Made by a program: the position numbers and the translations under genes
Source of the DNA: Mycobacterium sp.
GTDB lineage: Bacteria > Actinomycetota > Actinomycetes > Mycobacteriales > Mycobacteriaceae
Length of the DNA: 64,000 nucleotides
Direction of reading: 5' to 3'
NCBI GenBank assembly: GCA_003987775.1
Contig: RXJD01000009.1
Span: 1-64,000 of the forward strand
Shown: one piece after another, positions 1-64,000 of the stretch
Layout: each line of letters opens with the position of its first letter
How positions within the stretch are numbered: position 1 is the first letter of the stretch
Notes under the pieces: model-generated
Told to the model about the DNA's origin: nothing
Database searches by the model: none
What the model saw: the letters and a program-made list of their open reading frames with translations, nothing else

Positions 1-2
1 TC

Positions 3-65
3 GAGTTCGAAGCCGCGTTCTACGATGCACAACGGACCGACCAACCACTGATCGGAATCCAATAG
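3..65 (+). pseudogene. C-terminal end of an IS3-type transposase
   Basis: The first 62 bases read in one frame as the last 20 residues of a protein ending EFEAAFYDAQ...LIGIQ, then TAG. This tail is typical of actinobacterial IS3-family OrfB integrase-core transposases. The rest lies beyond the left edge, so the element may be whole or broken. It marks mobile DNA at the left side of the defence island. The assignment rests on this short tail only. Confidence 0.55.
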
Positions 66-386
66 CCCGAGTCTCCGGCAGAACCAGGGCGATTCAAGGT
101 TGCCGAAATCGTCGCCCGGTACGCAGCAGGCGAGCCCTCGACGGCCCTTGCGGCCGCCTTCGGCATCAGCAAGGGCAGTGTCATTAAAGTGCTCCGTGAA
201 GCCGGCATCCAGATCCGCAATCAACCGCTGACAGACGAACAGGTTAGCGAAGCCGTACAGCTCTACGCTTCTGGGAACTCACTTGCCCAGATTGGCGCAA
301 GTCTCGGTGTCGACCACGGCACCGTCTGGCGCCAGTTACGCAAGCGGGGAGTCAAGATGCGCGATACCCACGGTCGAGAGCACTAA
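66..386 (+). pseudogene. Helix-turn-helix tail of a recombinase-like protein (fragment)
   Basis: Directly after the transposase stop an open frame encodes about 106 residues. It holds two helix-turn-helix segments: one around the stretch AFGISKGSVIKVLREAG and a second around LGVDHGTVWRQLRKRGV. This doubled arrangement is seen at the C-terminus of actinobacterial serine recombinases and related proteins. No ATG lies at the start of the homologous part. A GTG at 189 would give only a 65-residue protein holding the second motif. I read it as a fragment cut by the neighbouring transposase, though a small DNA-binding protein from the GTG cannot be excluded. Confidence 0.5.
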
Positions 387-396
387 TGCCTCCCCC

Positions 397-1746
397 CTAC
401 TTGATAGTGACCGTGTGACGGTCCATCGCGACACAAACGCCATCCTTGACGATGTAGCACTCGACATAATGTTGGCCGCGGTATTTCGTTGGTTCCTGTA
501 TTGACATGGTGCCGTTGTCCTGGACAACCTGCCCTCGAATGCAGTTTGCATTGATCGCCTCGTCGCCGGTATTACGCACCTTCCAGTAGACGGTGTACGG
601 TGCAGGAACATTGATCTTTGCGATAGTGAAATTGATTGTCCGATCGCGGCCAACCACGTTGCCGTGCTTGCGAAGTTCGAAAGTGCGAAATCCGGCTTTC
701 TTCTGAACACGCGCGCCAATCCTGACGCTATATGCTGGATTGAGGATGACCGGTATGCCCCAACGTGCTTCAAGCGTCTCCTCGGTGTTGTCGACTCCGG
801 CGCGGCCGATGTGTGCGTTCTTGGTCGTCGTGACGGCAGTGTCGTAGGTGCCGAACAGTGGACCAAAGACCTCGCGCCACTTCGTCTTGCTGAGTTCAAG
901 CTCGGTCTCGTCGTAGGCGGCCAATATCTTCTCGTAGTAGTAGGCAACCTTGTCGCGAAGGTTCGAGTACTGAGCTTGATCGATGCGATGGTTGAAGCTC
1001 TCGGTCGGACAGCTCGGGTCACTGATCAGCGGCAGCGTCGGATTGGCTTGGAGATAGCCGTTCAGGTCCTTCAGGATGTTCTTGAGTGCTGTCGGTACGT
1101 CCTTGTAGTAGTCAGGGTTGTCCATGAGCAGGACGTCGTTGATTCGTTCCCCGACAAGGATGTTCAGGATGACCGAGCGCACCGTGAATGTGTTCTTGTA
1201 GTCGCGGATGAACTTCAACAGCCGGATTACTTTGACTAAGCGACCGCCGGTGATCCTGTTCTTTTCGTCGAGCCATTCATTGAAGCCTTCGGGGTTAGTC
1301 AGTTCGTAGGTGTTGGTGACACGGTTCGTGATGAAGTGTTCGTCGTGGCGCTCAAGGTAAGGCACGACGTCAATGTGAAACTCGTTGGCGTAATCAACTT
1401 TTACGCACCTGTCGTGCCGGCTGACCATGTCTCGGTAAGTACTGGAAGCCCGGAAGACCGTGTAAAGCTCCTGAACATAGTCCTCGGCATCCCAGCCATC
1501 GGCCTCCTTCATACTGAGCAGGACATCGGCGTCAAACTCGTCGTTCTCTTGGACCGGATTAATGATTGTCCGATGGGCATAGGAGCCCTGGGGTATCAGC
1601 TCCAGGTAGTTGTTGGCAATGTCATTGTCACCGCTAGATAGGTAGTTGCCGACCGCCGTCACCCGGCTGTCAAGCTGGGCAATCCGAGCGTCGCTCAGGT
1701 TCACCTTATTTACGAGGAAGGCGTCGAAGTGCGCTATCAGTTTCAC
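397..1746 (-). CDS. CBASS CD-NTase (cyclic oligonucleotide synthase) with AGS-C-type C-terminal domain
   Basis: This 449-residue protein is a SMODS/CD-NTase nucleotidyltransferase. The catalytic signature is complete: G54-S55 in PQGSYAHRT, then D72 and D74 in EFDADV, and the third acid D126 in FHIDVVPYL. The last 120 or so residues (RTFELRKHGNVVGRD, EPTKYRGQHYVECYIVKDG) resemble the AGS-C sensor domain found fused to this family. Enzymes of this type make cyclic di- or trinucleotides when phage infection is sensed, and these switch on an effector. The start overlaps the stop of the phospholipase gene by ATGA, so the two are probably translationally coupled. No Cap2/Cap3 or HORMA/TRIP13 genes are beside it, which fits a minimal type I CBASS. 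The exact clade and the product nucleotide cannot be read from sequence. Confidence 0.88.
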   Translation of the reverse strand: MKLIAHFDAFLVNKVNLSDARIAQLDSRVTAVGNYLSSGDNDIANNYLELIPQGSYAHRTIINPVQENDEFDADVLLSMKEADGWDAEDYVQELYTVFRASSTYRDMVSRHDRCVKVDYANEFHIDVVPYLERHDEHFITNRVTNTYELTNPEGFNEWLDEKNRITGGRLVKVIRLLKFIRDYKNTFTVRSVILNILVGERINDVLLMDNPDYYKDVPTALKNILKDLNGYLQANPTLPLISDPSCPTESFNHRIDQAQYSNLRDKVAYYYEKILAAYDETELELSKTKWREVFGPLFGTYDTAVTTTKNAHIGRAGVDNTEETLEARWGIPVILNPAYSVRIGARVQKKAGFRTFELRKHGNVVGRDRTINFTIAKINVPAPYTVYWKVRNTGDEAINANCIRGQVVQDNGTMSIQEPTKYRGQHYVECYIVKDGVCVAMDRHTVTIK

Positions 1747-2804
1747 CGATGCGCCTCCTGGCCTGGCCTTCGGTACGGCTCGAACGGTTCCGCCGGGCCA
1801 CTGAAGAACTTCTCGCGGATCAACGGAAGCTGAGTACGTGCCTCAGCGGCACCTAGCGCCCGTAGTGACTCGATGTCCTTTGCGCGGTCCAGCTTGAAGC
1901 GGTCACTTCCGACGACCGGGGATACGCGGTAGACGTTTTCGTGTCCAAGGAGGAGTTGTGCGGTTCCCAATGAGGCCGAAGACTGGCCTGCCATGATGAC
2001 GTCCACCAGTCGGGTTGCCCAGTAGTTGAGACCGAGACGCGACCGGCGATGCGCAGCGATGCTGAGCGGAGATTCGGTGCACCCGACACCCAGCAGGCAA
2101 ACATCGCCCTTTGCCCAGTCGAGTACGCCGAGCGCTTCTACAGCCGCAGTGCCCATTGGGTTATTCGCCCACATGCCACCATCGATTAGCGGGATGCCAG
2201 CCTCTGATCGGTGCGTCGGAAAATAGGTGGGCGCGGCTGCGGTCGCCAGCGCCACATCGACGACCCGTTCCGTGTAGTCGCGCTCAAACCGCGGATGGTG
2301 TGCCGTCTTCTTTACATGCACCTGGCCAGTCTCAAGATCCAAGGAAGGAATCACGAGCCTGGTCTTGCTGTCGCCGAGTCGGCGGTCGCCGAAAACTTCG
2401 ACCAGCGCGGCTTTCAACGGGGCAGGATCGTACTTCGCCGCCCCGAGCCACCGGAGTAGCCCAATCGCCCTGTTGCCACGGAAGATTTCCGGGCCTCGCT
2501 GTTGGTAAAACGACAGTATTTCCTTTGCTGATAGCCCCATCCCGAGCCCGAGCGCAATAATGCCGCCTGTCGACGTGCCGACGATCAAGTCGAAGTGATC
2601 AACGATCGGTCGATCAAGCTTCTCTTCGACGTCGGCCAGAAATGCCGCCGGGAAAACACCTTTGACGCCACCCCCGTCGATGCTGAGTATCCTTCTTGTC
2701 CTGGCACCTGGAACGGGATCTGCTCCGGTTGTTTGGACTTCTTCGTGCAGCCTCTGTCGAATTTCACCGCCACCATCCTGTAGCTCATTCGTTGATTCAG
2801 GCAC
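1743..2804 (-). CDS. capV: Patatin-like phospholipase, CapV-type CBASS effector
   Basis: From a GTG at 2804 this is a 353-residue patatin-family lipase. The oxyanion loop DGGGVKG is at about 44-50, the nucleophile elbow GTSTG at 76-80 (Ser78), and the catalytic Asp208 sits in PLIDGGMWANNP, so the Ser-Asp dyad is intact. CapV-like phospholipases are established CBASS effectors: activated by a cyclic nucleotide, they degrade membrane phospholipids and kill the infected cell. The gene lies directly before the CD-NTase with a 4-nt overlap. The frame stays open upstream, but those codons lie inside the metallopeptidase gene, and no ATG precedes the oxyanion loop. The GTG, overlapping the upstream gene by 8 nt, is therefore the best start. 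The effector-then-synthase order is the reverse of many described CBASS operons. Confidence 0.85.
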   Translation of the reverse strand: MPESTNELQDGGGEIRQRLHEEVQTTGADPVPGARTRRILSIDGGGVKGVFPAAFLADVEEKLDRPIVDHFDLIVGTSTGGIIALGLGMGLSAKEILSFYQQRGPEIFRGNRAIGLLRWLGAAKYDPAPLKAALVEVFGDRRLGDSKTRLVIPSLDLETGQVHVKKTAHHPRFERDYTERVVDVALATAAAPTYFPTHRSEAGIPLIDGGMWANNPMGTAAVEALGVLDWAKGDVCLLGVGCTESPLSIAAHRRSRLGLNYWATRLVDVIMAGQSSASLGTAQLLLGHENVYRVSPVVGSDRFKLDRAKDIESLRALGAAEARTQLPLIREKFFSGPAEPFEPYRRPGQEAHR

Positions 2805-3531
2805 GACGCGTTTCCCACTCCTCCTCAGCCAGCGGCGCGTCGTTAAGCTGATCGCGGCGGCTGCGCCAGTCAGGCATGAATCTGTCCATGAGCATGGTGA
2901 AGCGGTCGCCGTGGTTGCGCTCAAGATGGTGTGTCATCTCATGGACAACGATGTACTCGAGGCAGCCTGGGTGCTTCTTGGCGAGTTCGACATTGAACCA
3001 GATGTGGTGACTTTCCCTGTTACATGAGCCCCATTTCGTTTTCATGCGGCGGATGCTCCATCGGGGCACTGTGACACCGAGCATGGGCTCCCACTTGGCG
3101 ATGAGGTCGGGGATTGCGGTGCGGAGCTGGTGCCGATACCACTGATCAAGCAGCTTTCGTCGGCTGTCACTGTCGGTTTCCTCTGGGACATAGAGCAGCA
3201 AGCGATCACCGTCGACCTCAAGATGAGGTCGTCCGACCCGCTCAATCACTTTCAGCCTGTGTCGGACGCCCCACACGTAGTGGGACTCACCGGTGACCAT
3301 TTCACGCTCGGATTGGCGCTCGGCCGCCTGCAGCTTCTCGCGTTGCTTCTTGATCCACGGGAGCCGGCGGATGACCGCCAGCCGAACATTGTCATCGTCG
3401 AACTTGGTTGGAGCGGCGACACGAACACGGCCCAGCGGCGGGTAGACGCCGATGTGCAGGTTCTTGATGTCCTTGTAGATGACGTCGACGTCGATGCCGC
3501 TGACGGACAAGTAGGCGCTACTGGTACTCAT
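2797..3531 (-). CDS. YgjP/SprT-like zinc metallopeptidase of a type I restriction locus
   Basis: This 244-residue protein belongs to the YgjP-like metallopeptidase family (DUF45). The zinc motif HEMTH is at 197-201, with a further probable ligand His in the following NHGDRF. Upstream lies the typical segment MKTKWGSCNRESHHIWFN. Members of this family are often encoded beside hsdR, but their role in restriction is unclear; proteolysis of the nuclease or of another partner is a guess. Its start overlaps hsdR by 14 nt and its end overlaps the phospholipase gene by 8 nt, so it links the restriction and CBASS halves of the operon. Confidence 0.82.
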   Translation of the reverse strand: MSTSSAYLSVSGIDVDVIYKDIKNLHIGVYPPLGRVRVAAPTKFDDDNVRLAVIRRLPWIKKQREKLQAAERQSEREMVTGESHYVWGVRHRLKVIERVGRPHLEVDGDRLLLYVPEETDSDSRRKLLDQWYRHQLRTAIPDLIAKWEPMLGVTVPRWSIRRMKTKWGSCNRESHHIWFNVELAKKHPGCLEYIVVHEMTHHLERNHGDRFTMLMDRFMPDWRSRRDQLNDAPLAEEEWETRRA

Positions 3532-6500
3532 GTCGTGCCTTCACCAGTTCGAATAGTTCGTCGAGTCGGTCGAAGTCTGACGGGAGGGACTTACGGATGG
3601 CCCGCTTGACCACCTTTTCCTTGAGCGGGTTGCCAATCCAATCGTGCGGCTTATTGGTGAGTATTGCGGTATCGACCTGGATTGCGATGGCGGGGTCCGG
3701 AAATGCGAAGTCGATCAATGCCCTTCGCGCACCGTTGTCGGCCCACTCCGGATAGGTAGTGTCCGACTCGCCCTTGGCGAGCTTCGTCGCCTGCTCCAGC
3801 AGCTGCGCAAGGTAGTCCTTGTAGTCGAGGGCTTCTTTACGTCTTTGTTCGATTAGGGCGTCGAGCAGCTCGGACATCTTGTCGTAGTACTTCGGGTTGG
3901 TGGCCTGCTCGTCGATGATGAGCTTGCGCATGTTGTTCACGATCGTTTCCGCCACCGCTTCGGGATCTTTCTTGATCCCGGTAGGTAGCAGGTCGATTGC
4001 GCCAGCGCCTCTCTGCACGATCAGTTGAATCAGGCTGGTGTTCTCGAAATTGGAGACAGTCTCAGATGCGTCGGCCTGGATGTAGGTGTCAAGGAGGTGA
4101 CGCATGCCTGCTTCGTACTGCTTGAAGTCGACATCCTCGCCGGCGCCGAGCTTGACTTCGTCTCGAACGGCTGCGTAGTGCGCAACCTCAGCCTTGATCT
4201 TGGCAGCTTCGTCGTCGGTGTAGCCAGCGGCAGCCATCTCGTTCGCCAGGTTGCCGTACGTTCGCGTCAACGCCGCCACGGCCTTATACAGTTCGACACG
4301 CTTCGCCTCATTGGCCTTCAGCTGCTCAGCGTTACCTTGCTCCATCGCGCAGAAGTACTGCTGATACTGCAGAGTGTCTTTTGGTGGGGCGACTGGCTCG
4401 CAAAGTGCACGGATCTTTTCCAAAGCCTCGTCCAGATCCTCGCGCGCGCCCTCGAGGCGATCGGTCAGCAGGCCATCGATGTCTTCCTTCTCATAGCCTT
4501 CGAGAGCATCACTGGTGTAGTCAGTGATGGCTGATTCGAGCGAGTTGAAGAGGTCGCGATAGTCGACGATGTAGCCGTAGTCCTTGTCGTCGCCGTCGAG
4601 TCGGTTGACGCGGCAAATCGCCTGAAAGAGACCGTGATCCTGCATCTTCTTATCGATATATAGGTACGTTGCACTCGGCGCGTCGAAACCGGTCAGGAGC
4701 TTGTCGACCACAATCAGCAAGCGCATCTGTCCCGGCTCGTTGACAAACTTCTCTTTGACATCCCTCTCGAATTGCTCCACCTTGCCCATGGCCGCAACCT
4801 CGGATTCGCCGAAGTGGTCGGCCAGCATCCGCCGATAGATGTCGTACTGGCGCAGTTTCTCGGTCGCGCCTTGGCCGGAATCCTCCTTCGAGATGTCGCC
4901 AGCCTGTGGGGCGTAACTGGTGACGATGGCGCATTTGCCCTTAAATCCGGCCTGGCAGAACAACTCATAGAACTTGCAGGCCTGGTAGATGCTCGACCCG
5001 ACGAGCATGGCGTTGCCGCGGCCGTCCATCAGGCGCGGCTTCGTGTCCATGTCGAGCAAGATGTCGTTGACGATCTGACGAGCGCGTGGCTCGGAGCTGA
5101 CGACCTTCTGCATCGTGCCCCAGCGCTTCTTCAGCTCGGCCTTTGATAGATCGGTCATGCCCTTGGTCTTGGCTTCGAACCACTGGTCGACCTTGTGCGG
5201 CGATGTCAGGTCCTGATCGATGTTGCGCGCCTCGTAGCGCAGGTCGAGCACAACACCGTCCTCCACCGCTTCGTCGAACTTGTAGGTGTGTATGAAGCTG
5301 CCGAAGGTCTCGATACTGGTGGCCTTGTCGGCCTTTAGCAGCGGCGTGCCGGTGAAGCCGATGAACATCGCACCGGGCAGCAGTTTCTTCATCGCCTCGT
5401 GCATTTTGCCTGACTGAGTGCGGTGGGCCTCGTCGATGAAGACGAAGATGTTGCCCTTGGCGGCAAAGTCTTTCGGGATCTTTGAGTTCAGCTCGGCGAT
5501 GAAGTCGGCTTCGTCCTCGTCCTTGACCGCCTCGTCCTCCGAGGCGCGGAACTTATGGATCAACGAGCACATCAGCCAAGGCGCACTGTTGTTCAGCGTC
5601 GCGAGTAGGTCAGCACCGGACTTCGTGCGGTAAATCGTTTCGTTGACCCCGCCGAACACCTTCTCGATCTGGTCGTCGAGCTCGGTGCGGTCGGTGATCA
5701 GCAGCACCCGCGCATCCTTCTGATGCTCGCGGATCCATTTGGCCAGCCACACCATCGTCAGTGACTTGCCAGAGCCTTGGGTGTGCCAGATTATGCCGCC
5801 CTCGCGCTTGAAGATGCGGTCTTGGGCGGCCTTGACGCCGAAGTATTGATTGTGTCGGGCTGTCTTCTTGACCCCGGCGTCGAACACCATGAAGTCGTGC
5901 ACGGTTTCCAATAACCGCGCCTTCGAACACAACTGCGTCAGCCCCCGGTCTAGGGGCTCCGCAATGTCCGATTCCTCACGCCATGACAGCCAGTACTTCT
6001 CGGGCGTGTCGATGACCGCGTAGCGCAGGCCCTCGACGTCATTGCCGGCGAATACCAGCTGCACCGTGGTGAAGAACGGTCGGATGAAGTCAGCCTTCTG
6101 ATTGCCGATTGTTTGGCGAACGCCTTCGGAGACGGCGACTTTCGAGCGCTTGAGTTCGAGGGTGGCGAAAGCGATACCGTTGACATAGAGCACCAGATCC
6201 GGCCGCTTGCTGTGACTTCCGGCAATCGTGACTTCTTCGGCGACCGCGAAGTGATTCGCCTCGGGCGTCGCCCAGTCGATCAGCCAGACCGTCTCATAGT
6301 GCTCGCCGACGCCAGCCTTGACCTTCACGCCGTAGCGCAGCAGTCCGTACACGTCGCGGTTGGCCTCGTACAGCTCGCGGCCGCCGCCCAGTGAGGCGTC
6401 GCTCTTCAGCTTGTCGATGGCCTTGGTGATCAGGGTGTCGCTGTAGCCCCGGGCACGAAGGTTCTGGGTAAGCAGATTGACTTCGAGGTTCGAGTTGGCG

Positions 6501-6601
6501 CGCGTCTCCCAGTTGCCGAGGTAGTCGAAGCCGAGGGAGTCACGGAATAGGCCGATGACGCGATCCTGCGTCTTGCGTTCAAGTTGTCCGACGTTGCTCA
6601 T
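3518..6601 (-). CDS. hsdR: Type I restriction enzyme R subunit (HsdR)
   Basis: This is the motor and nuclease subunit, 1027 residues. The nuclease motif is visible as RPD (133-135) followed by ELK (149-151). The translocase has Walker A in HTQGSGKS (273-280) and the DEAH box at 390-393, followed by helicase motif III in GFTGTPL. The length is normal for HsdR. Acting with HsdM and HsdS, it translocates and cleaves DNA lacking the host methylation. The frame is open upstream to 6856, but those codons lie inside the GIY-YIG gene. The ATG at 6601 overlaps that gene's stop as ATGA and is followed by the family-typical start MSNVGQLERKTQ. Confidence 0.95.
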   Translation of the reverse strand: MSNVGQLERKTQDRVIGLFRDSLGFDYLGNWETRANSNLEVNLLTQNLRARGYSDTLITKAIDKLKSDASLGGGRELYEANRDVYGLLRYGVKVKAGVGEHYETVWLIDWATPEANHFAVAEEVTIAGSHSKRPDLVLYVNGIAFATLELKRSKVAVSEGVRQTIGNQKADFIRPFFTTVQLVFAGNDVEGLRYAVIDTPEKYWLSWREESDIAEPLDRGLTQLCSKARLLETVHDFMVFDAGVKKTARHNQYFGVKAAQDRIFKREGGIIWHTQGSGKSLTMVWLAKWIREHQKDARVLLITDRTELDDQIEKVFGGVNETIYRTKSGADLLATLNNSAPWLMCSLIHKFRASEDEAVKDEDEADFIAELNSKIPKDFAAKGNIFVFIDEAHRTQSGKMHEAMKKLLPGAMFIGFTGTPLLKADKATSIETFGSFIHTYKFDEAVEDGVVLDLRYEARNIDQDLTSPHKVDQWFEAKTKGMTDLSKAELKKRWGTMQKVVSSEPRARQIVNDILLDMDTKPRLMDGRGNAMLVGSSIYQACKFYELFCQAGFKGKCAIVTSYAPQAGDISKEDSGQGATEKLRQYDIYRRMLADHFGESEVAAMGKVEQFERDVKEKFVNEPGQMRLLIVVDKLLTGFDAPSATYLYIDKKMQDHGLFQAICRVNRLDGDDKDYGYIVDYRDLFNSLESAITDYTSDALEGYEKEDIDGLLTDRLEGAREDLDEALEKIRALCEPVAPPKDTLQYQQYFCAMEQGNAEQLKANEAKRVELYKAVAALTRTYGNLANEMAAAGYTDDEAAKIKAEVAHYAAVRDEVKLGAGEDVDFKQYEAGMRHLLDTYIQADASETVSNFENTSLIQLIVQRGAGAIDLLPTGIKKDPEAVAETIVNNMRKLIIDEQATNPKYYDKMSELLDALIEQRRKEALDYKDYLAQLLEQATKLAKGESDTTYPEWADNGARRALIDFAFPDPAIAIQVDTAILTNKPHDWIGNPLKEKVVKRAIRKSLPSDFDRLDELFELVKARHEYQ

Positions 6602-7539
6602 GCTGTCACCTCCCCGGCAGGTTGTTCTATTGCTTGGTTCTGCCAACTCCCATAGCTGATCCCAGTGCCTTGGACTTTCCACTCGATGCGACCATTGGCG
6701 CTTCGGCCGGCGATGACTGCCGCGGCCGCGCTTGGACTGGCGAACACCTGATCGTGGGCAAACTGCACCGCACCATTGTCGGCGGGAGCCAGTGCCCCTT
6801 CCTGAATCAGCTGCTCCCGCAGCGCCTTGTAGCCGTGATGGCTGGCGGCCATCCAAGCGGCACGTGCCCCTGAGCCTGCGAGCACGGTGAACTCGCCGTC
6901 GATCTCGCGGGCCTGCGCGACAATTCCCTCCTTTTTGAGATGTAACTCGAACAGCGGAGAGTCAGTATCGGCGGCAATCTCTGACGTCGGAACAGTCGGC
7001 ATCTCTCCGGCAGTCGCGGCCGAGCGAAGGAGGTTCACACCAAGGACCGGCAGGAGGATCTTGGCCTGTGCGACGAAGTACTCCATGTCGGACTGATCTG
7101 CCTCGGGCAGAGTGATCGGTGCCGGCGCCGTACCATTGATGAGACGAGCCCGCTTAGCGAGTTGCGCCAGCGCGATGAAGCGACTTTCTAGGTAACGAGC
7201 GTGCGCCTTGGTTAAGTTGGTGTCCTTACTCGTCAGGACCACAGCGCGATCCCAAAAATCCTTGCCGCCTTGGTCTTCTGAGCTCGCATGCTGATACAGA
7301 CGCTTTGCAATGTCGTCGCCTTCGCCGATGTACGCCAGCTGCCCACCGAGGCTGTCCGGATCGTCGCCGAGAAGGAGGTAGACGCCAGTGCGCGACGTTT
7401 CCGGCCGCTTGAGAAGGGCGGCAAGATCTGAACGAGGCGCAGCGACCACATGCCCCGTCCAGTTCATAATCTCTGCCGTCAGCAAGCCGCCCGGTGTTCC
7501 GTCGGCCAGGAACAGGCGTACCGACTTGCCAACGCTCAT
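6598..7539 (-). CDS. GIY-YIG nuclease-domain protein with C-terminal DUF4357
   Basis: This 313-residue protein has a GIY-YIG nuclease-like core at about 50-130: GVYLLLGDD, then LAYIGEGDDIAKRL, then a Glu-containing helix ARYLESRFI. Its C-terminal 60 residues resemble DUF4357 (ARAAWMAASHHGYKALREQL, later GRIEWKVQGTGISYGSW). Proteins with this pairing are common companions of restriction systems. Whether this one cuts DNA is not shown. Position between hsdS and hsdR, with 4-nt ATGA overlaps on both sides, makes it an integral member of the operon rather than a passenger. Confidence 0.8.
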   Translation of the reverse strand: MSVGKSVRLFLADGTPGGLLTAEIMNWTGHVVAAPRSDLAALLKRPETSRTGVYLLLGDDPDSLGGQLAYIGEGDDIAKRLYQHASSEDQGGKDFWDRAVVLTSKDTNLTKAHARYLESRFIALAQLAKRARLINGTAPAPITLPEADQSDMEYFVAQAKILLPVLGVNLLRSAATAGEMPTVPTSEIAADTDSPLFELHLKKEGIVAQAREIDGEFTVLAGSGARAAWMAASHHGYKALREQLIQEGALAPADNGAVQFAHDQVFASPSAAAAVIAGRSANGRIEWKVQGTGISYGSWQNQAIEQPAGEVTA

Positions 7540-8837
7540 GAAGCGACCTCCTTAACCGGCAAGCGTGTGCGACCGGTGAGAAGTTGCTGCATCATGCCTT
7601 GCTTAACGTGTTGGGCTTTGGTGAGCCGCAATCGCAGGCCTTCGATCTCGTCGTCACAGTCGTGGAGTGCCCGGGCGATCGCTCGCTGTTCATCAACCCC
7701 AGGCAACGGCAAAACGACGCTTGAAATATAGGAGCGTGTCGTTGCGAGCACCTTTGTCCCGGCCGCCAAACGCAGGAGCGATTCTCGGAAAGTCGGGATG
7801 AACTGAATGTAAGCCTTGAAGCCGTCAGCCAATACTCGCTTATCGAACCGTGCCGCGATCGTGTGAAGACCCGGCACTACTCCCTCCGTGGGCACGCTGG
7901 CAATCTCGACTGACTTACCGACACCTGCAGGGTCTTCGGATGCGTCGGCCAACACCAGGTCGCCTATCTGCAGCCGACCAGCGTTTCGTGCGAGTAGTGC
8001 GTTTGCCCGAGGCATCGCCTTTCTTTCTGCATCCAAGGTGACGTCAGCCGTCGTGTGGATGTCGCCGTAGTGGAGGTACCGCAAAGGCGACGTGGTGTCG
8101 AGCTGAGCACGCGACAAGGCAACAGTCTTCACGTATGTGACATAGTCGCCAAGTCGAACATCACGCCATGGCTCACTGAACCCTGGCATGCGTGTCCTGC
8201 CGGTTAAAAGCTGCTGCATCATGCCTTGTTTGATCGCCTGCTTCTTGGCGATAAGTTTTTGAAGGGTTGAGATCAGTCCATCAATCTCCTTGAGTGCGCC
8301 AGCAATTGTCCGCTGTTCCTGTTCGTCAGGAAACGGCACTGAGATCTCGCCGATGAGCGTCGTATTAAGGTTCGGTTGACCGTTCCCGGGAGCGACAACC
8401 TCACGCAGGTACTGAGTCCTTGTATTGATGTAGTAACAGAGAAACTCTCGATCTCCCGCGTGCTGATCGATGAGAGCGGCGATGCCGTCGTTAGCGCAGC
8501 ATTTGATCTTGAGTACCTTCGCCACACCTAGCGTCGCCCCGCTGTTTGCGATGATCAATGTATCGGGCTGAAGAATGCGGCTCCTCCTGGAGCCCTGCTC
8601 TGTGAGAAACCCTGTTGTCTGGATAACCTCCAACTGACTGTCGGGAATAGTTGTCAGCGATGCGACAGTAAGCCAAGGGATGAAGGTGCCGTTGAAATAG
8701 CGCGGATCGCCAGCAGGTCTGGGTGACCCACCGCGAACAACTATGCCCAGGTCCCCGAGCTTTTTCACTTTCCAGTCTGTCGGGAGTTCACCGACAACAG
8801 TAGATTGGCTACCCGCGCTACCGATAACAGCTGTCAC
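7536..8837 (-). CDS. hsdS: Type I restriction-modification specificity subunit (HsdS)
   Basis: This 433-residue protein has two target-recognition domains (about 20-190 and 225-405), each followed by a helical spacer ending in the repeated phrase KQGMMQQLLTGRTR. The repeat shows the usual two-half design in which each half reads one part of a split recognition site. Start is GTG at 8837, sharing one base with the hsdM stop (TAGTG). The target sequence cannot be predicted by eye. The two spacer repeats are also similar at DNA level, which could allow recombination that swaps domains. Confidence 0.93.
   Translation of the reverse strand: MTAVIGSAGSQSTVVGELPTDWKVKKLGDLGIVVRGGSPRPAGDPRYFNGTFIPWLTVASLTTIPDSQLEVIQTTGFLTEQGSRRSRILQPDTLIIANSGATLGVAKVLKIKCCANDGIAALIDQHAGDREFLCYYINTRTQYLREVVAPGNGQPNLNTTLIGEISVPFPDEQEQRTIAGALKEIDGLISTLQKLIAKKQAIKQGMMQQLLTGRTRMPGFSEPWRDVRLGDYVTYVKTVALSRAQLDTTSPLRYLHYGDIHTTADVTLDAERKAMPRANALLARNAGRLQIGDLVLADASEDPAGVGKSVEIASVPTEGVVPGLHTIAARFDKRVLADGFKAYIQFIPTFRESLLRLAAGTKVLATTRSYISSVVLPLPGVDEQRAIARALHDCDDEIEGLRLRLTKAQHVKQGMMQQLLTGRTRLPVKEVAS
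7564..7601. repeat. HsdS spacer repeat, copy in the C-terminal half
   Basis: This stretch of about 38 bases encodes the second QGMMQQLLTGRTR spacer of HsdS. It is matched by a similar copy at 8191-8228. The two are 627 bases apart, a multiple of three, so recombination between them would keep the frame. The stretch CTGCATCATGCCTTG is identical in both. Confidence 0.6.
8191..8228. repeat. HsdS spacer repeat, copy in the central linker
   Basis: Partner of the repeat at 7564-7601. It encodes the first QGMMQQLLTGRTR spacer between the two target-recognition domains. It is in the same orientation and frame as the other copy. Confidence 0.6.
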
Positions 8838-11269
8838 TACTTGACCCCCATCGCAGCCAGGTGACCCGCAACCTTCGCCTCAAGATCAGCAAGTTCTGAA
8901 TCGAGTGCGCTCACCGTTTGGGCGTACCGTTCGCCGAGCTGCTGGAGGCGAGCTACGAGGTCGTGCGTGAGTGACGTCACCTCATCAGCGATGCGGCTCT
9001 TGATGGTGACGTGCCACTTCTCATCGAGCACTAGCGATTTCACGTCATCCTCGGTGAGGTTGCCGTACTCTTTGAGGACAGTCGCGTCGAGTTCGGCCTG
9101 TAATTCCTTGACGGACTTCCTGGCAGCAGCCTCGGTGTCGTAGAGCCCGATCAGGTGCTCGAGCGCCTTGATCTCGTCGGGATCAGACTTTTCGTGCTTG
9201 GCGACGCGCACCCGGGCCGACGCGAGCGCCTTACTGATCTTGTCGTCGTCCATCGCTTCGGCCAGTAGGCCGTCCTCGACAGCGTGTTCTTCGACGTACT
9301 CCTCGACGGCGCGCGTGGCTTCCTCGGCGTGCGCGGTGAGTTTATCGATCTCTGCAGCGGTGTCGTAGTAGTAATTGGACACCATCACCACGGGTGGTAT
9401 CAGATCCATTTTGTACTTGGCAGCGCTGCGGCCAGAGCCGATCACGAGGTCGGGAGTCTCGGTGAGCTTGCGATCTTTGTCTTCAATTGTCTTGCGCGGC
9501 TTCGCGGCACCGAGCCAGCCGTCGTTCATGATGAGGAAGACGTCGTCATGCATTACGACGTGCCAGTACGCCATGAGCTGCTCGTACACGTCGTACTCGT
9601 CTAACAGCGGTATCGATTTGAATCGTGCAAGAAGATCCTCGCCGATCTCACTGATCAGCTCGGCGGGTTTGGTGTTCTGGTCAATCTTGGCCAAGTGCGA
9701 TCGGTGCGCCGCGAACCACTCGTCAACCACAGCATCGACTTTCGCGGCAAACGTCTTGAACTTGGCAGAATCGAGCACGGTCTGCTGAACGCTCGCAATA
9801 TCGATGGCGAGATCACTGTAGCCGCTGCGATTCGGCGTGAACAGTGTGCTGCGCAGACTTGGAAAGGCATGCCAATAAGCGTCGAGCGCGTCAAGGTCGC
9901 CGTTCGGTATGCCGCCGTGTAAGTGAGCGTTCAGGTCCTGGAGATCCTCGGGCTCCGAAGAGTCGATGTAGCGCGGAATGTTCAGGTTGTAGTCATTCTT
10001 CGCCTCCGCGATCTCCTTGAGCGGCACCATGCGCGAATAGCGTTCGATGTCGGTTTGTTTAGTGAAGACGTCGACGATCTTGTGGATGTCCTGGCTACGT
10101 AGACGGTTCTTAGCCCCGTCCTTCATAAAGCCCTTTGAGGCGTCAATCATGAAGACGCCAGTGCGGCCCGCTGCGTTCTCCTTATCGATGACAACGATGC
10201 AAGCTGGAATACCGGTGCCATAGAACAGATTTGGCGGCAGCCCGATAACGCCCTTGATGTAGCCGCGTTTGAGCAGTTCCCTGCGGATGGTCGCCTCGGC
10301 GCCGCCGCGAAACAGCACACCGTGCGGGAGGATGACGGCTGCCTTGCCGGTGCTCTTGAGCGACTTGATGACATGCAGCAGGAAGGCATAGTCGCCGTTC
10401 TTCTCCGGTGGTCGGCCGAACTCGAAGCGGCCGTACTCCTTATCGAGTCCGTGGTTCCATGACTTCACCGAAAAGGGTGGATTCATCACGATGAAATCAA
10501 ACGTCTGCAGATGGTCGCCCTTGGTGAATTGAGGGCTGGTGATCGTGTCGCCTTTGCGGATGTCGGCGACCTCGTTGCCGTGCAGGATCATGTTCATCTT
10601 GGATAGCGCCCACGTCGCGTTGTCCTTTTCCTGCCCGTAAATGGTGATGCCGTGAGGCGCTTCAGCAGCGGCCTTCAGGAGCAGTGAGCCTGATCCGCAC
10701 GTCGGGTCATACACCGTCTGGTCCTGCTTGGTCTTGGGACCGATACCGACGACTTTCGCCAGGATGCGAGACACCTCAGCCGGCGTGTAGAACTGGCCCT
10801 TGCTCTTGCCGGACTCAGTAGCGAAGTGGCGCATTAAGTACTCGTAGGCGTCACCGAGCAGGTCGTCACCCTCTGCTTGAGACCGGCGGAAGTCGAGGTC
10901 GGCGAAAATGGTGACCAGGGCGGACAGGCGGTCCTGCATCTCCTTGCCTTTGCCGAGCTTCTCTTCGTCGTTGAAGTCGGCCAGGTCGATGACCTTCTGC
11001 AGTCCATTCGCCTCAGCAAGCGCGGCGATGATCTTGTTGAAGCGATCGCCGATCTCTTTGTCACCCTTGGCAGCGAGCATGTCATCGAACGAGCCGCCCT
11101 TGGGCACGTCGATCAAGCTGTCGGGGTCGGTCTTTGCTTTGTCGGAGACGTACTTCACGAAAAGGAGCGTCAGGATGTAGTCCTTGTATTGGGACGCGTC
11201 CATGCCGCCGCGCAGTTCGTCGCAGGACTTCCATAGTGAGCTGTAAAGGTCAGACTTCTTCAGTGCCAC
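8837..11269 (-). CDS. hsdM: Type I restriction-modification methyltransferase subunit (HsdM), long form
   Basis: This is an N6-adenine DNA methyltransferase of 810 residues. The SAM-binding motif DPTCGSGS is at about 188-195 and the catalytic NPPF at about 263-266 in FIVMNPPFSV. The N-terminal HsdM helical domain covers about 7-150. With HsdS it methylates host DNA at the recognition site. It is some 250-300 residues longer than a minimal HsdM. The extra C-terminal part (from about 490) is largely helical and probably coiled (AEEATRAVEEYVEEH). It is the first gene of the seven-gene operon; start is GTG at 11269 with GGAG about 10 nt upstream and a TATAAT box before it. Confidence 0.95.
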   Translation of the reverse strand: MALKKSDLYSSLWKSCDELRGGMDASQYKDYILTLLFVKYVSDKAKTDPDSLIDVPKGGSFDDMLAAKGDKEIGDRFNKIIAALAEANGLQKVIDLADFNDEEKLGKGKEMQDRLSALVTIFADLDFRRSQAEGDDLLGDAYEYLMRHFATESGKSKGQFYTPAEVSRILAKVVGIGPKTKQDQTVYDPTCGSGSLLLKAAAEAPHGITIYGQEKDNATWALSKMNMILHGNEVADIRKGDTITSPQFTKGDHLQTFDFIVMNPPFSVKSWNHGLDKEYGRFEFGRPPEKNGDYAFLLHVIKSLKSTGKAAVILPHGVLFRGGAEATIRRELLKRGYIKGVIGLPPNLFYGTGIPACIVVIDKENAAGRTGVFMIDASKGFMKDGAKNRLRSQDIHKIVDVFTKQTDIERYSRMVPLKEIAEAKNDYNLNIPRYIDSSEPEDLQDLNAHLHGGIPNGDLDALDAYWHAFPSLRSTLFTPNRSGYSDLAIDIASVQQTVLDSAKFKTFAAKVDAVVDEWFAAHRSHLAKIDQNTKPAELISEIGEDLLARFKSIPLLDEYDVYEQLMAYWHVVMHDDVFLIMNDGWLGAAKPRKTIEDKDRKLTETPDLVIGSGRSAAKYKMDLIPPVVMVSNYYYDTAAEIDKLTAHAEEATRAVEEYVEEHAVEDGLLAEAMDDDKISKALASARVRVAKHEKSDPDEIKALEHLIGLYDTEAAARKSVKELQAELDATVLKEYGNLTEDDVKSLVLDEKWHVTIKSRIADEVTSLTHDLVARLQQLGERYAQTVSALDSELADLEAKVAGHLAAMGVK

Positions 11270-11296
11270 AGCGCTGTGTCTCCGTTTAGATGTTGT

Positions 11297-11311
11297 TGAT
11301 AATCGTTTTCA
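11297..11311. promoter_or_regulatory. Fur/Zur-like palindrome overlapping the operon start point
   Basis: The plus strand reads TGATAATCGTTTTCA, flanked by T and A to extend an imperfect inverted repeat. It differs at two of fifteen positions from the actinobacterial Zur-type core TGAAAATCATTTTCA (recalled consensus). It starts immediately after the -10 box, so a bound repressor would cover the transcription start. The likeness may be chance in an AT-rich promoter. Confidence 0.35.
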
Positions 11312-11317
11312 ATTATA
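11312..11317 (-). promoter_or_regulatory. Probable -10 box of the hsdM-to-CD-NTase operon promoter
   Basis: On the minus strand this reads TATAAT, a perfect consensus -10, about 43 bases before the hsdM GTG. No good -35 hexamer is visible 16-18 bases upstream (the region reads GCGGAAAT). No other strong promoter is evident inside the overlapping gene chain, so the restriction and CBASS genes probably share this start. Confidence 0.55.
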
Positions 11318-11459
11318 GCACCCAGCCAGCGCATTTCCGCAGCTCAGCGCCTATTTTGAGTGCCCCCCACAGATCCCTCTAGAAGCCTAATCGGTGGTGG
11401 TGACAAATTTTGGTGTTCGCATGAGGTGGTCTATCGAAGCTGGCACAGTGAAGCGATCG

Positions 11460-11711
11460 TTAGCTTTTGTGTCGGTCCAGATCCTCGTTGTCGCGCTCTG
11501 GCGACTTGGGAGGCGGAGCCCCTTCCCGTACGAGAATCGACAAGACGACACCCAGGGGGTACCGGTCCGGGAAGTACTCCCGGTAGTGGTCGTCCACCAT
11601 CTTGAACTGGGCCTGCGAGTTACCAGGAAGCGGCTGCGCTCGCATCGGCACGACGATGTCTACTTCCTCGCCTGGCTGGGTATCGGGAATCCGGACACGG
11701 TACTCGAGAGA
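11460..11711 (-). pseudogene. NBR1-Ig-like domain fragment
   Basis: The minus strand encodes about 83 residues ending at TGA: YRVRIPDTQPGEEVDIVVPM, then PLPGNSQAQFKMVD and YPLGVVLSILVRE. The pattern of PGEEVDI.V.M..P..PG.....KM.D resembles the Ig-like domain of NBR1-related proteins found in some actinobacterial regulators. The N-terminal part is absent. The frame upstream runs into the antisense of the IS481 remnant, so the gene was probably cut by that insertion. The family call is tentative and function is unknown. Confidence 0.45.
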
Positions 11712-11990
11712 CGTTGGCCCACCGGCCAAACCACCACCCACTTCCGCATCCGCCACGACACCGTCGACCAATTCGGCAAACTCACCCTGCGCCACGGCAG
11801 CCGCCTGCACCACCTCGGCATCGGCCGACCCCATGCCCACACCCCAGTCCTCATCCTGGTCGCCGCCACCACCGTCACCGTGATCAGCAAAACCGGCCAC
11901 CACATCCTGAGCAGCCACACCATCGACCCCGACCACAACTACTGGCGCAACCAACAGAAAAACCCCGGCCGATGGCCGGGGAATCTGTAA
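11712..11990 (+). pseudogene. C-terminal remnant of an IS481-family transposase
   Basis: The last 90 or so residues of an IS481-type transposase are recognisable: FRIRHDTVDQFGKLTLRHGS, RLHHLGIGRPHAHTPVLIL, then HTIDPDHNYWRNQQKNPGRW and a stop. The catalytic DDE region is gone, so it is inactive. A short perfect hairpin (CCCCGGCC-GAT-GGCCGGGG, 11963-11981) lies in its last codons. The remnant abuts the NBR1-Ig-like fragment at about 11711. Confidence 0.7.
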
Positions 11991-12031
11991 CCCATGACGC
12001 GACTCATCTGTAACCGATGACGCGACTCATC
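11986..12031. repeat. Two tandem 23-bp copies at the IS481 right end
   Basis: TGTAACCCATGACGCGACTC and TGTAACCGATGACGCGACTC begin two adjacent 23-base copies (11986-12008 and 12009-12031) differing at one base. The second runs into CACA, so on the other strand the end begins TGTG, as expected for an IS481-type inverted-repeat end. The tandem form suggests a transposase-binding end or a slipped duplication. Confidence 0.6.
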
Positions 12032-12035
12032 ACAA

Positions 12036-12063
12036 TGGTGGAGCTAAGGGGACTCGAACCCCT
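12036..12063 (-). other. tRNA-Ala 3'-end fragment, probable attachment site
   Basis: The minus strand reads as the last 28 nt of a tRNA: a T stem-loop AGGGG-TTCGAGT-CCCCT, acceptor strand TAGCTCC, A and CCA. This matches actinobacterial tRNA-Ala, whose 5' strand GGGGCTA would pair with it. No anticodon arm, D arm or 5' acceptor strand follows, so it is not a tRNA gene. Such short 3' ends are typical att sites left by integrases that target tRNA genes, and a decayed integrase lies 350 bases away. Confidence 0.65.
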
Positions 12064-12410
12064 GGATCTGGTCCTCGTCAACCCCACTAGCTGGGCCTTT
12101 GACCTTACTCGATCGATTTCAGTGCAATTCGTCACCTGCGGTTTTCGGTTCGGCGCGTTGACGGCGTCAACACAGCGCAACGTCTCCATTGTTTCAGCGA
12201 TGGTCTCAGGCTTGGACCGAAAAAATAACTCGACCATCGCCGAACACCGCGGGTGCTGCCACCTGTCACACGGACACCACCCCCGACGACCTGCACCTAC
12301 TGGGACAAGGCCGGCTGGGATGCCGAGGCCGTGCGCGACGATCTGAGACAACGTCGTCTTAGTGGCCCCGCCCGTTATCAACGGGTAGCAACACGCTCGA
12401 ATCTATGTAT
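12064..12410. other. No intact gene; mobile-element debris
   Basis: No intact gene is visible. Around 12291-12350 the plus strand reads YWDKAGWDAEAVRDDLRQ, like a short internal piece of an IS701-type transposase (WDADAVRDDLR). The rest shows no recognisable coding. I regard it as decayed integration debris between the tRNA fragment and the integrase remnant. Confidence 0.4.
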
Positions 12411-12870
12411 GCGACAAGGGGGCTGATGCTGGGCAAGTCATCGTTGTTGCCGGTTCATGGGCTGGCGAAGCAGCACGCCTGGACCGTGATCATGTCGACC
12501 TCGACGCCGGTGTGGTGCGCATCGCTAACTCGAAATACGACAAATCCAGGCAGATCTTGCTGCACCACACCACAATTGCGGTGCTGCGCGATTACAGCCA
12601 GCTGCGAGAGCACACCGCCGGCACCGAGGGGTGGTCAGCGTTTTTCGTCTCGGCCAGCGGCCGATTGGTGGTCAACACGATCGACTACACCTTCGCCGAT
12701 CTGCTCGGTCCCGCCGGAATCCATACCACCACCGGCCAGCCGCATCCGAGGGTCGGTGATCTGCGTCATTCCTTCGCAGTGCGCACTCTTCTGGAGTGCT
12801 ATCGCGGTGGCGCCGACGTCCAAGCGCAGCTGCCGCTGCTATCGACTTGGATGGGCCATATTTCGCCACG
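12410..12870 (+). pseudogene. Decayed tyrosine recombinase (phage/ICE integrase)
   Basis: Degenerate frames encode the catalytic half of a tyrosine integrase: VDLDAGVVRIANSKYDKSRQ, then WSAFFVSASGRLVV, then PRVGDLRHSFAVRTLLECY and LPLLSTWMGHISP. The box II Arg (in DLRHSFA) and the His of GH are present, but the residue before DLR is Gly rather than the usual His. The N-terminal domain is missing or frameshifted, and the reading runs into unrelated sequence before the catalytic Tyr, so the protein cannot be active. It probably belonged to the element that inserted at the tRNA-Ala site. Confidence 0.7.
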
Positions 12871-13023
12871 AAGGTGGGCCTCCGCTGCTGATCGGGGCGG
12901 GGGGACGCCACGAATCGACGGGTCGTCGAGTTCGGGGGCGGGTGGATTTCTGGTGGTGGCGACGTGGAGCAATTCGCTCAGACCGCGCGCGGAGTGCGAA
13001 CTGCGTAGAAGGAGGCGGGTCGA

Positions 13024-13305
13024 GACGGTTCGCCTCGGCTGGTCGCATTGGGCTATTTCGCGCTCGGGGATGGTGCCGCCGTGGCCGCGAGGACCTACCT
13101 GGGTCACTATTACGGCTTCAGCGGTGAGTATGCCAAGCACGTGATCTCGGGGGCGATGAAGAGCCGCGATGAGGTGGTCGAAGCCATCGGCGCCTTCAGC
13201 GCGGCGGGCTGCGACGAGCTGATCATGTTTCCGTGCATCGCCGATCCCGAGCAGGTCGATCATCTCGCCGTCGCTGCGAACCTCAAACCGGGCAGCACCC
13301 AGTGA
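13024..13305 (+). pseudogene. C-terminal remnant of a luciferase-like (LLM) monooxygenase
   Basis: About 93 residues are readable: RLVALGYFALGDGAAVAART, then YLGHYYGF and VVEAIGAFSAAGCDELIMFP. This is the C-terminal end of an LLM-class flavin- or F420-dependent oxidoreductase. The TIM-barrel N-terminus (about 200 residues) is absent, replaced by unrelated DNA next to the integrase remnant. The break at about 13020 may mark the right edge of the inserted DNA. Confidence 0.6.
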
Positions 13306-13367
13306 CAGTGCGTTCGCTCACGACGCCATCTCAGCCGAATACCAAGACGCAAATAGCGGGGGATTTC

Positions 13368-14240
13368 ATGACGAATACCAGTAAAGATCCCATCGTGGTC
13401 ATTGGAGCGACCGGCCAGCAGGGTTCGGCAACGGTGGACGCATTGGTCGATCGTGGGATGGCTGTCCGCGCTCTTACGCGCAGCGTCGACAGCGCTGCAG
13501 CGCGGGCGCTGGCCGGACGTGGAGTGGAAGTCGTTGAGGCCGAGTTGGATGCGCCGGACTCCATCCGGCGTGCCTTCGAGGGCGCCGGAGCCGCTTTCGC
13601 GATGACGAGCTTGTTGGGACCGCGCGGCGTCGACGGTGAGGTCGCGCACGGCAAAGTTATCGTCGAGGCGGCGCACGCCGCCCAACTACCATTTCTCGTG
13701 TACAGCTCGGTTGGTGGTGCCGAGCGCAAGTCCGGGGTGCCCCATTTCGAGAGCAAGAGGCGGGTCGAGGAGTTTCTGATCGGCGCGGTGCCCGCGAACA
13801 TCATCCGGCCGGCGTTCTTCATGGAGAACCTGTTGGAGATGATCGATAGAAAGGATGGCAAGCTGGCGTTCAGCATGGCCATGCCCGGAAACGTTCCGCT
13901 GCAGATGATTTCGGTTCGCGACATCGGTAGCGTGGCCGCGACTCTACTGGTTCGCCGCGACTCCGCCGCTGCGCCGGTGGAGATTGCCGGCGACGAAGTT
14001 AGCGGCGAGCAGATCGCCAACCTGGTGGCTCAGCGGTTTGGTGAATCTGCCACATTCGTTGAGCTGCCGCTCGATGTATTCGGCGACGATGACGACGGCA
14101 GAGCTATGTTTCGTTGGTTCTCCGATCCGCCTTCCTATCGCGCCGATTTCGCTCGTACTCGCGACCTCGGCGACGACGTAGAGGATCTGTCGCGCTGGCT
14201 GGCGAGGCAGCCCAGCCCGTACTCCGAGGCTCAATCCTAG
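13368..14240 (+). CDS. NmrA-like NAD(P)-binding protein
   Basis: This 290-residue atypical short-chain dehydrogenase has the Rossmann motif GATGQQG (13-19). NmrA-family features follow: FAMTSLLGPRG, LPFLVYSSVGGAER and NIIRPAFFMENL. Such proteins bind NAD(P) and act as redox sensors or reduce small quinone-like or isoflavone-like substrates; the substrate here is unknown. The frame is open further upstream, but the ATG at 13368 follows GGGGGA and begins just before the Rossmann strand, so it is preferred. It is the only plus-strand gene of this reductase block and stands alone. Confidence 0.8.
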   Translation: MTNTSKDPIVVIGATGQQGSATVDALVDRGMAVRALTRSVDSAAARALAGRGVEVVEAELDAPDSIRRAFEGAGAAFAMTSLLGPRGVDGEVAHGKVIVEAAHAAQLPFLVYSSVGGAERKSGVPHFESKRRVEEFLIGAVPANIIRPAFFMENLLEMIDRKDGKLAFSMAMPGNVPLQMISVRDIGSVAATLLVRRDSAAAPVEIAGDEVSGEQIANLVAQRFGESATFVELPLDVFGDDDDGRAMFRWFSDPPSYRADFARTRDLGDDVEDLSRWLARQPSPYSEAQS

Positions 14241-14391
14241 GATCTGAAAACTCTTCCGCCCCAACGCGGTTGATCGGGCCACCCACTCCGCAGGGCCTGT
14301 GCTCCCGAGATATGAGCATCATTCGTTTCGCGCCTCACCAAAACACCCGTGTCACGGGCCTGAGGAAAGTCCGACACGCTTCTGAGCTCGT

Positions 14392-14856
14392 CTATGCGGC
14401 TCGGTATACCTTGTGCTGCATGCCCAGTCGGTTGTCGCCGGCGGGGAGTAGACGGCCTTCGCCGATAAAGACTGCACGGTTGACCCAGTTGTAGCGCGGA
14501 TCGCCGGTGGTCAGCGTCCAGGTGGTGCGAATCGATTGGTCGGTGAATTCGGTTGGTGTGAGCGATTGGACGGCCTGTAAGAAGGCCTCGGTGGGTTCGA
14601 CGAAGCCTTGGTACGCGACGTGGATGAGTGCTCCGTCGTCGGTTTGCATCAGGACGCGCACGTCGATGGCGGCGTAGCCGTCATCGAGTTGGCGGAACAG
14701 GTCGGTGCCGGGGTGAACGCTGTTTGCGTTCAATCGGTCACCGATGAGCCGTGCCGAGGGAAGTACATGGTGGTGAAGCACGCCGTTGTCGAGTCGACCT
14801 ATGTCGGAGGGCTGTTCGGCCGCGACGGTCCACTCAAATTCGTAGGTCAAACGCAT
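14392..14856 (-). CDS. DUF3237 family protein
   Basis: This 154-residue protein matches the DUF3237 pattern: MRLTYEFEWTV at the start, GGYAAIDVR-like text (DDGYAAIDVRVLMQTDDGAL) in the middle, and YNWVNRAVFIGEG near the end. The family probably forms a small beta barrel; its function is not established. An upstream in-frame GTG exists, but GGAGGAG lies 6-8 nt before the ATG at 14856, which fixes that start. It is the last gene of the SDR/F420-reductase/ABM operon. Confidence 0.75.
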   Translation of the reverse strand: MRLTYEFEWTVAAEQPSDIGRLDNGVLHHHVLPSARLIGDRLNANSVHPGTDLFRQLDDGYAAIDVRVLMQTDDGALIHVAYQGFVEPTEAFLQAVQSLTPTEFTDQSIRTTWTLTTGDPRYNWVNRAVFIGEGRLLPAGDNRLGMQHKVYRAA

Positions 14857-14887
14857 CGATTTCTCTCCTCCCACCGCTGACGGTTAG

Positions 14888-15246
14888 TTAATTATCGATG
14901 ATCTTCAGGACATCAATTACCGCAGAGCCCGGATCGATGAGAGCGCCGAATTCTTTGATGGACGAACGAAAGTGCGCGCTTTGTTCATGCTCGGCGACCG
15001 CGGCGATCGAGGCCCACCGATCATGGAGGTAGAAGGTGAGGCCGTCTTCGCCGCGGCTGACGGTGTATAGAAGATTGCCCGGTTCCGCGCGTGACGGGAC
15101 GGCCACGGCTCGCAGGACCTCGGCGAGTCTGTCTGCGGCTTGCTGGTCTTCGCCCGCACGATCGTCTGGAGTCCGAAAGGGCTGTTTTCACCGATGCTGC
15201 GCCGTATGCGCGCCGGCAAGTCGTCGCCTTGGTCGTGTTCACTCAT
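14888..15246 (-). pseudogene. Antibiotic-biosynthesis-monooxygenase (ABM) protein, frameshifted
   Basis: Two overlapping frames together make one ABM-domain protein. From ATG 15246, with AAGGA about 10 nt upstream, the first frame gives MSEHDQGDDLPARIRRS and FGLQTIVRAK. The domain then continues in another frame as GEDQQAADRLAEVLRAVAVP, PGNLLYTVSRGEDGLTFYLH and SSIKEFGALIDPGSAVIDVL, ending at 14888. The switch is near 15150. A single-base insertion or deletion explains it; sequencing error is possible. ABM proteins are small dimeric barrels, often quinol monooxygenases. Confidence 0.65.
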
Positions 15247-15268
15247 CGCGGTGCGTCCTTTTCTGTCG

Positions 15269-15949
15269 TCATTTCGCCCCGATAGCAACGGCCGGGCCGG
15301 CACGCAGTATCGCCGGCGCCAGGTTCTGATATTCGCCGCCGAAGTTGTGTTTCCCGACCTGGTGGGTCAATACCCCGAGCTGCTCGATGCTGCGGGCGGC
15401 CGCCGCGTGCCCGGTATCAAGTGCTGTGAAGCCAGCATCGCGGGCCAGCGTGGCCACGACCGCTTTGGCTGCAGTATCGTCGCCGGCCAGAAACACCGGC
15501 GGCGGGGTGGGCGTGTCATGCCAGAGCCGAATGTCGAGAAGTTGTGAGGGCATGGTGCTGAACGCTTTCACCACCCGAGCGTCGGGCAATTCGCGTTGCA
15601 GCTTTTCGGTCGTCGACGAGCGGGCCATGAACTCGAGATCGTGGCTGTGCTGGAAATGCTCGTCGACCCGCAGCGGGTTCATGGTGTCGATGACGATTTT
15701 GCCGGCGATCGGACCGGTCGCCGATAGCACGGCGGGTAGCCGCGGCCAGTACACCGAGAACAGCACGACATCGCCGAAGGCGACAGCTTGAGCCGGTGTG
15801 CCGCGACGTGCGATCGGATGGTCGACGATAAAATCGTCGAGCTTGCGTTGGCATCCGTCCTTGGCGAGCAGGAGATCATGACCCGCGCGAAGCCACGCCT
15901 GCGCTAATGTCCGACCGATGTTGCCAGCGTTGACGACACCGATGCGCAC
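15269..15949 (-). CDS. F420-dependent NADP reductase-like NAD(P)-binding protein
   Basis: This 226-residue protein starts VRIGVVNAGNIGRTLAQAWL, a Rossmann fold with GxGxxG-like NAGNIG. It then has VVLFSVYWPRLPAVL, GKIVIDTMNPL and VVKAFSTMPSQLL, the pattern of the NADPH-dependent F420 reductase/NAD-binding family. These enzymes pass hydride between NADPH and F420 or reduce other substrates; F420 use is inferred from family and organism. The GTG at 15949 starts the first beta strand and lies just after the SDR stop at 15960. Upstream in-frame codons would overlap the SDR gene. Confidence 0.78.
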   Translation of the reverse strand: MRIGVVNAGNIGRTLAQAWLRAGHDLLLAKDGCQRKLDDFIVDHPIARRGTPAQAVAFGDVVLFSVYWPRLPAVLSATGPIAGKIVIDTMNPLRVDEHFQHSHDLEFMARSSTTEKLQRELPDARVVKAFSTMPSQLLDIRLWHDTPTPPPVFLAGDDTAAKAVVATLARDAGFTALDTGHAAAARSIEQLGVLTHQVGKHNFGGEYQNLAPAILRAGPAVAIGAK

Positions 15950-15959
15950 TACGGATTCC

Positions 15960-16739
15960 TCATCTGGTGGCGACCAAGTCGAATCCACCGCTTGCCTCAA
16001 TGTATTGGCCGGTAATCCAGGCCGCCTGGTCAGAAGCCAGGAACGCGGCCACGGCGGCTACGTCGTCGGCTTGTCCTAACCGCCGCAACGCGCTGATCTC
16101 CGAGATGGCCTGCTGATTGTGCGGGTCGCCGAGAAATTCTGAGCTCAACTCGGTCACCGTCCATCCTGGTGCCAATGCGTTAACCGTGATGCCACGCGGG
16201 CCCAGCTCGGCGGCGAGCATGACTGCCAAGGTGTCCACTGCCGCCTTGGCCATGCAGTAGGCGGCGGTAGACACCAGCGGGCGTTTCGACCGCCCGGAAG
16301 AAATGAACACGACTCGGCCAGCATCGCGTAAGCGTGGGATGGCGGCCTGAGTAACGAAGAACGGTCCTTTGACATTTGTGGCAAAGACCGCGTCGAAGTC
16401 GGCTTCCGACGTGTCCGATGGGGTCCCTGCCCGGCCGGTGCCGGCGTTGTTGATCAGGATGTCGAAGCCAGAATCGTCACGGCGGGAGGTCAGCTCGCCG
16501 TCTAAGGTGTCAAACAACGCACGGATACCGGCGTATGAGCTCAGGTCGGCCTGCACGGTGAAGGCTTCACCGCCCGCGGCCGCGATGGCGGCAACCACCG
16601 CCTCGGCCGCGGCGGCGTTGGACATGTAGTTGATAGCAACCAGCGCACCGTCGCCGGCTAGCCGCAGCGCGATAGCCCGACCGATGCCCCGCGAGCCCCC
16701 CGTAACGACTGCGACCTTGCCGTCCAGCGGCTTGCTCAC
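15960..16739 (-). CDS. Short-chain dehydrogenase/reductase (SDR)
   Basis: This is a classical SDR of 259 residues: cofactor loop TGGSRGIG (13-20), the NNAG element in ILINNAGTG, catalytic Ser in VVFISSGRSK, and Tyr-x3-Lys in AAYCMAKAAVD, with the C-terminal ITGQYIEASGG signature. It reduces or oxidises a carbonyl/alcohol using NAD(P)(H); substrate unknown. Start is GTG at 16739. It leads a tight four-gene minus-strand group with the F420-reductase-like, ABM and DUF3237 genes, about 140 bases downstream of the AraC regulator. Confidence 0.9.
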   Translation of the reverse strand: MSKPLDGKVAVVTGGSRGIGRAIALRLAGDGALVAINYMSNAAAAEAVVAAIAAAGGEAFTVQADLSSYAGIRALFDTLDGELTSRRDDSGFDILINNAGTGRAGTPSDTSEADFDAVFATNVKGPFFVTQAAIPRLRDAGRVVFISSGRSKRPLVSTAAYCMAKAAVDTLAVMLAAELGPRGITVNALAPGWTVTELSSEFLGDPHNQQAISEISALRRLGQADDVAAVAAFLASDQAAWITGQYIEASGGFDLVATR

Positions 16740-16878
16740 GGCATATCACCGCCGCAGTTGTGGAACACGATGACCGGAAAACACGATGGCTCACCACATC
16801 GGGTGAGACCGCGCATGCCATATCTCACTCACTTTTGATACCCGATGACAGTCACCACGATCTTGTACGTTTCGCGCT

Positions 16879-17748
16879 TCAGTTGCGCGAGATCCGAGCC
16901 CAGGCAGCCGGGGTGGCGCCGACTTGCCGACGAAAATGGCGGCTCAGATGCGCTTGGTCGGCAAACCCGCACAGCGATGCCGTTGCAGCGACTGACATCC
17001 CACTGCGCAGGGCGATCTGGGCGCGCAGGACACGGCGTTCCAACACGTAGCGATACGGGGAGCACCCGACGGCCCGCGAAAACAGACGGGTAAACCAGGA
17101 TGCTTCCACACCAGCCAAAGCAGCAAGGTCGATGACCGAGATGGGGTCGGCGAGGTTTTCTTCAATCCAGTCGGTCACCGCGCGCACGCCGTCCGGCCGC
17201 AGTGCCCCGGTGGGTGGCTTCATGGTTCTGCGAGAACCAATGCCGACCCGCAGTAAGAGCCGCTGAATGAGGTGTTGAGATCGCAGCGGTTCGGCACCGG
17301 CCACGGCCTCCATACGCAGCAGCTCCAGCAGATGGCGAACAAACCGGTCATCGAACAGACACAGAGCAGGCACCTCGACATATGAACGCCCTAGACGGTC
17401 GGCCGCCAGTAGGTCAGCCACACGCGGATTTACTGAGACGTGCAGTGCCTGGACAGGACCCTGCCACTCCCACAACATGGGAAGTCCCGCCGGCATAATC
17501 GACATCTGGCCCGCCGACATGCTCCCCTCGCGACTCGAATCCACCCACACCTGCCGCGCAGACGCCACGGGGATCGATTGCAGCACAAACACATGCGCCG
17601 ACGAATTCTGCTGCTCACATTGCCCGCTCAATTGCGCGCGTTCCTCCACTACCACACCATCGGTGACGACCCTCGCCGCAAACGGATTACCGACTCCCCC
17701 GGCAAAAAGATGGCTATTCACACATCCATAATCCGCTCGGTCGATCAA
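16879..17748 (-). CDS. AraC-family transcriptional regulator
   Basis: This 289-residue protein has a C-terminal pair of AraC helix-turn-helix motifs at about 190-285 (VIDLAALAGVEASWFTRLF, then VAATASLCGFADQAHLSRHF, then RQVGATPAAW). The N-terminal part (EERAQLSGQCEQQ, MSIMPAGLPMLWEWQG) is a cupin-like ligand-sensing region. It lies upstream of, and in the same direction as, the SDR-DUF3237 operon, so it probably controls that operon, although no operator could be recognised. The inducer is unknown. Confidence 0.88.
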   Translation of the reverse strand: MIDRADYGCVNSHLFAGGVGNPFAARVVTDGVVVEERAQLSGQCEQQNSSAHVFVLQSIPVASARQVWVDSSREGSMSAGQMSIMPAGLPMLWEWQGPVQALHVSVNPRVADLLAADRLGRSYVEVPALCLFDDRFVRHLLELLRMEAVAGAEPLRSQHLIQRLLLRVGIGSRRTMKPPTGALRPDGVRAVTDWIEENLADPISVIDLAALAGVEASWFTRLFSRAVGCSPYRYVLERRVLRAQIALRSGMSVAATASLCGFADQAHLSRHFRRQVGATPAAWARISRN

Positions 17749-17820
17749 ACAGGTCGCCGAGCCCCCGCCGGCATCACCTCAAGATCATTGAGCGTCGCAC
17801 CGGGTGCGTGTTGTCACCGC

Positions 17821-18045
17821 TCATCGGTTTGCCGCGCAGAGTGTGGAGGATGGTTGTTCCAGGGTGATGTGGGTGTCCGCGGCTCCGGAGATGAGCCCGT
17901 AGTTCTCGGCGGCCGCCTGTCGGCCGATATTCTTTCCCCGCAAGGGGCCGGCAAGCGCCCAGAGTTGGAAGTCGTCGGTGAGCATGTTCAGCTGAGGCTC
18001 GAAGTTGCCGGTGTCCCCGTTGCGCAGCGCGGTTGCTACATCGAC
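17821..18045 (-). pseudogene. SnoaL/NTF2-like protein remnant
   Basis: About 74 residues are readable: VDVATALRNGDTGNFEPQL, MLTDDFQLWALAGPLRGKN, then AAENYGLISGAADTHITLEQ and a stop soon after. This is the first half of a SnoaL-like ketosteroid-isomerase-fold protein. The second half, about 60 residues, is missing and the start is fused to the preceding ABM remnant, so it is broken. Confidence 0.55.
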
Positions 18046-18293
18046 CGTCGATTGGTGGTCCCCTGTGTCGGTGAAGGTCTCGACGCGGGGGGATAAAAGC
18101 GCCGTGCGGGGTGGAAGGTCGCAGCATTCATGTTGATGCCCAACGTTTTCCAGTACCCGACGCGATCCAGTGACTCGTCGGCGAAACGCCGCATCATTCC
18201 GCTTTGTGCGTGACTGAAGGCCGCCTGATCGGTCCACTGCGCCACGTTGACGTAGCGGAACCGGGCCTCTTCGCCATTGGCGTCGTCGGTCAT
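18036..18293 (-). pseudogene. ABM-domain remnant coupled to the NmrA gene
   Basis: The ATG at 18293 overlaps the stop of the NmrA-like gene (ATGA). The product, 85 residues, reads EARFRYVNVAQWTDQAAFSH, then RVGYWKTLGINMNAATFHP, the C-terminal half of an ABM-family monooxygenase. The N-terminal half of the barrel is absent and the tail is unrelated and proline-rich. I infer an internal deletion; a short protein may still be made. Confidence 0.5.
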
Positions 18294-19321
18294 CGTTTGG
18301 CAGGAGCGCCGCAGTTGTGGTCGAGGTAGTCGGCGAGTGTCCACTGAGGGGGCAGACCGAGTTGCTCAACGACGGGTGCGGAGTCCCAGTGCGGCTGGTA
18401 CTCGGCGACGAACCCCATGAGCGCGAAAATGTTCGCAGCTGAGGGGGAGAATGGTCGGGCGAGGGTCTGATTGAGCCAGGCCACCCCAGCCGGCAGCGGG
18501 ATGATCCGCACCTTGCTGCGTCCGGTCGTGGCGGCGATGGTGTCGGCGATCTGCCGCCAGGTCAGCCATTGCGGTCCGTTGGCTTCGATGAGGAGGTCCT
18601 CGCTGCCGGTATAAAGTGCGGCGCCGGTAATCATCTCGGCGACATCGCGGGTAGCGATGATCGGGGTGCCGTGCGAGGCGCCGCCGGGAGCCAGAAAGAA
18701 GCCGTACTTCTCGGCCAGGTTCCCGGTCAGGGATCCCCAGAATTTGGTGAAGCCGTGGTTGCGGAGCACGGTGGCGTGAGCAGAGGAGTCGACGGCCCCT
18801 TTGAAGCCGCCGAATACCAGGAAGACGTCCATGAACGCGGCGTTGCGCACGATGACTGATTGCATGGGCGATTGTTGGAGGCGCTGCTCGAGCCGGCGCT
18901 TGCCGGCCAACTCGGGTACTCGCTGCTCCCGCGGATAGCTCGGGGTCGACGATTGGACGAAGCGCTGGACGTCCGCCTTCTCGCAGATCTCGATGAATCC
19001 CAGGGCGTGGTCGTTGACGCTGGCAGCATTGTCGGATTTCTTCTGCGGAACAACACCGTTGGCCGTTGAGACAACGACGTCGATCCCCTCGACGGCTTTG
19101 GCCATTGACGCATCGTCGGCGAGGTCGCCTGTGACGTAACGGATGACACCGTGGTACGGGTCGCGGATCTTGGCCCCGTCACTGCGCACCAGTGCGGTGA
19201 CGTCGAATCCTTTGTCCGCCAGAAGGATGGCGATTTTCGAGCCGACGTGTCCGGTGGCTCCTACCACGAGAAACTTGGTTTGAGTGGTGATCTTGACTGG
19301 TTCGGCAGCGTTGGTAGTCAT
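18290..19321 (-). CDS. NmrA-like NAD(P)-binding reductase
   Basis: This 343-residue protein starts MTTNAAEPVKITTQTKFLVV and has the Rossmann loop VGATGHVGSK at about 20-30. It continues with RYVTGDLADDASMAKAVEGI, an isoflavone-reductase/NmrA layout. The C-terminal part (WLTWRQIADTIAATTGRSKV, PQWTLADYLDHN) matches the substrate-binding half of this family. Substrate is unknown. The frame is open upstream to 19633, but those codons overlap the methyltransferase gene; the ATG at 19321 is preferred. It follows the methyltransferase gene by 49 bases in the same long minus-strand operon. Confidence 0.82.
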   Translation of the reverse strand: MTTNAAEPVKITTQTKFLVVGATGHVGSKIAILLADKGFDVTALVRSDGAKIRDPYHGVIRYVTGDLADDASMAKAVEGIDVVVSTANGVVPQKKSDNAASVNDHALGFIEICEKADVQRFVQSSTPSYPREQRVPELAGKRRLEQRLQQSPMQSVIVRNAAFMDVFLVFGGFKGAVDSSAHATVLRNHGFTKFWGSLTGNLAEKYGFFLAPGGASHGTPIIATRDVAEMITGAALYTGSEDLLIEANGPQWLTWRQIADTIAATTGRSKVRIIPLPAGVAWLNQTLARPFSPSAANIFALMGFVAEYQPHWDSAPVVEQLGLPPQWTLADYLDHNCGAPAKR

Positions 19322-19370
19322 CGTCGTGATTCTTTCGTGGTTTTGGGGACGGGAATCGGCGGAGTTGTTG

Positions 19371-20162
19371 TCAGGGTGTGGTTTTGGTGAAGCAGCCGCG
19401 ATAGACACCGAGGGTGCCAGCGGCCAAGGCGGCCCCGAAGTTGACGGTGCGGGTGAATCCGTCGTCGATGACCATCGGGATGCCGGGGCCGGGGTGCAGC
19501 CCCGCACCGAAGGTCTGGGTGACCCAGTCGCGAACCCATCCGGACTCATCGACCCACTCCAGAGTCTCGAATCCAGCGCCGGTGATCGCCGTCTGCACCT
19601 GTTCGGGAGAGTCGAGGTGGCTGTCGGTGCCATCGATCGACCAGGGCATCGGAAAGGTCACGGGGCCATCGGTGATGCGGACGACGTCCCAGATCCCGAA
19701 CTGATCGCCGTCGCAGAGTCGGTCGGCGATCGCGCGGTACCAGCGGGGCTTGTCGGCGATGTTCATGCAGACGTGCATGCTGATCGCGGCGGTGTAGGGC
19801 CGTTGGGGGTGGTGATCCTCGATAGGGTTGTGTTCGAACGTGACTCGGTCGTGCAGACCGCACCGGCGGGTCAGCGTCGTGGCGGTGTCGACATAGCCTG
19901 CGGTGATGTCGACGCCGTGCACGCTGGCCCCCGTCGATTCGGCGATCCGCCGGGCCGGTCCGCCGAAACCCGATCCGATATCCAGCACCCGATCGGCCGC
20001 CGTCAGGTGCATCGGGCCGATCGTGCGGTCGACGGCGGCCATACCACCGATGTGGTACTGGTCAAGGAAATTCAGCTGCTCCGGGGACAGTGGGCCGGTC
20101 AGATCGGCTTCGGCGAGTAGCCGCTCTACGGTCTGCTGCACGCCTGTTTCGGTGTAGGTCAT
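19371..20162 (-). CDS. SAM-dependent class I methyltransferase
   Basis: This 263-residue protein has motif I in RVLDIGSGFGGPARRIAE at about residue 60, followed by VHGVDITAGYVDTATTLT, the layout of UbiE/gamma-tocopherol or sarcosine-dimethylglycine-type small-molecule methyltransferases. The substrate is unknown. The start ATG at 20162 has GAGGAG about 8 nt upstream and matches the family N-terminus (MTYTETGVQQTVERLL). It lies in the minus-strand operon that begins at the NmrA gene at 21811. Confidence 0.85.
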   Translation of the reverse strand: MTYTETGVQQTVERLLAEADLTGPLSPEQLNFLDQYHIGGMAAVDRTIGPMHLTAADRVLDIGSGFGGPARRIAESTGASVHGVDITAGYVDTATTLTRRCGLHDRVTFEHNPIEDHHPQRPYTAAISMHVCMNIADKPRWYRAIADRLCDGDQFGIWDVVRITDGPVTFPMPWSIDGTDSHLDSPEQVQTAITGAGFETLEWVDESGWVRDWVTQTFGAGLHPGPGIPMVIDDGFTRTVNFGAALAAGTLGVYRGCFTKTTP

Positions 20163-20196
20163 GTTCTTGCTCCTCGTTCGTGATGAAAATGGCCGG

Positions 20197-20583
20197 TCAC
20201 CGCGCCAGTTGACGGTCCGGATTGTGGGTGGCATGCCAGGTCGGCGAGTCGACGGCCAGCGTTTCGATCTCCTTGCCGTCCTGGAACATTCGCAGATACC
20301 GGTCGGTGTTAGGAGCGGGAGCGGGCATTGCTTTGGTCAGCGTGGTTATCGCACTGGCCATACCGGAGAGTCCGCGGGTGGTGCCCGGCATGGTGGTCGG
20401 GCAACGCCGGGCGATGGTCTCCATGGATTTCGGTGCTCGTCCCGTGAGTCGTTGCACCCCGCCGCGGTCGCGTAATTCCGCGGCGCGTGCATCGTCGTGA
20501 TGCACCATCGCCCGCACCGGAAATCCTTTGTCTAGCAGGGCCATGGCGGTGTGGGGGCCGGTCTTTCCGGCAGCTGAGGTCAC
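20197..20583 (-). pseudogene. NmrA-family gene with internal deletion
   Basis: The N-terminal piece (VTSAAGKTGPHTAMALLDKG, VRAMVHHDDARAAEL) is an NmrA Rossmann half. The C-terminal piece (RLTGRAPKSMETIARRC, then DSPTWHATHNPDRQLAR) looks like the end of the same kind of protein. About 150 residues between them are missing, leaving 128. It starts with GTG overlapping the stop of the SRPBCC fragment (TGGTGA). Confidence 0.6.
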
Positions 20584-20708
20584 CAGGACGGTTCCCAGGC
20601 GTCGTACCAGGTGGCGATGGTCTCAATACGGGTGAGGAATTCCCACACTTTGTGCGGCGTGGCGTTGATGCTGATCGACTGAGTCGGCGTGCGGCTGCGC
20701 GTGGTCAC
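20580..20708 (-). pseudogene. N-terminal fragment of an SRPBCC protein
   Basis: From GTG 20708 a 42-residue frame reads TPTQSISINATPHKVWEFL, then IETIATWYDAWEPSW and stops. This is the start of an SRPBCC (polyketide-cyclase-like) domain, which normally has about 140 residues. It lies 6 bases after the end of the NmrA gene at 20714. Together with the following NmrA fragment it records a deletion inside the operon. Confidence 0.55.
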
Positions 20709-20713
20709 CGTTG

Positions 20714-21811
20714 TCAGCTAGCGGGTACAGACTGCAGCGGGCGGGAATTCATCATGGCGGTGTGCTCCTCGCGCCAGCGGGCGTCCTGGATCCCCAGTGT
20801 CGGATTGGGGGGAATGGGCAGGTCCCACTGACGATCCAGACGGCGCAGGTTGTAGCCCGGCAGGAACGGGACGGCCATGAATTTCGCCATCGCCGCGAGT
20901 CGGTTCGCCGCGGTCTGGCGGGCGAACGGCATCGCCGAATAGCGGCGTGCCGTCGCCAGGAAGCTCTCGGCCGGTGCGCCGGTCAGCTCTTGGAGGGTCT
21001 CGGTCACGCCGCCTTCGAATTCGAACACCCCGGCTTTCATGTCGCCGCCGATGTAGCGCAGGTACACACTCGCCGATAGGGGGTCGACACGCTGCTGGCG
21101 GGCGACCTTGGTAAACAGCGAATAGGGCAGCGACACCGGGATGACACGGTGGCCCACCGCCTCGGCCACCACAGCGGCCATCTGCTTGCCGGACAACAGC
21201 TCCGGGCCGGTCGGGCGGTAGGTCTTGCCGACGTGACGGCCGGGATCCCGCAGGACCGCGACGACAGTGCGGGCGATGTCCTCATTGGAGACCGGTGCCG
21301 CCTTCGCGTCACCGCTGAGGACCGGATAGATGCCGAGCAGAGCGGCAAAGTCGATGGTGCGCAGGAAGTTGTCGGCGAACATACCGGGGTTGACTATCGT
21401 GTGGGCGATCCCTGGCAGGTCGGCGAACACCCGGTCCATCAGCCAGGTCTGCCGCGTGAAGTTGACCGGGTGGCTGCGATGAGAGGTCCATTGGCTCATC
21501 TGCACGATCGACTCCAGGCCGGCGTAGCGTGCGCTCACGGCGAAGGCGACGGCACTCTGCAAGGCATGCGGATGGAAGGGCGCCATGAAGTAGGCGCGCT
21601 GGGCGCCCCGCATGGCGGCGACCAGCTGATCCGGGTCGAACAGGTCGGCCACCGCCAACTCGGCGCCCACCCCCCGTAGTGCCTCGGCGCGCCCGTCAAG
21701 GCTGCGGACCATGGCACGGACCGGGAATCCCTGGGCGAGCAGGGCATTCACCACGGCCCCGCCGGTCTTTCCGGTCGCCCCGGTGACCAGGATCGTAGGC
21801 TTGATCGCCAT
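20714..21811 (-). CDS. NmrA-like NAD(P)-binding protein, first gene of the long minus-strand operon
   Basis: This 365-residue protein begins MAIKPTILVTGATGKTGGAV, with the NAD(P) loop GATGKTG at 11-17. Then come VRAMVRSLDGRAEALRGVGA, AYFMAPFHPHALQS and TIVNPGMFADNFLRTI, typical of NmrA/TMR-type reductases. The RBS AAGGAG lies 7 nt before ATG 21811. The gene is divergent from a TetR gene across a short intergenic region with a palindromic operator, so it is probably repressed by that regulator and induced by its ligand. The C-terminal 60 residues (LPGYNLRRLDRQWDLP) go beyond the Rossmann core. Confidence 0.85.
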   Translation of the reverse strand: MAIKPTILVTGATGKTGGAVVNALLAQGFPVRAMVRSLDGRAEALRGVGAELAVADLFDPDQLVAAMRGAQRAYFMAPFHPHALQSAVAFAVSARYAGLESIVQMSQWTSHRSHPVNFTRQTWLMDRVFADLPGIAHTIVNPGMFADNFLRTIDFAALLGIYPVLSGDAKAAPVSNEDIARTVVAVLRDPGRHVGKTYRPTGPELLSGKQMAAVVAEAVGHRVIPVSLPYSLFTKVARQQRVDPLSASVYLRYIGGDMKAGVFEFEGGVTETLQELTGAPAESFLATARRYSAMPFARQTAANRLAAMAKFMAVPFLPGYNLRRLDRQWDLPIPPNPTLGIQDARWREEHTAMMNSRPLQSVPAS

Positions 21812-21837
21812 CGCAGTCTCCTTTTAGATGTTGGTAG

Positions 21838-21854
21838 TAATCCAATAAGGATTA
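21838..21854. promoter_or_regulatory. Palindromic operator between the NmrA operon and tetR
   Basis: The sequence TAATCC-AATAA-GGATTA is a perfect 6-bp inverted repeat with a 5-bp centre. It lies between the divergent NmrA (start 21811) and TetR (start 21897) genes, just upstream of a -10-like TATACT at 21859-21864 for the tetR direction. Position and symmetry fit a TetR operator controlling both directions. Confidence 0.6.
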
Positions 21855-21896
21855 TGTCTATACTCCAAAATGTCAAGCCGAATCAGACGGGAGTCG

Positions 21897-22448
21897 ATGG
21901 ACATGCGGATGTCCCAGGCGGAGAAGGACAAGAGCCACGCCCGGATCGTGGCCAGTGCGTCCCGGCTGCTACGCGAGCGCGGCATCGACGGTGCCAGCGT
22001 CGGAGAGGTGATGAAGGACGCCGGCTTGACCCATGGGGGGTTCTACAAGCACTTCGCCAGCAAGGACGCTCTCGTGGAAACCGCGCTGCAGACGGCCTTC
22101 GCGACGTTCACCGAGATACTCAGAACTGGTGGACCGGGCGCGGTGCAGGCTTGGCGGGACGTGTACCTCTCCGACACGCACGTCCACAACCCCGGAAACG
22201 GTTGCCCGGTCCCGGCGCTCGGTATGGACGTCGGCCGCGGAACAACTCAGATCAAAGCGGCTTTCAGCCGCGGCGTCGAGGACACCGTCAACGCCCTCGC
22301 CGCAACCATGGACGGTGCACCCGAGGAGCGCCGTACCGCCGCGTTGCAACAGTTCAGCATGCTCGTCGGCGCCGTCGTCATCGCCCGCGCCAGCGACCCG
22401 GACCTAGCCGCCGAAGTCCTGGCGGCGGCCTCGGCTGCTGTCGAGTGA
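21897..22448 (+). CDS. TetR-family regulator of the divergent NmrA operon
   Basis: This 183-residue protein has a TetR DNA-binding head at about 10-55 (IVASASRLLRERGIDGASVG, then AGLTHGGFYKHFASKDALVE). The C-terminal part contains the GCPVPALGMDVGR segment common in a TetR subgroup that controls nearby oxidoreductases. An ATG at 21870 would lie at the predicted transcription start for the TATACT box; the ATG at 21897, preceded by GGGAG, is the likelier start. It faces the NmrA operon across the TAATCC palindrome, so it probably represses both. Confidence 0.87.
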   Translation: MDMRMSQAEKDKSHARIVASASRLLRERGIDGASVGEVMKDAGLTHGGFYKHFASKDALVETALQTAFATFTEILRTGGPGAVQAWRDVYLSDTHVHNPGNGCPVPALGMDVGRGTTQIKAAFSRGVEDTVNALAATMDGAPEERRTAALQQFSMLVGAVVIARASDPDLAAEVLAAASAAVE

Positions 22449-23310
22449 CCGCGACGGCCGCTGACTCCAAAACGGCCGTGGCCCAGCCGCTCCAACTTCT
22501 CGGCAGGCGGCAAAGACCCGTACGGGGGCGACTTGCCGTTCAGCGCATAGGATCCACGGCCAATGACCGCTGAGGGCCACCGGATTGGCGATGCAGGCCC
22601 GCGATGGGACACCCGCCTGCCGCCTTCACCCCGTCGCCGCACAGGCAGAGGTTGTCAACGTCGTTAGTGTTCCAAGTGACCAGCGCAACGCCGAGGGTAA
22701 AGGCGGTGGCAGCCAGCGATCATGGTGGCCATGGCGCCGCCACGAGGGCTGCGGACCGGGGCTCGTAGAGGTGCGCACTGCGGAAGGTGCTGAGGCAGTC
22801 GGCGCGGTCGAGGTCACCGCGCCGTGGGTCAATGACCCTTCAGAACTTAGAGATAGTGTTGCGACCGCCCTCTGAAACCACCTTGCCGCCCGCTGGTCCG
22901 TTCTCGGTTGCCGTTGACATGTAAGTCCTTTGAGGTCTTTGCGTTTAATCCACACCTGTCACCGCGGTCATTGATATCGGTTAATTCGTGACCACAGTGC
23001 CATTCGGCACCCAGCACGAAGTATGTCGAGTCACATACACGTGCTGATGCAGGCAGAACCGTACTCCGCGGCCCATGACGCCCGTCGGCCTGGCCTTTAT
23101 CGCGATCTCGTAATTCTACGCCGAGGGCACGGCGATCCCGTCGAGACCGAATTGTCCCACCACCGCCAGCGTAATTGGCTGCGCGGCCCACATGTCGCCG
23201 CCCGCTGTGCCGTGACACCGCCTACAGCTCGTGCTTCATTTAGCGGAACCGGTATTACTGGGCTAGGCGTGGGCGTTCAACTTACCGTTCTACGGCGCGC
23301 CGCTGTCGCG
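22449..23310. other. Gene-poor stretch, possible decayed gene
   Basis: No gene is recognised in these 860 bases. On the minus strand a short frame from ATG 22920, with AAGGA upstream, encodes 26 residues (MSTATENGPAGGKVVSEGG) and stops at 22840; it may be the beginning of a lost gene. Another short minus-strand run near 23180 reads WAAQPITLAVVGQFGLDG and then stops. Both look like fragments and neither has a clear family. Confidence 0.4.
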
Positions 23311-23922
23311 TCATACATCGTCGCCCATCACTTCGGCGAAGGTACCAGCCAGCTCCTCGAACATTTTCTCTGACAATCGATTGTCCCGGAGCGGATCGTA
23401 ATGGGAAGGGGTGGTGACGCGGCTCAAATAAGCGCCAGCCGCGATCGCTGACCAAATCGTCACCGCGCGACGCACGCGCCGATCAGCAATACAAACACCC
23501 ATCCTGTCAGCAAGTGCCCAGCCTAAAACTTCCTTCCGAGCTGCTGACGCTTGCCTCACAAGCCTAGGACTCGTTGCGACGACATGAGCCATCGCCAGCA
23601 TCCGTTCTCGCGTAATCACGCCTCGCCCATCGATAATTGCGGTCAAGACCTCGGTGGTGGCGACCAGAAGAGCAATTTCTGGACTGGCCGTGGGCCTAAC
23701 CTGCCCGAGCGCTGCGGCGATGCGTTCTAAGACCGAATAAACGACGGACATCACGATCGCATCCTTGGAGGCGAAGTGACGCGCAAGCTGCTCTGGTGCC
23801 ACTTCGGCGCCGGCGGAAATCGCGCACAGAGTTGTAGCCTCGAAGCCGTATCTCTCGCAAAGATCGAAGGCGGCGTCAATAACCCGCTCGCGGTCGTCTT
23901 GCTCCCCCATCAGCGCAGTCAC
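23311..23922 (-). CDS. TetR-family transcriptional regulator
   Basis: This 203-residue regulator has its TetR head at about 12-58 (RVIDAAFDLCERYGFEATTL, EVAPEQLARHFASKDAIVMS). The ligand domain has no recognisable binding signature. The GTG at 23922 overlaps the stop of the STAS-domain gene (GTGA), suggesting coupled translation; an ATG four codons on (MGEQDD) is an alternative. Its target is unknown. It is one of three TetR genes in the window and a candidate, no better than the others, for the dispersed GTAC-palindrome regulon. Confidence 0.82.
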   Translation of the reverse strand: MTALMGEQDDRERVIDAAFDLCERYGFEATTLCAISAGAEVAPEQLARHFASKDAIVMSVVYSVLERIAAALGQVRPTASPEIALLVATTEVLTAIIDGRGVITRERMLAMAHVVATSPRLVRQASAARKEVLGWALADRMGVCIADRRVRRAVTIWSAIAAGAYLSRVTTPSHYDPLRDNRLSEKMFEELAGTFAEVMGDDV

Positions 23923-24572
23923 CCTATGCTCTGGCTAGCCGAGGTTGTTGACACTGACCTGCTCATCCCGGCATGCAATTCGATCTCCGTATCACTGCCG
24001 TCGGAGAAGCGTCGCGCTAGGCACCGAACTGCCGCTGCACTCGACGCTTGAATAGCGGCTCGCCAGCCCTCGGAGCGTTCTTCGCAACATAGTCCAACTG
24101 GCTGCGCAGAAGAGGCCGCGTCGCCTCGCTGTCGTTGACCTACCATGCCAGTCAAAGACTCGCGGTGCGTCGCAGTCGTGTCGTTGATCTGCTGCAGTGC
24201 TTCAGGAACGGATGCCGCGAGGGGCAAGCCGTGATCGGTGATGACCCGCAGCGGCGGTTGCATCGCTGAACCGGCGATGACGCTAAATTGTAGACGGGAT
24301 TTACGTCGGAAGTCAGCGAGCTTCAGGAGGGCTCGGAATCCGGCGATCTCCAGAAATTGCACACGGCAGTAATCCACAATGAGTGGAGACCCGAGTCGCG
24401 CGAAGCGCAGGACCTCGCGATCGACAATCTCGGTGTTCGCGGCGTCAACCTCTCCATCGACTCTCACTACGATGGCTAAGCTGCGCGCGGGAACATCCAG
24501 CTGCGCCCCCGCGCAGTCGATTAAGGTATGGCGGTGGATGCGACGAGAGCCGACTTTGCTGCGCAAGGTCAC
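23919..24572 (-). CDS. STAS-domain protein
   Basis: This 217-residue protein has an N-terminal STAS-like domain at about 20-125: LAIVVRVDGEVDAANTEIVD, then GSPLIVDYCRVQFLEIAGFR. STAS domains act in anti-anti-sigma switches or as nucleotide sensors. The usual Ser/Thr site before the central helix is replaced here (VQFLEIAGF), so control by phosphorylation is doubtful. The last 70 residues show no domain. Start is GTG at 24572 with AGGG upstream. It is coupled to the TetR gene by a GTGA overlap. Confidence 0.7.
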   Translation of the reverse strand: MTLRSKVGSRRIHRHTLIDCAGAQLDVPARSLAIVVRVDGEVDAANTEIVDREVLRFARLGSPLIVDYCRVQFLEIAGFRALLKLADFRRKSRLQFSVIAGSAMQPPLRVITDHGLPLAASVPEALQQINDTTATHRESLTGMVGQRQRGDAASSAQPVGLCCEERSEGWRAAIQASSAAAVRCLARRFSDGSDTEIELHAGMSRSVSTTSASQSIG

Positions 24573-24948
24573 AAGAAACGCCCTATCGGTTCACGGTGTC
24601 GCAACAAATCCAGCAAAACTAACAGAGCGCCGGGAAAAGACTATCGGGCTGCGAATTCAACTTGCGGCAACAGTAACAGGCGCCAGCGGCATCAGCTAGC
24701 CTGACGGAGCGGCCGACAACACCGGTGTTGACCCGTAATCGTATGACTGCCTTGGTCTTTGACACCCTGAAACAGGCGCGCGGGGTGGTGATGTGTTCGT
24801 TTTGCGGATGTCGAGCGCACTCGGGTTCGCTTGGCGACTTCCTGTGGTCGCGCGGCGAGCACAGTAACGGTGTGCTTGGCCGCCTGCACGCGGGCTGCGG
24901 TTTCCAAGACTTGCAGGATCAGCTTGAGCGACCTGCGCGTCTCATGAT

Positions 24949-24962
24949 GTACTTTCCGGTAC
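24949..24962. promoter_or_regulatory. GTAC palindrome upstream of haloalkane dehalogenase
   Basis: TGTAC-TTTCCG-GTACA, 73 bases before the dehalogenase ATG. It is the first of nine perfect GTAC-N6-GTAC sites in the window, all intergenic. Confidence 0.6.
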
Positions 24963-25034
24963 AGTCTGTGGTAGGCGAAGCTGGGACGTCGAGGCCGGTC
25001 GATCCGCGACGCGATGGTGAAAGGATGTTTGTCC

Positions 25035-25934
25035 ATGCGTGTCCTGCGAACGCCGAATTCTCGTTTCGAGGGGCTGCCGGATTACGAGTTTGCACCTCAC
25101 TACGTTGCGGTCGACCGCGGCGACGGCGTGGCGTTGAGAATGCACTACCTCGACGAGGGTCCGCGGCGCGCTCCGGCCATCTTGTTGTTGCACGGCGAAC
25201 CATCATGGTCATATTTATACCGACACATGATTCCGGTGTTGGTCGACGCAGGATTGCGGGCGGTGGCGCTGGACCTCGTGGGATTTGGCCGCAGTGACAA
25301 GCCCGCGATGCGTTCGGACTACACGTACCTGGCGCACGTCAATTGGGTTAAAGAAGCCCTCGACACAATCGGCTTGGACGAAATCACGTTAGTAGGCCAA
25401 GACTGGGGTGGATTGATCGGCCTGCGAATCGTCGGCGAGGAGCCCGAGCGTTTTAGCCGTGTGGTTGCCGCAAACACGTTTCTACCGACGGGGGAACAAC
25501 GGGGCAAGGCCTTTCTGGCATGGCAGCGCTACAGTCAAGAAACACCGTCTTTCGATGCAGGCAGGATCGTCAACGGCGGCTGTACGACGAATCTGACTCC
25601 CGACGTCATTGCAGCATACGACGCGCCGTTTCCCGGTGACTCCTTTAAGGCTGGGGCGCGCCAATTTCCGATGCTGGTTCCCACCTCGCCCGACGATCCC
25701 GCCGCGCCGGCCAATCTCGCGGCGATGGCGGCGCTTGGCCGCTTCACGCGGCCTTTCCTGTGCGCATTCTCTGACCAGGATCCCATCACTCGGGGAGCTG
25801 ACGCGGTCCTTCGCGAGCACATTCCGGGCGCGAAAAATATTGCTCCGGTCACTATCTCCGGGGCCGGGCACTTCCTCCAAGAAGATCGCGGACCCCAACT
25901 AGCCCAAGTCATTGCCGAATTCGTCCACGATTGA
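25035..25934 (+). CDS. Haloalkane dehalogenase
   Basis: This 299-residue alpha/beta-hydrolase has the dehalogenase signature HGEPSWSYLYR (53-63), with E55 where most hydrolases differ. The nucleophile is D123 in LVGQDWGG, with halide-binding W124. D249 (SDQDPI) is the probable acid and H279 (GAGHFLQED) the base. It would hydrolyse carbon-halogen bonds to alcohol and halide in the cytoplasm. The N-terminus MRVLRTPNSRFEGLPDYEFA resembles mycobacterial DmbB-type enzymes, which supports ATG 25035 over an upstream in-frame GTG/ATG at 25014. A GTAC palindrome lies 73 bases before the start. Natural substrates are unknown for this group. Confidence 0.9.
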   Translation: MRVLRTPNSRFEGLPDYEFAPHYVAVDRGDGVALRMHYLDEGPRRAPAILLLHGEPSWSYLYRHMIPVLVDAGLRAVALDLVGFGRSDKPAMRSDYTYLAHVNWVKEALDTIGLDEITLVGQDWGGLIGLRIVGEEPERFSRVVAANTFLPTGEQRGKAFLAWQRYSQETPSFDAGRIVNGGCTTNLTPDVIAAYDAPFPGDSFKAGARQFPMLVPTSPDDPAAPANLAAMAALGRFTRPFLCAFSDQDPITRGADAVLREHIPGAKNIAPVTISGAGHFLQEDRGPQLAQVIAEFVHD

Positions 25935-26265
25935 CAAGCGTTATGCGAGCCGGTGGACATACTTCTCTCAACGCGGTCGGACATTCATGGATACTCAGGT
26001 CGATTGGCACTGCCTGTGCTACCGCACTCACCCGTTGCTTTTCCTGGGCGCTCAGCGCGCGATAAACGTTGTGGCACTGACGTTTTGGTCTGATGGTTGG
26101 TTTAGGAGGAACCGTCAGATCGCGGTTCAGGCGGAGTTTAGACAGTGGCCAGAACCGTAGTAAAGAACCTGGATGGCGCGTGCATGCTGCGCGAAACCGG
26201 CTGGTCCGGTTTGTTGCTGAGGAGGGTACCTGCTCATTTGGACACCGCACAGAGGTGGGGGCAGC
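25935..26265. other. Intergenic, no recognised gene
   Basis: No gene or repeat is recognised. The region lies between the dehalogenase stop and the cyclase GTG. GAGGTGGGGG at the end can serve as ribosome-binding site for the cyclase. Confidence 0.4.
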
Positions 26266-28128
26266 GTGAAGTTTGAGTCGATGCGTCGCTCGTGGGCCTG
26301 GACATTCGACCTACCGCCAGATGAACTCTGGCCGGTCCTGGCCGACACGAAGCGGTTCAACGAGGCGCTAGGTCTGCCGCCGTACACCCTCGAGGAAACA
26401 CCGCAACCCAACGGCACGATCCTGCGCCGCGGACGGGCCAAAGCCGCGGGTTTCGCGCAGGAGTGGGAAGAAAAACCCTACGAATGGATCGCGGGTCGAC
26501 ACTTTCGCCAGCGGCGAGTGTTCAGCAAGGGACCATTCCGCCGCTTTGGCCCGGTCTTCGATGTCGAGCCGGACGGCCGAGGCGGTTCGCGTGTGTCTTA
26601 TACCCTGGAGTGGGAGCCGCTGAACTTGGCGGGGCGACTGTTCGGCACACGACTTGCCGTGCAGGCCGGGAAGAACGTGAAAAGGCGGATCCTGGAGGCA
26701 GTCACGTTCGCGCACGGCGCCGCCGAACCCGAGCGGCTGACCCCGTTCGTGCTTCGGGAGCCGGTAATGCCTCCGAGCGCACGTGAACGGGCCACCGCGA
26801 TGGCCCGCGACATCGACAGTAGCCCGTATGGGAACGGACTCGGCGACCGCCTCGTCGAGCGGGTGCTGAATGCCATGGCGGCCGATCTCGCCAGGCTGCG
26901 GCCAAAGGTTCTGGCCGGCGAGTTGGGGGTGCCGCCGCGAGCGGCGACCGAGGCCTGTCTCGCCGGTGTGCGGGCCGGACTGCTCGGCATGAGGTGGGAT
27001 CTGTTGTGCCCGAACTGCCGTGGGGCCAAGGCCAGCGTTCCGACACTCGCCGAGCTACCCCACGGCGCGCATTGTTCATCGTGCAACATCGACTACGATC
27101 GCGACTTCGAACGTAATGTCGAGCTGACCTTTACACCGTCGCCGACGGTACGTCCCCTGCCAGAAGGCGACTTCTGCCTGTCCGGCCCGATGAGCACCGA
27201 GCATGTGGCTGTGCAAGTCCTGCTACGCCCGGGAGAGCGCCGCACCGTTCCCGTTGACCTGCCAGCCGGTTCCTATCGGCTGCGCACATTGCACCCTGGC
27301 CACGCTGTCGAAGTCGATTATGAAGCGGGCGCCTTTCCCGGTTTGCACATCACTGCAACCGGTGCAGAGTTGCTTGCGACATCTGAGCCGACCGACCGGC
27401 CCGGGACCGTGACGTTCGTCAACGACGCTGGCTTCGAGTTGGCAGCGCTGATCGAGGAACGGACCTGGACACGCGAGACACTTACTGCACCGGAAGTGCT
27501 TTCCTTGCAAGTCTTCCGCGATCTGTTCGCCGAGGCAACGCTGCGACCGGGCGATGATGCAGGCATCAGCCAGGTGGCACTGCTGTTTACCGACCTGCGA
27601 GGCTCCACGGAACTCTACGAACGCGTCGGCGACGCCACTGCCTACAACCTAGTTCGCGAGCACTTCACATTACTCGCCGAGGTCGTACGGGACCACGATG
27701 GCGCGGTCGTGAAAACGATCGGCGACGCCGTGATGGCGTCCTTCGACGACCCCGCACAAGCGGTACGGGCGGCGTTGGCTATGCAGCACCGGATCGTCGC
27801 GGCAGCATCCGGCGCCGAGCCGCTGGTGTTGAAGATCGGCGTTCATGCCGGACCGAGCGTCGTGGTGACGTTGAATGACCGCCTCGACTATTTCGGCTCC
27901 ACGGTGAACATGACGGCGCGCCTGCAAGGTCAGAGCGCGGGTGGGGACATCGTACTGTCGCAAGCGCTTGCCTGCGATCCCGCGGTGCGAGAGATGTTAT
28001 CCACCGTGACCCAGCGCCGCGAGACGGTGGCACTTAAGGGCTTTACCGAACCCGTCGGATTTGTTCGGCTAGTGAGTTGTGAATCCACTGGAATAGCCGA
28101 TTTGGATCACACGGTCGAATCCTCTTGA
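26266..28128 (+). CDS. Class III adenylate/guanylate cyclase with SRPBCC-like N-terminus and zinc ribbon (DUF5939-type)
   Basis: This 620-residue protein has three parts. Residues 1-170 resemble an SRPBCC fold (SWAWTFDLPPDELWPVLAD). The middle holds a zinc-ribbon pair, CPNC at 248-251 and HCSSC about 22 residues on, within a DUF5939-type region. From about 436 comes a class III cyclase domain: LLFTDLRGSTELYERVG carries the first metal Asp, VVKTIGDAVMASF the second, and YFGSTVNMTARLQ the helix that often sets transition-state residues. It probably makes cAMP or cGMP under control of a ligand bound by the N-terminal half. Start is GTG 26266. No transmembrane segment is evident, so it is cytosolic. 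Substrate preference is not determined. Confidence 0.85.
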   Translation: MKFESMRRSWAWTFDLPPDELWPVLADTKRFNEALGLPPYTLEETPQPNGTILRRGRAKAAGFAQEWEEKPYEWIAGRHFRQRRVFSKGPFRRFGPVFDVEPDGRGGSRVSYTLEWEPLNLAGRLFGTRLAVQAGKNVKRRILEAVTFAHGAAEPERLTPFVLREPVMPPSARERATAMARDIDSSPYGNGLGDRLVERVLNAMAADLARLRPKVLAGELGVPPRAATEACLAGVRAGLLGMRWDLLCPNCRGAKASVPTLAELPHGAHCSSCNIDYDRDFERNVELTFTPSPTVRPLPEGDFCLSGPMSTEHVAVQVLLRPGERRTVPVDLPAGSYRLRTLHPGHAVEVDYEAGAFPGLHITATGAELLATSEPTDRPGTVTFVNDAGFELAALIEERTWTRETLTAPEVLSLQVFRDLFAEATLRPGDDAGISQVALLFTDLRGSTELYERVGDATAYNLVREHFTLLAEVVRDHDGAVVKTIGDAVMASFDDPAQAVRAALAMQHRIVAAASGAEPLVLKIGVHAGPSVVVTLNDRLDYFGSTVNMTARLQGQSAGGDIVLSQALACDPAVREMLSTVTQRRETVALKGFTEPVGFVRLVSCESTGIADLDHTVESS

Positions 28129-28164
28129 CCGCGAGAAGAACACCGCAAAGCCAGCGCGTGCAAA

Positions 28165-28851
28165 TTAGTGTTTGACGGTGCTTCCCACGGCGGCAAGCAC
28201 GGCGATCATCCGCGAGTGAATGCTGCGTACGTCAGTCACGAGGAGTCCCGCGGCGTCGGCTACGGTCCCAAGAGCACCTGCCCCCACTCGCGACCACCGA
28301 AACCATGGACTGGTGTGGTCTGTAGTCTCCCAGCGCAACATTTCATGGCTAACTGCTAAGGGGCGAGGATCGACTTCGACAATGACAATCCCTTGCGGTG
28401 CGAGCATCTCGGCGGCGCGCTGTAGCACTCGGACAGGGTTGCCACCGATGCCGATGTTCCCGTCGACCAAAAGCACCTGCTGCCAGCACCTCTCGGCTGG
28501 AAGCGGACCGAAAAGGTCGGTGCAAATTGCCGCTCCTCCTCGCGAACGCGTCAGCTCGATGGCAGCGACTGACATGTCGACGCCGAGTGCAGGCGATCCG
28601 CGGTGATGCAGCGAAGCCGTGAATCGTCCTGGTCCACAGCCCAAGTCAAGTGTTGGGTGCTGCGAGCAACACGCAATAACGTGTTCGTCAACAATACGAT
28701 CAGAAGCGGCGATTTCAGACGAGCCCATGAAGCGCGCCATTGGAAGCTCCCGTACCTGTCCACGATCATTACGCACCCAACAGCGCGTACCTTGGGCAGC
28801 GGCTCGATAAATGACGTCAATCGTGCCAATCATACTGAGGTCAGCTGTCAT
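28165..28851 (-). CDS. Class I SAM-dependent methyltransferase
   Basis: This 228-residue protein has motif I in PTLDLGCGPGRFTASL, then ALGVDMSVAAIELTRSRGG and QGIVIVEVDPRPL. The substrate is not evident. An in-frame GTG lies 12 bases upstream at 28863, but GGAAAG sits just before the ATG at 28851, favouring that start. About 200 bases further upstream (29052) is a one-mismatch copy of the GTAC palindrome (GTAC-CAGATA-GCAC). The gene is convergent with the cyclase, 37 bases apart. Confidence 0.8.
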   Translation of the reverse strand: MTADLSMIGTIDVIYRAAAQGTRCWVRNDRGQVRELPMARFMGSSEIAASDRIVDEHVIACCSQHPTLDLGCGPGRFTASLHHRGSPALGVDMSVAAIELTRSRGGAAICTDLFGPLPAERCWQQVLLVDGNIGIGGNPVRVLQRAAEMLAPQGIVIVEVDPRPLAVSHEMLRWETTDHTSPWFRWSRVGAGALGTVADAAGLLVTDVRSIHSRMIAVLAAVGSTVKH

Positions 28852-29170
28852 CGATCTTTCCACTTGTTTGGCCCAAGTTACGCAAAGTCTGTCGCGGACT
28901 TGACGACCAACGATGCACCCGTCGAAAAGATAAGGCTGTCAACCAGATCACATTCAGAGGCCAAAATCTGTCTGGTCATGACGACATGCTGCGTAAACCT
29001 GACCCTCCTGCGCATACAAGCATCGGCCCAGCTATCGTAGGGGATTTGACTGTACCAGATAGCACACAGACGATGTATCCCAAGCTCGCGTCGCCGGATC
29101 ACTATTGCCGACCATCTGGATCGGCGGTTTGCGGCCATATCGCTGGGACGACTGGTGCTCATTGATGTTT
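28852..29170. other. Intergenic with one degenerate GTAC-type site
   Basis: No gene is recognised in these 319 bases. The only notable element is TGTAC-CAGATA-GCACA at 29051-29066, which matches the regulon palindrome in 7 of 8 half-site bases. Confidence 0.35.
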
Positions 29171-29977
29171 TCAGCGAGTGACGTTAAGCCTTTGCGCCGC
29201 AAAGTCGGCGGCTTGGTTCGTCATCCCGTTGACGGGGTAAGCACGGTGGGCGGCGCGATCGGTGCCTGTTGGCGAACACACTGGGTCTGCGGGGGCACAC
29301 AAGTCAATGGTCTTAGCTGCAAATAGGTTACCGATCGTCAGGGGCGGCGCGCCGCCGTCTATTAGCTGCACAAACGAGTCCCGTGGTTTGCCGAATAGTG
29401 CTACCACGGCGACGTGCTGCGCGACTCCTGACGGTAGGGGTCCGGCGAGCCCGTCCGGAAGCACGTAACCTGCTGGGACAGCATCCGTTGTGGTGTAGAC
29501 CGCTACGGCGGCGCCTTGCGAGTATCCACCCATCACAATCCTGGTGGCGGGACAGTCTGACGCCAGGGTGACGACTTCATGGCTTGCATCAACAACCCCT
29601 TCGGCAACACGCCAAAAATCCAGTGATGCAGGGTAATCGACAGCATAGGGTTCCACTGTCAAGCCACCAAGGCGCGTCCTGAGGGCGTCGAGAAATGCCT
29701 CCCCTGTAACACCTATCCCCGGTGGCTCGAAGGTGCCGCGCGCGAACACGAGAGCGACATTAGGACACTGTGCAGCCTGGGCCTCGGGAAGAGGCTGCAG
29801 AAGCAGCCCGAGCCCTACCACTGCTGTCAGCAGGGCTGGCCATCGGAGTCCGCATCCAGTAGTCCATCGCAGGCACAACGACCGCTTGGGGTTCGACTCC
29901 GCAGTCCTGAGGATCCCGACTTGCTCTCCTACAGGACAGTGTCGCACGCAGTTGGGGTCGACGCTGCATTGATGCAT
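29171..29977 (-). CDS. Secreted cutinase-family esterase
   Basis: This 268-residue precursor has a Leu-rich secretion signal around residues 40-67 (LRWPALLTAVVGLGLLLQPL, ending AQAAQ). The cutinase fold follows: CPNVALVFARGTFEPPGIGV, the nucleophile elbow GYSQGAAVAV near residue 150, and DLCAPADPVCSPTGTDRAAH with the catalytic Asp and His near the end. Mycobacterial cutinases hydrolyse lipid esters outside the cell. The ATG at 29977 has a strong RBS (AAAGGAG, 5 nt spacing), although it gives an unusually long pre-signal stretch. The GTAC palindrome at 30039 lies 62 bases upstream, between this gene and the divergent flavodoxin-like gene. Confidence 0.88.
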   Translation of the reverse strand: MHQCSVDPNCVRHCPVGEQVGILRTAESNPKRSLCLRWTTGCGLRWPALLTAVVGLGLLLQPLPEAQAAQCPNVALVFARGTFEPPGIGVTGEAFLDALRTRLGGLTVEPYAVDYPASLDFWRVAEGVVDASHEVVTLASDCPATRIVMGGYSQGAAVAVYTTTDAVPAGYVLPDGLAGPLPSGVAQHVAVVALFGKPRDSFVQLIDGGAPPLTIGNLFAAKTIDLCAPADPVCSPTGTDRAAHRAYPVNGMTNQAADFAAQRLNVTR

Positions 29978-30038
29978 CGGAGCTCCTTTCGGTCCATGCG
30001 CAAGACCCGCTGGCCGTTGATCGTCGCGAACTAGTACT

Positions 30039-30052
30039 GTACCGATCGGTAC
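30039..30052. promoter_or_regulatory. GTAC palindrome between cutinase and flavodoxin-like genes
   Basis: TGTAC-CGATCG-GTAC, a fully symmetric 14-bp palindrome. It sits 62 bases before the cutinase ATG (minus) and 190 before the plus-strand flavodoxin-like gene. Confidence 0.6.
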
Positions 30053-30241
30053 TTCGAGCATGAATCCGCCCCGGTGCACGGCCCTACTCGCCGACTACGT
30101 AGCAGCCTCCGATCGTGGGACTGCGCAATCAGTGGGTCACGGTTTCCTACATGACAGTTGGGTATTCCCTGAGCGTGCCGCTTCGCGACCGATGACGAAA
30201 CCGTTTCGGGTTGGCCTTGGCGGACGATAGAGAGGAGCTCG

Positions 30242-30907
30242 ATGTCGATTCAACTGCTCGTCGCTTATGACACCTCTGATGGGCATTGCGCCTATGCCGG
30301 TCAACATCTGGCCCGGGGAGCGCGCGCTGCCGGTGCCGATGTTCGACTCCGCCAAGTCACAAGCTGTCACCGCAGCGATTTTCGTGACCTTGACGGCCTG
30401 ATCTTGGGGTCGCCGGTGCACCAACGCGGAATGAGCTGGCCGATGAAGAAGTTCATCGATGAACTGTGCGAGCCCTCGTGGTTTTACGACGACATGGTGG
30501 GCAGGGCTTGCGGCGTGTTCACTACTGGCGGCGGGCACGGAAACGTTGGTGGCGGATGCGAAATGGCGCAGCTGTCCATGCTGGCCAATCTGGCAGCAAT
30601 GGGCTGCGTCATGGTCCCATTCCCGAAATGCACCCGAGGTTTTGACGTTGCCGGAATGCATTGGGGCCCGCACATCCGCGTCACTTCTGACGACATGACA
30701 CCACTGCAACCTCACGAGTTGCCCGAAGAGGCGCTCGACGCGGTCTATCACCACGGGGCGGCAATCTGCCGTATCGCCGAAGCCCTCAAGCGACGCGCGC
30801 TTGATGGGCAGCTTTTCGACGCGGGCGGACGATTTCCATCAAGGGAAGTCCTTTCCGTCCGGTCCGATCATGACGGTGACGCCGGCGCGCAAGGTTCGCG
30901 CCGTTGA
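30242..30907 (+). CDS. Flavodoxin-like/WrbA-type FMN reductase
   Basis: This 221-residue protein starts SIQLLVAYDTSDGHCAYAG, a flavodoxin-type P-loop for FMN phosphate. It continues with DLDGLILGSPVHQRGMSWPM and CGVFTTGGGHGNVGGGCE, close to WrbA/NAD(P)H:quinone oxidoreductases. It probably reduces quinones by two electrons or handles related electron acceptors. Start ATG 30242 follows GAGAGGAG. The last 25 residues are probably disordered. Confidence 0.8.
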   Translation: MSIQLLVAYDTSDGHCAYAGQHLARGARAAGADVRLRQVTSCHRSDFRDLDGLILGSPVHQRGMSWPMKKFIDELCEPSWFYDDMVGRACGVFTTGGGHGNVGGGCEMAQLSMLANLAAMGCVMVPFPKCTRGFDVAGMHWGPHIRVTSDDMTPLQPHELPEEALDAVYHHGAAICRIAEALKRRALDGQLFDAGGRFPSREVLSVRSDHDGDAGAQGSRR

Positions 30908-30912
30908 CACAT

Positions 30913-31551
30913 TCAGTCGGGAAAACGGACTAGCCCCCGTCTGATTGCGATCCGCATCGCTTCCGTACGTGTCGATGCCCCCAACTTCGCAAACAGGTTG
31001 TTGGCGTGCAACTTAACGGTGCTCTCGGCAATGAATAAGGCGCCGGCAATCTCCCGATTGGTTTTTCCTTCCGCCATCAACCTGAGCACGTCGAGTTCGC
31101 GGGCCGTGGGCTGCGCACGCTGAAGCCGCTCGGCCAGCTTGGTGGCCACCGCGGGCGAAACGCACATCTGACCTGCGGCCGCCCTTCGAATGCCCTGCAC
31201 CAACTCGATTTCTGCGACATCCTTTAGCAGAAAGCCTTTGGCCCCGGCTTGCAGAGCGAGTTGAATGTCGGCTTCGGCATCGAACGTCGTGAGGATCACC
31301 ACGCGCGCGTCTGCATCAATTTCGCGGATCCGGCTAACACACTCCACCCCGTCAACGCCAGGCATCCGCAGATCAATGAGAGCAACGTCGGGACGCCGGG
31401 CCGCATACATTTCGACCGCCTCGTGCCCATTAGCTGCTTCGGCGACCACTTCCATGTCAGCTTGGCGATTGACCATAAAAGCTACGCCAGCTCTAACCAC
31501 CTCGTGGTCGTCAGCCAACAACACCGCAATCCGAGCCGCGCTATTACTCAT
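30913..31551 (-). CDS. NarL/LuxR-type response regulator
   Basis: This 212-residue two-component regulator has a receiver domain with the acidic pair in LLADDHEVVRAG and phospho-acceptor D60 in ALIDLRMPG. A LuxR-type helix-turn-helix lies at about 145-205 (ARELDVLRLMAEGKTNREIA, STVKLHANNLFAKLGA). It is divergent from the multi-GAF kinase gene (31787), its most likely partner. An almost perfect GTAC palindrome (31621, GTAC-CATCAA-GTTC) lies between them. Confidence 0.93.
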   Translation of the reverse strand: MSNSAARIAVLLADDHEVVRAGVAFMVNRQADMEVVAEAANGHEAVEMYAARRPDVALIDLRMPGVDGVECVSRIREIDADARVVILTTFDAEADIQLALQAGAKGFLLKDVAEIELVQGIRRAAAGQMCVSPAVATKLAERLQRAQPTARELDVLRLMAEGKTNREIAGALFIAESTVKLHANNLFAKLGASTRTEAMRIAIRRGLVRFPD

Positions 31552-31786
31552 GTTCCGGTCTACCGCAACCTAGCGACGGTGTGCTCGTCCCCCACCCGAC
31601 ATCGTCCACTCCCTCGGACTGTACCATCAAGTTCACTAAAGCTCCCCTGCCGGGCCCGACTTGTCTACCCGTTGGTGCTACCCGAGACAATTTGGGGTCT
31701 GCCTCACCTTTAGTTCTAGGCGCAGGCGCAACCAACGACCAGACTTGGTCCAAGACCAGCAGCGTTTTCGTGCCACCGCACATACC

Positions 31787-34700
31787 ATGTCGGTGGTGAG
31801 ACAGACCGCCTTCGAGGGAACTACTCGCGGCACGACCGAATGCCCCACGCGCAGCCAAGCGTCCGACTTGTCTGCGGCAAGACTTCGTCAAGCAAAGATG
31901 CGGTCAGCGATCGGCGATGCCGTTACGGTCCTGACCGAGGCTGACGCGACAGAAGAGGCGTTGCAGAACGCCCTGGCAGCAATCGCTGACGCGGGCGAAT
32001 TTTCCTCAGCCTGCGTCATCGAACTCAATGACCAAGGTGGGGCAGCACGACCGCGTCCGCAACTCCTAGCCGGATGGGGTGCCCGGGACCGAACACCTCT
32101 CGGTAACTCGTTGGCGTTACTCGACATGCGTCCATGGATCGACGCATCGATCCACAGTGACCACCCTCTGGATGCGTTGATCGGCGATCTACCCGACAAA
32201 ACACTTCGCGGTGTGCTGAAGGAAGCGAAAGTGGCATACGTGGTTTGTTGCCCCATCCAAGTCAACGAAAACTATTGGGGGTGGGTACGATTCGACGATA
32301 CTACTTCTCGTCGCTGCGACGCGTCGGAAAGGCAGATTCTCCAGTCGGCGGCGATCATCATGGCTCGCGTCGCACGACGTGGTCAGTTACGGCGCAATTC
32401 TCGGGATCAGGCGACCGACGCCGAGGGCGCCGGCCATTCCGCCGAGCCGGCGCCTAATGACGCGTCACTCAATGCCCTGCTCTTTCGACTCTCTAGTGGC
32501 TCCGATCTCGATACACTTTCGGATGCGTTGTCAGTCGAGGTGACCTCACGGCTACACGCGGACGGCAGTCAGCTTGTGCTGTACGACGAGGCCAAGGACG
32601 AGCTGTTTACCGTCGCGGGCGTGGCCAAGAATGAACCCGAGCGATTCCAATTTCCGGCAACAATTCAGGCCAGCGGCGCGGGATGCTTCGAGGTGCTCCG
32701 CGATCGTCGCACGCCCCGTTACTTCGACCTTGACCGCGAGCCCCAGAACTTCTGGCCGGGAACAGTCGAGTATCACCGTCGCTTCGGCTCGCAGACGGTG
32801 TTGGTGACACCTCTCCATTACGGCGACCGCTTTGCCGGGTTTCTTGGCGTTGCATTTCTTCGGCGTCGCGAACTCACGCAAGACGAACTTGATCTGCTGC
32901 AGTCTCTTGGCCACCAAGCCGCATTGGCAGTGCAGCTCATCCGGGCGGGCAAGCACGAGCGTGAGCTGGCGGTGACGCGCGAACGTGAGGCCGCGACGCA
33001 GGCGCGGGCGGCAGAACTGGAAGTTGCCAACGTCGCCTTGCAGCGTCTGGTTGACGCGACAGCTAGCCTCGACGGCCTTGAAGGTTTCATCTCGAAGGCC
33101 TTGCGCATTGTCGCCGAGGCCCTTAATGCGTCCGGTGCGGGTTACTTCGAGCACCCTGCCGATACCATCTTTCTGCGCTTCTGGCTCGACCACGGCGTCG
33201 TCTACGGGCCGGATGAGCTACCCAGCCTCAACGGCGACGACTTGACCACTGTTCGTGAGATGGCGTCCGGGTTCACCGTGTCGCCTGCGCACCTAGGCGT
33301 TGACTACCGACGGCGCAGTTCGCCCAGTGTCGTGCACCATACCAAGGCGACCGCGTCGCCAGCACTACACAACTTCTGCCGCAGCCGCGGGTGGGCGTGG
33401 GAACTTAACGTGCCGTTGATGGTTAACGGCGTTAGTTGCGCTGCAATCACGTTGCACCGCGATGAGCAGCAGCCCTTCAGCACCGGGGAGGTTGCCCTGG
33501 GGGAAACGCTCGGCAAGCAAGTCGCACTCGCCATCCAAGTCAACCGTCTGGCCGAGCGTGATCGCGAGGCCGCTATCGCGGCCGAGCAGGCCGCCGAATT
33601 GGCCCGCGCCAATGCGGTCTTGAGTCGATCGTTAAGTCACGCCACTGTGGAGGAAACGACCGACGTGCTCATGGCCCGCATGGTCAAAGAGATCGGTGAC
33701 ATTGCTGGGGCACAATGCAGCGCCCTGATGCTGGAAGAGCCCGACAGGGGCCTCACCATGCCGCTGCTTTTCCTCGACGGCGAGCCGGTGGACCCTCAGA
33801 GCGATCGGGCTCACCCCATGTGCCGGCAGACGTGCCAGTGGTCTGACTTTCCGTCCGGCGTCGCACTGTCGGATGACCAATTGGTAGCCGAAGAACTCGA
33901 CGCGCTGGCGCCGCGGCTCTGGCCGCCGAGCAACGCCTGGCATTACGCCCAGGGCCACCAGGCGCTGGCCATGGTGCCGCTTCGCCACGGTGACCGAACG
34001 ATCGGCATTCTCGGCCTCGGTTTCGTGCACAGCCCAGTGTTTGACAGGCGGACCAGTGCGTTGCTGCGCGCGCTGGCCAATCAGCTCGGTTTGGTGGCAG
34101 CGCTCGAACAGGCCGCGGCGAAGGCGCGAGAGGCCGTGGTACTGCGGGAGAGAGAAAGCGCCGCCCGCCAGCGAGCTGATACCTTGGCCCAGGCCAATGC
34201 CGCGTTGACCCGCTCAACCGCCCAGCTCGCGTCCGGCGAGGGCTTATCCGACTTTCTGACCGCCGTGCTGATGGAGGCGATCAACGCTGCCGGCGCCGTG
34301 AGCGGAGCGGTGTTTATCCATGACGCCGCAAAGCAGACGCTGAGTGCTGAAGCGTTCATTATGCGTGGTGCAGTTGTCAACGTCGCTACCGATCCTTTGG
34401 GCGCTGCGTTCCGCGCTCCCCGGTCGACAGCGGATGATCCGGCCTGGGGCGCAATGGCCGTCGACAAGAAGGTGTTGTGGATGGACTACGACAACCCTTC
34501 GCCAATCGATTGGCCGGAGGCGCTGCAATTTCATCGCGCGTTGGGCCACCGGTACGTCGCTGACGTGCCGATGATCTATCGCGGCACCGCTATCGGGTTC
34601 CTCGGGTTGTGTTTCGACAAATCGGCTGAATTATCTCTCGATGAAAACACACTCGAGGTAGCGCAGGTCCTAGCTCAACAAGCCGTGCTCGCGGTGCGCC

Positions 34701-35347
34701 TGACCCGATTGGCCGAAGACGCCCGCACCGCCGCTCTCGACGTCGAACGTGGCCGGGTGGCCGGCGAGATTCACGACGGACTCGCGCAGGGATTCACGGC
34801 AATATTGATGCAGGCCCGCGCAGCACTGCTTTCTGACGAGGACTCGCACCGCCACCTTTTCCTCCGCAGGATCGAAGCGCTGGCAGCCGACGGGGTCAGC
34901 GAAGCGCGTCGCTCCGTCTTCGCACTGCGCTCGGTGACGTTAGAGGCTGACGGGCTGATCGCCGCATTGACACGCTTAGTCGACAACTGCGCTATCACCG
35001 GTCAAATCGACTGCCAGTTGCAGTCCCACGGTCCCCTTCTGCATCTGACACCCGCGCTGGAAGATTCCGCTTATCGGATCGTGCAAGAATCGCTGCAGAA
35101 TGCCCTCAAATATGCTGACGCGCGCACCATCGTCGTCCACGTCGGCGCTACCCAGGGTCAACTCACCGTCACTGTCGACGATGATGGCACCGGGATTGCC
35201 GAGGACATCATTTCGCAGGCCAGGGAACGAGGAGGCTTGCGTGCAATGCGCGAGCGAGCAGCGACTGGCGGCGGCGTTCTCACCGTGACGCGGGTGCAGC
35301 CGCACGGAACGCGAGTTTCGGTTAGTTACCCGCTGCCGCCGCCATGA
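31787..35347 (+). CDS. Multi-GAF NarL-type sensor histidine kinase
   Basis: This 1186-residue soluble kinase has a series of GAF-like domains separated by coiled segments (ERELAVTREREAATQARAAE; AAEQAAELARANAVL; RERESAARQRADTLAQANAA). I count five: about 30-190, 225-395, 420-600, 630-800 and 830-970. They are followed by a HisKA_3 dimerisation helix with the phospho-accepting His near 995 in VAGEIHDGLAQGFTAILMQ, and an HATPase domain (ESLQNALKYADARTIVVH, VDDDGTGIAEDI). No transmembrane helix is seen, so it senses an internal signal. The ATG at 31787 is chosen because upstream codons show no family similarity. The stop overlaps the next gene by ATGA. Confidence 0.88.
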   Translation: MSVVRQTAFEGTTRGTTECPTRSQASDLSAARLRQAKMRSAIGDAVTVLTEADATEEALQNALAAIADAGEFSSACVIELNDQGGAARPRPQLLAGWGARDRTPLGNSLALLDMRPWIDASIHSDHPLDALIGDLPDKTLRGVLKEAKVAYVVCCPIQVNENYWGWVRFDDTTSRRCDASERQILQSAAIIMARVARRGQLRRNSRDQATDAEGAGHSAEPAPNDASLNALLFRLSSGSDLDTLSDALSVEVTSRLHADGSQLVLYDEAKDELFTVAGVAKNEPERFQFPATIQASGAGCFEVLRDRRTPRYFDLDREPQNFWPGTVEYHRRFGSQTVLVTPLHYGDRFAGFLGVAFLRRRELTQDELDLLQSLGHQAALAVQLIRAGKHERELAVTREREAATQARAAELEVANVALQRLVDATASLDGLEGFISKALRIVAEALNASGAGYFEHPADTIFLRFWLDHGVVYGPDELPSLNGDDLTTVREMASGFTVSPAHLGVDYRRRSSPSVVHHTKATASPALHNFCRSRGWAWELNVPLMVNGVSCAAITLHRDEQQPFSTGEVALGETLGKQVALAIQVNRLAERDREAAIAAEQAAELARANAVLSRSLSHATVEETTDVLMARMVKEIGDIAGAQCSALMLEEPDRGLTMPLLFLDGEPVDPQSDRAHPMCRQTCQWSDFPSGVALSDDQLVAEELDALAPRLWPPSNAWHYAQGHQALAMVPLRHGDRTIGILGLGFVHSPVFDRRTSALLRALANQLGLVAALEQAAAKAREAVVLRERESAARQRADTLAQANAALTRSTAQLASGEGLSDFLTAVLMEAINAAGAVSGAVFIHDAAKQTLSAEAFIMRGAVVNVATDPLGAAFRAPRSTADDPAWGAMAVDKKVLWMDYDNPSPIDWPEALQFHRALGHRYVADVPMIYRGTAIGFLGLCFDKSAELSLDENTLEVAQVLAQQAVLAVRLTRLAEDARTAALDVERGRVAGEIHDGLAQGFTAILMQARAALLSDEDSHRHLFLRRIEALAADGVSEARRSVFALRSVTLEADGLIAALTRLVDNCAITGQIDCQLQSHGPLLHLTPALEDSAYRIVQESLQNALKYADARTIVVHVGATQGQLTVTVDDDGTGIAEDIISQARERGGLRAMRERAATGGGVLTVTRVQPHGTRVSVSYPLPPP

Positions 35348-35829
35348 TCGCAGACAACGCCGACGCGTGCTTAAGGGTAGTGCTCGCTGATGATCACGTA
35401 GCTTTTCGGCAGAGCCTGCGAAGTATTCTCGAAACTCTCGGGGGCACCGACGTGGTTGCTGAAAGCAGCGACGGCGAAGGCGCATTGACCGCTTACCTGT
35501 GCCATCGGCCTCACGTGCTGGTCCTCGACTTACGTATGCCTCATCTTGACGGTTTGCAAGTTGTCTGTCGCGTGCTGGCGGCTGATCCGACTGCCTGCAT
35601 TCTCGTGCTGACGACTAGTGCCACCGACCATCAAATTCAGCGCGTCCTGGCTGCCGGGGCGAAGGCGTGCCTGTTCAAAGATGTTGCTCCACAAGTTCTT
35701 CTGCAGATCCTGCGCAGAGTAGCTGCGGGTGAAACCATTCCGCCCACCGCAGCGTGGGGAGAATCGAGTTGCGCCGCAACACCATCGGCCGACAAGCACG
35801 GTCAGCGAGAAGAACCGACCGGACCTTGA
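35344..35829 (+). CDS. Receiver-only response regulator
   Basis: This 161-residue protein has a complete receiver domain (VVLADDHVAFRQSL; phospho-acceptor D62 in VLDLRMPHLDG; the Lys in CLFKDVAPQ). It ends after about 35 low-complexity residues with no helix-turn-helix, although receivers of this NarL subtype normally carry one. It is translationally coupled to the kinase (ATGA) and is probably phosphorylated by it. Either it acts through protein contact or as a phosphate sink, or the output domain was lost. A complete IS3 element lies 135 bases downstream. Confidence 0.85.
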   Translation: MIADNADACLRVVLADDHVAFRQSLRSILETLGGTDVVAESSDGEGALTAYLCHRPHVLVLDLRMPHLDGLQVVCRVLAADPTACILVLTTSATDHQIQRVLAAGAKACLFKDVAPQVLLQILRRVAAGETIPPTAAWGESSCAATPSADKHGQREEPTGP

Positions 35830-35995
35830 ACCAGGGTTAGAGCGGTTTAGAGCCCGTATCGCAGAATCACGCCGCCGCAAGAACCCGTGACATGTCGGCC
35901 CTGTTGATCGGAGCCTGGTGAGTGAGCATGCGACCTTCCTCCCAGAGAGTGATTGAAAACGTCGGGTCTGCTGCACGATCAGGTGACAGTTTCGG

Positions 35996-36856
35996 TCACG
36001 CGGCCTGACTGGCCGGTGTGGTCATGATGGCTTCGAATTCGACGGGGGTCAACCGGCCGAGGCCGGCTTGGCGACGCCGGCGGTGGTAGGTCCGTTCGAT
36101 CCAGGTGACGATCGCGATGCGCAGTTGCTCGCGGGTGTCCCAGCGGCGGCGGTTCAAGACGTTCTTCTGCAGCAAGGAAAAGAAGCTCTCCATGGCGGCG
36201 TTGTCACCGGCCGCCCCGACGCGGCCCATGGATCCGACCATCTCGTAGCGACCCAGCATATGCACGAATTTGCTTGACCTGAACTGAGATCCGCGGTCGC
36301 TGTGCAATATGCAGCCGGCGACCTCACCACGACGGGCCACCGCACTGCTGAGAGCCTGGACGGCCAGACGGGATTTCATCCGGGAGTCGATGCTGTAGCC
36401 GACGATACGATTGGAGAACACATCCTTGATCGCACACACGTAAAGCTTTCCCTCGCCGGTGTGGTGTTCGGTGATATCGCTGAGCCACAATCGATTTGGT
36501 GCATCAGCGGTAAAATCGCGGCCCACCAAATCGTCGTGAACGGGTGGACCGGATTTGCCGTTCTTTCCGCGTTTGCGCTTGCCGAACGCGCTCCACCAGC
36601 CATTGCCCGAACAGATCCGCCACGCCGTCCGCTCGGCCATGGCCTGGCCGGCGTCGCGGGCCTCATCAACGAGGTAGCGGTAGCCGAATTCCGGATCGTC
36701 ACGGTGCGCATCGAATAAGGCGTTGGCGCGGTAGGCCTCGACGAGTTCGGCGGCGGCGACCGGCTGGGTCAACCAGCGGTAATACGGTTGGCGAGCGAGC
36801 TTGAGGACCCGGCACGTCACCGCCACGGGAATCCCGTCGGCGGCGAGCTCTTTCAC
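35996..36856 (-). CDS. IS3-family transposase OrfB (integrase core)
   Basis: The 286-residue catalytic part carries the DDE triad: Asp in LWLSDITEHHTGEGKLY, Asp in CILHSDRGSQFRSS, and Glu in NAAMESFFSLLQKN. The upstream HTH_21-type region (PVAVTCRVLKLARQPYYRWL) is typical of IS3. Its GTG overlaps the OrfA stop (GTGA). The usual active form is an OrfAB fusion made by -1 frameshifting; an A-AAA-G stretch (GGGAAAAGGC) just before the OrfA stop fits this. Confidence 0.92.
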   Translation of the reverse strand: MKELAADGIPVAVTCRVLKLARQPYYRWLTQPVAAAELVEAYRANALFDAHRDDPEFGYRYLVDEARDAGQAMAERTAWRICSGNGWWSAFGKRKRGKNGKSGPPVHDDLVGRDFTADAPNRLWLSDITEHHTGEGKLYVCAIKDVFSNRIVGYSIDSRMKSRLAVQALSSAVARRGEVAGCILHSDRGSQFRSSKFVHMLGRYEMVGSMGRVGAAGDNAAMESFFSLLQKNVLNRRRWDTREQLRIAIVTWIERTYHRRRRQAGLGRLTPVEFEAIMTTPASQAA

Positions 36857-37212
36857 GAGCGGGTAGAGCCTTTTCCCGGAAGGTTGGCCTGCGACAAGTA
36901 GGCCGCGGCCCGGCGCAGGACTTCGTTTTCCTGCTCCAAGAGCCTGATCCGGCGCCGAGCATCGCGCAGCTCACCGGACTCTCCGGTGGTCTTGCCGGGC
37001 TTGGTGCCCTCGTCGATGTCGGCCTGGCGCATCCACTTGGTCAGCGTCATCGGGTGGACACCAAAGTCGGTCGCGATCTGCTCGATCGTCACGCCGTCTT
37101 CACGGTTGCGGGCGACCCGGACGACATCGTCGCGGAACTCCTGGGGGTAAGGCCTGGGCACAAACACATCCTTCCAGCCTGCCCCTGCTGGGCAAGCCAA
37201 CTCAGATGTCAC
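36853..37212 (-). CDS. IS3-family transposase OrfA
   Basis: This 119-residue protein has a helix-turn-helix (GVTIEQIATDFGVHPMTLTK) and a C-terminal leucine-zipper-like helix (RRRIRLLEQENEVLRRAAAY) as in IS3 OrfA. It binds the element ends and pairs with OrfB. The first 15 residues reach close to the right inverted repeat; a start at about 37158 (VFVPRPYPQEF) is equally possible. Confidence 0.9.
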   Translation of the reverse strand: MTSELACPAGAGWKDVFVPRPYPQEFRDDVVRVARNREDGVTIEQIATDFGVHPMTLTKWMRQADIDEGTKPGKTTGESGELRDARRRIRLLEQENEVLRRAAAYLSQANLPGKGSTRS

Positions 37213-37439
37213 CTATTCGTGCAGCAGACCCGTCCGCGGTGTAGTGAGCTGGGAAGTCCCTCAGCGTTAGGCATCTGCGACGAAGTGATCTGCGCGCCTG
37301 GCCTCATCGACGCGTGGCTTGTTTCGAGAGCCTATCGCTGTGTCCTAGCGGTTGCCTGGATGTCGAAGTCGATTGCCTGTTTCGCGCTCAGAGACCTCCC
37401 AGCGTGTGGTCGCGGCTCGCCGGTTCAGCGATCGCCCCA

Positions 37440-37800
37440 TCAGCGGACGGTGTGCACGGCGGCTCCGTTGTTAACGAAACGAGGAGCGTAAAGTTGCCCG
37501 CTGCGGGCCTTCGGGTCGGTCGCCGCCCGCAGCAAGGGACGTGCGCCGTTCGCTGCGGACATGCCCGCCGCCCCGGCGAGGTTCTTGAAAAACCGCTGCG
37601 AGAAGCCGCCGCTCTGAGCCGCGCTCACGGTCTGCAGATCGGTGTTGGACAACCCGGGGTGCGCCACCAAGCTGGACACCGGTAGACCCACGGCCGTCAG
37701 ACGTCGATGAAGCTCGACCGCGAAGTGCAAATTGGCCAGCTTGGACTGGCCGTACGCCCGCCACGGCTTGGCTCCTCGGTCGTGTCGCGGGATGGCCACG
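37440..37800 (-). pseudogene. C-terminal half of an SDR oxidoreductase
   Basis: About 110 residues are readable: KPWRAYGQSKLANLHFAVEL with the catalytic Tyr-x3-Lys, then VSSLVAHPGLSNTDLQTVSA and ARSGQLYAPRFVNNG. The N-terminal half with the NAD(P) loop is missing, so it is inactive. It ends at 37440, close to the IS3 element, and may have been truncated in an earlier event. Confidence 0.65.
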
Positions 37801-37973
37801 TTGCAGAGCCACCGGAGCCAGTTTGAATACTGCCACCCTCGATACGCCGAGGCCCTCAACCGGCGTTACGGACATGCCCGAGTCAGATCCGAACAATGAG
37901 GAACCGGCAACGGGCCTCGACACCGCGGAGTCAAACACCGACTCCCCGCCGTGCTCGCGAAACCATCTACGGG

Positions 37974-38510
37974 TCAGGAACTTTGCGGAGTGAGCCGAAG
38001 TACAGGGATAGCGCGAAGTCCGTCGGTGTTCGCGGCATACGCCGAAAAATTTGATGTATATCGCTCAGCAAGCGCGTATAAGCGGTTACGGTCCTCTCCC
38101 TCGGCCGCGCGGGCGATGAAGTCGCCGCCCCGGTCGGGACGGCCATCGGCGAACACCTGGCACTGCGCATTCTTGAGCAAGTTGTGGTACCAGCTCGGGT
38201 GGCTGGCCTGGCCGTAATTCGAGGCAATCACGATGACGTCGTCTTCATCGGTGAAGTAGGTGAGCATCACGTCTCGCGACAATCCCGACTTAGCTCCGGT
38301 CGTGCGAACCAAGACAAGGGGGATGGCTCCTTTCGCGAAATGTGCGCGTCCGTGAGTAAGCCGAACTAGACGGTTGTCGAGCGGCGCCAAGAGCCTGCGG
38401 TGGATCGCTGATCCCGTGTGCGTGGACATGAACCGGCCGATAGCGCGCCGCATCACACCCGGCCTTGCAGTGGGATCGACTCGCGGGATGCCATACAGCC
38501 GATCGCTCAT
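37974..38510 (-). CDS. Deazaflavin (F420)-dependent nitroreductase-family protein
   Basis: This 178-residue protein has the split-barrel Ddn-like pattern: LVLVRTTGAKSGLSRDVMLT, DDVIVIASNYGQASHPSWYH and NLLKNAQCQV. Enzymes of this family use F420H2 to reduce quinones, nitroimidazoles or other substrates. F420 use is inferred from family. It is divergent from the azoreductase, with a GTAC palindrome at 38582 between them, 72 bases upstream of this start. Confidence 0.87.
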   Translation of the reverse strand: MSDRLYGIPRVDPTARPGVMRRAIGRFMSTHTGSAIHRRLLAPLDNRLVRLTHGRAHFAKGAIPLVLVRTTGAKSGLSRDVMLTYFTDEDDVIVIASNYGQASHPSWYHNLLKNAQCQVFADGRPDRGGDFIARAAEGEDRNRLYALAERYTSNFSAYAANTDGLRAIPVLRLTPQSS

Positions 38511-38581
38511 GAGCAGAATGGTACGTCTTGTTGCCGCGAGCTGGTAGATGCTCGATCGCGTTCGCGCGTCAACCGGTGACT

Positions 38582-38595
38582 GTACCTTTCGGTAC
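38582..38595. promoter_or_regulatory. GTAC palindrome between nitroreductase and azoreductase
   Basis: CTGTAC-CTTTCG-GTACT, placed between two divergent reductase genes (starts 38510 minus and 38673 plus), where one site could serve both. Confidence 0.62.
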
Positions 38596-38672
38596 TTTTC
38601 TGGTATGCCTACTTTGCAGAGTGTTGGTGGCTGCCGTGCAGCATCCTGGACACCCGAAACGGAGTTGAACTC

Positions 38673-39308
38673 TTGTCGAATCTACTTTTCTTGCAAGCCT
38701 CCCCGCGCAAGAACGCGTCAAAGTCTATTCAGATCGCCCAGACGTACCTCAATGCGTTGCGGGTGAACAACCCGGACCTGAACATCGATATTCTTGAACT
38801 CTGGGAGACCGATCTCCCGGCGTTCGACGGCGATAAGGTGGCAGCCAAGATGAACGTCATCACTGAGCAAAACCAGAACGACAAGCAGCAGACGGCATGG
38901 GATCAAATCGTGGCAGTGGCAGCCAGATTCATTTCTGCCGACCGCTACCTAATTGCCGCGCCGATGTGGAACGGCGGCGTCCCGTACCGCCTCAAGCATT
39001 ATATTGACCTGATACACCAGCCCGGCCTCCTGTGGGGACTCAACCCAGAGACCGGTTACTACGGACTTCTGAAGAACAAGCACGCAACACTTGTGCTGAC
39101 CTCAGGCGTCTACGCTCAGGGCGTTCCCTCATCGTTCGGCGTTGACCACCACTCGACCCATCTGCGCGCGTGGCTCAACGAGGCGGGGGTGACAGAAATC
39201 GACGAGCTGCGATTTCAACCTTCGTTGCTGACCCCTGATCCCGACGGTGGCTTCGACAGAGCCCGTGAGCGAGCGGTCGAGCTGGCAGCTGCCCACGGCC
39301 GCGTCTGA
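38673..39308 (+). CDS. azoR: FMN-dependent NADH-azoreductase
   Basis: This 211-residue flavodoxin-like protein starts SNLLFLQASPRKNASKSIQI (FMN phosphate loop). It has DRYLIAAPMWNGGVPYRLKH with the AzoR-type PMWN motif and LTSGVYAQGVPSSFG. It reduces azo bonds and quinones with NADH, a two-electron detoxification. The start is TTG at 38673 with GGAG about 9 nt upstream; no ATG fits. It shares the GTAC palindrome with the divergent F420-type reductase. Confidence 0.88.
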   Translation: MSNLLFLQASPRKNASKSIQIAQTYLNALRVNNPDLNIDILELWETDLPAFDGDKVAAKMNVITEQNQNDKQQTAWDQIVAVAARFISADRYLIAAPMWNGGVPYRLKHYIDLIHQPGLLWGLNPETGYYGLLKNKHATLVLTSGVYAQGVPSSFGVDHHSTHLRAWLNEAGVTEIDELRFQPSLLTPDPDGGFDRARERAVELAAAHGRV

Positions 39309-40288
39309 TTACATTCCCGTATTGTTTCGCGTCATCGACGTCTAGGACTTCGGTTCTGACGCAGCGATATTCGATCGAAGTCCGCCAGAGCACGGACGAC
39401 CGCGTCGAACAACGATTCCGGAACAGCACGGTAAGCCGCGTTGGCGCAAGGGGATATCACAGTTCGATAGGCCTTCTACATCCCAAGCTCGAGTCCGACC
39501 AAAGCCTCGGGGATTCCCGACTTCGACGGTACGTGACCAACGCCTAATGATGGCGTGGAAACGCTGCCAGTGCCGACCGAGAACGACTGGCACGACTTTA
39601 TATTAGTCGCAATGGATTTCGTCGCCGCCGTGGGATTCGGGTGGTAAGTCTTGGTGTGTACGTTCAGGAGTCAATCTCAGGAACGACAAATCGCTGCGGG
39701 CTGCGCTTCGCGTGCGTCTGGTGAATACGCGAGAGAAAAGACTTCAACAATTTCAGATGTTACAGACAACTCTTGGTCGAACGCGTGATGCGGCCGGAGT
39801 AGCGGGTTGCAGCCGGGTGCCAATGGGGCAGCGCGGACGGTTCATGCTGCAACGATTAGGAATTCGTTGCAAGTCTTCGTCGCGCAAAAGTCCTTCCCCT
39901 CACCTCACCGGAGACTCCTTCCGCGCCGGAATGCGCCGCAAACTGCTCGGAGAGAACCGATCAGCGACGGGCCTTTAGGCGCGGCTGCCGGTACCCGCCG
40001 TGAACAAACTGCGCATGGAGGCCTTGATGACGGAGCCGATGTGTTTCGCAGCCGTTCCAAGAGGCCATGGACTCGCCGGCCTGTGACTCGGCCGCAGGGT
40101 ATTACGCTCAGCCCGGGATCACCTATCGCCTCCTGAAACTGCCGCACAGCACCGTCGCCGTCGCGTGGCAGCCCAAGCTCAGACGATGAGTTGATCGACG
40201 CCTTGGCGTCCACGTGTTGCCGCCAAGCGCGGCTCGAGCGTTGCGCCCGTAGCCGCGCGACGGCATGCAGTCCAGATGCGTCCAGGGG
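39309..40288. other. Long stretch without a recognised gene
   Basis: No family, repeat or RNA is recognised in these 980 bases on either strand. Open frames are short, rich in Arg/Ser, and resemble shadows or decayed sequence. Confidence 0.4.
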
Positions 40289-41245
40289 CTAAACACCTGA
40301 CGCCGTGGGCGAGGGCGAAAGGAAACGGTGTATCGCCTCCATCGCGGCGTCCTGGCGTGCTTCGTCTGCGAAGTCGGGCATAATCTTGGCTTGATCAGTT
40401 AGCGGTCCGGTCAGGGCGCTGGCCGGGCTCGCGTAGAACCCGCCGCTGAGCAGTGCGTCGTCAATCAGCCCTCGGATCAACCGCTGGGTCCCAGTCTGAA
40501 GCGTGTGCGCGATGCCGAACGCAGGCAGGACAAAAGGCATGAGCAACCCGCCCATCAACAGCCGCACGATCGGCGTCATATCCCGGAGGACGTCGGTGCC
40601 CGCCGTGTTGCCGGGACTGACGGTGAGCAGACGCGACTCTGGGTGCCGTCGCGCCATTGCGCTCATATAGAGGGCGCCGACATGCTTGACCGCGGCATAT
40701 GCCGACATCACGCTGCCGCCACGCGACCAGAAAGAACCGTCGGCAACGGATGAATACTCGGCGGCAGAGCCCACGTGGAAAATCGGTCTCGGGATACGCA
40801 GCTTCGGCGCACCGCGGGCCGCCTCGCTGCCGACGAGTACGGCAGTGCCGCCGAACGCCCCGCGCTGCATCAGCCCCTCTAGCAAAGCGGCATGTCCCAA
40901 CACGTTTGCCGCGAAGATGTGAGTAACGCCTGCGGTCGTCCGCGCGTTCGGCGTCGGCCCCCCGGTTCCGCCAGCATTCATGATAATGCCGTCCACAAAG
41001 TCATCGAGGCCGTCGATCGCAGCGGTCACCGACCTAAGTTCAGTGAGATCCATCATCAGCGGTTGATAGATCTGCCTGCCGGCTATCCGGCCCAGGTTAT
41101 CGGCGGCCTTGTATGCCTTTTCCTCAGATCGACAGCTGACGTAGACGCGCTCGACGCCGTCGACGCGAGCGAGCGTTCGCGCCACTTCCCTACCCAATCC
41201 CGTATTTGCCCCGGTAACTAGTACTGCTGCGAGATGTGACGTCAC
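40289..41245 (-). CDS. SDR-family oxidoreductase (protochlorophyllide-reductase-like)
   Basis: This 318-residue SDR has the cofactor loop TGANTGLGRE at about 11-20, FVDGIIMNAGGTGGP for the NNAG element, and catalytic Tyr-x3-Lys in MSAYAAVKHVGALY. Its length and layout resemble the light-dependent protochlorophyllide reductase/retinol-dehydrogenase-like branch. Substrate unknown. Start is GTG 41245 with AAAGGA upstream. The GTAC palindrome at 41289 lies 44 bases before the start. Confidence 0.85.
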   Translation of the reverse strand: MTSHLAAVLVTGANTGLGREVARTLARVDGVERVYVSCRSEEKAYKAADNLGRIAGRQIYQPLMMDLTELRSVTAAIDGLDDFVDGIIMNAGGTGGPTPNARTTAGVTHIFAANVLGHAALLEGLMQRGAFGGTAVLVGSEAARGAPKLRIPRPIFHVGSAAEYSSVADGSFWSRGGSVMSAYAAVKHVGALYMSAMARRHPESRLLTVSPGNTAGTDVLRDMTPIVRLLMGGLLMPFVLPAFGIAHTLQTGTQRLIRGLIDDALLSGGFYASPASALTGPLTDQAKIMPDFADEARQDAAMEAIHRFLSPSPTASGV

Positions 41246-41288
41246 GTCGCCCGTATCCTTTCAAGCTCGGCACGGTCATAGTTGTACT

Positions 41289-41302
41289 GTACGCTTTGGT
41301 AC
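41289..41302. promoter_or_regulatory. GTAC palindrome upstream of the SDR gene
   Basis: CTGTAC-GCTTTG-GTACAC, 44 bases before the SDR GTG on the minus strand. Confidence 0.62.
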
Positions 41303-41768
41303 ACTGCGAGGCGCAGTCGGTGGGCTTCCCACATGGACGTGACAGCCGACACATCGTGACGAAGACGATCATTGCGAGATAGGGAATTCAATCCGGACCT
41401 GCGATGGCAGCCCGAATGAGACAGGTCTACGCTCACTGCAATTCACGCCTTCCTTCAGTCGGAGTCGCTGTTGCACAACGAATCCCGCGGATCAGAATTG
41501 TTCTGCTTGGTCGACCCGGGCTGTGACGGGGCAATTAACCCGATCAACCCGGAGGTGTAATGCTCTGATGACCCGTCCCTTGAGTGCCGATGCTCATCGG
41601 AGCCGCCCCACAACCGCGGTGAGGTCGGGCGTGGTAGTGGCGACGCAGCAGTGCACTGGACCGCATCTTGCGGAGGGCGGACGCAAGAAACGCCAACAAA
41701 TCAGTGCGCGAGAAAGTTTCACGGCGCATCGTCGGTCGATTTGCTCGTGTTCGGGTGGCACATTAAGT
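41303..41768. other. Intergenic between two GTAC sites
   Basis: No gene is recognised. The stretch separates the site serving the SDR gene (minus) from the site preceding the acetyltransferase (plus). Confidence 0.35.
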
Positions 41769-41782
41769 GTACTCTTTGGTAC
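41769..41782. promoter_or_regulatory. GTAC palindrome with adjacent promoter elements
   Basis: TGTAC-TCTTTG-GTACA is followed two bases later by TTGACT (41785-41790) and, about 15-17 bases on, TAATAA. A bound protein would cover the -35 region. The next gene is the acetyltransferase at 42001, about 220 bases downstream. Confidence 0.6.
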
Positions 41783-42000
41783 ATTGACTGGGTTCGCATT
41801 GCAGTAATAACTTGTCAGATCAGCTTCGTTGGCGCGTCAGGATGTCTGCCTGCTCTGCGGCGAAAATGCCGCTATGGCCCCTCCTTCCCGCCACAGTACG
41901 CAGTACACAGTGAACTGCACTACCGTTGTCAAGCAGCATCTTTGCGCGGCGGGCAGAGCCGCGATAGCGGATATGACTGGCATACACCCTTGCGAGGCGC

Positions 42001-42462
42001 ATGATGACTGGTTTCGACATCCGCGCGGCGGGCTCGACCGAGCTTACGCGCCTGCTGACCTTGGCTGCCGCCTTCTACCTCGAAGACGGATTTGCGACGC
42101 CGGTTTCACAGCTCCGTGACAACCTGGCCTTTCTGCTGCACAGCCATGCCGCCCGCGTCGCCGTGGCGGGCCGGCAGCACGACATCGTTGGCTTTGCCAT
42201 CACAACCCTTAGCTTCGGGCTTGAATATGGTGCTATCGCTGAACTTGAGGATCTGTTCGTCGCACCGGCCTCAAGGGGATCGGGAGTCGCGACCGCGCTC
42301 ATTGACGACAGCTGCGATTGGGCTCGGTCTCGCGGTTGCCAGGCCCTCGAAGTGGTCGTAGTGCCGAAGGCCAACGACGTCGCGCATCTTGTCAGCTATT
42401 ACGCGAAGAGGAATTTTGCCGACCAGGGTCGAAAAGTATTGACCCGGGACCTCACCCGGTAG
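42001..42462 (+). CDS. GNAT-family N-acetyltransferase
   Basis: This 153-residue acetyltransferase has GNAT motif A as LEDLFVAPASRGSGVATALI, the acetyl-CoA pyrophosphate loop. It is followed by CDWARSRGCQALEVVVVP and VSYYAKRNFADQGRKVLTR. It would acetylate an amine on a small molecule or protein; the acceptor is unknown. Two in-tandem ATGs (42001, 42004) can start it. It lies downstream of the GTAC site at 41769. Confidence 0.85.
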   Translation: MMTGFDIRAAGSTELTRLLTLAAAFYLEDGFATPVSQLRDNLAFLLHSHAARVAVAGRQHDIVGFAITTLSFGLEYGAIAELEDLFVAPASRGSGVATALIDDSCDWARSRGCQALEVVVVPKANDVAHLVSYYAKRNFADQGRKVLTRDLTR

Positions 42463-42714
42463 GGCATGCCGCAGTCCGCGAAATCTATTTTTCATACAGA
42501 CCTTTCGGATCCGGAGGGTGTTGATGCTGCGGCGTGCAGCTAGAGGCCTCTCCGACGCGCAGGTGATGTACCCAATCATGCCGGGCGAATCGTTTGCCAT
42601 TAGCTGCGATAGCTTCGGCAAAGTCGCGGCTTACGATCCGATTGGTTGTCCTGGTTTCCCCGGAGAATTTGGTCTATCCCGCGCTCACGCTCAACGGTGT
42701 TGTCATACTTGGTT
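42463..42714. other. Intergenic, no recognised gene
   Basis: Nothing was recognised here; it leads into the IS3 remnant. Confidence 0.3.
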
Positions 42715-42906
42715 TTACGCCACGGGGTCGGTGGATTGTAGGAGCAGTTCGAGCTCCCTCGGAGTGCGTATGCCGAGCGCGGAGTGACGCCGTTGGCGCT
42801 TTAGGACGTTCTCTTGGAACTCGAAGATCGCGTTGGCCGACTCGATACGCGTCCTCCACCGATGGCGGTTGCGCAACTCCGTTTGCGTTCTACTCGAGAC
42901 GGACTC
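42715..42906 (-). pseudogene. IS3-type transposase C-terminal remnant
   Basis: The minus strand encodes SSRTQTELRNRHRWRTRIES, ANAIFEFQENVLKRQRRHSA and LGIRTPRELELLLQ, then stops. This matches the end of IS3-family OrfB (a second type, distinct from the intact copy at 35964). Several expected residues are changed and the catalytic residues are absent, so it is an old remnant. Confidence 0.7.
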
Positions 42907-43304
42907 GATAATTGCCGTCGGCTCGGCCTGCTCAGCCCGGTCGAGGTCGGACAGCCAACCGCATTCGATGAGCTCTTGTTTCGCGTAGTGCTAAATGGTC
43001 CGATCGCTACGGCCCATATCGGCAGGGCTCTCGGCGCCGGGGCGCCCGGCGGCACACCAGAGGCTGACCCCAAGCAGAACGGACTTTGGACAACCCGGCA
43101 CATCATCCGAAAGCGGCCCGTTGACGCGATCGTGGCGACACATGCCACCGCCGAATTGGGGCTTTACAACATCGCTGGTGAAGTTCGTAAGCCGCCTGCA
43201 GGTACCTGATCGTCAGACTCATGTAGCGCCGACTCGATCGGACTAATGCGCGACCACCTTTTTGCCGAGCACTGGCGAGCCGGATTTCACCAGCCGGCCT
43301 AAAT
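42907..43304. other. Intergenic, no recognised gene
   Basis: The frame of the IS3 remnant stays open to about 42989 (HYAKQELIECGWLSDLDRAE) but I do not recognise that part. Nothing else is evident before the GTAC site at 43305. Confidence 0.3.
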
Positions 43305-43318
43305 GTACCTACCAGTAC
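43305..43318. promoter_or_regulatory. GTAC palindrome upstream of the antiporter gene
   Basis: TGTAC-CTACCA-GTACA, 138 bases before the antiporter GTG. Confidence 0.58.
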
Positions 43319-43442
43319 AATGTGTCTCGCGGTCGAAGATGTTGTTGTGGTAGTCAAAATTTTGCATCAGTCGTGAATACCGAGGCTGGTATTCACCCCT
43401 TGACGGCGGAAGCTCCGCTGCCCTAGGCCATAGGTAGGGTCT

Positions 43443-44672
43443 GTGATATCGAGCAATCTGGTGGTCGTCTTGGCTTTCGGGGCCGTCGTGCCATTCGTCT
43501 ACACCATGACCGGTAAGTTGCGACTGCCCGGACCGGTCCTGGAAATGCTAGCCGGTATCTTGATTGGTCCTGCGGCGCTCGGCTGGGCCAGGCCGGATGA
43601 ACTGGTAAACACGCTGGGAACGTTGGGATTGTCGTTCCTACTGTTCTTGGCCGGCTTCGAAGTCGACGTGCGTCGCTTCAGGACGAGGATCGGACCCAAG
43701 GTGATGATGTCGTTGCTCATCTCGATGCTGCTCAGCGCCGCGACGATGGTAACGATGGATGCGAGGATCGGTCAGGGCAGCCTTCTGGTCGGTATAGCCC
43801 TGCTGGCGACCTCGCTCGGAGTTGTAGTGCCCGTCTTGGCAGACGCTGCGGTGGCCCGCCAACCTGTAGGCGTCATCACCGTGTCATGCGCGTCCGCCGG
43901 CGAAGTTGCAGCAGTAGTGGCGTTCTCGTTAGGGGTGGCCGGATCGCCGACCCCCCTCATCGGACGACTGCTCCTTCTCGGTTTGCTCTTGACCCTTGTC
44001 GGCGGAGTCGGCACAGTTCTAGCAGGTGCCAGACATGCTTCGCGCATCGTCTTTCTCATTCAACGGCTCGCTGATACCAGCGCCCAAATCCGGATTCGTC
44101 TTACCGTGTTGGTGGTGACGGGAATCGCCTTCGCGGCAGCACGTCTGGGCTTCGAATCGATCCTCGGCGCATTCTTGGCCGGGGTGCTGGTCCGTACCGT
44201 CGACCCCGAACCCCAACGTGCCCACCCGCTCTATCGCATCAAGATCGAAGCGATCGCCTTTGGACTACTCGTGCCGGTCTACTTCATCCGCAGCGGAATG
44301 GCGCTCGACGTGGAAGGCTTGACACAGCAGCCCGCGACCCTGGCGGAAATGGCTCTGTTCCTCGCAGCACTGTTGGCGGTGCGGGGTCTGCCTGTCGTCG
44401 TGTTCTGGCAGGAGTTATCCAAAACTCAGTTGCTCGCGTCTGCCCTGTTGCAGGCAACTTCGCTGCCATTTCTTCTCACAGCCGCCCAAGTTGGTCTGCA
44501 GATGGGTTTATTGTCTCGGTCGACATCCACCGCCATTGCAGGCGCGGGGATGTTGTCCGTCCTAACATTTCCACCGATAGCGCTGCGGCTGCTGGCCCTG
44601 CCCCAATCAGGCCCTCGACGTCGACGCTTGCGCAGGCGACCAGGGAGCGCCGACCAAAACCGACCTCCCTGA
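43443..44672 (+). CDS. CPA2-type cation:proton antiporter
   Basis: This 409-residue membrane protein has about 12 hydrophobic segments. Typical Na+/H+ exchanger (KefB-like) features include LRLPGPVLEMLAGILIGPAA, LGLSFLLFLAGFEVDVRRF and GFESILGAFLAGVL. It exchanges K+ or Na+ for protons across the inner membrane. No C-terminal TrkA-N domain is present; instead it ends in a basic tail (RRRRLRRRPGS). Start is GTG 43443. The GTAC palindrome upstream suggests co-regulation with the reductases. Confidence 0.87.
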   Translation: MISSNLVVVLAFGAVVPFVYTMTGKLRLPGPVLEMLAGILIGPAALGWARPDELVNTLGTLGLSFLLFLAGFEVDVRRFRTRIGPKVMMSLLISMLLSAATMVTMDARIGQGSLLVGIALLATSLGVVVPVLADAAVARQPVGVITVSCASAGEVAAVVAFSLGVAGSPTPLIGRLLLLGLLLTLVGGVGTVLAGARHASRIVFLIQRLADTSAQIRIRLTVLVVTGIAFAAARLGFESILGAFLAGVLVRTVDPEPQRAHPLYRIKIEAIAFGLLVPVYFIRSGMALDVEGLTQQPATLAEMALFLAALLAVRGLPVVVFWQELSKTQLLASALLQATSLPFLLTAAQVGLQMGLLSRSTSTAIAGAGMLSVLTFPPIALRLLALPQSGPRRRRLRRRPGSADQNRPP

Positions 44673-44893
44673 TCGAATGGTGCTCGGTGCGGCCCCAGGC
44701 ACACATACACCTACTGGTCGTTCAATCACCGCGCGCCGCGACACCGCAGCTCCGAAATCGCACAGCACGCGTTCATCACAGCTGTCGCGGCACGGTGTCG
44801 CCGCCAGCCCGCGAGCCCTGATGGTTGGGAACCCTGACCGATGTCACACACACACCCACACGGTTGCAGGATATTTCGGCGACAAGCTTCCCT

Positions 44894-44907
44894 GTACCGA
44901 TAAGTAC
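44894..44907. promoter_or_regulatory. GTAC palindrome upstream of the DM13 lipoprotein gene
   Basis: TGTAC-CGATAA-GTACA, 45 bases before the lipoprotein ATG and directly followed by TATAGG, a possible -10. Confidence 0.62.
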
Positions 44908-44951
44908 ATATAGGCTGCTGTCGTTATGGCGCTCACCGAAAGGACTTCACG

Positions 44952-45389
44952 ATGCGATTGACCGCACTCATCTCCGCAGCACTGTTGTCGGTAGCCCTGC
45001 TGTTAAGTGGATGCAGTTCCTCGAGCAAAGGGGGCCAATCGAGCTCGTCATCCCAGTCGAGCGTGACGGCTCCCCAGGGGTCTGCCGCGTCGCGTTCAGG
45101 CACATTCACCGGGCTCAACGGTAAGCAGGTTGCGGGCAAAGTCACAGTGACCGACGGCCAGATCGTGTTGTCGAACTTTTCCTCCGACGAAGGGCCGGAT
45201 TTGCACATCTACCTGGCTAATGGCACTGACGAGAGCGCCGTCGCCGCGGGCAAGGTGATCGCCAGCGTCGCTTTCGACAAGAGTTCGCAGACATTCCCGC
45301 TCAGCGGCCTCGACGAATCGAAGTACACCACCGTAGTGATTCACTGCGACAAGGCCAAGGCATCCTTCGGGGCCGCCACGCTCTCATGA
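44952..45389 (+). CDS. DM13-domain lipoprotein
   Basis: This 145-residue precursor has a lipoprotein signal with lipobox LLSGC at about 17-21, a Ser-rich linker, and a DM13-like domain (GKVTVTDGQIVLSNFSSDEG, PDLHIYLANG, YTTVVIHCDKAKASFGAATL). DM13 domains are thought to bind cofactors or take part in redox; the single Cys in VIHCDKA fits this. It is anchored outside the membrane. It overlaps the DoxX gene by ATGA, and the pair probably works together. Confidence 0.85.
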   Translation: MRLTALISAALLSVALLLSGCSSSSKGGQSSSSSQSSVTAPQGSAASRSGTFTGLNGKQVAGKVTVTDGQIVLSNFSSDEGPDLHIYLANGTDESAVAAGKVIASVAFDKSSQTFPLSGLDESKYTTVVIHCDKAKASFGAATLS

Positions 45390-45895
45390 GTTCTCAGGCA
45401 CGCCCTGCCGCGCTGTTGGCATGGATCGCCTTCGGCGCGGCAAGGGCGGCGCTAGGCATCTTATGGCTGCACGAGGGCTGGTTCAAATATCGCGCACACT
45501 TTGGTCGCGCCGACATCTTGCTCGTTGTCGACGGCGCGAAGGCCAATAGCAGGGTCCCCGACTACTTCACAGCTCTCTCGGAATCGGTGCTTCGCGACAA
45601 CGCAGGCTTGTTCGGGGTAATGATTCCGCTACTCGAAACCACGTTAGGAATCGCGCTGATTGTCGGAGTGCTCAGCTTGCCTGCGGCGATGGGCTCGATA
45701 CTGACCCTACTTTCCTACTGGAGCTCCGACCAGCTCATTGCTCAATATCCAATTATGGCAGCGCTTTCCGTGATCGTCATCGCGTGGCCAGCTCAGTCAA
45801 CGCGCCTGTCCGCCACATCATTAGTGGTACGGACATTGCATCGTCGCCAGCGCGGGCAACGACTGATCGAAGGACCACTGCGACGCTGGCTGTAG
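45386..45895 (+). CDS. DoxX-family membrane protein
   Basis: This 169-residue protein has about four transmembrane segments and the DoxX pattern (ARAALGILWLHEGWFKYR, PLLETTLGIALIVGVLSL). DoxX proteins in mycobacteria join membrane complexes that handle oxidative stress with superoxide dismutase and thiol partners; here that is only inference. It is coupled to the DM13 lipoprotein. Its last codons form half of an inverted repeat. Confidence 0.8.
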   Translation: MSSQARPAALLAWIAFGAARAALGILWLHEGWFKYRAHFGRADILLVVDGAKANSRVPDYFTALSESVLRDNAGLFGVMIPLLETTLGIALIVGVLSLPAAMGSILTLLSYWSSDQLIAQYPIMAALSVIVIAWPAQSTRLSATSLVVRTLHRRQRGQRLIEGPLRRWL

Positions 45896-45907
45896 TGGTC
45901 CTTCGAT
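45866..45907. terminator. Terminator-like inverted repeat between convergent genes
   Basis: ATCGAAGGACCACT (45866-45879) and its exact inverse AGTGGTCCTTCGAT (45894-45907) form a 14-bp stem with a 14-base loop. It spans the DoxX stop and lies before the end of the convergent SDR. There is no strong U tract. Confidence 0.5.
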
Positions 45908-45946
45908 GCCAAGCGTGATGCCCCGGCTTGATGCGATAGCCGCGCC

Positions 45947-46720
45947 CTACATCCAGCCGCCCGCGGCGTCGATGGTTGCTCCTGTGATGTATGACGCGTC
46001 ATCCGAGAGCAAAAATGCTGCGACCGAGGCAATTTCAGCTGGCTCGGCCCATCGGCCCAGCGAATTCATTGACTTAACGACGACCTCGGGCGCCAAGTCG
46101 CGCAGCACTGGCGGTGTGTAGCTTGCGGCGTGCTTGGCTGCCATGTCGGTGTTCGTACCTCCTGGGGCGATCGCATTGATGCCGATGCCGCGTTCGGCCA
46201 GTTCTGGCGCCAGATTCAGCACCATCGCTGAAACCGCGGCCTTACTGGCTGCGTACAGCGTGTGCTGATACACCGCAATCCGAGCGCTGATCGACGAGGT
46301 GAGCAAGATGCGGCCGCCCTGCGTCATCGCCGCGACCGCCGCCTGGGTCGCGAAAAGCTGCCCTGCAACATTGACGTGAAACACTCGATCTACATCGACC
46401 GGCGTAATTGATTCCAAAGGCCCGAAATGCTCGACACCAGCGTTGCTAGCCAACAGGTCTAACCCGCCGAACGCCGCCACTACCTGAGCAACCAGATCAG
46501 CGGTCTGGGCAGCATCGCTTACGTCGCCCTGGACCGCAAGCGCCCGATCACCCCCGCCCAGCTCACGGATCAATGCCTCAGCAGAGGCCGCATCACGCAC
46601 GTAATTGACCGCGACTCGTGCACCCTCGCTTGCTAAGCGTCGCGCGATCGCGGCACCGATACCCCGGCCGCCACCGGTTACCAACGCACGCTTTCCTGTC
46701 AACCGTCCAGAATGCGACAT
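45947..46720 (-). CDS. Short-chain dehydrogenase/reductase (SDR)
   Basis: This classical SDR has 257 residues: cofactor loop TGGGRGIGAA at about 15-24, LLASNAGVEHFGPL for the NNAG element, catalytic Ser in LLTSSISARI, Tyr-x3-Lys in LYAASKAAVS, and SYITGATIDAAGGWM at the end. Substrate unknown. The ATG at 46720 follows AGGGAG with a 9-nt gap, which rules out the longer in-frame start at 46792. Confidence 0.9.
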   Translation of the reverse strand: MSHSGRLTGKRALVTGGGRGIGAAIARRLASEGARVAVNYVRDAASAEALIRELGGGDRALAVQGDVSDAAQTADLVAQVVAAFGGLDLLASNAGVEHFGPLESITPVDVDRVFHVNVAGQLFATQAAVAAMTQGGRILLTSSISARIAVYQHTLYAASKAAVSAMVLNLAPELAERGIGINAIAPGGTNTDMAAKHAASYTPPVLRDLAPEVVVKSMNSLGRWAEPAEIASVAAFLLSDDASYITGATIDAAGGWM

Positions 46721-47488
46721 GGCTCGAACTCCCTGTAGATCGGCGAAGACTGACACCTTCGTGTTAACAACTTTCGTGGAATCCTTCCGCAAGGCAAGAC
46801 TTCTGGCTTCGTTGCGTACCCACCGCTAGAGGTGCCGAACCCATCGCGCAAAGACGCAAGGCCGCCACTACGCGTGGCCACCTTCTGATCGCCGAAGTCG
46901 CGCGCGGTGGTGTGTTCACAGACTTCGGCTCTGTGTTGGAAACGGCGTGCTCCCGAGGCCCTTCGCTGTTCAGCCACCACTTCAGCCTTTCCCACAAACA
47001 CTGCCTGCACCATCGCCTGTACGTTGAGCCCCCGCCACCGTCAGACAACCGGGCTTGACCCTGCCCATCCGGACAGGTCCGTCGGTTCCGGCGGAGAATT
47101 GAGCAGTCCGAGTTGGTTTCCAGGCGCCCTCGCAATACTTCTCCTGATTCCTGAGGATGTGGTGACAGCATCGCCTCGGGTGAAGACGGGGCCGGCGGCG
47201 AGTCGGTGTAGGCGGCCTGCCAGACGTCAGCGCCTCATGGCACTGCGGCCTCGCGGACGGAGCGTGGAAACCGCAGCATCCCCCAGCAGTTCTCGACCTA
47301 CTGCACGGAGCTTGTTGGCAGCGTTGCGCTATTGGGTCGGCTCGATGCCAGCCCGCGGCTTGTCAATCCTCGCAGAGGATTACCAGCACACGCCGGCGCC
47401 GCTCTACCATCCTGCCGCTGGACAATGACGCAGTCGAGCCGACCTTCAATCCAAGACTTTAGGATTCGCCCAGGGTGCCGGGAGGGAG
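46721..47488. other. Intergenic, no recognised gene
   Basis: No gene or repeat is recognised in these 768 bases. A tRNA-like run around 47380-47430 was examined and rejected because it lacks a T-loop. Confidence 0.4.
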
Positions 47489-48868
47489 TCAGCTCAGCCC
47501 CAGTAGGGCGTTCTCCACCACTTCGGGCAGCGCGGGGTGGATCCAGTACTGGCCGCGGGCCATCTCGTGGGCGGTGAGGCCGAAGCTCATCGCCTGGATC
47601 AGCGGCTGAATCAGCGAGGACGCCTGGTAGCCCATGAAGTGCGCGCCTAACAGCTGGCCGGTGCTGCGCTCGGCGATCAGCTTGACGAGTCCGGTGGTGT
47701 CCTCCATCGCCCACCCGTAGGCGATAGCGCCATAGTCCTGGATCTTGACCAAGATGTCGAACCCGTTTGCCACGGCTTGGTTTTCGGTCAATCCGACGCT
47801 GGCTAACTGGGGATCGGTGAACACCGCCGACGGAACGAACCGGTGATCGGTGACGGCCATCGACCCCGTGTCATCCCAGTCGCAGAGCAAATTTCGCTGC
47901 ACGACACGGGCCTCGTGGTTGGCGACATGCTTGAGCTGAAACGGCGAAGACACGTCGCCGAGTGCGAAAATCCCATGGGCGGAGGTCCGTTGAAATTTGT
48001 CGACGACGACGCGGCCGTACTCGAGGGCGACTCCGGCCTGCTCTGCGTCCAGCAGGTCGGCATTGGACACCCTCCCTGTTGCGACCAGCAACGCGTCCGC
48101 ATCCAGGATGCTTCCGTCGTCGAGTTGCAGCGACACACCCGAGTCCCGATTCTGTCCGCCAACGACATTGCGGTGGGTCCGCAGTTCCCACTTGTCCGCC
48201 ACCACGCGGGTGAACCGTTCGCAGATGGTGTCATCGCAGTGCCGCAGCAGGCAACTGCCACGGACCACCAGTGTCACGCGTGAACCTAGGGCGGAGAAGA
48301 CATGGGCGAACTCGGCCGCTACGAAACCACTTCCGACAATGACCAGGTGCTCGGGCAGCGCGGGTATCCGCATGATGGTGTCGCTGGTGTGGTATCTGAG
48401 CCCGGAGGCGGTGATTGCCGGCGGAACCGTCGGTCGCGAACCTGCGGCGATCACCACCTGGTCGGCGGTGAACTCCTCGCCGACGTTCGTACGCAGCAGA
48501 TAACGCCCATCGGCAGCGACCGGCCCGAAACGCGTATGGCTGCGGTAGACGTCGATGTTGGGAGCCGACCGGCGGTAGTCTTCGCCGCTGGGCCCGATCG
48601 GATCGATCCGCCCAAACACCCGCGACACGATGTCCGTCCAGCGCACCCCGTCGATATGCGCATCCACGCCATACCGGGCCGCACCCCGGATCGTTTTGGC
48701 CACCTCGGCGGCGTAGACGAACATCTTGGTCGGAATGCACCCGACGTTCAGACACGTACCGCCGAAGGTGCCCTGCTCGCAGATCGCCACCCGCTTGGCC
48801 GCATAGTGTTCGTTGTAAATACTGTTGCCCGAACCGGTTCCGATGATCGCGAGATCGTAGGTCTCCAT
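47489..48868 (-). CDS. mtr: Mycothione reductase
   Basis: This 459-residue flavoprotein starts [20 protein letters not shown] and carries the redox-active pair C39/C44 in [16 protein letters not shown]- and NADPH-binding loops follow ([29 protein letters not shown]), and the dimer His-Glu at the end in [15 protein letters not shown]. It closely matches mycobacterial Mtr, which reduces mycothiol disulfide with NADPH to keep the cytosol reduced. Mycothiol is confined to actinobacteria, which supports the organism call. The ATG at 48868 matches the family start; upstream codons do not. Confidence 0.95.
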
Positions 48869-49457
48869 CGATACGTCACCCTTTCCCCGACTGGCTCTCG
48901 AGCGGGACCGAGGCGTCGGCGTCATTGAGCCTGCTGAGATGTTCGTCGAGCCAGCGGTCCACACGGCAGCAGGACTGCCGGTGCGGATCCGAAAGCCACA
49001 CCGTACGCGGGTTTGGCCGGCACTCCGCGCGTTCAGCCGACCGAAGCACGTTCGAGCATGCCGGGCGGTTCATCGGCACCGTTCCGATCCATCCGTCCGC
49101 CGTAGCCCTTTGACATGCCCGACTGCAGAAACTGGTCGCATGTGGATGCTCGCGTTGCTTGTTGCATGGCCGACGCGGCGATCTGCCATGGCGACCGACC
49201 GCGCGGCGAGAGCTGTCACAGCCTACCTTTCGATCTCAAGCCGACGATCCTGCATCGGGCTGCGGGGTCGGGCCAATGACACACGGTATATCTCTGTGGT
49301 GCGCGCGAAGTTCGGACGTTCCACCGATACGCTACGGTAGCTTAGACTGATCAGTACAGTGCGGCAACGCGCTGCCCGCGTTGGCTCGCGTGATGGCCTC
49401 GCCATCTCGACGGGCATGCGCTAGGTTGACGGACCCGTGAGTTTGAGGAGACCTCTG
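48869..49457. other. Intergenic with a degenerate GTAC-type palindrome
   Basis: No gene is recognised. At 49344-49357 the sequence AGAC-TGATCA-GTACA matches half of the GTAC palindrome, with ACTGATCAGT symmetric at its centre, about 100 bases before the decarboxylase gene. Confidence 0.35.
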
Positions 49458-51050
49458 ATGCCGACGGTGCGCCAGCGGACCTACGACATGCTGCGAGCCC
49501 ACGGAGTGACGACATTCTTCGGAAATCCTGGGTTCACCGAGTTGCCTTTTCTCACCGACTTTCCGGCGGATTTCACCTACTACCTAGGTCTGCAAGAAGC
49601 GGCCGTCGTAAGTATGGCTGACGGCTATGCGGGTGTGACGGGTATGCCGGTGGTTGTGAATCTGCACAATGCACCAGGTGTGGGCAACGCGATGGGCAAT
49701 CTCAAGACAGCGTTTCACAACAAGACGCCGCTGATCATCACCTGTGGTCAGCAGCGCCGTGATATGTGCCTTTACGAGCCGGGCTTTTACAACCGGGACG
49801 CCCGCGACCTGCCTAAGCCGTATGTGAAGTGGTCCTACGAACCTCAACGCGCGCAGGACATTCCCGCCGCCTTCCAGCGCGCGATCCACATCGCCTGTCA
49901 AGAGCCGCAGGGGCCTGTCTTTCTGGTGCTGCCGGTAGATGATTGGGAGCGCGAAGCAGACCCGTTGCCACTCGTCATTCGTCGGGTCTCTACCCGCGTT
50001 GCGCCTGACCCGCAGGCATTGGCGTCAGCCGCAGGGCGTATCGCGGCCGCCAGAAACCCCTGTTTGATCGCTGGGGCCGCGATTGACCGAGCGGGAGCGT
50101 GGGATGAGATGGTCGCGCTTGCCGAAAAGTTGCGTGCCGCCGTGTACGGCGCGCCGGCCGCGAGTCGTGCGGCTTTTCCCGAGAACCATCGACTCTTTCG
50201 CGGTGCTTTGGTGTTTGACCGGGAACTGCTCCGTCATTGGCTTGAGGATCACGACTTGCTAGTCGTGGTCGGCGCAGCGGTTTTCGACTTCGACATGGGA
50301 GGCATGGGTCCGGTCCTGCCCGAAGATAGCGACTTATTGCTGTTCACCGATGATCCCGAAGAGGCCGCCCGCGCGCCCGCAGGCGACGCTGTGCTGGGCA
50401 ACGTCAAGTTAGCGCTTACGACCCTGGCCCAGGCGGTGCCGGAAACGACTGCCACCTGGCCGCAGACAACACCCAACATGCCAACCCCGGCTACGGGGGA
50501 TCCGATACAACCGCACGCCTTATTCGCTCTACTGGAAGAACTTCGACCAAAAGATGGTGCCGTGGTGTTGGAGGCGTCTTCTCACGCCTCGGCAATGCAC
50601 ATGCGAATGCCGATCACCGTGCCACAAGGTTTCTTCTACGCCGGCGTGGGCGGTATCGGCAATGGCTTGCCCACCGCGGTAGGGGTGCAACTTGCGCAAC
50701 CTGACCGCCGCGTCATTTGCGCAACCGGTGACGGAGCGATGCTCTACACGTTGCAGGCTTTATGGACGGCAGCCCAACATCAGGCGCGCATAGTCGTGGT
50801 AGTCCTCGACAACGCAGGTTACGCCGTTCTCAAGGAATCCGGCGATTACCTCGGCGTTGGTCATGACCAGCCGGGATTGGACACACCCGGCGTAGACCTG
50901 GTCAAGCTGGCCGAAGGATTCGGCGTACCCGGCATCCGGGTGGAACAGTACGCGGGGCTGCGCTCCGCGTTCGAGCAAGCCCTTGCCGCTGACGGGCCAA
51001 TGCTGTTGAGCGTCAGGGTCGATCCGACCCTGCGACCGCTTCTGTCGTGA
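49458..51050 (+). CDS. Thiamine-diphosphate enzyme, benzoylformate decarboxylase-like
   Basis: This 530-residue ThDP enzyme starts MPTVRQRTYDMLRAHGVTTF, FGNPGFTELP. The conserved Glu lies in LGLQEAAVVSMADGYA, and the diphosphate/Mg site runs from ICATGDGAMLYTLQ to VVLDNAGYAVLKE. Layout and length match benzoylformate decarboxylase (converting phenylglyoxylate to benzaldehyde and CO2), but 2-oxoacid decarboxylases of other specificity are close. The ATG at 49458 has GAGGAG 7-8 nt upstream; the GTG at 49437 is disfavoured. It stands alone on the plus strand. Confidence 0.85.
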   Translation: MPTVRQRTYDMLRAHGVTTFFGNPGFTELPFLTDFPADFTYYLGLQEAAVVSMADGYAGVTGMPVVVNLHNAPGVGNAMGNLKTAFHNKTPLIITCGQQRRDMCLYEPGFYNRDARDLPKPYVKWSYEPQRAQDIPAAFQRAIHIACQEPQGPVFLVLPVDDWEREADPLPLVIRRVSTRVAPDPQALASAAGRIAAARNPCLIAGAAIDRAGAWDEMVALAEKLRAAVYGAPAASRAAFPENHRLFRGALVFDRELLRHWLEDHDLLVVVGAAVFDFDMGGMGPVLPEDSDLLLFTDDPEEAARAPAGDAVLGNVKLALTTLAQAVPETTATWPQTTPNMPTPATGDPIQPHALFALLEELRPKDGAVVLEASSHASAMHMRMPITVPQGFFYAGVGGIGNGLPTAVGVQLAQPDRRVICATGDGAMLYTLQALWTAAQHQARIVVVVLDNAGYAVLKESGDYLGVGHDQPGLDTPGVDLVKLAEGFGVPGIRVEQYAGLRSAFEQALAADGPMLLSVRVDPTLRPLLS

Positions 51051-51392
51051 CAACGCACGCTCTGGCCACAAGCCTTATGCGTTCCGTGCTGGGTTGTCCC
51101 GCAGCGTTTTACAGCTGGGAGGAAGCACCGGATTCGCCGAGCTGTGCGCAGTGTCGTTGGATAACAGTCTCGGCTCCGGTTTCGGTTGTAAGGTGCGGCT
51201 CAGCTGTGCAACAGCACAGCGGTCCTCCTCTACAACTTTTGGATAGCGCGCGGTTAGACCGATCGATGGGGTCAGCTGTGACCGTCCGGGCACTGGCAGG
51301 TTGGCGGCATCAGGCGCACGCTTGATCTGGCCGTGCAGATGCAGGCGCAGAAAAAATTTGGGAATCCGACGTCAACGAACGGAGTTCACCCC
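51051..51392. other. Intergenic upstream of superoxide dismutase
   Basis: No gene is recognised. The region must hold the superoxide dismutase promoter, but no convincing -10/-35 pair was seen. Confidence 0.3.
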
Positions 51393-52055
51393 ATGTCGAG
51401 CGGAACGCAAGCCGATGCTTTCACCGGGTACGTCCTGCCCCCGTTGCCCTACGGCTACGACGCGTTGGAACCCTACATTGATGCAGCCACGATGGAGCTG
51501 CACCACAACAAGCATCACCAAACTTATGTCGACAAACTCAACGCCGCGATCGCCCCGTACCCACAGTTGCACGGACTGATCATCGAAGATCTGCTCCGCC
51601 GCCTCGATGAGGTGCCAGACGAGATCCGCCAGACCGTGCGCGAACAAGGTGGTGGACACGCCAACCATCAGTTCTTCTGGAAGGTGATCGGGCCACCGCG
51701 CGACACGACACCGCAAGGTGCTTTGGCCGACGCACTCAAGCGCGACTTCGGCGGTCTTGACGCATTCAAGGAGCAATTCGCGACCGCCGCGGCCAAGCAA
51801 TTCGGTTCGGGCTGGGCATTTCTCGTGATCAACCCCGGCACCAAGAAGCTGGAGATCCTCACGCTTCCTAACCAGGACAGCGTCTTGCTCTACGGTCGAC
51901 CCGGTTTGCTGGCTTGCGATGTGTGGGAGCACGCCTACTACCTGCGATATCAGAACCGCCGAGCCGAGTATTTGGACGCTTGGTGGAATGTTGTGGCGTG
52001 GGACGTCGTTTCCCGCCGACTGGACAACTTTAACGCCGGTAAACAACAACTCTGA
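51393..52055 (+). CDS. Iron/manganese superoxide dismutase
   Basis: This 220-residue Fe/Mn SOD has metal ligands in MELHHNKHHQTYVDK (first His), GGGHANHQFFWKVI (second His), and DVWEHAYYLRYQNRR (Asp and third His). It dismutates superoxide to peroxide and oxygen in the cytoplasm or periphery. The frame is open to 51333, but GGAG sits 7 nt before ATG 51393, giving the expected length. No signal peptide is seen. It belongs functionally with the mycothione reductase and AhpD genes of this region. Confidence 0.93.
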   Translation: MSSGTQADAFTGYVLPPLPYGYDALEPYIDAATMELHHNKHHQTYVDKLNAAIAPYPQLHGLIIEDLLRRLDEVPDEIRQTVREQGGGHANHQFFWKVIGPPRDTTPQGALADALKRDFGGLDAFKEQFATAAAKQFGSGWAFLVINPGTKKLEILTLPNQDSVLLYGRPGLLACDVWEHAYYLRYQNRRAEYLDAWWNVVAWDVVSRRLDNFNAGKQQL

Positions 52056-52240
52056 CGGTGACGCCGAAGGACATTGCTTCGCGCTGGGGCGGTGTTGGCG
52101 AGACACACGATAGTAAGGGTGAGTTCTCAGACTAGGTCGACCGCGCCGAGGCATCCAAATCGTCCTCGCGGCCGGAAGCGGTGGGGCGGAGTCACAGAGC
52201 GTAGCTGTCCCGAGTCACTCCAGTTACCCGTTGATGGGCG

Positions 52241-52708
52241 TCAGCCGAGGCGCTTGTAGAAGACGATCTTGTCGTCGCCGTCGTCGTAAAACTCGCGAAT
52301 GCGTGCTTCCTCAGTGTAATTGAGCGTGCGGTAGAAGCGGCGGGCACGCTCAAACTCCGGAAGCGATGATGTCTCGACTAGCAGAATGCGTTCACCAGCA
52401 TCGGCGAGAGACCGCTCGAGATGACCCATGAGTTCAGCGCCAATGCCTCGCCCGTGAAGCTGCGGCAGGACACCGATTGCGAGGACATTCCACGTACCGG
52501 TTGTCATTCGTTCGGGTTCGCAGAACGCAAAGCCAGCAAGAAATTGACCGGCTTGGTGTCCAATCCAGATCTGCCGATTGTCGGGTCGTGTGAAGTAGGG
52601 CTCGATCATCTTCTCGAGCATCGTCGACGGGAACAGACCGACCGCCTCGACAATGCGCTTGATTTGGGCAACGTCGTCACGCCGGATCGGGCGCACTAGA
52701 GAGCTCAT
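52241..52708 (-). CDS. GNAT-family N-acetyltransferase
   Basis: This 155-residue acetyltransferase has motif A as VLAIGVLPQLHGRGIGAELM (Q/R-x2-G-x-G/A) and a C-terminal FYRTLNYTEEARIREFY. Acceptor unknown. The ATG at 52708 (MSSLVRPIRRDDVAQI) matches the family start better than 52756; no strong RBS precedes it. A degenerate GTAC-type site (AGAC-TCAACA-GTACA, 52873-52886) lies upstream. Confidence 0.83.
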   Translation of the reverse strand: MSSLVRPIRRDDVAQIKRIVEAVGLFPSTMLEKMIEPYFTRPDNRQIWIGHQAGQFLAGFAFCEPERMTTGTWNVLAIGVLPQLHGRGIGAELMGHLERSLADAGERILLVETSSLPEFERARRFYRTLNYTEEARIREFYDDGDDKIVFYKRLG

Positions 52709-53220
52709 CGTGAGTAACGAAGTGTCACATAGTTTGTCGGCGCGGCCGCTAACCATCTCGGAGGCCGAGTCGCGACAACGTGTCCGCTCTGCTGCGCAGC
52801 AGCGGCGTGTTCCTTTGCTACAGAGGGCAATATGTTCCTTTCGATGGAGACGATCGACGGCAAGCAGAGACTAGACTCAACAGTACAACTCGTTGTTGCT
52901 GTTGCCATCCTCCCGAGGCCGGAACTTTGCATTACTGATTGCTGCTGCCCAGCGTTGCAGGCAGCCGAGCACCGTTACGCTTCCGTGCTCGAAATACCCG
53001 CAGTGCTATTCAGGCGCCGACTCGACGCGGCGACCAAAGCCTTCCACTTTCGACCCGACGCAGATGGCTGCATGACTACGTGGTCGGCGGCGACAGCGGA
53101 GCCTCGCCCCTGCCCTCGTCGAGCGGGAAGAGTTAACCCCGCGAACCGCCTTTAGGCGTCCCCGGCGTGACCCGAAAGCAGGAGCGGGCCAGTTGCGCGA
53201 GCTTGCGGGACCTGGAATAG
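52709..53220. other. Intergenic with a degenerate GTAC-type site
   Basis: No gene is recognised in these 512 bases. The half-conserved palindrome at 52873 (AGAC-TCAACA-GTAC) resembles the one at 49344. The other open frames here are short and composition-driven. Confidence 0.3.
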
Positions 53221-53238
53221 TGACCGACTGGTCGGTCA
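53221..53238. promoter_or_regulatory. Perfect palindromic operator upstream of the hydrolase gene
   Basis: TGACCGAC-TG-GTCGGTCA is an exact 8-bp inverted repeat, 28 bases before the hydrolase ATG. It is a typical TetR-type operator and differs from the GTAC motif. The nearest candidate repressor is the TetR gene at 54727-55308. Confidence 0.65.
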
Positions 53239-53266
53239 CTTAGGGAACGCGTGGGAAGGAATTTTT

Positions 53267-54175
53267 ATGAATCGGCAGTCGGTCAGGTGCGCGCGGCCCG
53301 CTTCCGGAGGACTCGCAGCCGGCATTGCTCTGAAAGCTGCCGTGGGCGCAGCGCGCCCAGTCGAGATCATCGACGCCTGTGGCTCATCCGTAGCCATCAA
53401 GCGGTGGGGTCACGGCGTACCAGTGTTGTGTCTGCACGCGATAGGTCACGGCAGCGGAGACTTCGCGTCTATGGCTTCCCGTCTAGGCAACCACTTCGAA
53501 ATCGTGGCAGTCGATTGGCCGGGGCACGGCCACTCACCCGACGACGGCCGACCCATGCGCCCCCAGCACTTCGCCGAACTTGCACTGGCGGTCGTGGATC
53601 GGCTCCAATTGACGCGTCCGATCGTTGTTGGCAACTCGATCGGTGGTGCGGCGGCGCTTATTGCCGCCGCAACCGTGCCCGAGGCGTTCGCGGCGGTCGT
53701 GCTATGCAATGCCGGTGGACTGGCGCCGGTCGATCGGACCGCTCGGCTGGCCACCTCGCTGATGGCCTGGTTCTTCGAAGCGGGCGCGCGCGAAGCCAAA
53801 TGGTTCCCAGCAGCTTTCGGCTTTTATTATCGATGCCTCGTCCTACCGCGTGCGGCGGCCAAGGAGCAACGTCGCAACATCATCAGCGCCGGGAGCGCCG
53901 CTGCGCCTCTGCTGGCCGACGCGTGGCGCGGTTTTGGCGAGCCTGACGCCGATCTCCGGGCGCTGGCACCCCACGTGGCGGCGCCGGTGTGGCTGGCGTG
54001 GGCCCAACGAGACCGATTTGTGTCGTGGCGTCGTTCCAGAGCCGCCGCTGAGACGTTCCGCCGCAGGCGGGTCACGCAGTTTAACGCGGGTCATTCTGCC
54101 TTTATGGAGGAACCCGACCGATTCGCTGCAGAGTTCGCTCAATTCATCGCCGAAACGGTACAGGAACGGCAATGA
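53267..54175 (+). CDS. Alpha/beta hydrolase
   Basis: This 302-residue hydrolase has the oxyanion strand VPVLCLHAIGHGSGDF, the nucleophile elbow GNSIGGAA, a probable acid Asp in WLAWAQRDRFVSW, and the catalytic His in FNAGHSAFMEEP. Esterase or C-C hydrolase activity is likely; substrate unknown. The N-terminal 30 residues are weakly hydrophobic without a clear signal. It overlaps the Mpo1-like gene by ATGA and is preceded by the perfect TGACCGAC palindrome. Confidence 0.85.
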   Translation: MNRQSVRCARPASGGLAAGIALKAAVGAARPVEIIDACGSSVAIKRWGHGVPVLCLHAIGHGSGDFASMASRLGNHFEIVAVDWPGHGHSPDDGRPMRPQHFAELALAVVDRLQLTRPIVVGNSIGGAAALIAAATVPEAFAAVVLCNAGGLAPVDRTARLATSLMAWFFEAGAREAKWFPAAFGFYYRCLVLPRAAAKEQRRNIISAGSAAAPLLADAWRGFGEPDADLRALAPHVAAPVWLAWAQRDRFVSWRRSRAAAETFRRRRVTQFNAGHSAFMEEPDRFAAEFAQFIAETVQERQ

Positions 54176-54723
54176 CGGACTTCAACAGAATCATGGCGTC
54201 GTACGAATCGATTCACCGTTCACCGGCCAATCGGGCGTTGCATGCAATCGGTATTCCCATGATCGCAATCTCGGCGCTGGGCATGCTCAGCCTGGTACGG
54301 ATGTCTGATCACGGCGCAGCCACGTTGATCAACGGGGCGGCCGTCGCAGTAGCAGCGGCCTCGTTGGTGGTAACGCGCTGGTCTGTGCGTGCCGGAATAG
54401 GCTTCCTCGCCTTTAGCACGATCTCCTGCGGAATAGCGGACGCCATGGCGACCCAGTGCGAAACAGCCTATGCTGTAACGAGTTTCGCGGCCACGTTTGT
54501 AGCTGGGTGGGCGGTCCAGTTCGTCGGACATGTATTCTTCGAACGAAGGGCCCCGCAGTTCACCCGGCGGCCAGAAAATCTGTTGCTTGGTCCGGTGATG
54601 ATTGTTGCCGAGGTGTTTCCCGCGCTGCGCCGGAGTGATCCGGCTATGTGTTCAGCGAGCGCGAGCTCTGGCGAGGACTCCGACGTTGACCGTCTTGAGC
54701 ACGCGCCTTGCCGGGATCTGTGA
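54172..54723 (+). CDS. Mpo1-like (DUF962) membrane protein
   Basis: This 183-residue protein has about four hydrophobic segments and the family pattern YESIHRSPANRALHAIGIPM near the start and WAVQFVGHVFFERRAPQF later, with conserved His residues. Yeast Mpo1 is an iron-dependent dioxygenase that shortens 2-hydroxy fatty acids; a similar role here is inferred. It is coupled to the alpha/beta hydrolase by ATGA. The C-terminal 30 residues look disordered. Confidence 0.75.
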   Translation: MTDFNRIMASYESIHRSPANRALHAIGIPMIAISALGMLSLVRMSDHGAATLINGAAVAVAAASLVVTRWSVRAGIGFLAFSTISCGIADAMATQCETAYAVTSFAATFVAGWAVQFVGHVFFERRAPQFTRRPENLLLGPVMIVAEVFPALRRSDPAMCSASASSGEDSDVDRLEHAPCRDL

Positions 54724-54726
54724 ACT

Positions 54727-55308
54727 TCATTCCTGCCGAGGAAGCGTGAACGCATATTGCAGTGTTCGACGAGTCGCGAGGTCGGGTCCGCCTGCCTCCA
54801 ACTCGATTAGGGCGCACTCGCCGGCAGCGGCGACCCACAAATCGGCCGCTCGCTGGGGCTCCGGCCAGCCCATGGCGGCAAAGTCCGTCGCGACGAACGC
54901 TGCGCTGAGCTTCGAACGCGCTCGCACCTCATCCTGGATCGCCAGCGAACCGCGGGCTTCTAGGATCAATGCGCGCACTCCGTGATTCTCGAGGCAGTAA
55001 TCCAGATACACCGTAGCCATCCGGTTAAGACGGTCCGGGCCGGCGGGCAACGTCGTCGCCACGGACCGCACCTGCTCGAACATTGCGTCGTGGAAGTGAC
55101 GGTGCAGCGACACGAGGTATGCCCCACGATCGCTGAAATGGTGGAAAAATGTTCCCTTTGAGACGCCTGCGTATTGGACTACAGCATTGACGCTCATGTC
55201 ATTCAAGCCGGTGACTTCCGCCATGCGCAGTCCGGCCTCGATGAGCCGACGCCGCGTGCGCTCAGCACTGGCGCGCCGCGCGGGCTGAGATTGCTGAAAC
55301 GATGCCAT
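54727..55308 (-). CDS. TetR-family transcriptional regulator
   Basis: This 193-residue regulator has the TetR head at about 15-65 (RRRLIEAGLRMAEVTGLNDM, YAGVSKGTFFHHFSDRGAYL). The ligand domain is unclassified. It converges with the hydrolase/Mpo1 pair, which makes it the likely reader of the TGACCGAC palindrome at 53221. No copy of that palindrome or of the GTAC motif was found before its own start, so autoregulation is not supported. It is also a possible but unproved reader of the GTAC sites. Confidence 0.87.
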   Translation of the reverse strand: MASFQQSQPARRASAERTRRRLIEAGLRMAEVTGLNDMSVNAVVQYAGVSKGTFFHHFSDRGAYLVSLHRHFHDAMFEQVRSVATTLPAGPDRLNRMATVYLDYCLENHGVRALILEARGSLAIQDEVRARSKLSAAFVATDFAAMGWPEPQRAADLWVAAAGECALIELEAGGPDLATRRTLQYAFTLPRQE

Positions 55309-55578
55309 GGCTCCCTACAATGTCTGCGAGTGTTGTCAAAACTTGGCGTCGATTATGACTGGAAGCCAAACACACAGGTCAAGCAATGACGGTAGCGCTA
55401 TCGATGGCCGCCGATGGACTACGACCGGCCTATCCCGTGCCCTAAACCGTCTCGTGGGCAACTGTCTCATGGGCAACCATCGTTTCGGCCGAGCGAAGGA
55501 CATCTGGGGCTGGACTTGGCGGACCGCAGACCCTCGCATGTCGAACGTCCGCCAAGCCCGGCCAGATGTTACCTCTGC

Positions 55579-55989
55579 TTACTTGCCGTGCTCGCCGACT
55601 AGGCCGGGCCAGTTTCCGTCGGCCTTGGCCAGGTTGCCGTCATAATCCTTATCGAACTCGCTGCGGAGGCCTGCGTTCAAGATCACCGTGAGTTTGCCGT
55701 CCCGCACCTCCCAGGTGTTGATGATGTCGGCCGGGAACAGGGCGCCCACCGAGACCCCGAATGCGCAGAAGCCGCCAAACTGTGGGACGTACCTGTCCGG
55801 GTTGGCGTTGAACATCTGCTGGTGTGCGCTGGTGGCAAACATGTAGCGCGCGCCGTGATGCTCGGCGGTGATGCTCGGATCACCGTTGACGGGCTCGTTG
55901 TCAGTGACAAAAGCGACCGGATCAAAGCCGTCGAGAGCGAAGCCGCTGGCCCCGGCAATGTTGACGAGGGCGCGCGAGTGGGTGGACAT
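55579..55989 (-). CDS. YHS-domain protein
   Basis: This 136-residue protein has a YHS-type core: GFALDGFDPVAFVTDNEPVN, YMFATSAHQQMFNANPDRYV and PQFGGFCAFGVS. YHS domains are thought to bind metals or heme-related ligands. Its role is unknown. The ATG at 55989 follows GGAGAAAGAG. No signal peptide is evident. Confidence 0.8.
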   Translation of the reverse strand: MSTHSRALVNIAGASGFALDGFDPVAFVTDNEPVNGDPSITAEHHGARYMFATSAHQQMFNANPDRYVPQFGGFCAFGVSVGALFPADIINTWEVRDGKLTVILNAGLRSEFDKDYDGNLAKADGNWPGLVGEHGK

Positions 55990-56346
55990 GGATCTCTTTC
56001 TCCGTTCATTTGTTCGGACTCGCCGCCCAACTGCGACGAGCAGAGATTAGACATCAAAGACCCCCGCCCCGTTACAACCATCGAGCAACTTCACCCACAA
56101 AGTTTCAGTCGCCTTCCGGTGACGGCAACTTTCCCGGGGGCCGACCGACGGCCTCTCGTGAACCACTCAAGCGTTGCTGTGAGAATCGTGTTTGCCGCTG
56201 GGATTCGTCAGCCGCAAATCGCCGATCGGTCGGCAACCGCGTCAATCGCTCCGGTAGCGCTTCGACAGATGGGTCATCTATCGGCGCTTCTGCCGTATAT
56301 ACCAGGCCGCCAACTGACTCGGGTGAGTTGCGCATGCCGTCATTCG
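55990..56346. other. Intergenic, no recognised gene
   Basis: Nothing recognised between the YHS gene and the anti-sigma stop. Confidence 0.3.
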
Positions 56347-56622
56347 CTAGTCGTGACTATGTCGGCGAAACTCGTCCATCAGCGCGTCGAAGTTGGTGGG
56401 ACGGATCTCGATCGACTCCTGCCGCGCCGCTCGCGTAATCCATATCGTCCGTCGAATTTGGTCTACGTACACTCTGCACGCTTCGCACAGGCTCGTGTGC
56501 TGCTCGAAGCGAGCCAAGTCTGTTGCCACTAGGGCCGTTTCGAGATAATCAGTGACCAACGCGACGGCGTCCGCGCAGGCAATGCGCAAGTCGTTAGCGA
56601 TGAAGGCGTCGTCAGCGCTCAT
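56347..56622 (-). CDS. Anti-sigma factor with zinc-binding zf-HC2 motif
   Basis: This 91-residue protein has the HxxxCxxC motif (H42, C46, C49 in FEQHTSLCEACRVYV) of zinc-binding anti-sigma factors. Such proteins hold a partner ECF sigma until an oxidant or other signal releases it. No transmembrane segment follows, so it is cytosolic. Its ATG overlaps the sigma gene stop by 11 nt, confirming it as the partner. Confidence 0.82.
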   Translation of the reverse strand: MSADDAFIANDLRIACADAVALVTDYLETALVATDLARFEQHTSLCEACRVYVDQIRRTIWITRAARQESIEIRPTNFDALMDEFRRHSHD

Positions 56623-57286
56623 CGAGGTACACCTCCAGCAAGTTGCGTAGTACGGCGCGGCCTCTGTGCAACAACACACGTTGGTTCGCCGCTGATATGC
56701 CGAGCGCCTCGCATGTCTCCTCGCTCGACCAGCCCTCGATGTCACGCATCGACACCACCTCACGTTGAGCACTCGGCAGCCTGCGCAGCCCATCAAGTAC
56801 CACCGCACGAACCTCCGCCGACATCAGCCGCTGCTCGGGTAAAAGGTCCCACCGGCCAGGCACATCACGCCAGTAGTGTGCTCCGAGTTCAGGATGGGCC
56901 ATTCGATCCGGATCAACCGACGGCCGCACGTCGGTTTCGGGCCCGGCCGTCGCGTACGGCACCGTATTGAACTGACCCCGCGCGAGGCTGCGCACACGGT
57001 TGAGGACGACGCGCACGATCCACGTGCGGAGGCTCGCGCGACCTTCGAACTTACCGATGGACCGCACCACCGAGAGCCATGCATCTTGCACTGCGTCCTC
57101 GGCCATCGCTGCGTGAACATAGACGCTGGCCATCCGCACCAACGGAGCGTGCAGGGTTTCGACAAGGGCGCTAAATGCTTGTGCATCGCCGGCTTTCAGC
57201 GCCGTAATCAGATCGGCCTCGGTTTTCCACCGATCGTCAGGAACCGTCCGCGTTTCGACCACCACCTCGGTATCGAACTCCTTCAT
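56612..57286 (-). CDS. ECF-family RNA polymerase sigma factor
   Basis: This 224-residue ECF sigma has region 2 at about 38-100 (VYVHAAMAEDAVQDAWLSVV, RASLRTWIVRVVLNRVRSL) and region 4 at about 165-215 (GLRRLPSAQREVVSMRDIEG, WSSEETCEALGISAANQRV). It directs RNA polymerase to stress promoters. It is followed by its zinc anti-sigma and is divergent from an AhpD-type gene it may control; TGTAAC and CGTC elements lie in the 100-base gap. The signal is not known but redox is likely given the neighbours. Confidence 0.9.
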   Translation of the reverse strand: MKEFDTEVVVETRTVPDDRWKTEADLITALKAGDAQAFSALVETLHAPLVRMASVYVHAAMAEDAVQDAWLSVVRSIGKFEGRASLRTWIVRVVLNRVRSLARGQFNTVPYATAGPETDVRPSVDPDRMAHPELGAHYWRDVPGRWDLLPEQRLMSAEVRAVVLDGLRRLPSAQREVVSMRDIEGWSSEETCEALGISAANQRVLLHRGRAVLRNLLEVYLDER

Positions 57287-57387
57287 CTGCGGCTGTAACG
57301 GAATCGGACACGATCGTCACTACACAGTATCCGCTGCGCCAACTGCGCCGCGGTTCCCGAAAGATTCACCCGCTGAAGGAGAACATC

Positions 57388-57924
57388 ATGAGCAACCTGC
57401 CCCTCGTAACCGACGCCACTGCGGCTCCCGACCAAGCAGCGGCCCTATCCGCGGTCAAGAAAGCCATGGGCGCAGTCCCCAACCTGACCCGCGCGATGGC
57501 ACACAGCCCCGCGCTGCTGCACGGCTATTTGGGCCTGGCAGGCGGCCTCGACCGCGGCACGCTCGACAGGTCCACCCGCGAACGATTGGCCATCGCGATC
57601 GCCCAATCCAACGCGTGCTCCTACTGCTTGTCGGCGCACACCTACCTCGGGCAGAAGGTCGCCGGCCTCAGCGCTGAGCAGGTGGCCGCAGCGCGCAAGG
57701 GCGACGCCGACGACGCGAAGACCGCAGCACTTCTCACGTTTGCTGTGACTGTCAACGAACACCGCGGACAGATCGATGACTCTGCCCTTGCCGCCGTACG
57801 TCACGCCGGCGCAAGCGACGCTGAGATCGCCGAAGTGATTGGCCACGTAGGGCTCAATGTCCTGACCAACTACTTCAACAATGTCGCCCACACCGACATC
57901 GACTTCCCTGTCGTGTCAGCGTGA
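57388..57924 (+). CDS. AhpD-like carboxymuconolactone decarboxylase-family protein
   Basis: This 178-residue protein has the AhpD redox motif CSYCLSAH (C77, C80, H84), then VIGHVGLNVLTNYFNNVAH. Such proteins act as peroxidases or disulfide reductants in peroxide defence. RBS GGAG lies before the ATG at 57388. It is divergent from the ECF sigma gene, and a long inverted repeat follows its stop. Confidence 0.88.
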   Translation: MSNLPLVTDATAAPDQAAALSAVKKAMGAVPNLTRAMAHSPALLHGYLGLAGGLDRGTLDRSTRERLAIAIAQSNACSYCLSAHTYLGQKVAGLSAEQVAAARKGDADDAKTAALLTFAVTVNEHRGQIDDSALAAVRHAGASDAEIAEVIGHVGLNVLTNYFNNVAHTDIDFPVVSA

Positions 57925-57928
57925 TCGT

Positions 57929-57979
57929 CGCCTCGGCTCGACGAAGCATCTGCTTGGCAGGCTTCGTCGAGCCGAGGCG
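57929..57979. terminator. Long perfect inverted repeat after AhpD gene
   Basis: CGCCTCGGCTCGACGAAGC (57929-57947) and its exact inverse (57961-57979) form a 19-bp stem with a 13-base loop, starting 5 bases after the AhpD stop. It lacks a U tract but is a strong mycobacterial-style terminator candidate. Confidence 0.6.
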
Positions 57980-58000
57980 TTGTGGGTCAGGACCAGCACT

Positions 58001-58014
58001 GTACCATTACGTAC
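58001..58014. promoter_or_regulatory. GTAC palindrome upstream of DUF427 gene
   Basis: CTGTAC-CATTAC-GTACAG, with symmetry over the outer 6 bases on both sides, 215 bases before the DUF427 ATG. Confidence 0.6.
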
Positions 58015-58215
58015 AGAAAGAAGAGCCGACGCGAAGTGAGGCCCGTTATCTCGTCTGAAAACAGCCTCGCTTGAGTGGCCGCGATGCACCCCGAAGCATT
58101 CAAACGCTAGGTGGTCCAACGAATATTTCATCGGCGGGTTCGGTCTCGAGTACCGAGGTTCTGCGCCATGCCATCAACGCGTCACGACCATTCCCAGCCA
58201 GCCGAAGGAGCTGTG

Positions 58216-58992
58216 ATGATTCCAGAATCCACTAATCCGCACCGGGACTACCCTCAGATGGCGGCCGACCGTGGGCGCATCGAACCGGTCCCACGCCGGG
58301 TTCGTGGCTACTTCAACGGGATCCTGGTATTCGACACGAAGGCGGCCCACTACGTCTGGGAGGTGGCGTATTACCCGCAGTACTACGTGCCTATCGAGGA
58401 CGTCGACACGTTGTGCCTGGTCGACGAGCAGCACACCCAGAAACTCCAGCTAGGGTCCTCGCGGCTGTTCTCGCTGGCAGACGGCAACCGCACGGTTAAG
58501 TCTGCTGCGCGCCTTTACGATACCGGTCCGCTCGCGGGGAGTTTCCGCTTCGACTGGGACGCGCTCGACTGGTTCGAGGAGGACCAACCGCTCATCGGCC
58601 ACCCGCGCAGCCCGTATGTCCGGGTGGATGCGCTACGCTCGCACCGTCACGTCAGAATCGAACTCGACGATGTCCTACTGGCGGAAACCGAGTGTCCTGT
58701 ACTACTTTTCGAGACGGGTTTACCTACTCGCTACTATATTGACCGCACCGACATCGACTTCTCGCATCTGAAGCCCAGTCCAACACAGACCATTTGTCCG
58801 TATAAGGGGATCACCTCAGGCTATTGGTCGGTGGAGATCGGAGAGCGTCTTCACCCGGATCTGGCCTGGACATATCGGCATCCTACGATCTCCGTCGTGG
58901 AAATCGCCGGGATGGTCGCGTTCTACAACGAGAAGCTAGACATCTACGTCGACCAAGCGCTGCTGTCGCGACCCAGCACACACTTTGGGTGA
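58216..58992 (+). CDS. Tandem DUF427-domain protein
   Basis: This 258-residue protein has two DUF427-like repeats. The second is clear: HRHVRIELDDVLLAETECPV, LLFETGLPTRYYIDRTDIDF, then CPYKGITSGYWSVEIG and MVAFYNEKLDIYVDQ. The first (YFNGILVFDTKAAHYVWEV, YYPQYYVPIEDVDT) is a diverged copy. Function is unknown; the fold may bind small ligands. ATG 58216 has GAAGGAG 6 nt upstream, which excludes the longer start. Confidence 0.82.
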   Translation: MIPESTNPHRDYPQMAADRGRIEPVPRRVRGYFNGILVFDTKAAHYVWEVAYYPQYYVPIEDVDTLCLVDEQHTQKLQLGSSRLFSLADGNRTVKSAARLYDTGPLAGSFRFDWDALDWFEEDQPLIGHPRSPYVRVDALRSHRHVRIELDDVLLAETECPVLLFETGLPTRYYIDRTDIDFSHLKPSPTQTICPYKGITSGYWSVEIGERLHPDLAWTYRHPTISVVEIAGMVAFYNEKLDIYVDQALLSRPSTHFG

Positions 58993-59144
58993 CTGACGCC
59001 GCGAACCCTCTCCTCAACTCGGTGCTTTCATATAAACGATGAGATATTCTGTGCAACAATTTATTTCGGTAGCTTAGGTAAGTACTCGACCTTCTGTGCG
59101 TCGAAAGACATGACATGCTCGTGTTGGTGCGCGAAGTGAGGAAT

Positions 59145-59726
59145 TCATTGCGGATTGTCGGTTCGCCGGCCGTCGGCACTTACCGGCACCCGAACATCGT
59201 CGCCCTCAACGTTCTCGCCGGCGACCGGCTTGGTCAGCGCTACCCGCACTACGAAACAGATTGCGCTCACGAGGTAGAACCCGGCAGTCAGCAACAACCA
59301 ACGCGAGAAGTACGGCGCCTGAGTCAGCCCTGTCGCCATCTGATATGTCGACGCCCCTTGTTCGATGATGCCAGGCAGGAAGAGCAAGAGGATCAACCCG
59401 CTTGCCACGGTGGGTAAGCGGATGTAATTGACGATCAAAATATCGCGTACCGAGCGATGACGAACGGCCCCATTCGGTAATGATCTCGCAGGGATCAGGC
59501 GTTCCGCCATCGCGTAAAGCGGAAACAGGACCAAGTCATGAGCGATGATGGCGACAGCGAACCAGACAGCGATCGACTGCCACCAAACTCTCCGGTTGAA
59601 AAGTTCTTCGAGGCCGAGGATTGATACTGCGTAACCCCCAAGTGCCAGCGCGGAGAGCAACACGATGAGGTGCAGCAATCGCTCACCGTACAGTCGTCGT
59701 CCCACACCTAGCAGGTAACGCATCAT
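59145..59726 (-). CDS. Membrane protein of unknown function, coupled to the molybdopterin oxidoreductase
   Basis: This 193-residue protein has about four transmembrane segments (LLHLIVLLSALALGGYAVSI; SIAVWFAVAIIAHDLVLFPL; LIYLLLFL-like in SGLILLLFLPGII; LLTAGFYLVSAICFVV). I do not recognise a family. ATG 59726 overlaps the stop of the molybdopterin gene (ATGA), so the two are probably one functional unit, perhaps a quinone- or heme-linked partner. Confidence 0.7.
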   Translation of the reverse strand: MMRYLLGVGRRLYGERLLHLIVLLSALALGGYAVSILGLEELFNRRVWWQSIAVWFAVAIIAHDLVLFPLYAMAERLIPARSLPNGAVRHRSVRDILIVNYIRLPTVASGLILLLFLPGIIEQGASTYQMATGLTQAPYFSRWLLLTAGFYLVSAICFVVRVALTKPVAGENVEGDDVRVPVSADGRRTDNPQ

Positions 59727-61135
59727 GTCGTCCGGAAGTCGATAGAAGACACCCACTTGGTGCAATGCACACCAGGAAGAGCCGGAACAATGATTCGTGC
59801 CGGATAACCGTGGTCAAGCGAAAGGTCGGCGCCGTTGACTTGGAACGCCAGAAGCGATCGCGGGTCCACGATTTGATTACTTTGCAGCACAGCGTGATTG
59901 AAGCTTCCGAAACGTTCCAGCGATGACACGAGTGCAGAACCAGGCCGTGGAAGTCCGACCGCCGCCGCGAGGTCGCCGAGCCGGATCCCCGTCCATTCCT
60001 GCGTTGTCGACCACCCTTCGACACAAGCGATCGGCAGTTTCACCGTGTGGTGCGGCATCGCCGCCAGCTGCGTGCGATCCAGTGCTATATCGCCAACGCC
60101 GACGAGTCGCAGATGCCAGTCTGCTCCGGTAAACCTCGAATCGATCCCTGCGGCAACTGCGGTGCGGTTGATCTGGAAATCAGTTGGGCCCGTGCCGTAG
60201 CTACGTCCTCGTGGCAGCAGCACCGCCGCGCGACGCATGACTCCCCCGATAGTCTGGCCCGCGCTCAGCACTCCGACAAGCGCGCTCCCACCGGCGACGA
60301 CGGCCAGCATGCCGCGGCGACTCAGAGTCGCCGGATCGGGATTTCGCGCCACCAGTCCGTCCTCATCGGACGGTTCCGGGACCGTGTCAATTCTCGAGGT
60401 TGCCAGGACGCTTCGCATCGATCGTGAGCGTAGACCGGTCATCATTTTGCTGAACTTGATGCTGACATGGGCAACGAAACCGGCGATGAAGACCCAAGCC
60501 CCGAAGTAGTGGGCGGTGTAGAAGCTGAAACCGAAGATGTAGTCGTACTGGATGTTCAACACGCCGGTGACGATCTCGAACAGTATTCCGCCCACCAGCA
60601 TCAGCAGCGAGACGCGCTCGAGGATGGCGGCGATTGATCGCGCCGGAGGCCAGCTGAAAAGGCGTGGGATCACAGACCATAACTTGGCGAGAACTACGGG
60701 AATGATGATCAGCCCCAGTCCGACGTGCAGGCCCTGTGTCAGGCGGTACAGCCAGCTCGGCCTGGTGGGCCAGTCGAAGGTAGGCAGCTTGAGTAGGCCC
60801 ACGTCGAACGGGATGGCCTGGCCAAATTGGGGGCCATAAGCAATGTATGACAGCAGACCGGTCAAGATGACGACAGGCAATACGACCAACAGAATGAGTC
60901 CGAACACCGATGTCAGCCACGGACCCCGTAGTGGACTGCGCCACCTGATCAGCAAAAGACCCGGCGGAGGACGCTTTTCCAGTGCCCGCCATAACGCCGC
61001 GGGAAAGCCATATCCCTCGACGTGTTCGCCAGTTGGCGCCGATGAAGGAGCGCCATTCTCGGCGCGGCCAGTTGGAGAAGCGGTCGAATCGCCTTCGGGC
61101 GGTGTAGAGGTCGTCACGTCGGACTCGAGCCTCAT
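59723..61135 (-). CDS. Membrane-fused sulfite-oxidase/YedY-type molybdopterin oxidoreductase
   Basis: The N-terminal half (about 50-230) has four or more transmembrane helices in a cytochrome b561-like arrangement with several His (LTQGLHVGLGLIIIPVVLAK; FSFYTAHYFGAWVFIAGFVA). The C-terminal half (about 300-470) is a sulfite-oxidase-fold domain with the Mo-ligand Cys near residue 370 in LPIACVEGWSTTQEWTG, and DHGYPARIIVP near the end. It would reduce or oxidise an S- or N-oxide outside or inside the membrane with electrons through the b-type domain. The start is uncertain: TTG 61177, ATG 61135 or GTG 61117. The ATG is chosen since the GTAC palindrome at 61186 abuts the TTG. Confidence 0.82.
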   Translation of the reverse strand: MRLESDVTTSTPPEGDSTASPTGRAENGAPSSAPTGEHVEGYGFPAALWRALEKRPPPGLLLIRWRSPLRGPWLTSVFGLILLVVLPVVILTGLLSYIAYGPQFGQAIPFDVGLLKLPTFDWPTRPSWLYRLTQGLHVGLGLIIIPVVLAKLWSVIPRLFSWPPARSIAAILERVSLLMLVGGILFEIVTGVLNIQYDYIFGFSFYTAHYFGAWVFIAGFVAHVSIKFSKMMTGLRSRSMRSVLATSRIDTVPEPSDEDGLVARNPDPATLSRRGMLAVVAGGSALVGVLSAGQTIGGVMRRAAVLLPRGRSYGTGPTDFQINRTAVAAGIDSRFTGADWHLRLVGVGDIALDRTQLAAMPHHTVKLPIACVEGWSTTQEWTGIRLGDLAAAVGLPRPGSALVSSLERFGSFNHAVLQSNQIVDPRSLLAFQVNGADLSLDHGYPARIIVPALPGVHCTKWVSSIDFRTT

Positions 61136-61185
61136 CTCGTGTTGGGCAGTAGTCGGCGACCGTTCTGACTGCGTCAAGCAGAAGT

Positions 61186-61199
61186 GTACCGTGCAGTAC
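61186..61199. promoter_or_regulatory. GTAC palindrome upstream of the molybdopterin oxidoreductase
   Basis: TGTAC-CGTGCA-GTAC, 51 bases before the oxidoreductase ATG and 192 before the divergent DUF417 gene. It may serve either or both. Confidence 0.6.
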
Positions 61200-61390
61200 G
61201 CTTACGCCGCAGCCTGTAGATCGATGGCGACTTTCTGGCCTCCTCTGCCCGGAGTCACTGCGACCAGATCACGGCGGCTTCGAAGCCATAGGCAGCTGCA
61301 GGCGTGGGTCTGGCACCGGTGTAACGCTCTGCACTCTGGCGGTCACTAACCGGTGACCCGTTTTCACCGAACCTCTTGGATGGAGTTCTG

Positions 61391-61903
61391 ATGCACACTC
61401 CGCACGCACCCCTGGCAAAAGCTGCTGATGTCATCAGCACTCTCGGCGGAGTCATATTGCGCTACGGACTGTGCATTCCGCTGGCCTGGATCGGCTTACA
61501 GAAGTTCACGATTCAGGAGGCCCAGGCAATCAGTCTGTTCATCAACAACCAACCCCTGATGAGCTGGCTGTACAACATCTTCAGCCTTCAGGGGTTGTCC
61601 AGTGCGCTGGGCACTATCGAGATCGCCGCCGCCGTACTGATCGCGAGCCGGCCGGTCTCGGCCTGGGCCGCGGCCACCGGCAGTGCCATCGCCGTCTTCC
61701 TTTTCCTGTCGACGCTCAGTTTCTTGTTTACTACCCCAGGCGTGGTCGAGAATTCGTCTGTATATGTTCCGTTGCTCACCGACACCGGCGGCTTTCTGAT
61801 CAAAGACATTGCTCTGCTGGGTGCGGCCACGTGGACGCTGGGTGAGGCGCTGCGTGCCGCTTGGGAGCGTCGATCGGCCAGGGTGTCGATACAGACTGTG
61901 TGA
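61391..61903 (+). CDS. DUF417 (YkgB-like) membrane protein
   Basis: This 170-residue protein has four transmembrane segments and the YkgB pattern: GVILRYGLCIPLAWIGLQKF, then FLFLSTLSFLFTTPGVVENS and GGFLIKDIALLGAATWTL. Its function is unknown; relatives are linked with chlorine stress (RclC) in E. coli. GGAG 5 nt before ATG 61391 fixes the start. It is divergent from the molybdopterin gene, which carries a GTAC site. Confidence 0.83.
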   Translation: MHTPHAPLAKAADVISTLGGVILRYGLCIPLAWIGLQKFTIQEAQAISLFINNQPLMSWLYNIFSLQGLSSALGTIEIAAAVLIASRPVSAWAAATGSAIAVFLFLSTLSFLFTTPGVVENSSVYVPLLTDTGGFLIKDIALLGAATWTLGEALRAAWERRSARVSIQTV

Positions 61904-61998
61904 CCGACGGCGATGGTCGGCCGCCCGTTCTATATCACTCGAATGCTCGGCAGCGCCAACAACTTGCGGTCAACGCTCGCATGGCACAAACGAAGTGG

Positions 61999-62607
61999 TT
62001 AGCGGCCGGCACCCAGGCCGCGGGCGAGGACGGTGACCAGCCGGCTCAGTTGGCGCCGGTAGGCCTGCACGGTCAGTGTTGCGTCTTCTTTGGCGCCTCG
62101 GGCGGCGTCGTAGATGACGTCGGCGGCGGTCGCTGGTGTGAGACCGACGTCGCTCAGGTTGATGGTTCCGGCACGATCAGCGTTGGCCAAGAGCTCACGC
62201 AGCAGCCGCGTGGAGCGTTGACGCGAGTCACGGGTGATGTCCCCGCAGGTGCGACTGTTCTCGTCGAGTAGCTCTGCACCATAGGGCGACGAGGCGGTCA
62301 GGGCCACGAACGGCGCAAAGCGCGCCGACAGGACGGCGTAGAGCTGATCGGCGATTGGCGCGTCGGGGACGGCGGCATCGGCCATGGCGCGGATGCGGTC
62401 GTCATGCAGTTGCGCGACAATGGTGCGAAACACCTCCTGTTTGGAGGCGAAGTGCGCGTAGACAGTCGGGCGGGAGACTCCGGCGGCCGCAGAGATTGAC
62501 TCGATGGAGGCGCGGCGAAAACCCACCTCAAGGAATTGACGGCGGGCGGCATCCACGATGGCATCGCGTGCACGCGTCCCACGCAGCTGCCCTTCGGAGG
62601 CTGACAC
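61999..62607 (-). CDS. TetR-family transcriptional regulator
   Basis: This 202-residue regulator has the TetR head at about 12-60 (AIVDAARRQFLEVGFRRASI, AAAGVSRPTVYAHFASKQEV) with a C-terminal ligand domain. Start is GTG 62607; the -10-like TATACT at 62615-62620 puts transcription at about the start codon, so the message may be leaderless. It is divergent from the old-yellow-enzyme gene at 62671 with a palindromic gap between, so it probably controls that gene and itself. Confidence 0.85.
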   Translation of the reverse strand: MSASEGQLRGTRARDAIVDAARRQFLEVGFRRASIESISAAAGVSRPTVYAHFASKQEVFRTIVAQLHDDRIRAMADAAVPDAPIADQLYAVLSARFAPFVALTASSPYGAELLDENSRTCGDITRDSRQRSTRLLRELLANADRAGTINLSDVGLTPATAADVIYDAARGAKEDATLTVQAYRRQLSRLVTVLARGLGAGR

Positions 62608-62649
62608 ACGCCAGAGTATAGAGCCCAACAATATCTTGACACTTTTATT

Positions 62650-62660
62650 GGTTTCGTAAA
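62650..62660. promoter_or_regulatory. Partial palindrome between tetR and old-yellow-enzyme gene
   Basis: GTTTCGTAAAC has 4-bp matched arms (GTTT/AAAC) and lies in the 63-base gap. It is flanked by two direct TTATTGG repeats about 20 bases apart. It is a plausible operator for the TetR gene. Confidence 0.4.
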
Positions 62661-62670
62661 CGATTATTGG

Positions 62671-64000
62671 ATGGTCGTCAAGGAGTCCGGGTTCCCGAGG
62701 TTGCTGTCGCCGTGGAGGATTCGCCACAGCCAGATCCGTAACCGCGTCGTCTTCCCACCGACCTGTCCCACCTGGGTCGACGATCCGTGGTCGGGGCGCT
62801 TCACCGATCAGGCGGTGGCGTATTACCGCGAACGTGCCGCTGGCGGGGTGGGGTTGATCATCATCGGCGCCACCCACGTTCACCCGTCCTCTTTGGCCGC
62901 GCCGCTCACGGTGGGCTCGCTGTATGACAATCGCGCGATCCCGCCGTTGGCCCGGGTGGCCGAGGCCGTGCATGCCGAGGGCGCCAAGCTCGCAATTCAG
63001 TTGCTGCACACCGGGGTTCGATCGATGCTGGCGTTCAAGCAGGACACCCGTTTTGACCCGGACGCGGAGTGGTTCTCGCGCGCACCGTCGCAGATCCCGC
63101 TGGGCGAAACTCCCGGGGCGATGACGCCGAAGGCCATGGACGATGGCGAGATCGAAGAGATCATCGACGCTTTCGGTGCGGCGGCGGCGCGGGCGGTCGC
63201 CGCAGGCCTGGACGGCGTCGAATTCCACCTCTCCCATGGTTACCTGCCATGGCAGTTCCTGTCCCCGCTCTACAACCACCGCGACGACGCATGGGGCGGG
63301 GATTTTGAGCGCCGGCTGCAATTCCCGGTCCGCTGTTTGGACGCGATGCGCTCCGCGGTCGGCGACCAGCCGTTCCTCGGATACCGGATCAACTCCACGT
63401 CATTTTGGCCGGGTGACCTTGAGACGCCCGACGTGGTCGAGGTGGTACGCGAACTTGAAAAGCGTTGCGACGTGGACTACGTGTCGGTGTCCGCCGGGGT
63501 CCACCACGCATTCATCCACACCCCGATGCATTTCGAGCAGGGCTGGGAGCGCGACTTGGCCTCCCCGATCAAGGCGGTGTCGGGGAAGCCGGTCCTGATG
63601 GTGGGACGCATCACCGAGCCGCGGGTGGCCGAGCAGCTATTGGTCGAGGGCCACGGCGACGCGGTGTGCTTGGGGCGCCAGCTCTTTGCCGACCCGGACT
63701 GGGTCACCAAGGCCGAACAAGGCCGGCCAAAGGATATCCGCCGCTGCGTCGCGGCCAACCTGTGCTGGAAGACTGCGATGCAGGGCCGTCGCGTGCAGTG
63801 TGTCTACAACCCGGCGATGGGCCGCGAAGCAGCATGGGGTCGAGGCACGCTCCGTCGCGCCGACGCGCCGCGCCGCGCGCTCGTCATCGGGGCGGGTCCC
63901 GCAGGCCTCGAGTACGCGCGGGTAGCAGCGGCACGCGGGCACACCGTCACCGTCGTGGAGGCCGCCGACCAGGTCGGCGGTCACGCGCTACTGCAGTCGC
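62671..64000 (+). CDS. Old-yellow-enzyme/2,4-dienoyl-CoA-reductase-type FMN/FAD oxidoreductase, incomplete
   Basis: From ATG 62671 the frame stays open to the window edge (443+ residues). The N-terminal TIM barrel has RIRHSQIRNRVVFPPTCPTW, AVAYYRERAAGGVGLIIIGA, and LDGVEFHLSHGYLPWQFLSP typical of the FMN domain. At about 367-385 the Fe-S motif reads CVAANLC-x11-C: in relatives it is CIGCN..C-x11-C, so the second Cys is Ala here. Then a Rossmann FAD loop starts (ALVIGAGPAGLEYARVAAAR). Electrons would go from NAD(P)H via FAD and Fe-S to FMN; a three-Cys cluster may be altered or lost. It sits divergent from a TetR gene; no RBS is seen, so leaderless translation is possible. Confidence 0.85.
   Translation, partial: MVVKESGFPRLLSPWRIRHSQIRNRVVFPPTCPTWVDDPWSGRFTDQAVAYYRERAAGGVGLIIIGATHVHPSSLAAPLTVGSLYDNRAIPPLARVAEAVHAEGAKLAIQLLHTGVRSMLAFKQDTRFDPDAEWFSRAPSQIPLGETPGAMTPKAMDDGEIEEIIDAFGAAAARAVAAGLDGVEFHLSHGYLPWQFLSPLYNHRDDAWGGDFERRLQFPVRCLDAMRSAVGDQPFLGYRINSTSFWPGDLETPDVVEVVRELEKRCDVDYVSVSAGVHHAFIHTPMHFEQGWERDLASPIKAVSGKPVLMVGRITEPRVAEQLLVEGHGDAVCLGRQLFADPDWVTKAEQGRPKDIRRCVAANLCWKTAMQGRRVQCVYNPAMGREAAWGRGTLRRADAPRRALVIGAGPAGLEYARVAAARGHTVTVVEAADQVGGHALLQS

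What the first reader, a model, noticed from the sequence alone, without database searches (positions are those of the whole stretch)
24949..61199. Nine copies of the palindrome TGTAC-N6-GTAC form a dispersed regulon of detoxification and redox genes
Perfect GTAC-N6-GTAC sites occur at 24949, 30039, 38582, 41289, 41769, 43305, 44894, 58001 and 61186. I checked every GTAC I could find in the window for a partner 10 bases on and found no perfect pair inside a gene. All nine have T before the first half-site, and eight have A or T after the second. They precede a haloalkane dehalogenase, cutinase/flavodoxin-like pair, nitroreductase/azoreductase pair, SDR, acetyltransferase, CPA2 antiporter, DM13-DoxX pair, DUF427 protein and molybdopterin oxidoreductase. 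A rough chance estimate at about 62% GC is under one site in 64 kb. Imperfect copies lie at 29052, 31621, 49344 and 52873. The pattern suggests one dimeric regulator, probably TetR-like, coordinating xenobiotic or redox defence. The regulator is not identified.
Basis: partly seen in the sequence, partly recalled or inferred. Interest (0 to 1): 0.88.

Follow-up and report, generated by a model that had tools for sequence, protein, structure and literature searches.

The report
A portable redox-defence regulon
The repeated short palindrome is a real switch site, very probably bound by one repressor protein encoded just outside the window, which appears to control a mobile set of detoxification and redox genes shared among mycobacteria and some relatives.

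Summary
Confirmed: nine GTAC-N6-GTAC sites against 0.24 expected. They are clustered: TGTAC-N6-GTACA occurs nine times in the 7.29 Mb genome, six in this window. Motif-rich loci share one TetR family (16 of 19 loci). The resident copy lies 17.8 kb beyond the window (contig 24:81809-82465); nothing in the window matches it well. In 16 of 16 held-out genomes the best TetR hit has a site with at most one mismatch within 1.5 kb. A residue opening the recognition helix covaries with the operator: Gly with TGTAC, Ser-Lys with TGGAC. An invariant Cys aligns with Cys106 of E. coli NemR. Recurrent targets are redox genes. Best reading: an oxidant- or electrophile-released TetR repressor of a mobile redox island, found also on two plasmids. 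The binder rests on comparative genomics only; repression and signal are inferred; nothing was tested at the bench.

The parts
24948..24963 (.). operator TGTACTTTCCGGTACA upstream of haloalkane dehalogenase
   Evidence: perfect 16-mer; matrix 29.7, top of window; same 16-mer in the M. numidiamassiliense locus L152
29051..29066 (.). imperfect operator
   Evidence: 1 mismatch; matrix 11.7
30038..30053 (.). operator between cutinase (-) and flavodoxin-like gene (+)
   Evidence: 1 mismatch in outer base; matrix 14.2
31620..31635 (.). operator between response regulator (-) and GAF histidine kinase (+)
   Evidence: 1 mismatch; matrix 17.4
38581..38596 (.). operator between F420H2 quinone reductase (-) and Flavodoxin_2 reductase (+)
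   Evidence: 1 mismatch in outer base; matrix 17.2
41288..41303 (.). operator upstream of SDR (-)
   Evidence: perfect; matrix 18.6; related SDR beside a site in L098
41768..41783 (.). operator upstream of GNAT acetyltransferase (+)
   Evidence: perfect; matrix 27.6
43304..43319 (.). operator upstream of CPA2-type antiporter (+)
   Evidence: perfect; matrix 28.1; sites before homologues in L099 and L108
44893..44908 (.). operator upstream of DM13 lipoprotein (+)
   Evidence: perfect; matrix 25.6; sites before a homologue in L110
49343..49358 (.). hybrid operator TAGACTGATCAGTACA upstream of the gene 49437-51050
   Evidence: 2 mismatches; matrix 7.8, rank 13
52872..52887 (.). hybrid operator TAGACTCAACAGTACA upstream of GNAT (-)
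   Evidence: 2 mismatches; matrix 9.7, rank 12
58000..58015 (.). operator upstream of DUF427 protein (+)
   Evidence: perfect; matrix 21.0
61185..61200 (.). operator between molybdopterin oxidoreductase (-) and DUF417 protein (+)
   Evidence: 1 mismatch in outer base; matrix 14.9; DUF417 and molybdopterin oxidoreductase genes are next to sites in other genomes
25014..25934 (+). haloalkane dehalogenase
   Evidence: NF002043 455.8 bits, cut-off 265
29171..29974 (-). cutinase
   Evidence: PF01083
30242..30907 (+). FMN_red/flavodoxin-like protein
   Evidence: PF03358
30913..31551 (-). NarL/LuxR-type response regulator, candidate target
   Evidence: PF00072, PF00196
31661..35347 (+). multi-GAF histidine kinase, candidate target
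   Evidence: PF13185, PF07730, PF02518
37974..38510 (-). F420H2-dependent quinone reductase
   Evidence: PF04075
38673..39308 (+). azoreductase/quinone-reductase-like flavoprotein
   Evidence: PF02525
40289..41245 (-). short-chain dehydrogenase
   Evidence: PF00106
42001..42462 (+). GNAT acetyltransferase
   Evidence: PF00583
43443..44672 (+). CPA2-type antiporter
   Evidence: PF00999
44952..45389 (+). DM13 electron-transfer lipoprotein
   Evidence: PF10517
47489..48964 (-). mycothione reductase, island gene without a site of its own
   Evidence: TIGR03452 773.6 bits, cut-off 635.65
56612..57286 (-). ECF sigma factor with zf-HC2 protein at 56347-56808; no site of its own; its family is in 10 of 19 loci compared, this window included
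58111..58992 (+). DUF427 protein
   Evidence: PF04248
59723..61177 (-). molybdopterin oxidoreductase with a long N-terminal part
   Evidence: PF00174 at residues 351-483
61376..61903 (+). DUF417 protein, distant relative of RclC
   Evidence: PF04224; NF040476 70.8 bits, below cut-off 275

Best explanation
The palindrome is the operator of a TetR-family repressor with a TetR_C_13 (NemR/LmrA-like) sensor domain, encoded in this genome at contig 24:81809-82465, 17.8 kb past the window end. A dimer binds the site, in full AnTGTACY-N4-RGTACAnT, and holds about a dozen redox and detoxification promoters down. Oxidation or alkylation of its invariant Cys119 releases it and turns on reductases, a haloalkane dehalogenase, DM13, DUF417 and molybdopterin proteins. 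A second ECF sigma gene, at about contig 24:68259, has its own site 100 bp upstream and is probably switched too. The set is a mobile island; related sets ride on at least two plasmids. Shown by sequence: site statistics, TetR-site association, helix-operator covariation, the conserved Cys, the gene content. Inferred: binding itself, repression rather than activation, the signal. I put the TetR as the binder at about 0.9; the figure below is for the whole statement. (Odds mended: an earlier 0.85 was for the binder alone and overlapped with the third rival.)
For: 9 sites against 0.24 expected, clustered. A matrix from other genomes ranks the 13 sites first with a gap. One TetR family is in 16 of 19 loci compared. 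Of 248 genus genomes, 28 (own included) have a hit of at least 235 bits, a cut set afterwards at the gap to the next hit of 221; they average 3.9 perfect sites against 1.0 in 220 others (p 4e-9). Without the 14 genomes of the discovery set, 16 average 1.6 against 0.96 in 218 (p 0.003). In all 16 the best TetR hit has a site with at most one mismatch within 1.5 kb, 11 perfect and 5 with one mismatch; the two weaker TetR loci fetched alongside have none. G169, the only genome with five or more sites and no strong hit, carries a 2.49 kb deletion that leaves about 85 residues of the TetR. Among 79 loci found from the TetR, 35 have a perfect site, and GTAC pairs number 82 at spacing 6 against 1-14 at ten other spacings; some of these loci are from discovery genomes. 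TetR genes are the commonest neighbours of sites, 13 of 99 entries. 38 of 38 Gly proteins have a site with at most one mismatch nearby, 36 of 37 Ser proteins do not. On pMK12478 all four sites (three perfect, one with one mismatch) lie just upstream of annotated genes. Cys119 aligns with NemR Cys106; NemR is Foldseek rank 4 for the model.
Against: No experiment. Genome-wide the loose motif is not enriched over its reversed control. The resident TetR's own upstream site is poor: 2 mismatches, about 130 bp upstream. NemR Lys175, partner of Cys106 in the published bleach switch, is Arg, Gln, Asp or Ser in nine aligned proteins. Gene-side TACAnT, -10-like, is not commoner than on the far side (29 of 45 against 25 of 45, p 0.52) and no TTG -35 element stood out, so promoter overlap is unproven. 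Many loci are near-copies of one block, 99.96-99.98% identical over 12.6-19 kb, so counts are not independent. G163 and G232 have four sites each and no strong hit; I did not look into them. Held-out motif counts differ modestly. The window's own ECF sigma and mycothione reductase genes have no site. Only 12 of 29 GTACN6GTAC sites in the genome score above 14 (nine here, 68160, 72463, and 163472, which I set aside), so the regulon is small.
Confidence: 0.6

Rival explanations
1. The two-component system in the window (response regulator 30913-31551, GAF kinase 31661-35347) binds the motif, DosR-like, and regulates itself through the site at 31620.
For: A site lies between its two divergent genes. 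LuxR-type domains often bind palindromes (general knowledge).
Against: Its best match in 247 other genus genomes is 48% identical, yet the motif recurs in many of them. Its family appears in 3 of 19 loci compared, the TetR family in 16.
Confidence: 0.04
2. An ECF sigma factor of the island recognises the sequence as a promoter element.
For: An ECF sigma family recurs in 10 of 19 motif loci and in both plasmid modules.
Against: The motif is a symmetric palindrome and the 45 single-gene sites show no strongly conserved further element downstream. The helix-operator covariation concerns the TetR, and sites beside Actinomycetospora and Subtercola TetRs were found from the TetR alone.
Confidence: 0.04
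3. The same TetR binds, but it acts as an activator, or its ligand is an organic xenobiotic such as a haloalkane or aldehyde rather than an oxidant or thiol-reactive electrophile.
For: Haloalkane dehalogenases, cutinases and a P450 are among the genes at sites. The Cys is family-wide, also in proteins with another operator, so it may be structural.
Against: Peroxiredoxin-like, molybdopterin oxidoreductase and DUF417 genes recur at sites. The Cys is in 38 of 38 Gly-type proteins and is the only Cys of the matched part in 20 of them.
Confidence: 0.3

Closest known systems
E. coli NemR (TetR; nemRA-gloA)
   Same: Homologous over about 180 residues, Cys106 equivalent conserved. Similar predicted fold, Foldseek rank 4. 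A 16-bp palindrome of the same architecture, TAGACCGACTGGTCTA, upstream of nemR; that this is the NemR box is recalled.
   Different: Half-site TGTACY not TAGACC. Lys175 absent. Many operons, some with ECF sigma genes, rather than one operon. Actinobacterial and partly plasmid-borne.
RcrR of uropathogenic E. coli (TetR controlling the DUF417 gene rcrB; PMC9600549, passages seen)
   Same: A TetR repressor whose targets include a DUF417 membrane protein, answering hypochlorite in print.
   Different: Different sensing cysteines (Cys54, Cys95 in the paper). One operon. Sequences not compared here.
LmrA/YxaF of Bacillus
   Same: Same C-terminal Pfam family, TetR_C_13_2; the YxaF structure is a profile hit.
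   Different: Targets (flavonoid and efflux genes, recalled) differ. Operator not compared here.
VnfA of Azotobacter vinelandii
   Same: Its suggested site is literally GTAC-N6-GTAC (PMC7294313, one passage seen).
   Different: An activator of nitrogenase genes in a proteobacterium; the shared string looks coincidental (inference).

Membership tests
TetR-family regulator | TetR_N helix-turn-helix domain | tested here: met
   PF00440 43.6 bits, cut-off 24
TetR-family regulator | all-helical C-terminal sensor domain | tested here: met
   PF16925 and PF21993 above cut-off; ten helices in a model of mean pLDDT 89.4
NemR | Cys at the position of Cys106 | tested here: met
   profile alignment; invariant in 27 sequences. 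A MAFFT alignment placed it a few columns off
NemR | Lys at the position of Lys175 | tested here: not met
   Arg, Gln, Asp or Ser in nine proteins aligned
NemR | operator with TAGACC half-sites | tested here: not met
   TGTACY half-sites; the 68 training sites were selected for TGTAC, the Y (134 of 136) was not; two window sites have one TAGACT half
NemR | released by hypochlorite or electrophiles | not testable with these tools
   needs protein
Named NCBIfam TetR equivalogs (ScbR-binding, AcuR and others) | score above curated cut-off | tested here: not met
   best 67.6 bits against cut-off 150
Rcl-type reactive chlorine system | RclC equivalog | tested here: not met
   NF040476 70.8 bits, cut-off 275
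RcrR | Cys54 and Cys95 of RcrR | not tested
   RcrR sequence not fetched
DosR/NarL-type regulon | regulator conserved where the motif recurs | tested here: not met
   best relative 48% identical in 247 other genomes

The most novel reading that the evidence does not exclude
A portable regulon with a one-residue address code. The residue that opens the recognition helix of this TetR family (Gly57 here) sets the third base of the half-site: Gly reads TGTAC, Ser before Lys reads TGGAC. Redox operons on different plasmids and islands carry the matching address and so plug into whichever TetR of that type is resident. Gly with TGTAC seems to have arisen more than once: proteins from Subtercola (perfect site) and Lentzea (two one-mismatch sites) sit among Ser proteins. 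With the helix masked, none of 200 bootstrap trees makes Gly one clade and p-AU is 0.028; but forcing only Lentzea or only Subtercola in with the rest is not rejected (0.11, 0.21). Against the code: 16 Ser proteins without the Lys have TGGAC in only 1 of 16.
Probability: 0.35. Interest if true: 0.72.

Novelty: new member of a known kind. Interest (0 to 1): 0.6.

Why it matters
It gives a regulator and an operator to a redox-defence island whose relatives travel on mycobacterial plasmids, among them pMK12478 of M. kansasii and pMAC109a of M. avium (2 of 72,556 plasmid records at E 1e-40). It offers a directly testable recognition rule for a TetR subfamily, and a Cys sensor candidate in actinobacteria. 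In the held open-access library the string GTAC-N6-GTAC and five spellings of the motif hit one paper, about VnfA/AnfA; nine other searches, judged from their listings, showed no title on this regulator. Subscription papers and preprints were not searched.

Tried and rejected
Response regulator at 30913 as the binder: tested across the genus and dropped. ECF sigma promoter element: no strongly conserved further element at 45 single-gene sites. Window TetRs at 54727 and about 62400: a whole-window tblastn with six family members gives no match better than E 7e-6 over 56 residues, helix-turn-helix only. Contig 24:163471, a perfect site with score 18: it overlaps the start of an SRPBCC-like gene followed by a different TetR, and the same string with a similar flank recurs in other mycobacterial loci (gene labels there are my reading of the translations), so I do not count it. 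Promoter overlap: TACAnT at 39 of 60 gene-facing entries proved symmetric (which dropped sites without a gene start at least 10 bp away). MAFFT put NemR Cys106 a few columns off; the profile alignment puts Cys on Cys, and I rely on the latter. Literature terms mixing NemR, LmrA and GGTC gave mostly unrelated papers. No match to the TetR in phage records at E 1e-20. No tRNA in the window.
Full report
OBSERVATION. The nine GTAC-N6-GTAC sites are at the stated coordinates, against 0.24 expected from dinucleotide shuffles. TGTAC-N6-GTACA occurs nine times in the whole 7.29 Mb genome: six in the window, two more on the same contig (68159, 163471), one on another contig; the reversed control occurs twice. 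The looser pattern occurs 29 times, its control 53 times, and the one-mismatch pattern 54 against 90, so there is no genome-wide enrichment, only a local cluster. The 16 loose matches on other contigs score 11.2 or less with the matrix described below and mostly lie in coding-like ORFs; the window's nine score 14.2 to 29.7 and lie upstream of genes. GC content is 0.612 in the window and 0.639 to 0.68 in 12 other stretches of the genome, consistent with an island.

OTHER GENOMES. Of 248 genus genomes a few have many sites. Sites there lie near homologues of the window's genes: haloalkane dehalogenase, molybdopterin oxidoreductase, DUF417, CPA2 antiporter, cutinase, SDR, DM13.

REGULATOR. I clustered automatic gene calls of 19 loci (the window, L025 and those 17). 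The most widespread family is a TetR, in 16 of 19; next is an ECF sigma family, in 10 of 19. The TetR has TetR_N plus TetR_C_13 and LmrA/YxaF-like domains and fits no NCBIfam equivalog at cut-off. The resident copy is at contig 24:81809-82465. A whole-window tblastn finds only weak helix-turn-helix matches.

TESTS OF THE LINK. (a) With the TetR alignment, 28 of 248 genomes have a hit of at least 235 bits, a cut I set at the gap to the next hit (221). They average 3.9 sites against 1.0 in 220 others; without discovery genomes, 16 average 1.6 against 0.96 in 218 (p 0.003). (b) In all 16 held-out genomes the best hit has a site with at most one mismatch within 1.5 kb (11 perfect, 5 with one mismatch); the two weaker TetR loci fetched alongside have none. 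At 54 such sites in 7.29 Mb about 0.03 would be expected per stretch. Several of the 16 share the same site string. (c) Of the 11 genomes with five or more sites, only G169 lacks a strong hit, and it has a 2.49 kb deletion that leaves about 85 residues of the TetR. G163 and G232, with four sites, lack one too and were not examined. (d) In 79 named loci found from the TetR, GTAC pairs number 82 at spacing 6 and 1 to 14 at each other spacing from 2 to 12. 35 of 79 hold a perfect site: 30 of the first 32 listed (L144-L175), and 5 of the other 47. They include Rhodococcus, Actinomycetospora and Subtercola, but also discovery genomes. One block is 99.96 to 99.98% identical over 12.6 to 19 kb between several genomes and plasmid pMK12478, so independence is limited.

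OPERATOR. The training sites were chosen for perfect TGTAC halves, so the rank of perfect sites is partly built in. Not built in are the pyrimidine after each half-site (134 of 136), the outer A/T, and the rank of the imperfect sites. A palindrome of the same architecture, TAGACCGACTGGTCTA, lies upstream of E. coli nemR, and two window sites have one TAGACT half.

RECOGNITION CODE. Of 79 TetR relatives, 75 had a readable recognition helix in the first tabulation: 38 with Gly before the Lys/Arg of (x)KSQLYHYF, 37 with Ser. Near the Gly proteins there is a perfect site in 33 cases and a one-mismatch site in 5; 36 Ser proteins have none and 1 has a one-mismatch site. In 300 bp upstream, 22 Ser-Lys proteins have TGGAC-N6-GTCCA (at most one mismatch) in 13 and TGTAC in 0; 36 Gly-Lys proteins have TGTAC in 18 and TGGAC in 2; both Gly-Arg proteins have TGTAC and one has TGGAC; 16 Ser proteins without the Lys have TGGAC in 1 and TGTAC in 0. 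The contrast is largely between two clades. On a tree with the helix masked, Gly needs three changes, none of 200 bootstrap trees makes it one clade, and one clade is rejected at p-AU 0.028, but not when only L190 or only L213 is forced in (0.11, 0.21). Gly57 directly precedes the recognition helix of the model.

SENSOR. The profile alignment puts Cys119 on NemR Cys106. A review states that NemR answers hypochlorite through a bond between Cys106 and Lys175 (PMC7464077, passages). The Cys is in 38 of 38 Gly proteins and is the only Cys of the matched part in 20; it is also common in Ser proteins, so it is not specific to this regulon. Lys175 is not conserved, so any switch must differ. The model has mean pLDDT 89.4; NemR is Foldseek rank 4.

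TARGETS. First genes at 75 distinct sites (13 of them in the window) give 99 automatic gene entries, some spurious. Groups: TetR 13, molybdopterin oxidoreductase 12, peroxiredoxin-like 10, haloalkane dehalogenase 6, cutinase 4, DUF417 4, CPA2 3, DM13 3, SDR 2, others; a further group of 4 entries from Rhodococcus loci I did not identify; three sites had no gene called (families checked on ten proteins). On pMK12478 four sites sit just upstream of annotated genes: alpha/beta hydrolase, peroxiredoxin-like, the divergent dehalogenase/SDR pair, and redoxin. pMK12478 is described as a pRAW-like plasmid (PMC10470612, passages). A TetR repressor of a DUF417 gene that answers hypochlorite is in print for uropathogenic E. 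coli (PMC9600549, passages). An oxidant or electrophile signal is therefore the best guess, not a result.

OPEN. Binding, direction of control and signal are untested. The resident TetR's own upstream site is weak. Promoter overlap is not shown.

Noticed in passing
window 35964-37235: IS3-family transposase pair inside the cluster; about 1.27 kb resembles IS3 copies on actinobacterial plasmids, the listed ones at 77-85% identity.
   Followed up: partly
L029:19471 (contig 24:163471): Perfect site TGTACCAAATGGTACA at the start of an SRPBCC-like gene with its own, different TetR downstream; the same string recurs in other mycobacterial genomes.
   Followed up: partly
L108:6207-6980, L102:19023-19676, L099:3969-4766: Paralogous TetRs of the same family with a degenerate recognition helix (no KSQLYHYF), in L108 and L099 encoded next to a normal copy; possibly a partner that does not read DNA.
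   Followed up: no
L107, L106, L161, L175, L233, L235: A redox module block 99.96-99.99% identical between several mycobacterial genomes and plasmid pMK12478, pointing to very recent transfer.
   Followed up: partly
L235 (G169 contig 34): A 2.49 kb deletion removes most of the TetR while three operators remain.
   Followed up: yes
L025:4159 and L025:8462 (contig 24:68159, 72462): Two further sites beyond the window, before a second ECF sigma gene and at the start of a cytochrome P450 ORF.
   Followed up: partly
L112:8124 and 8145; L110:10176 and 10195: Pairs of operators about 20 bp apart, which might let two dimers sit side by side.
   Followed up: no
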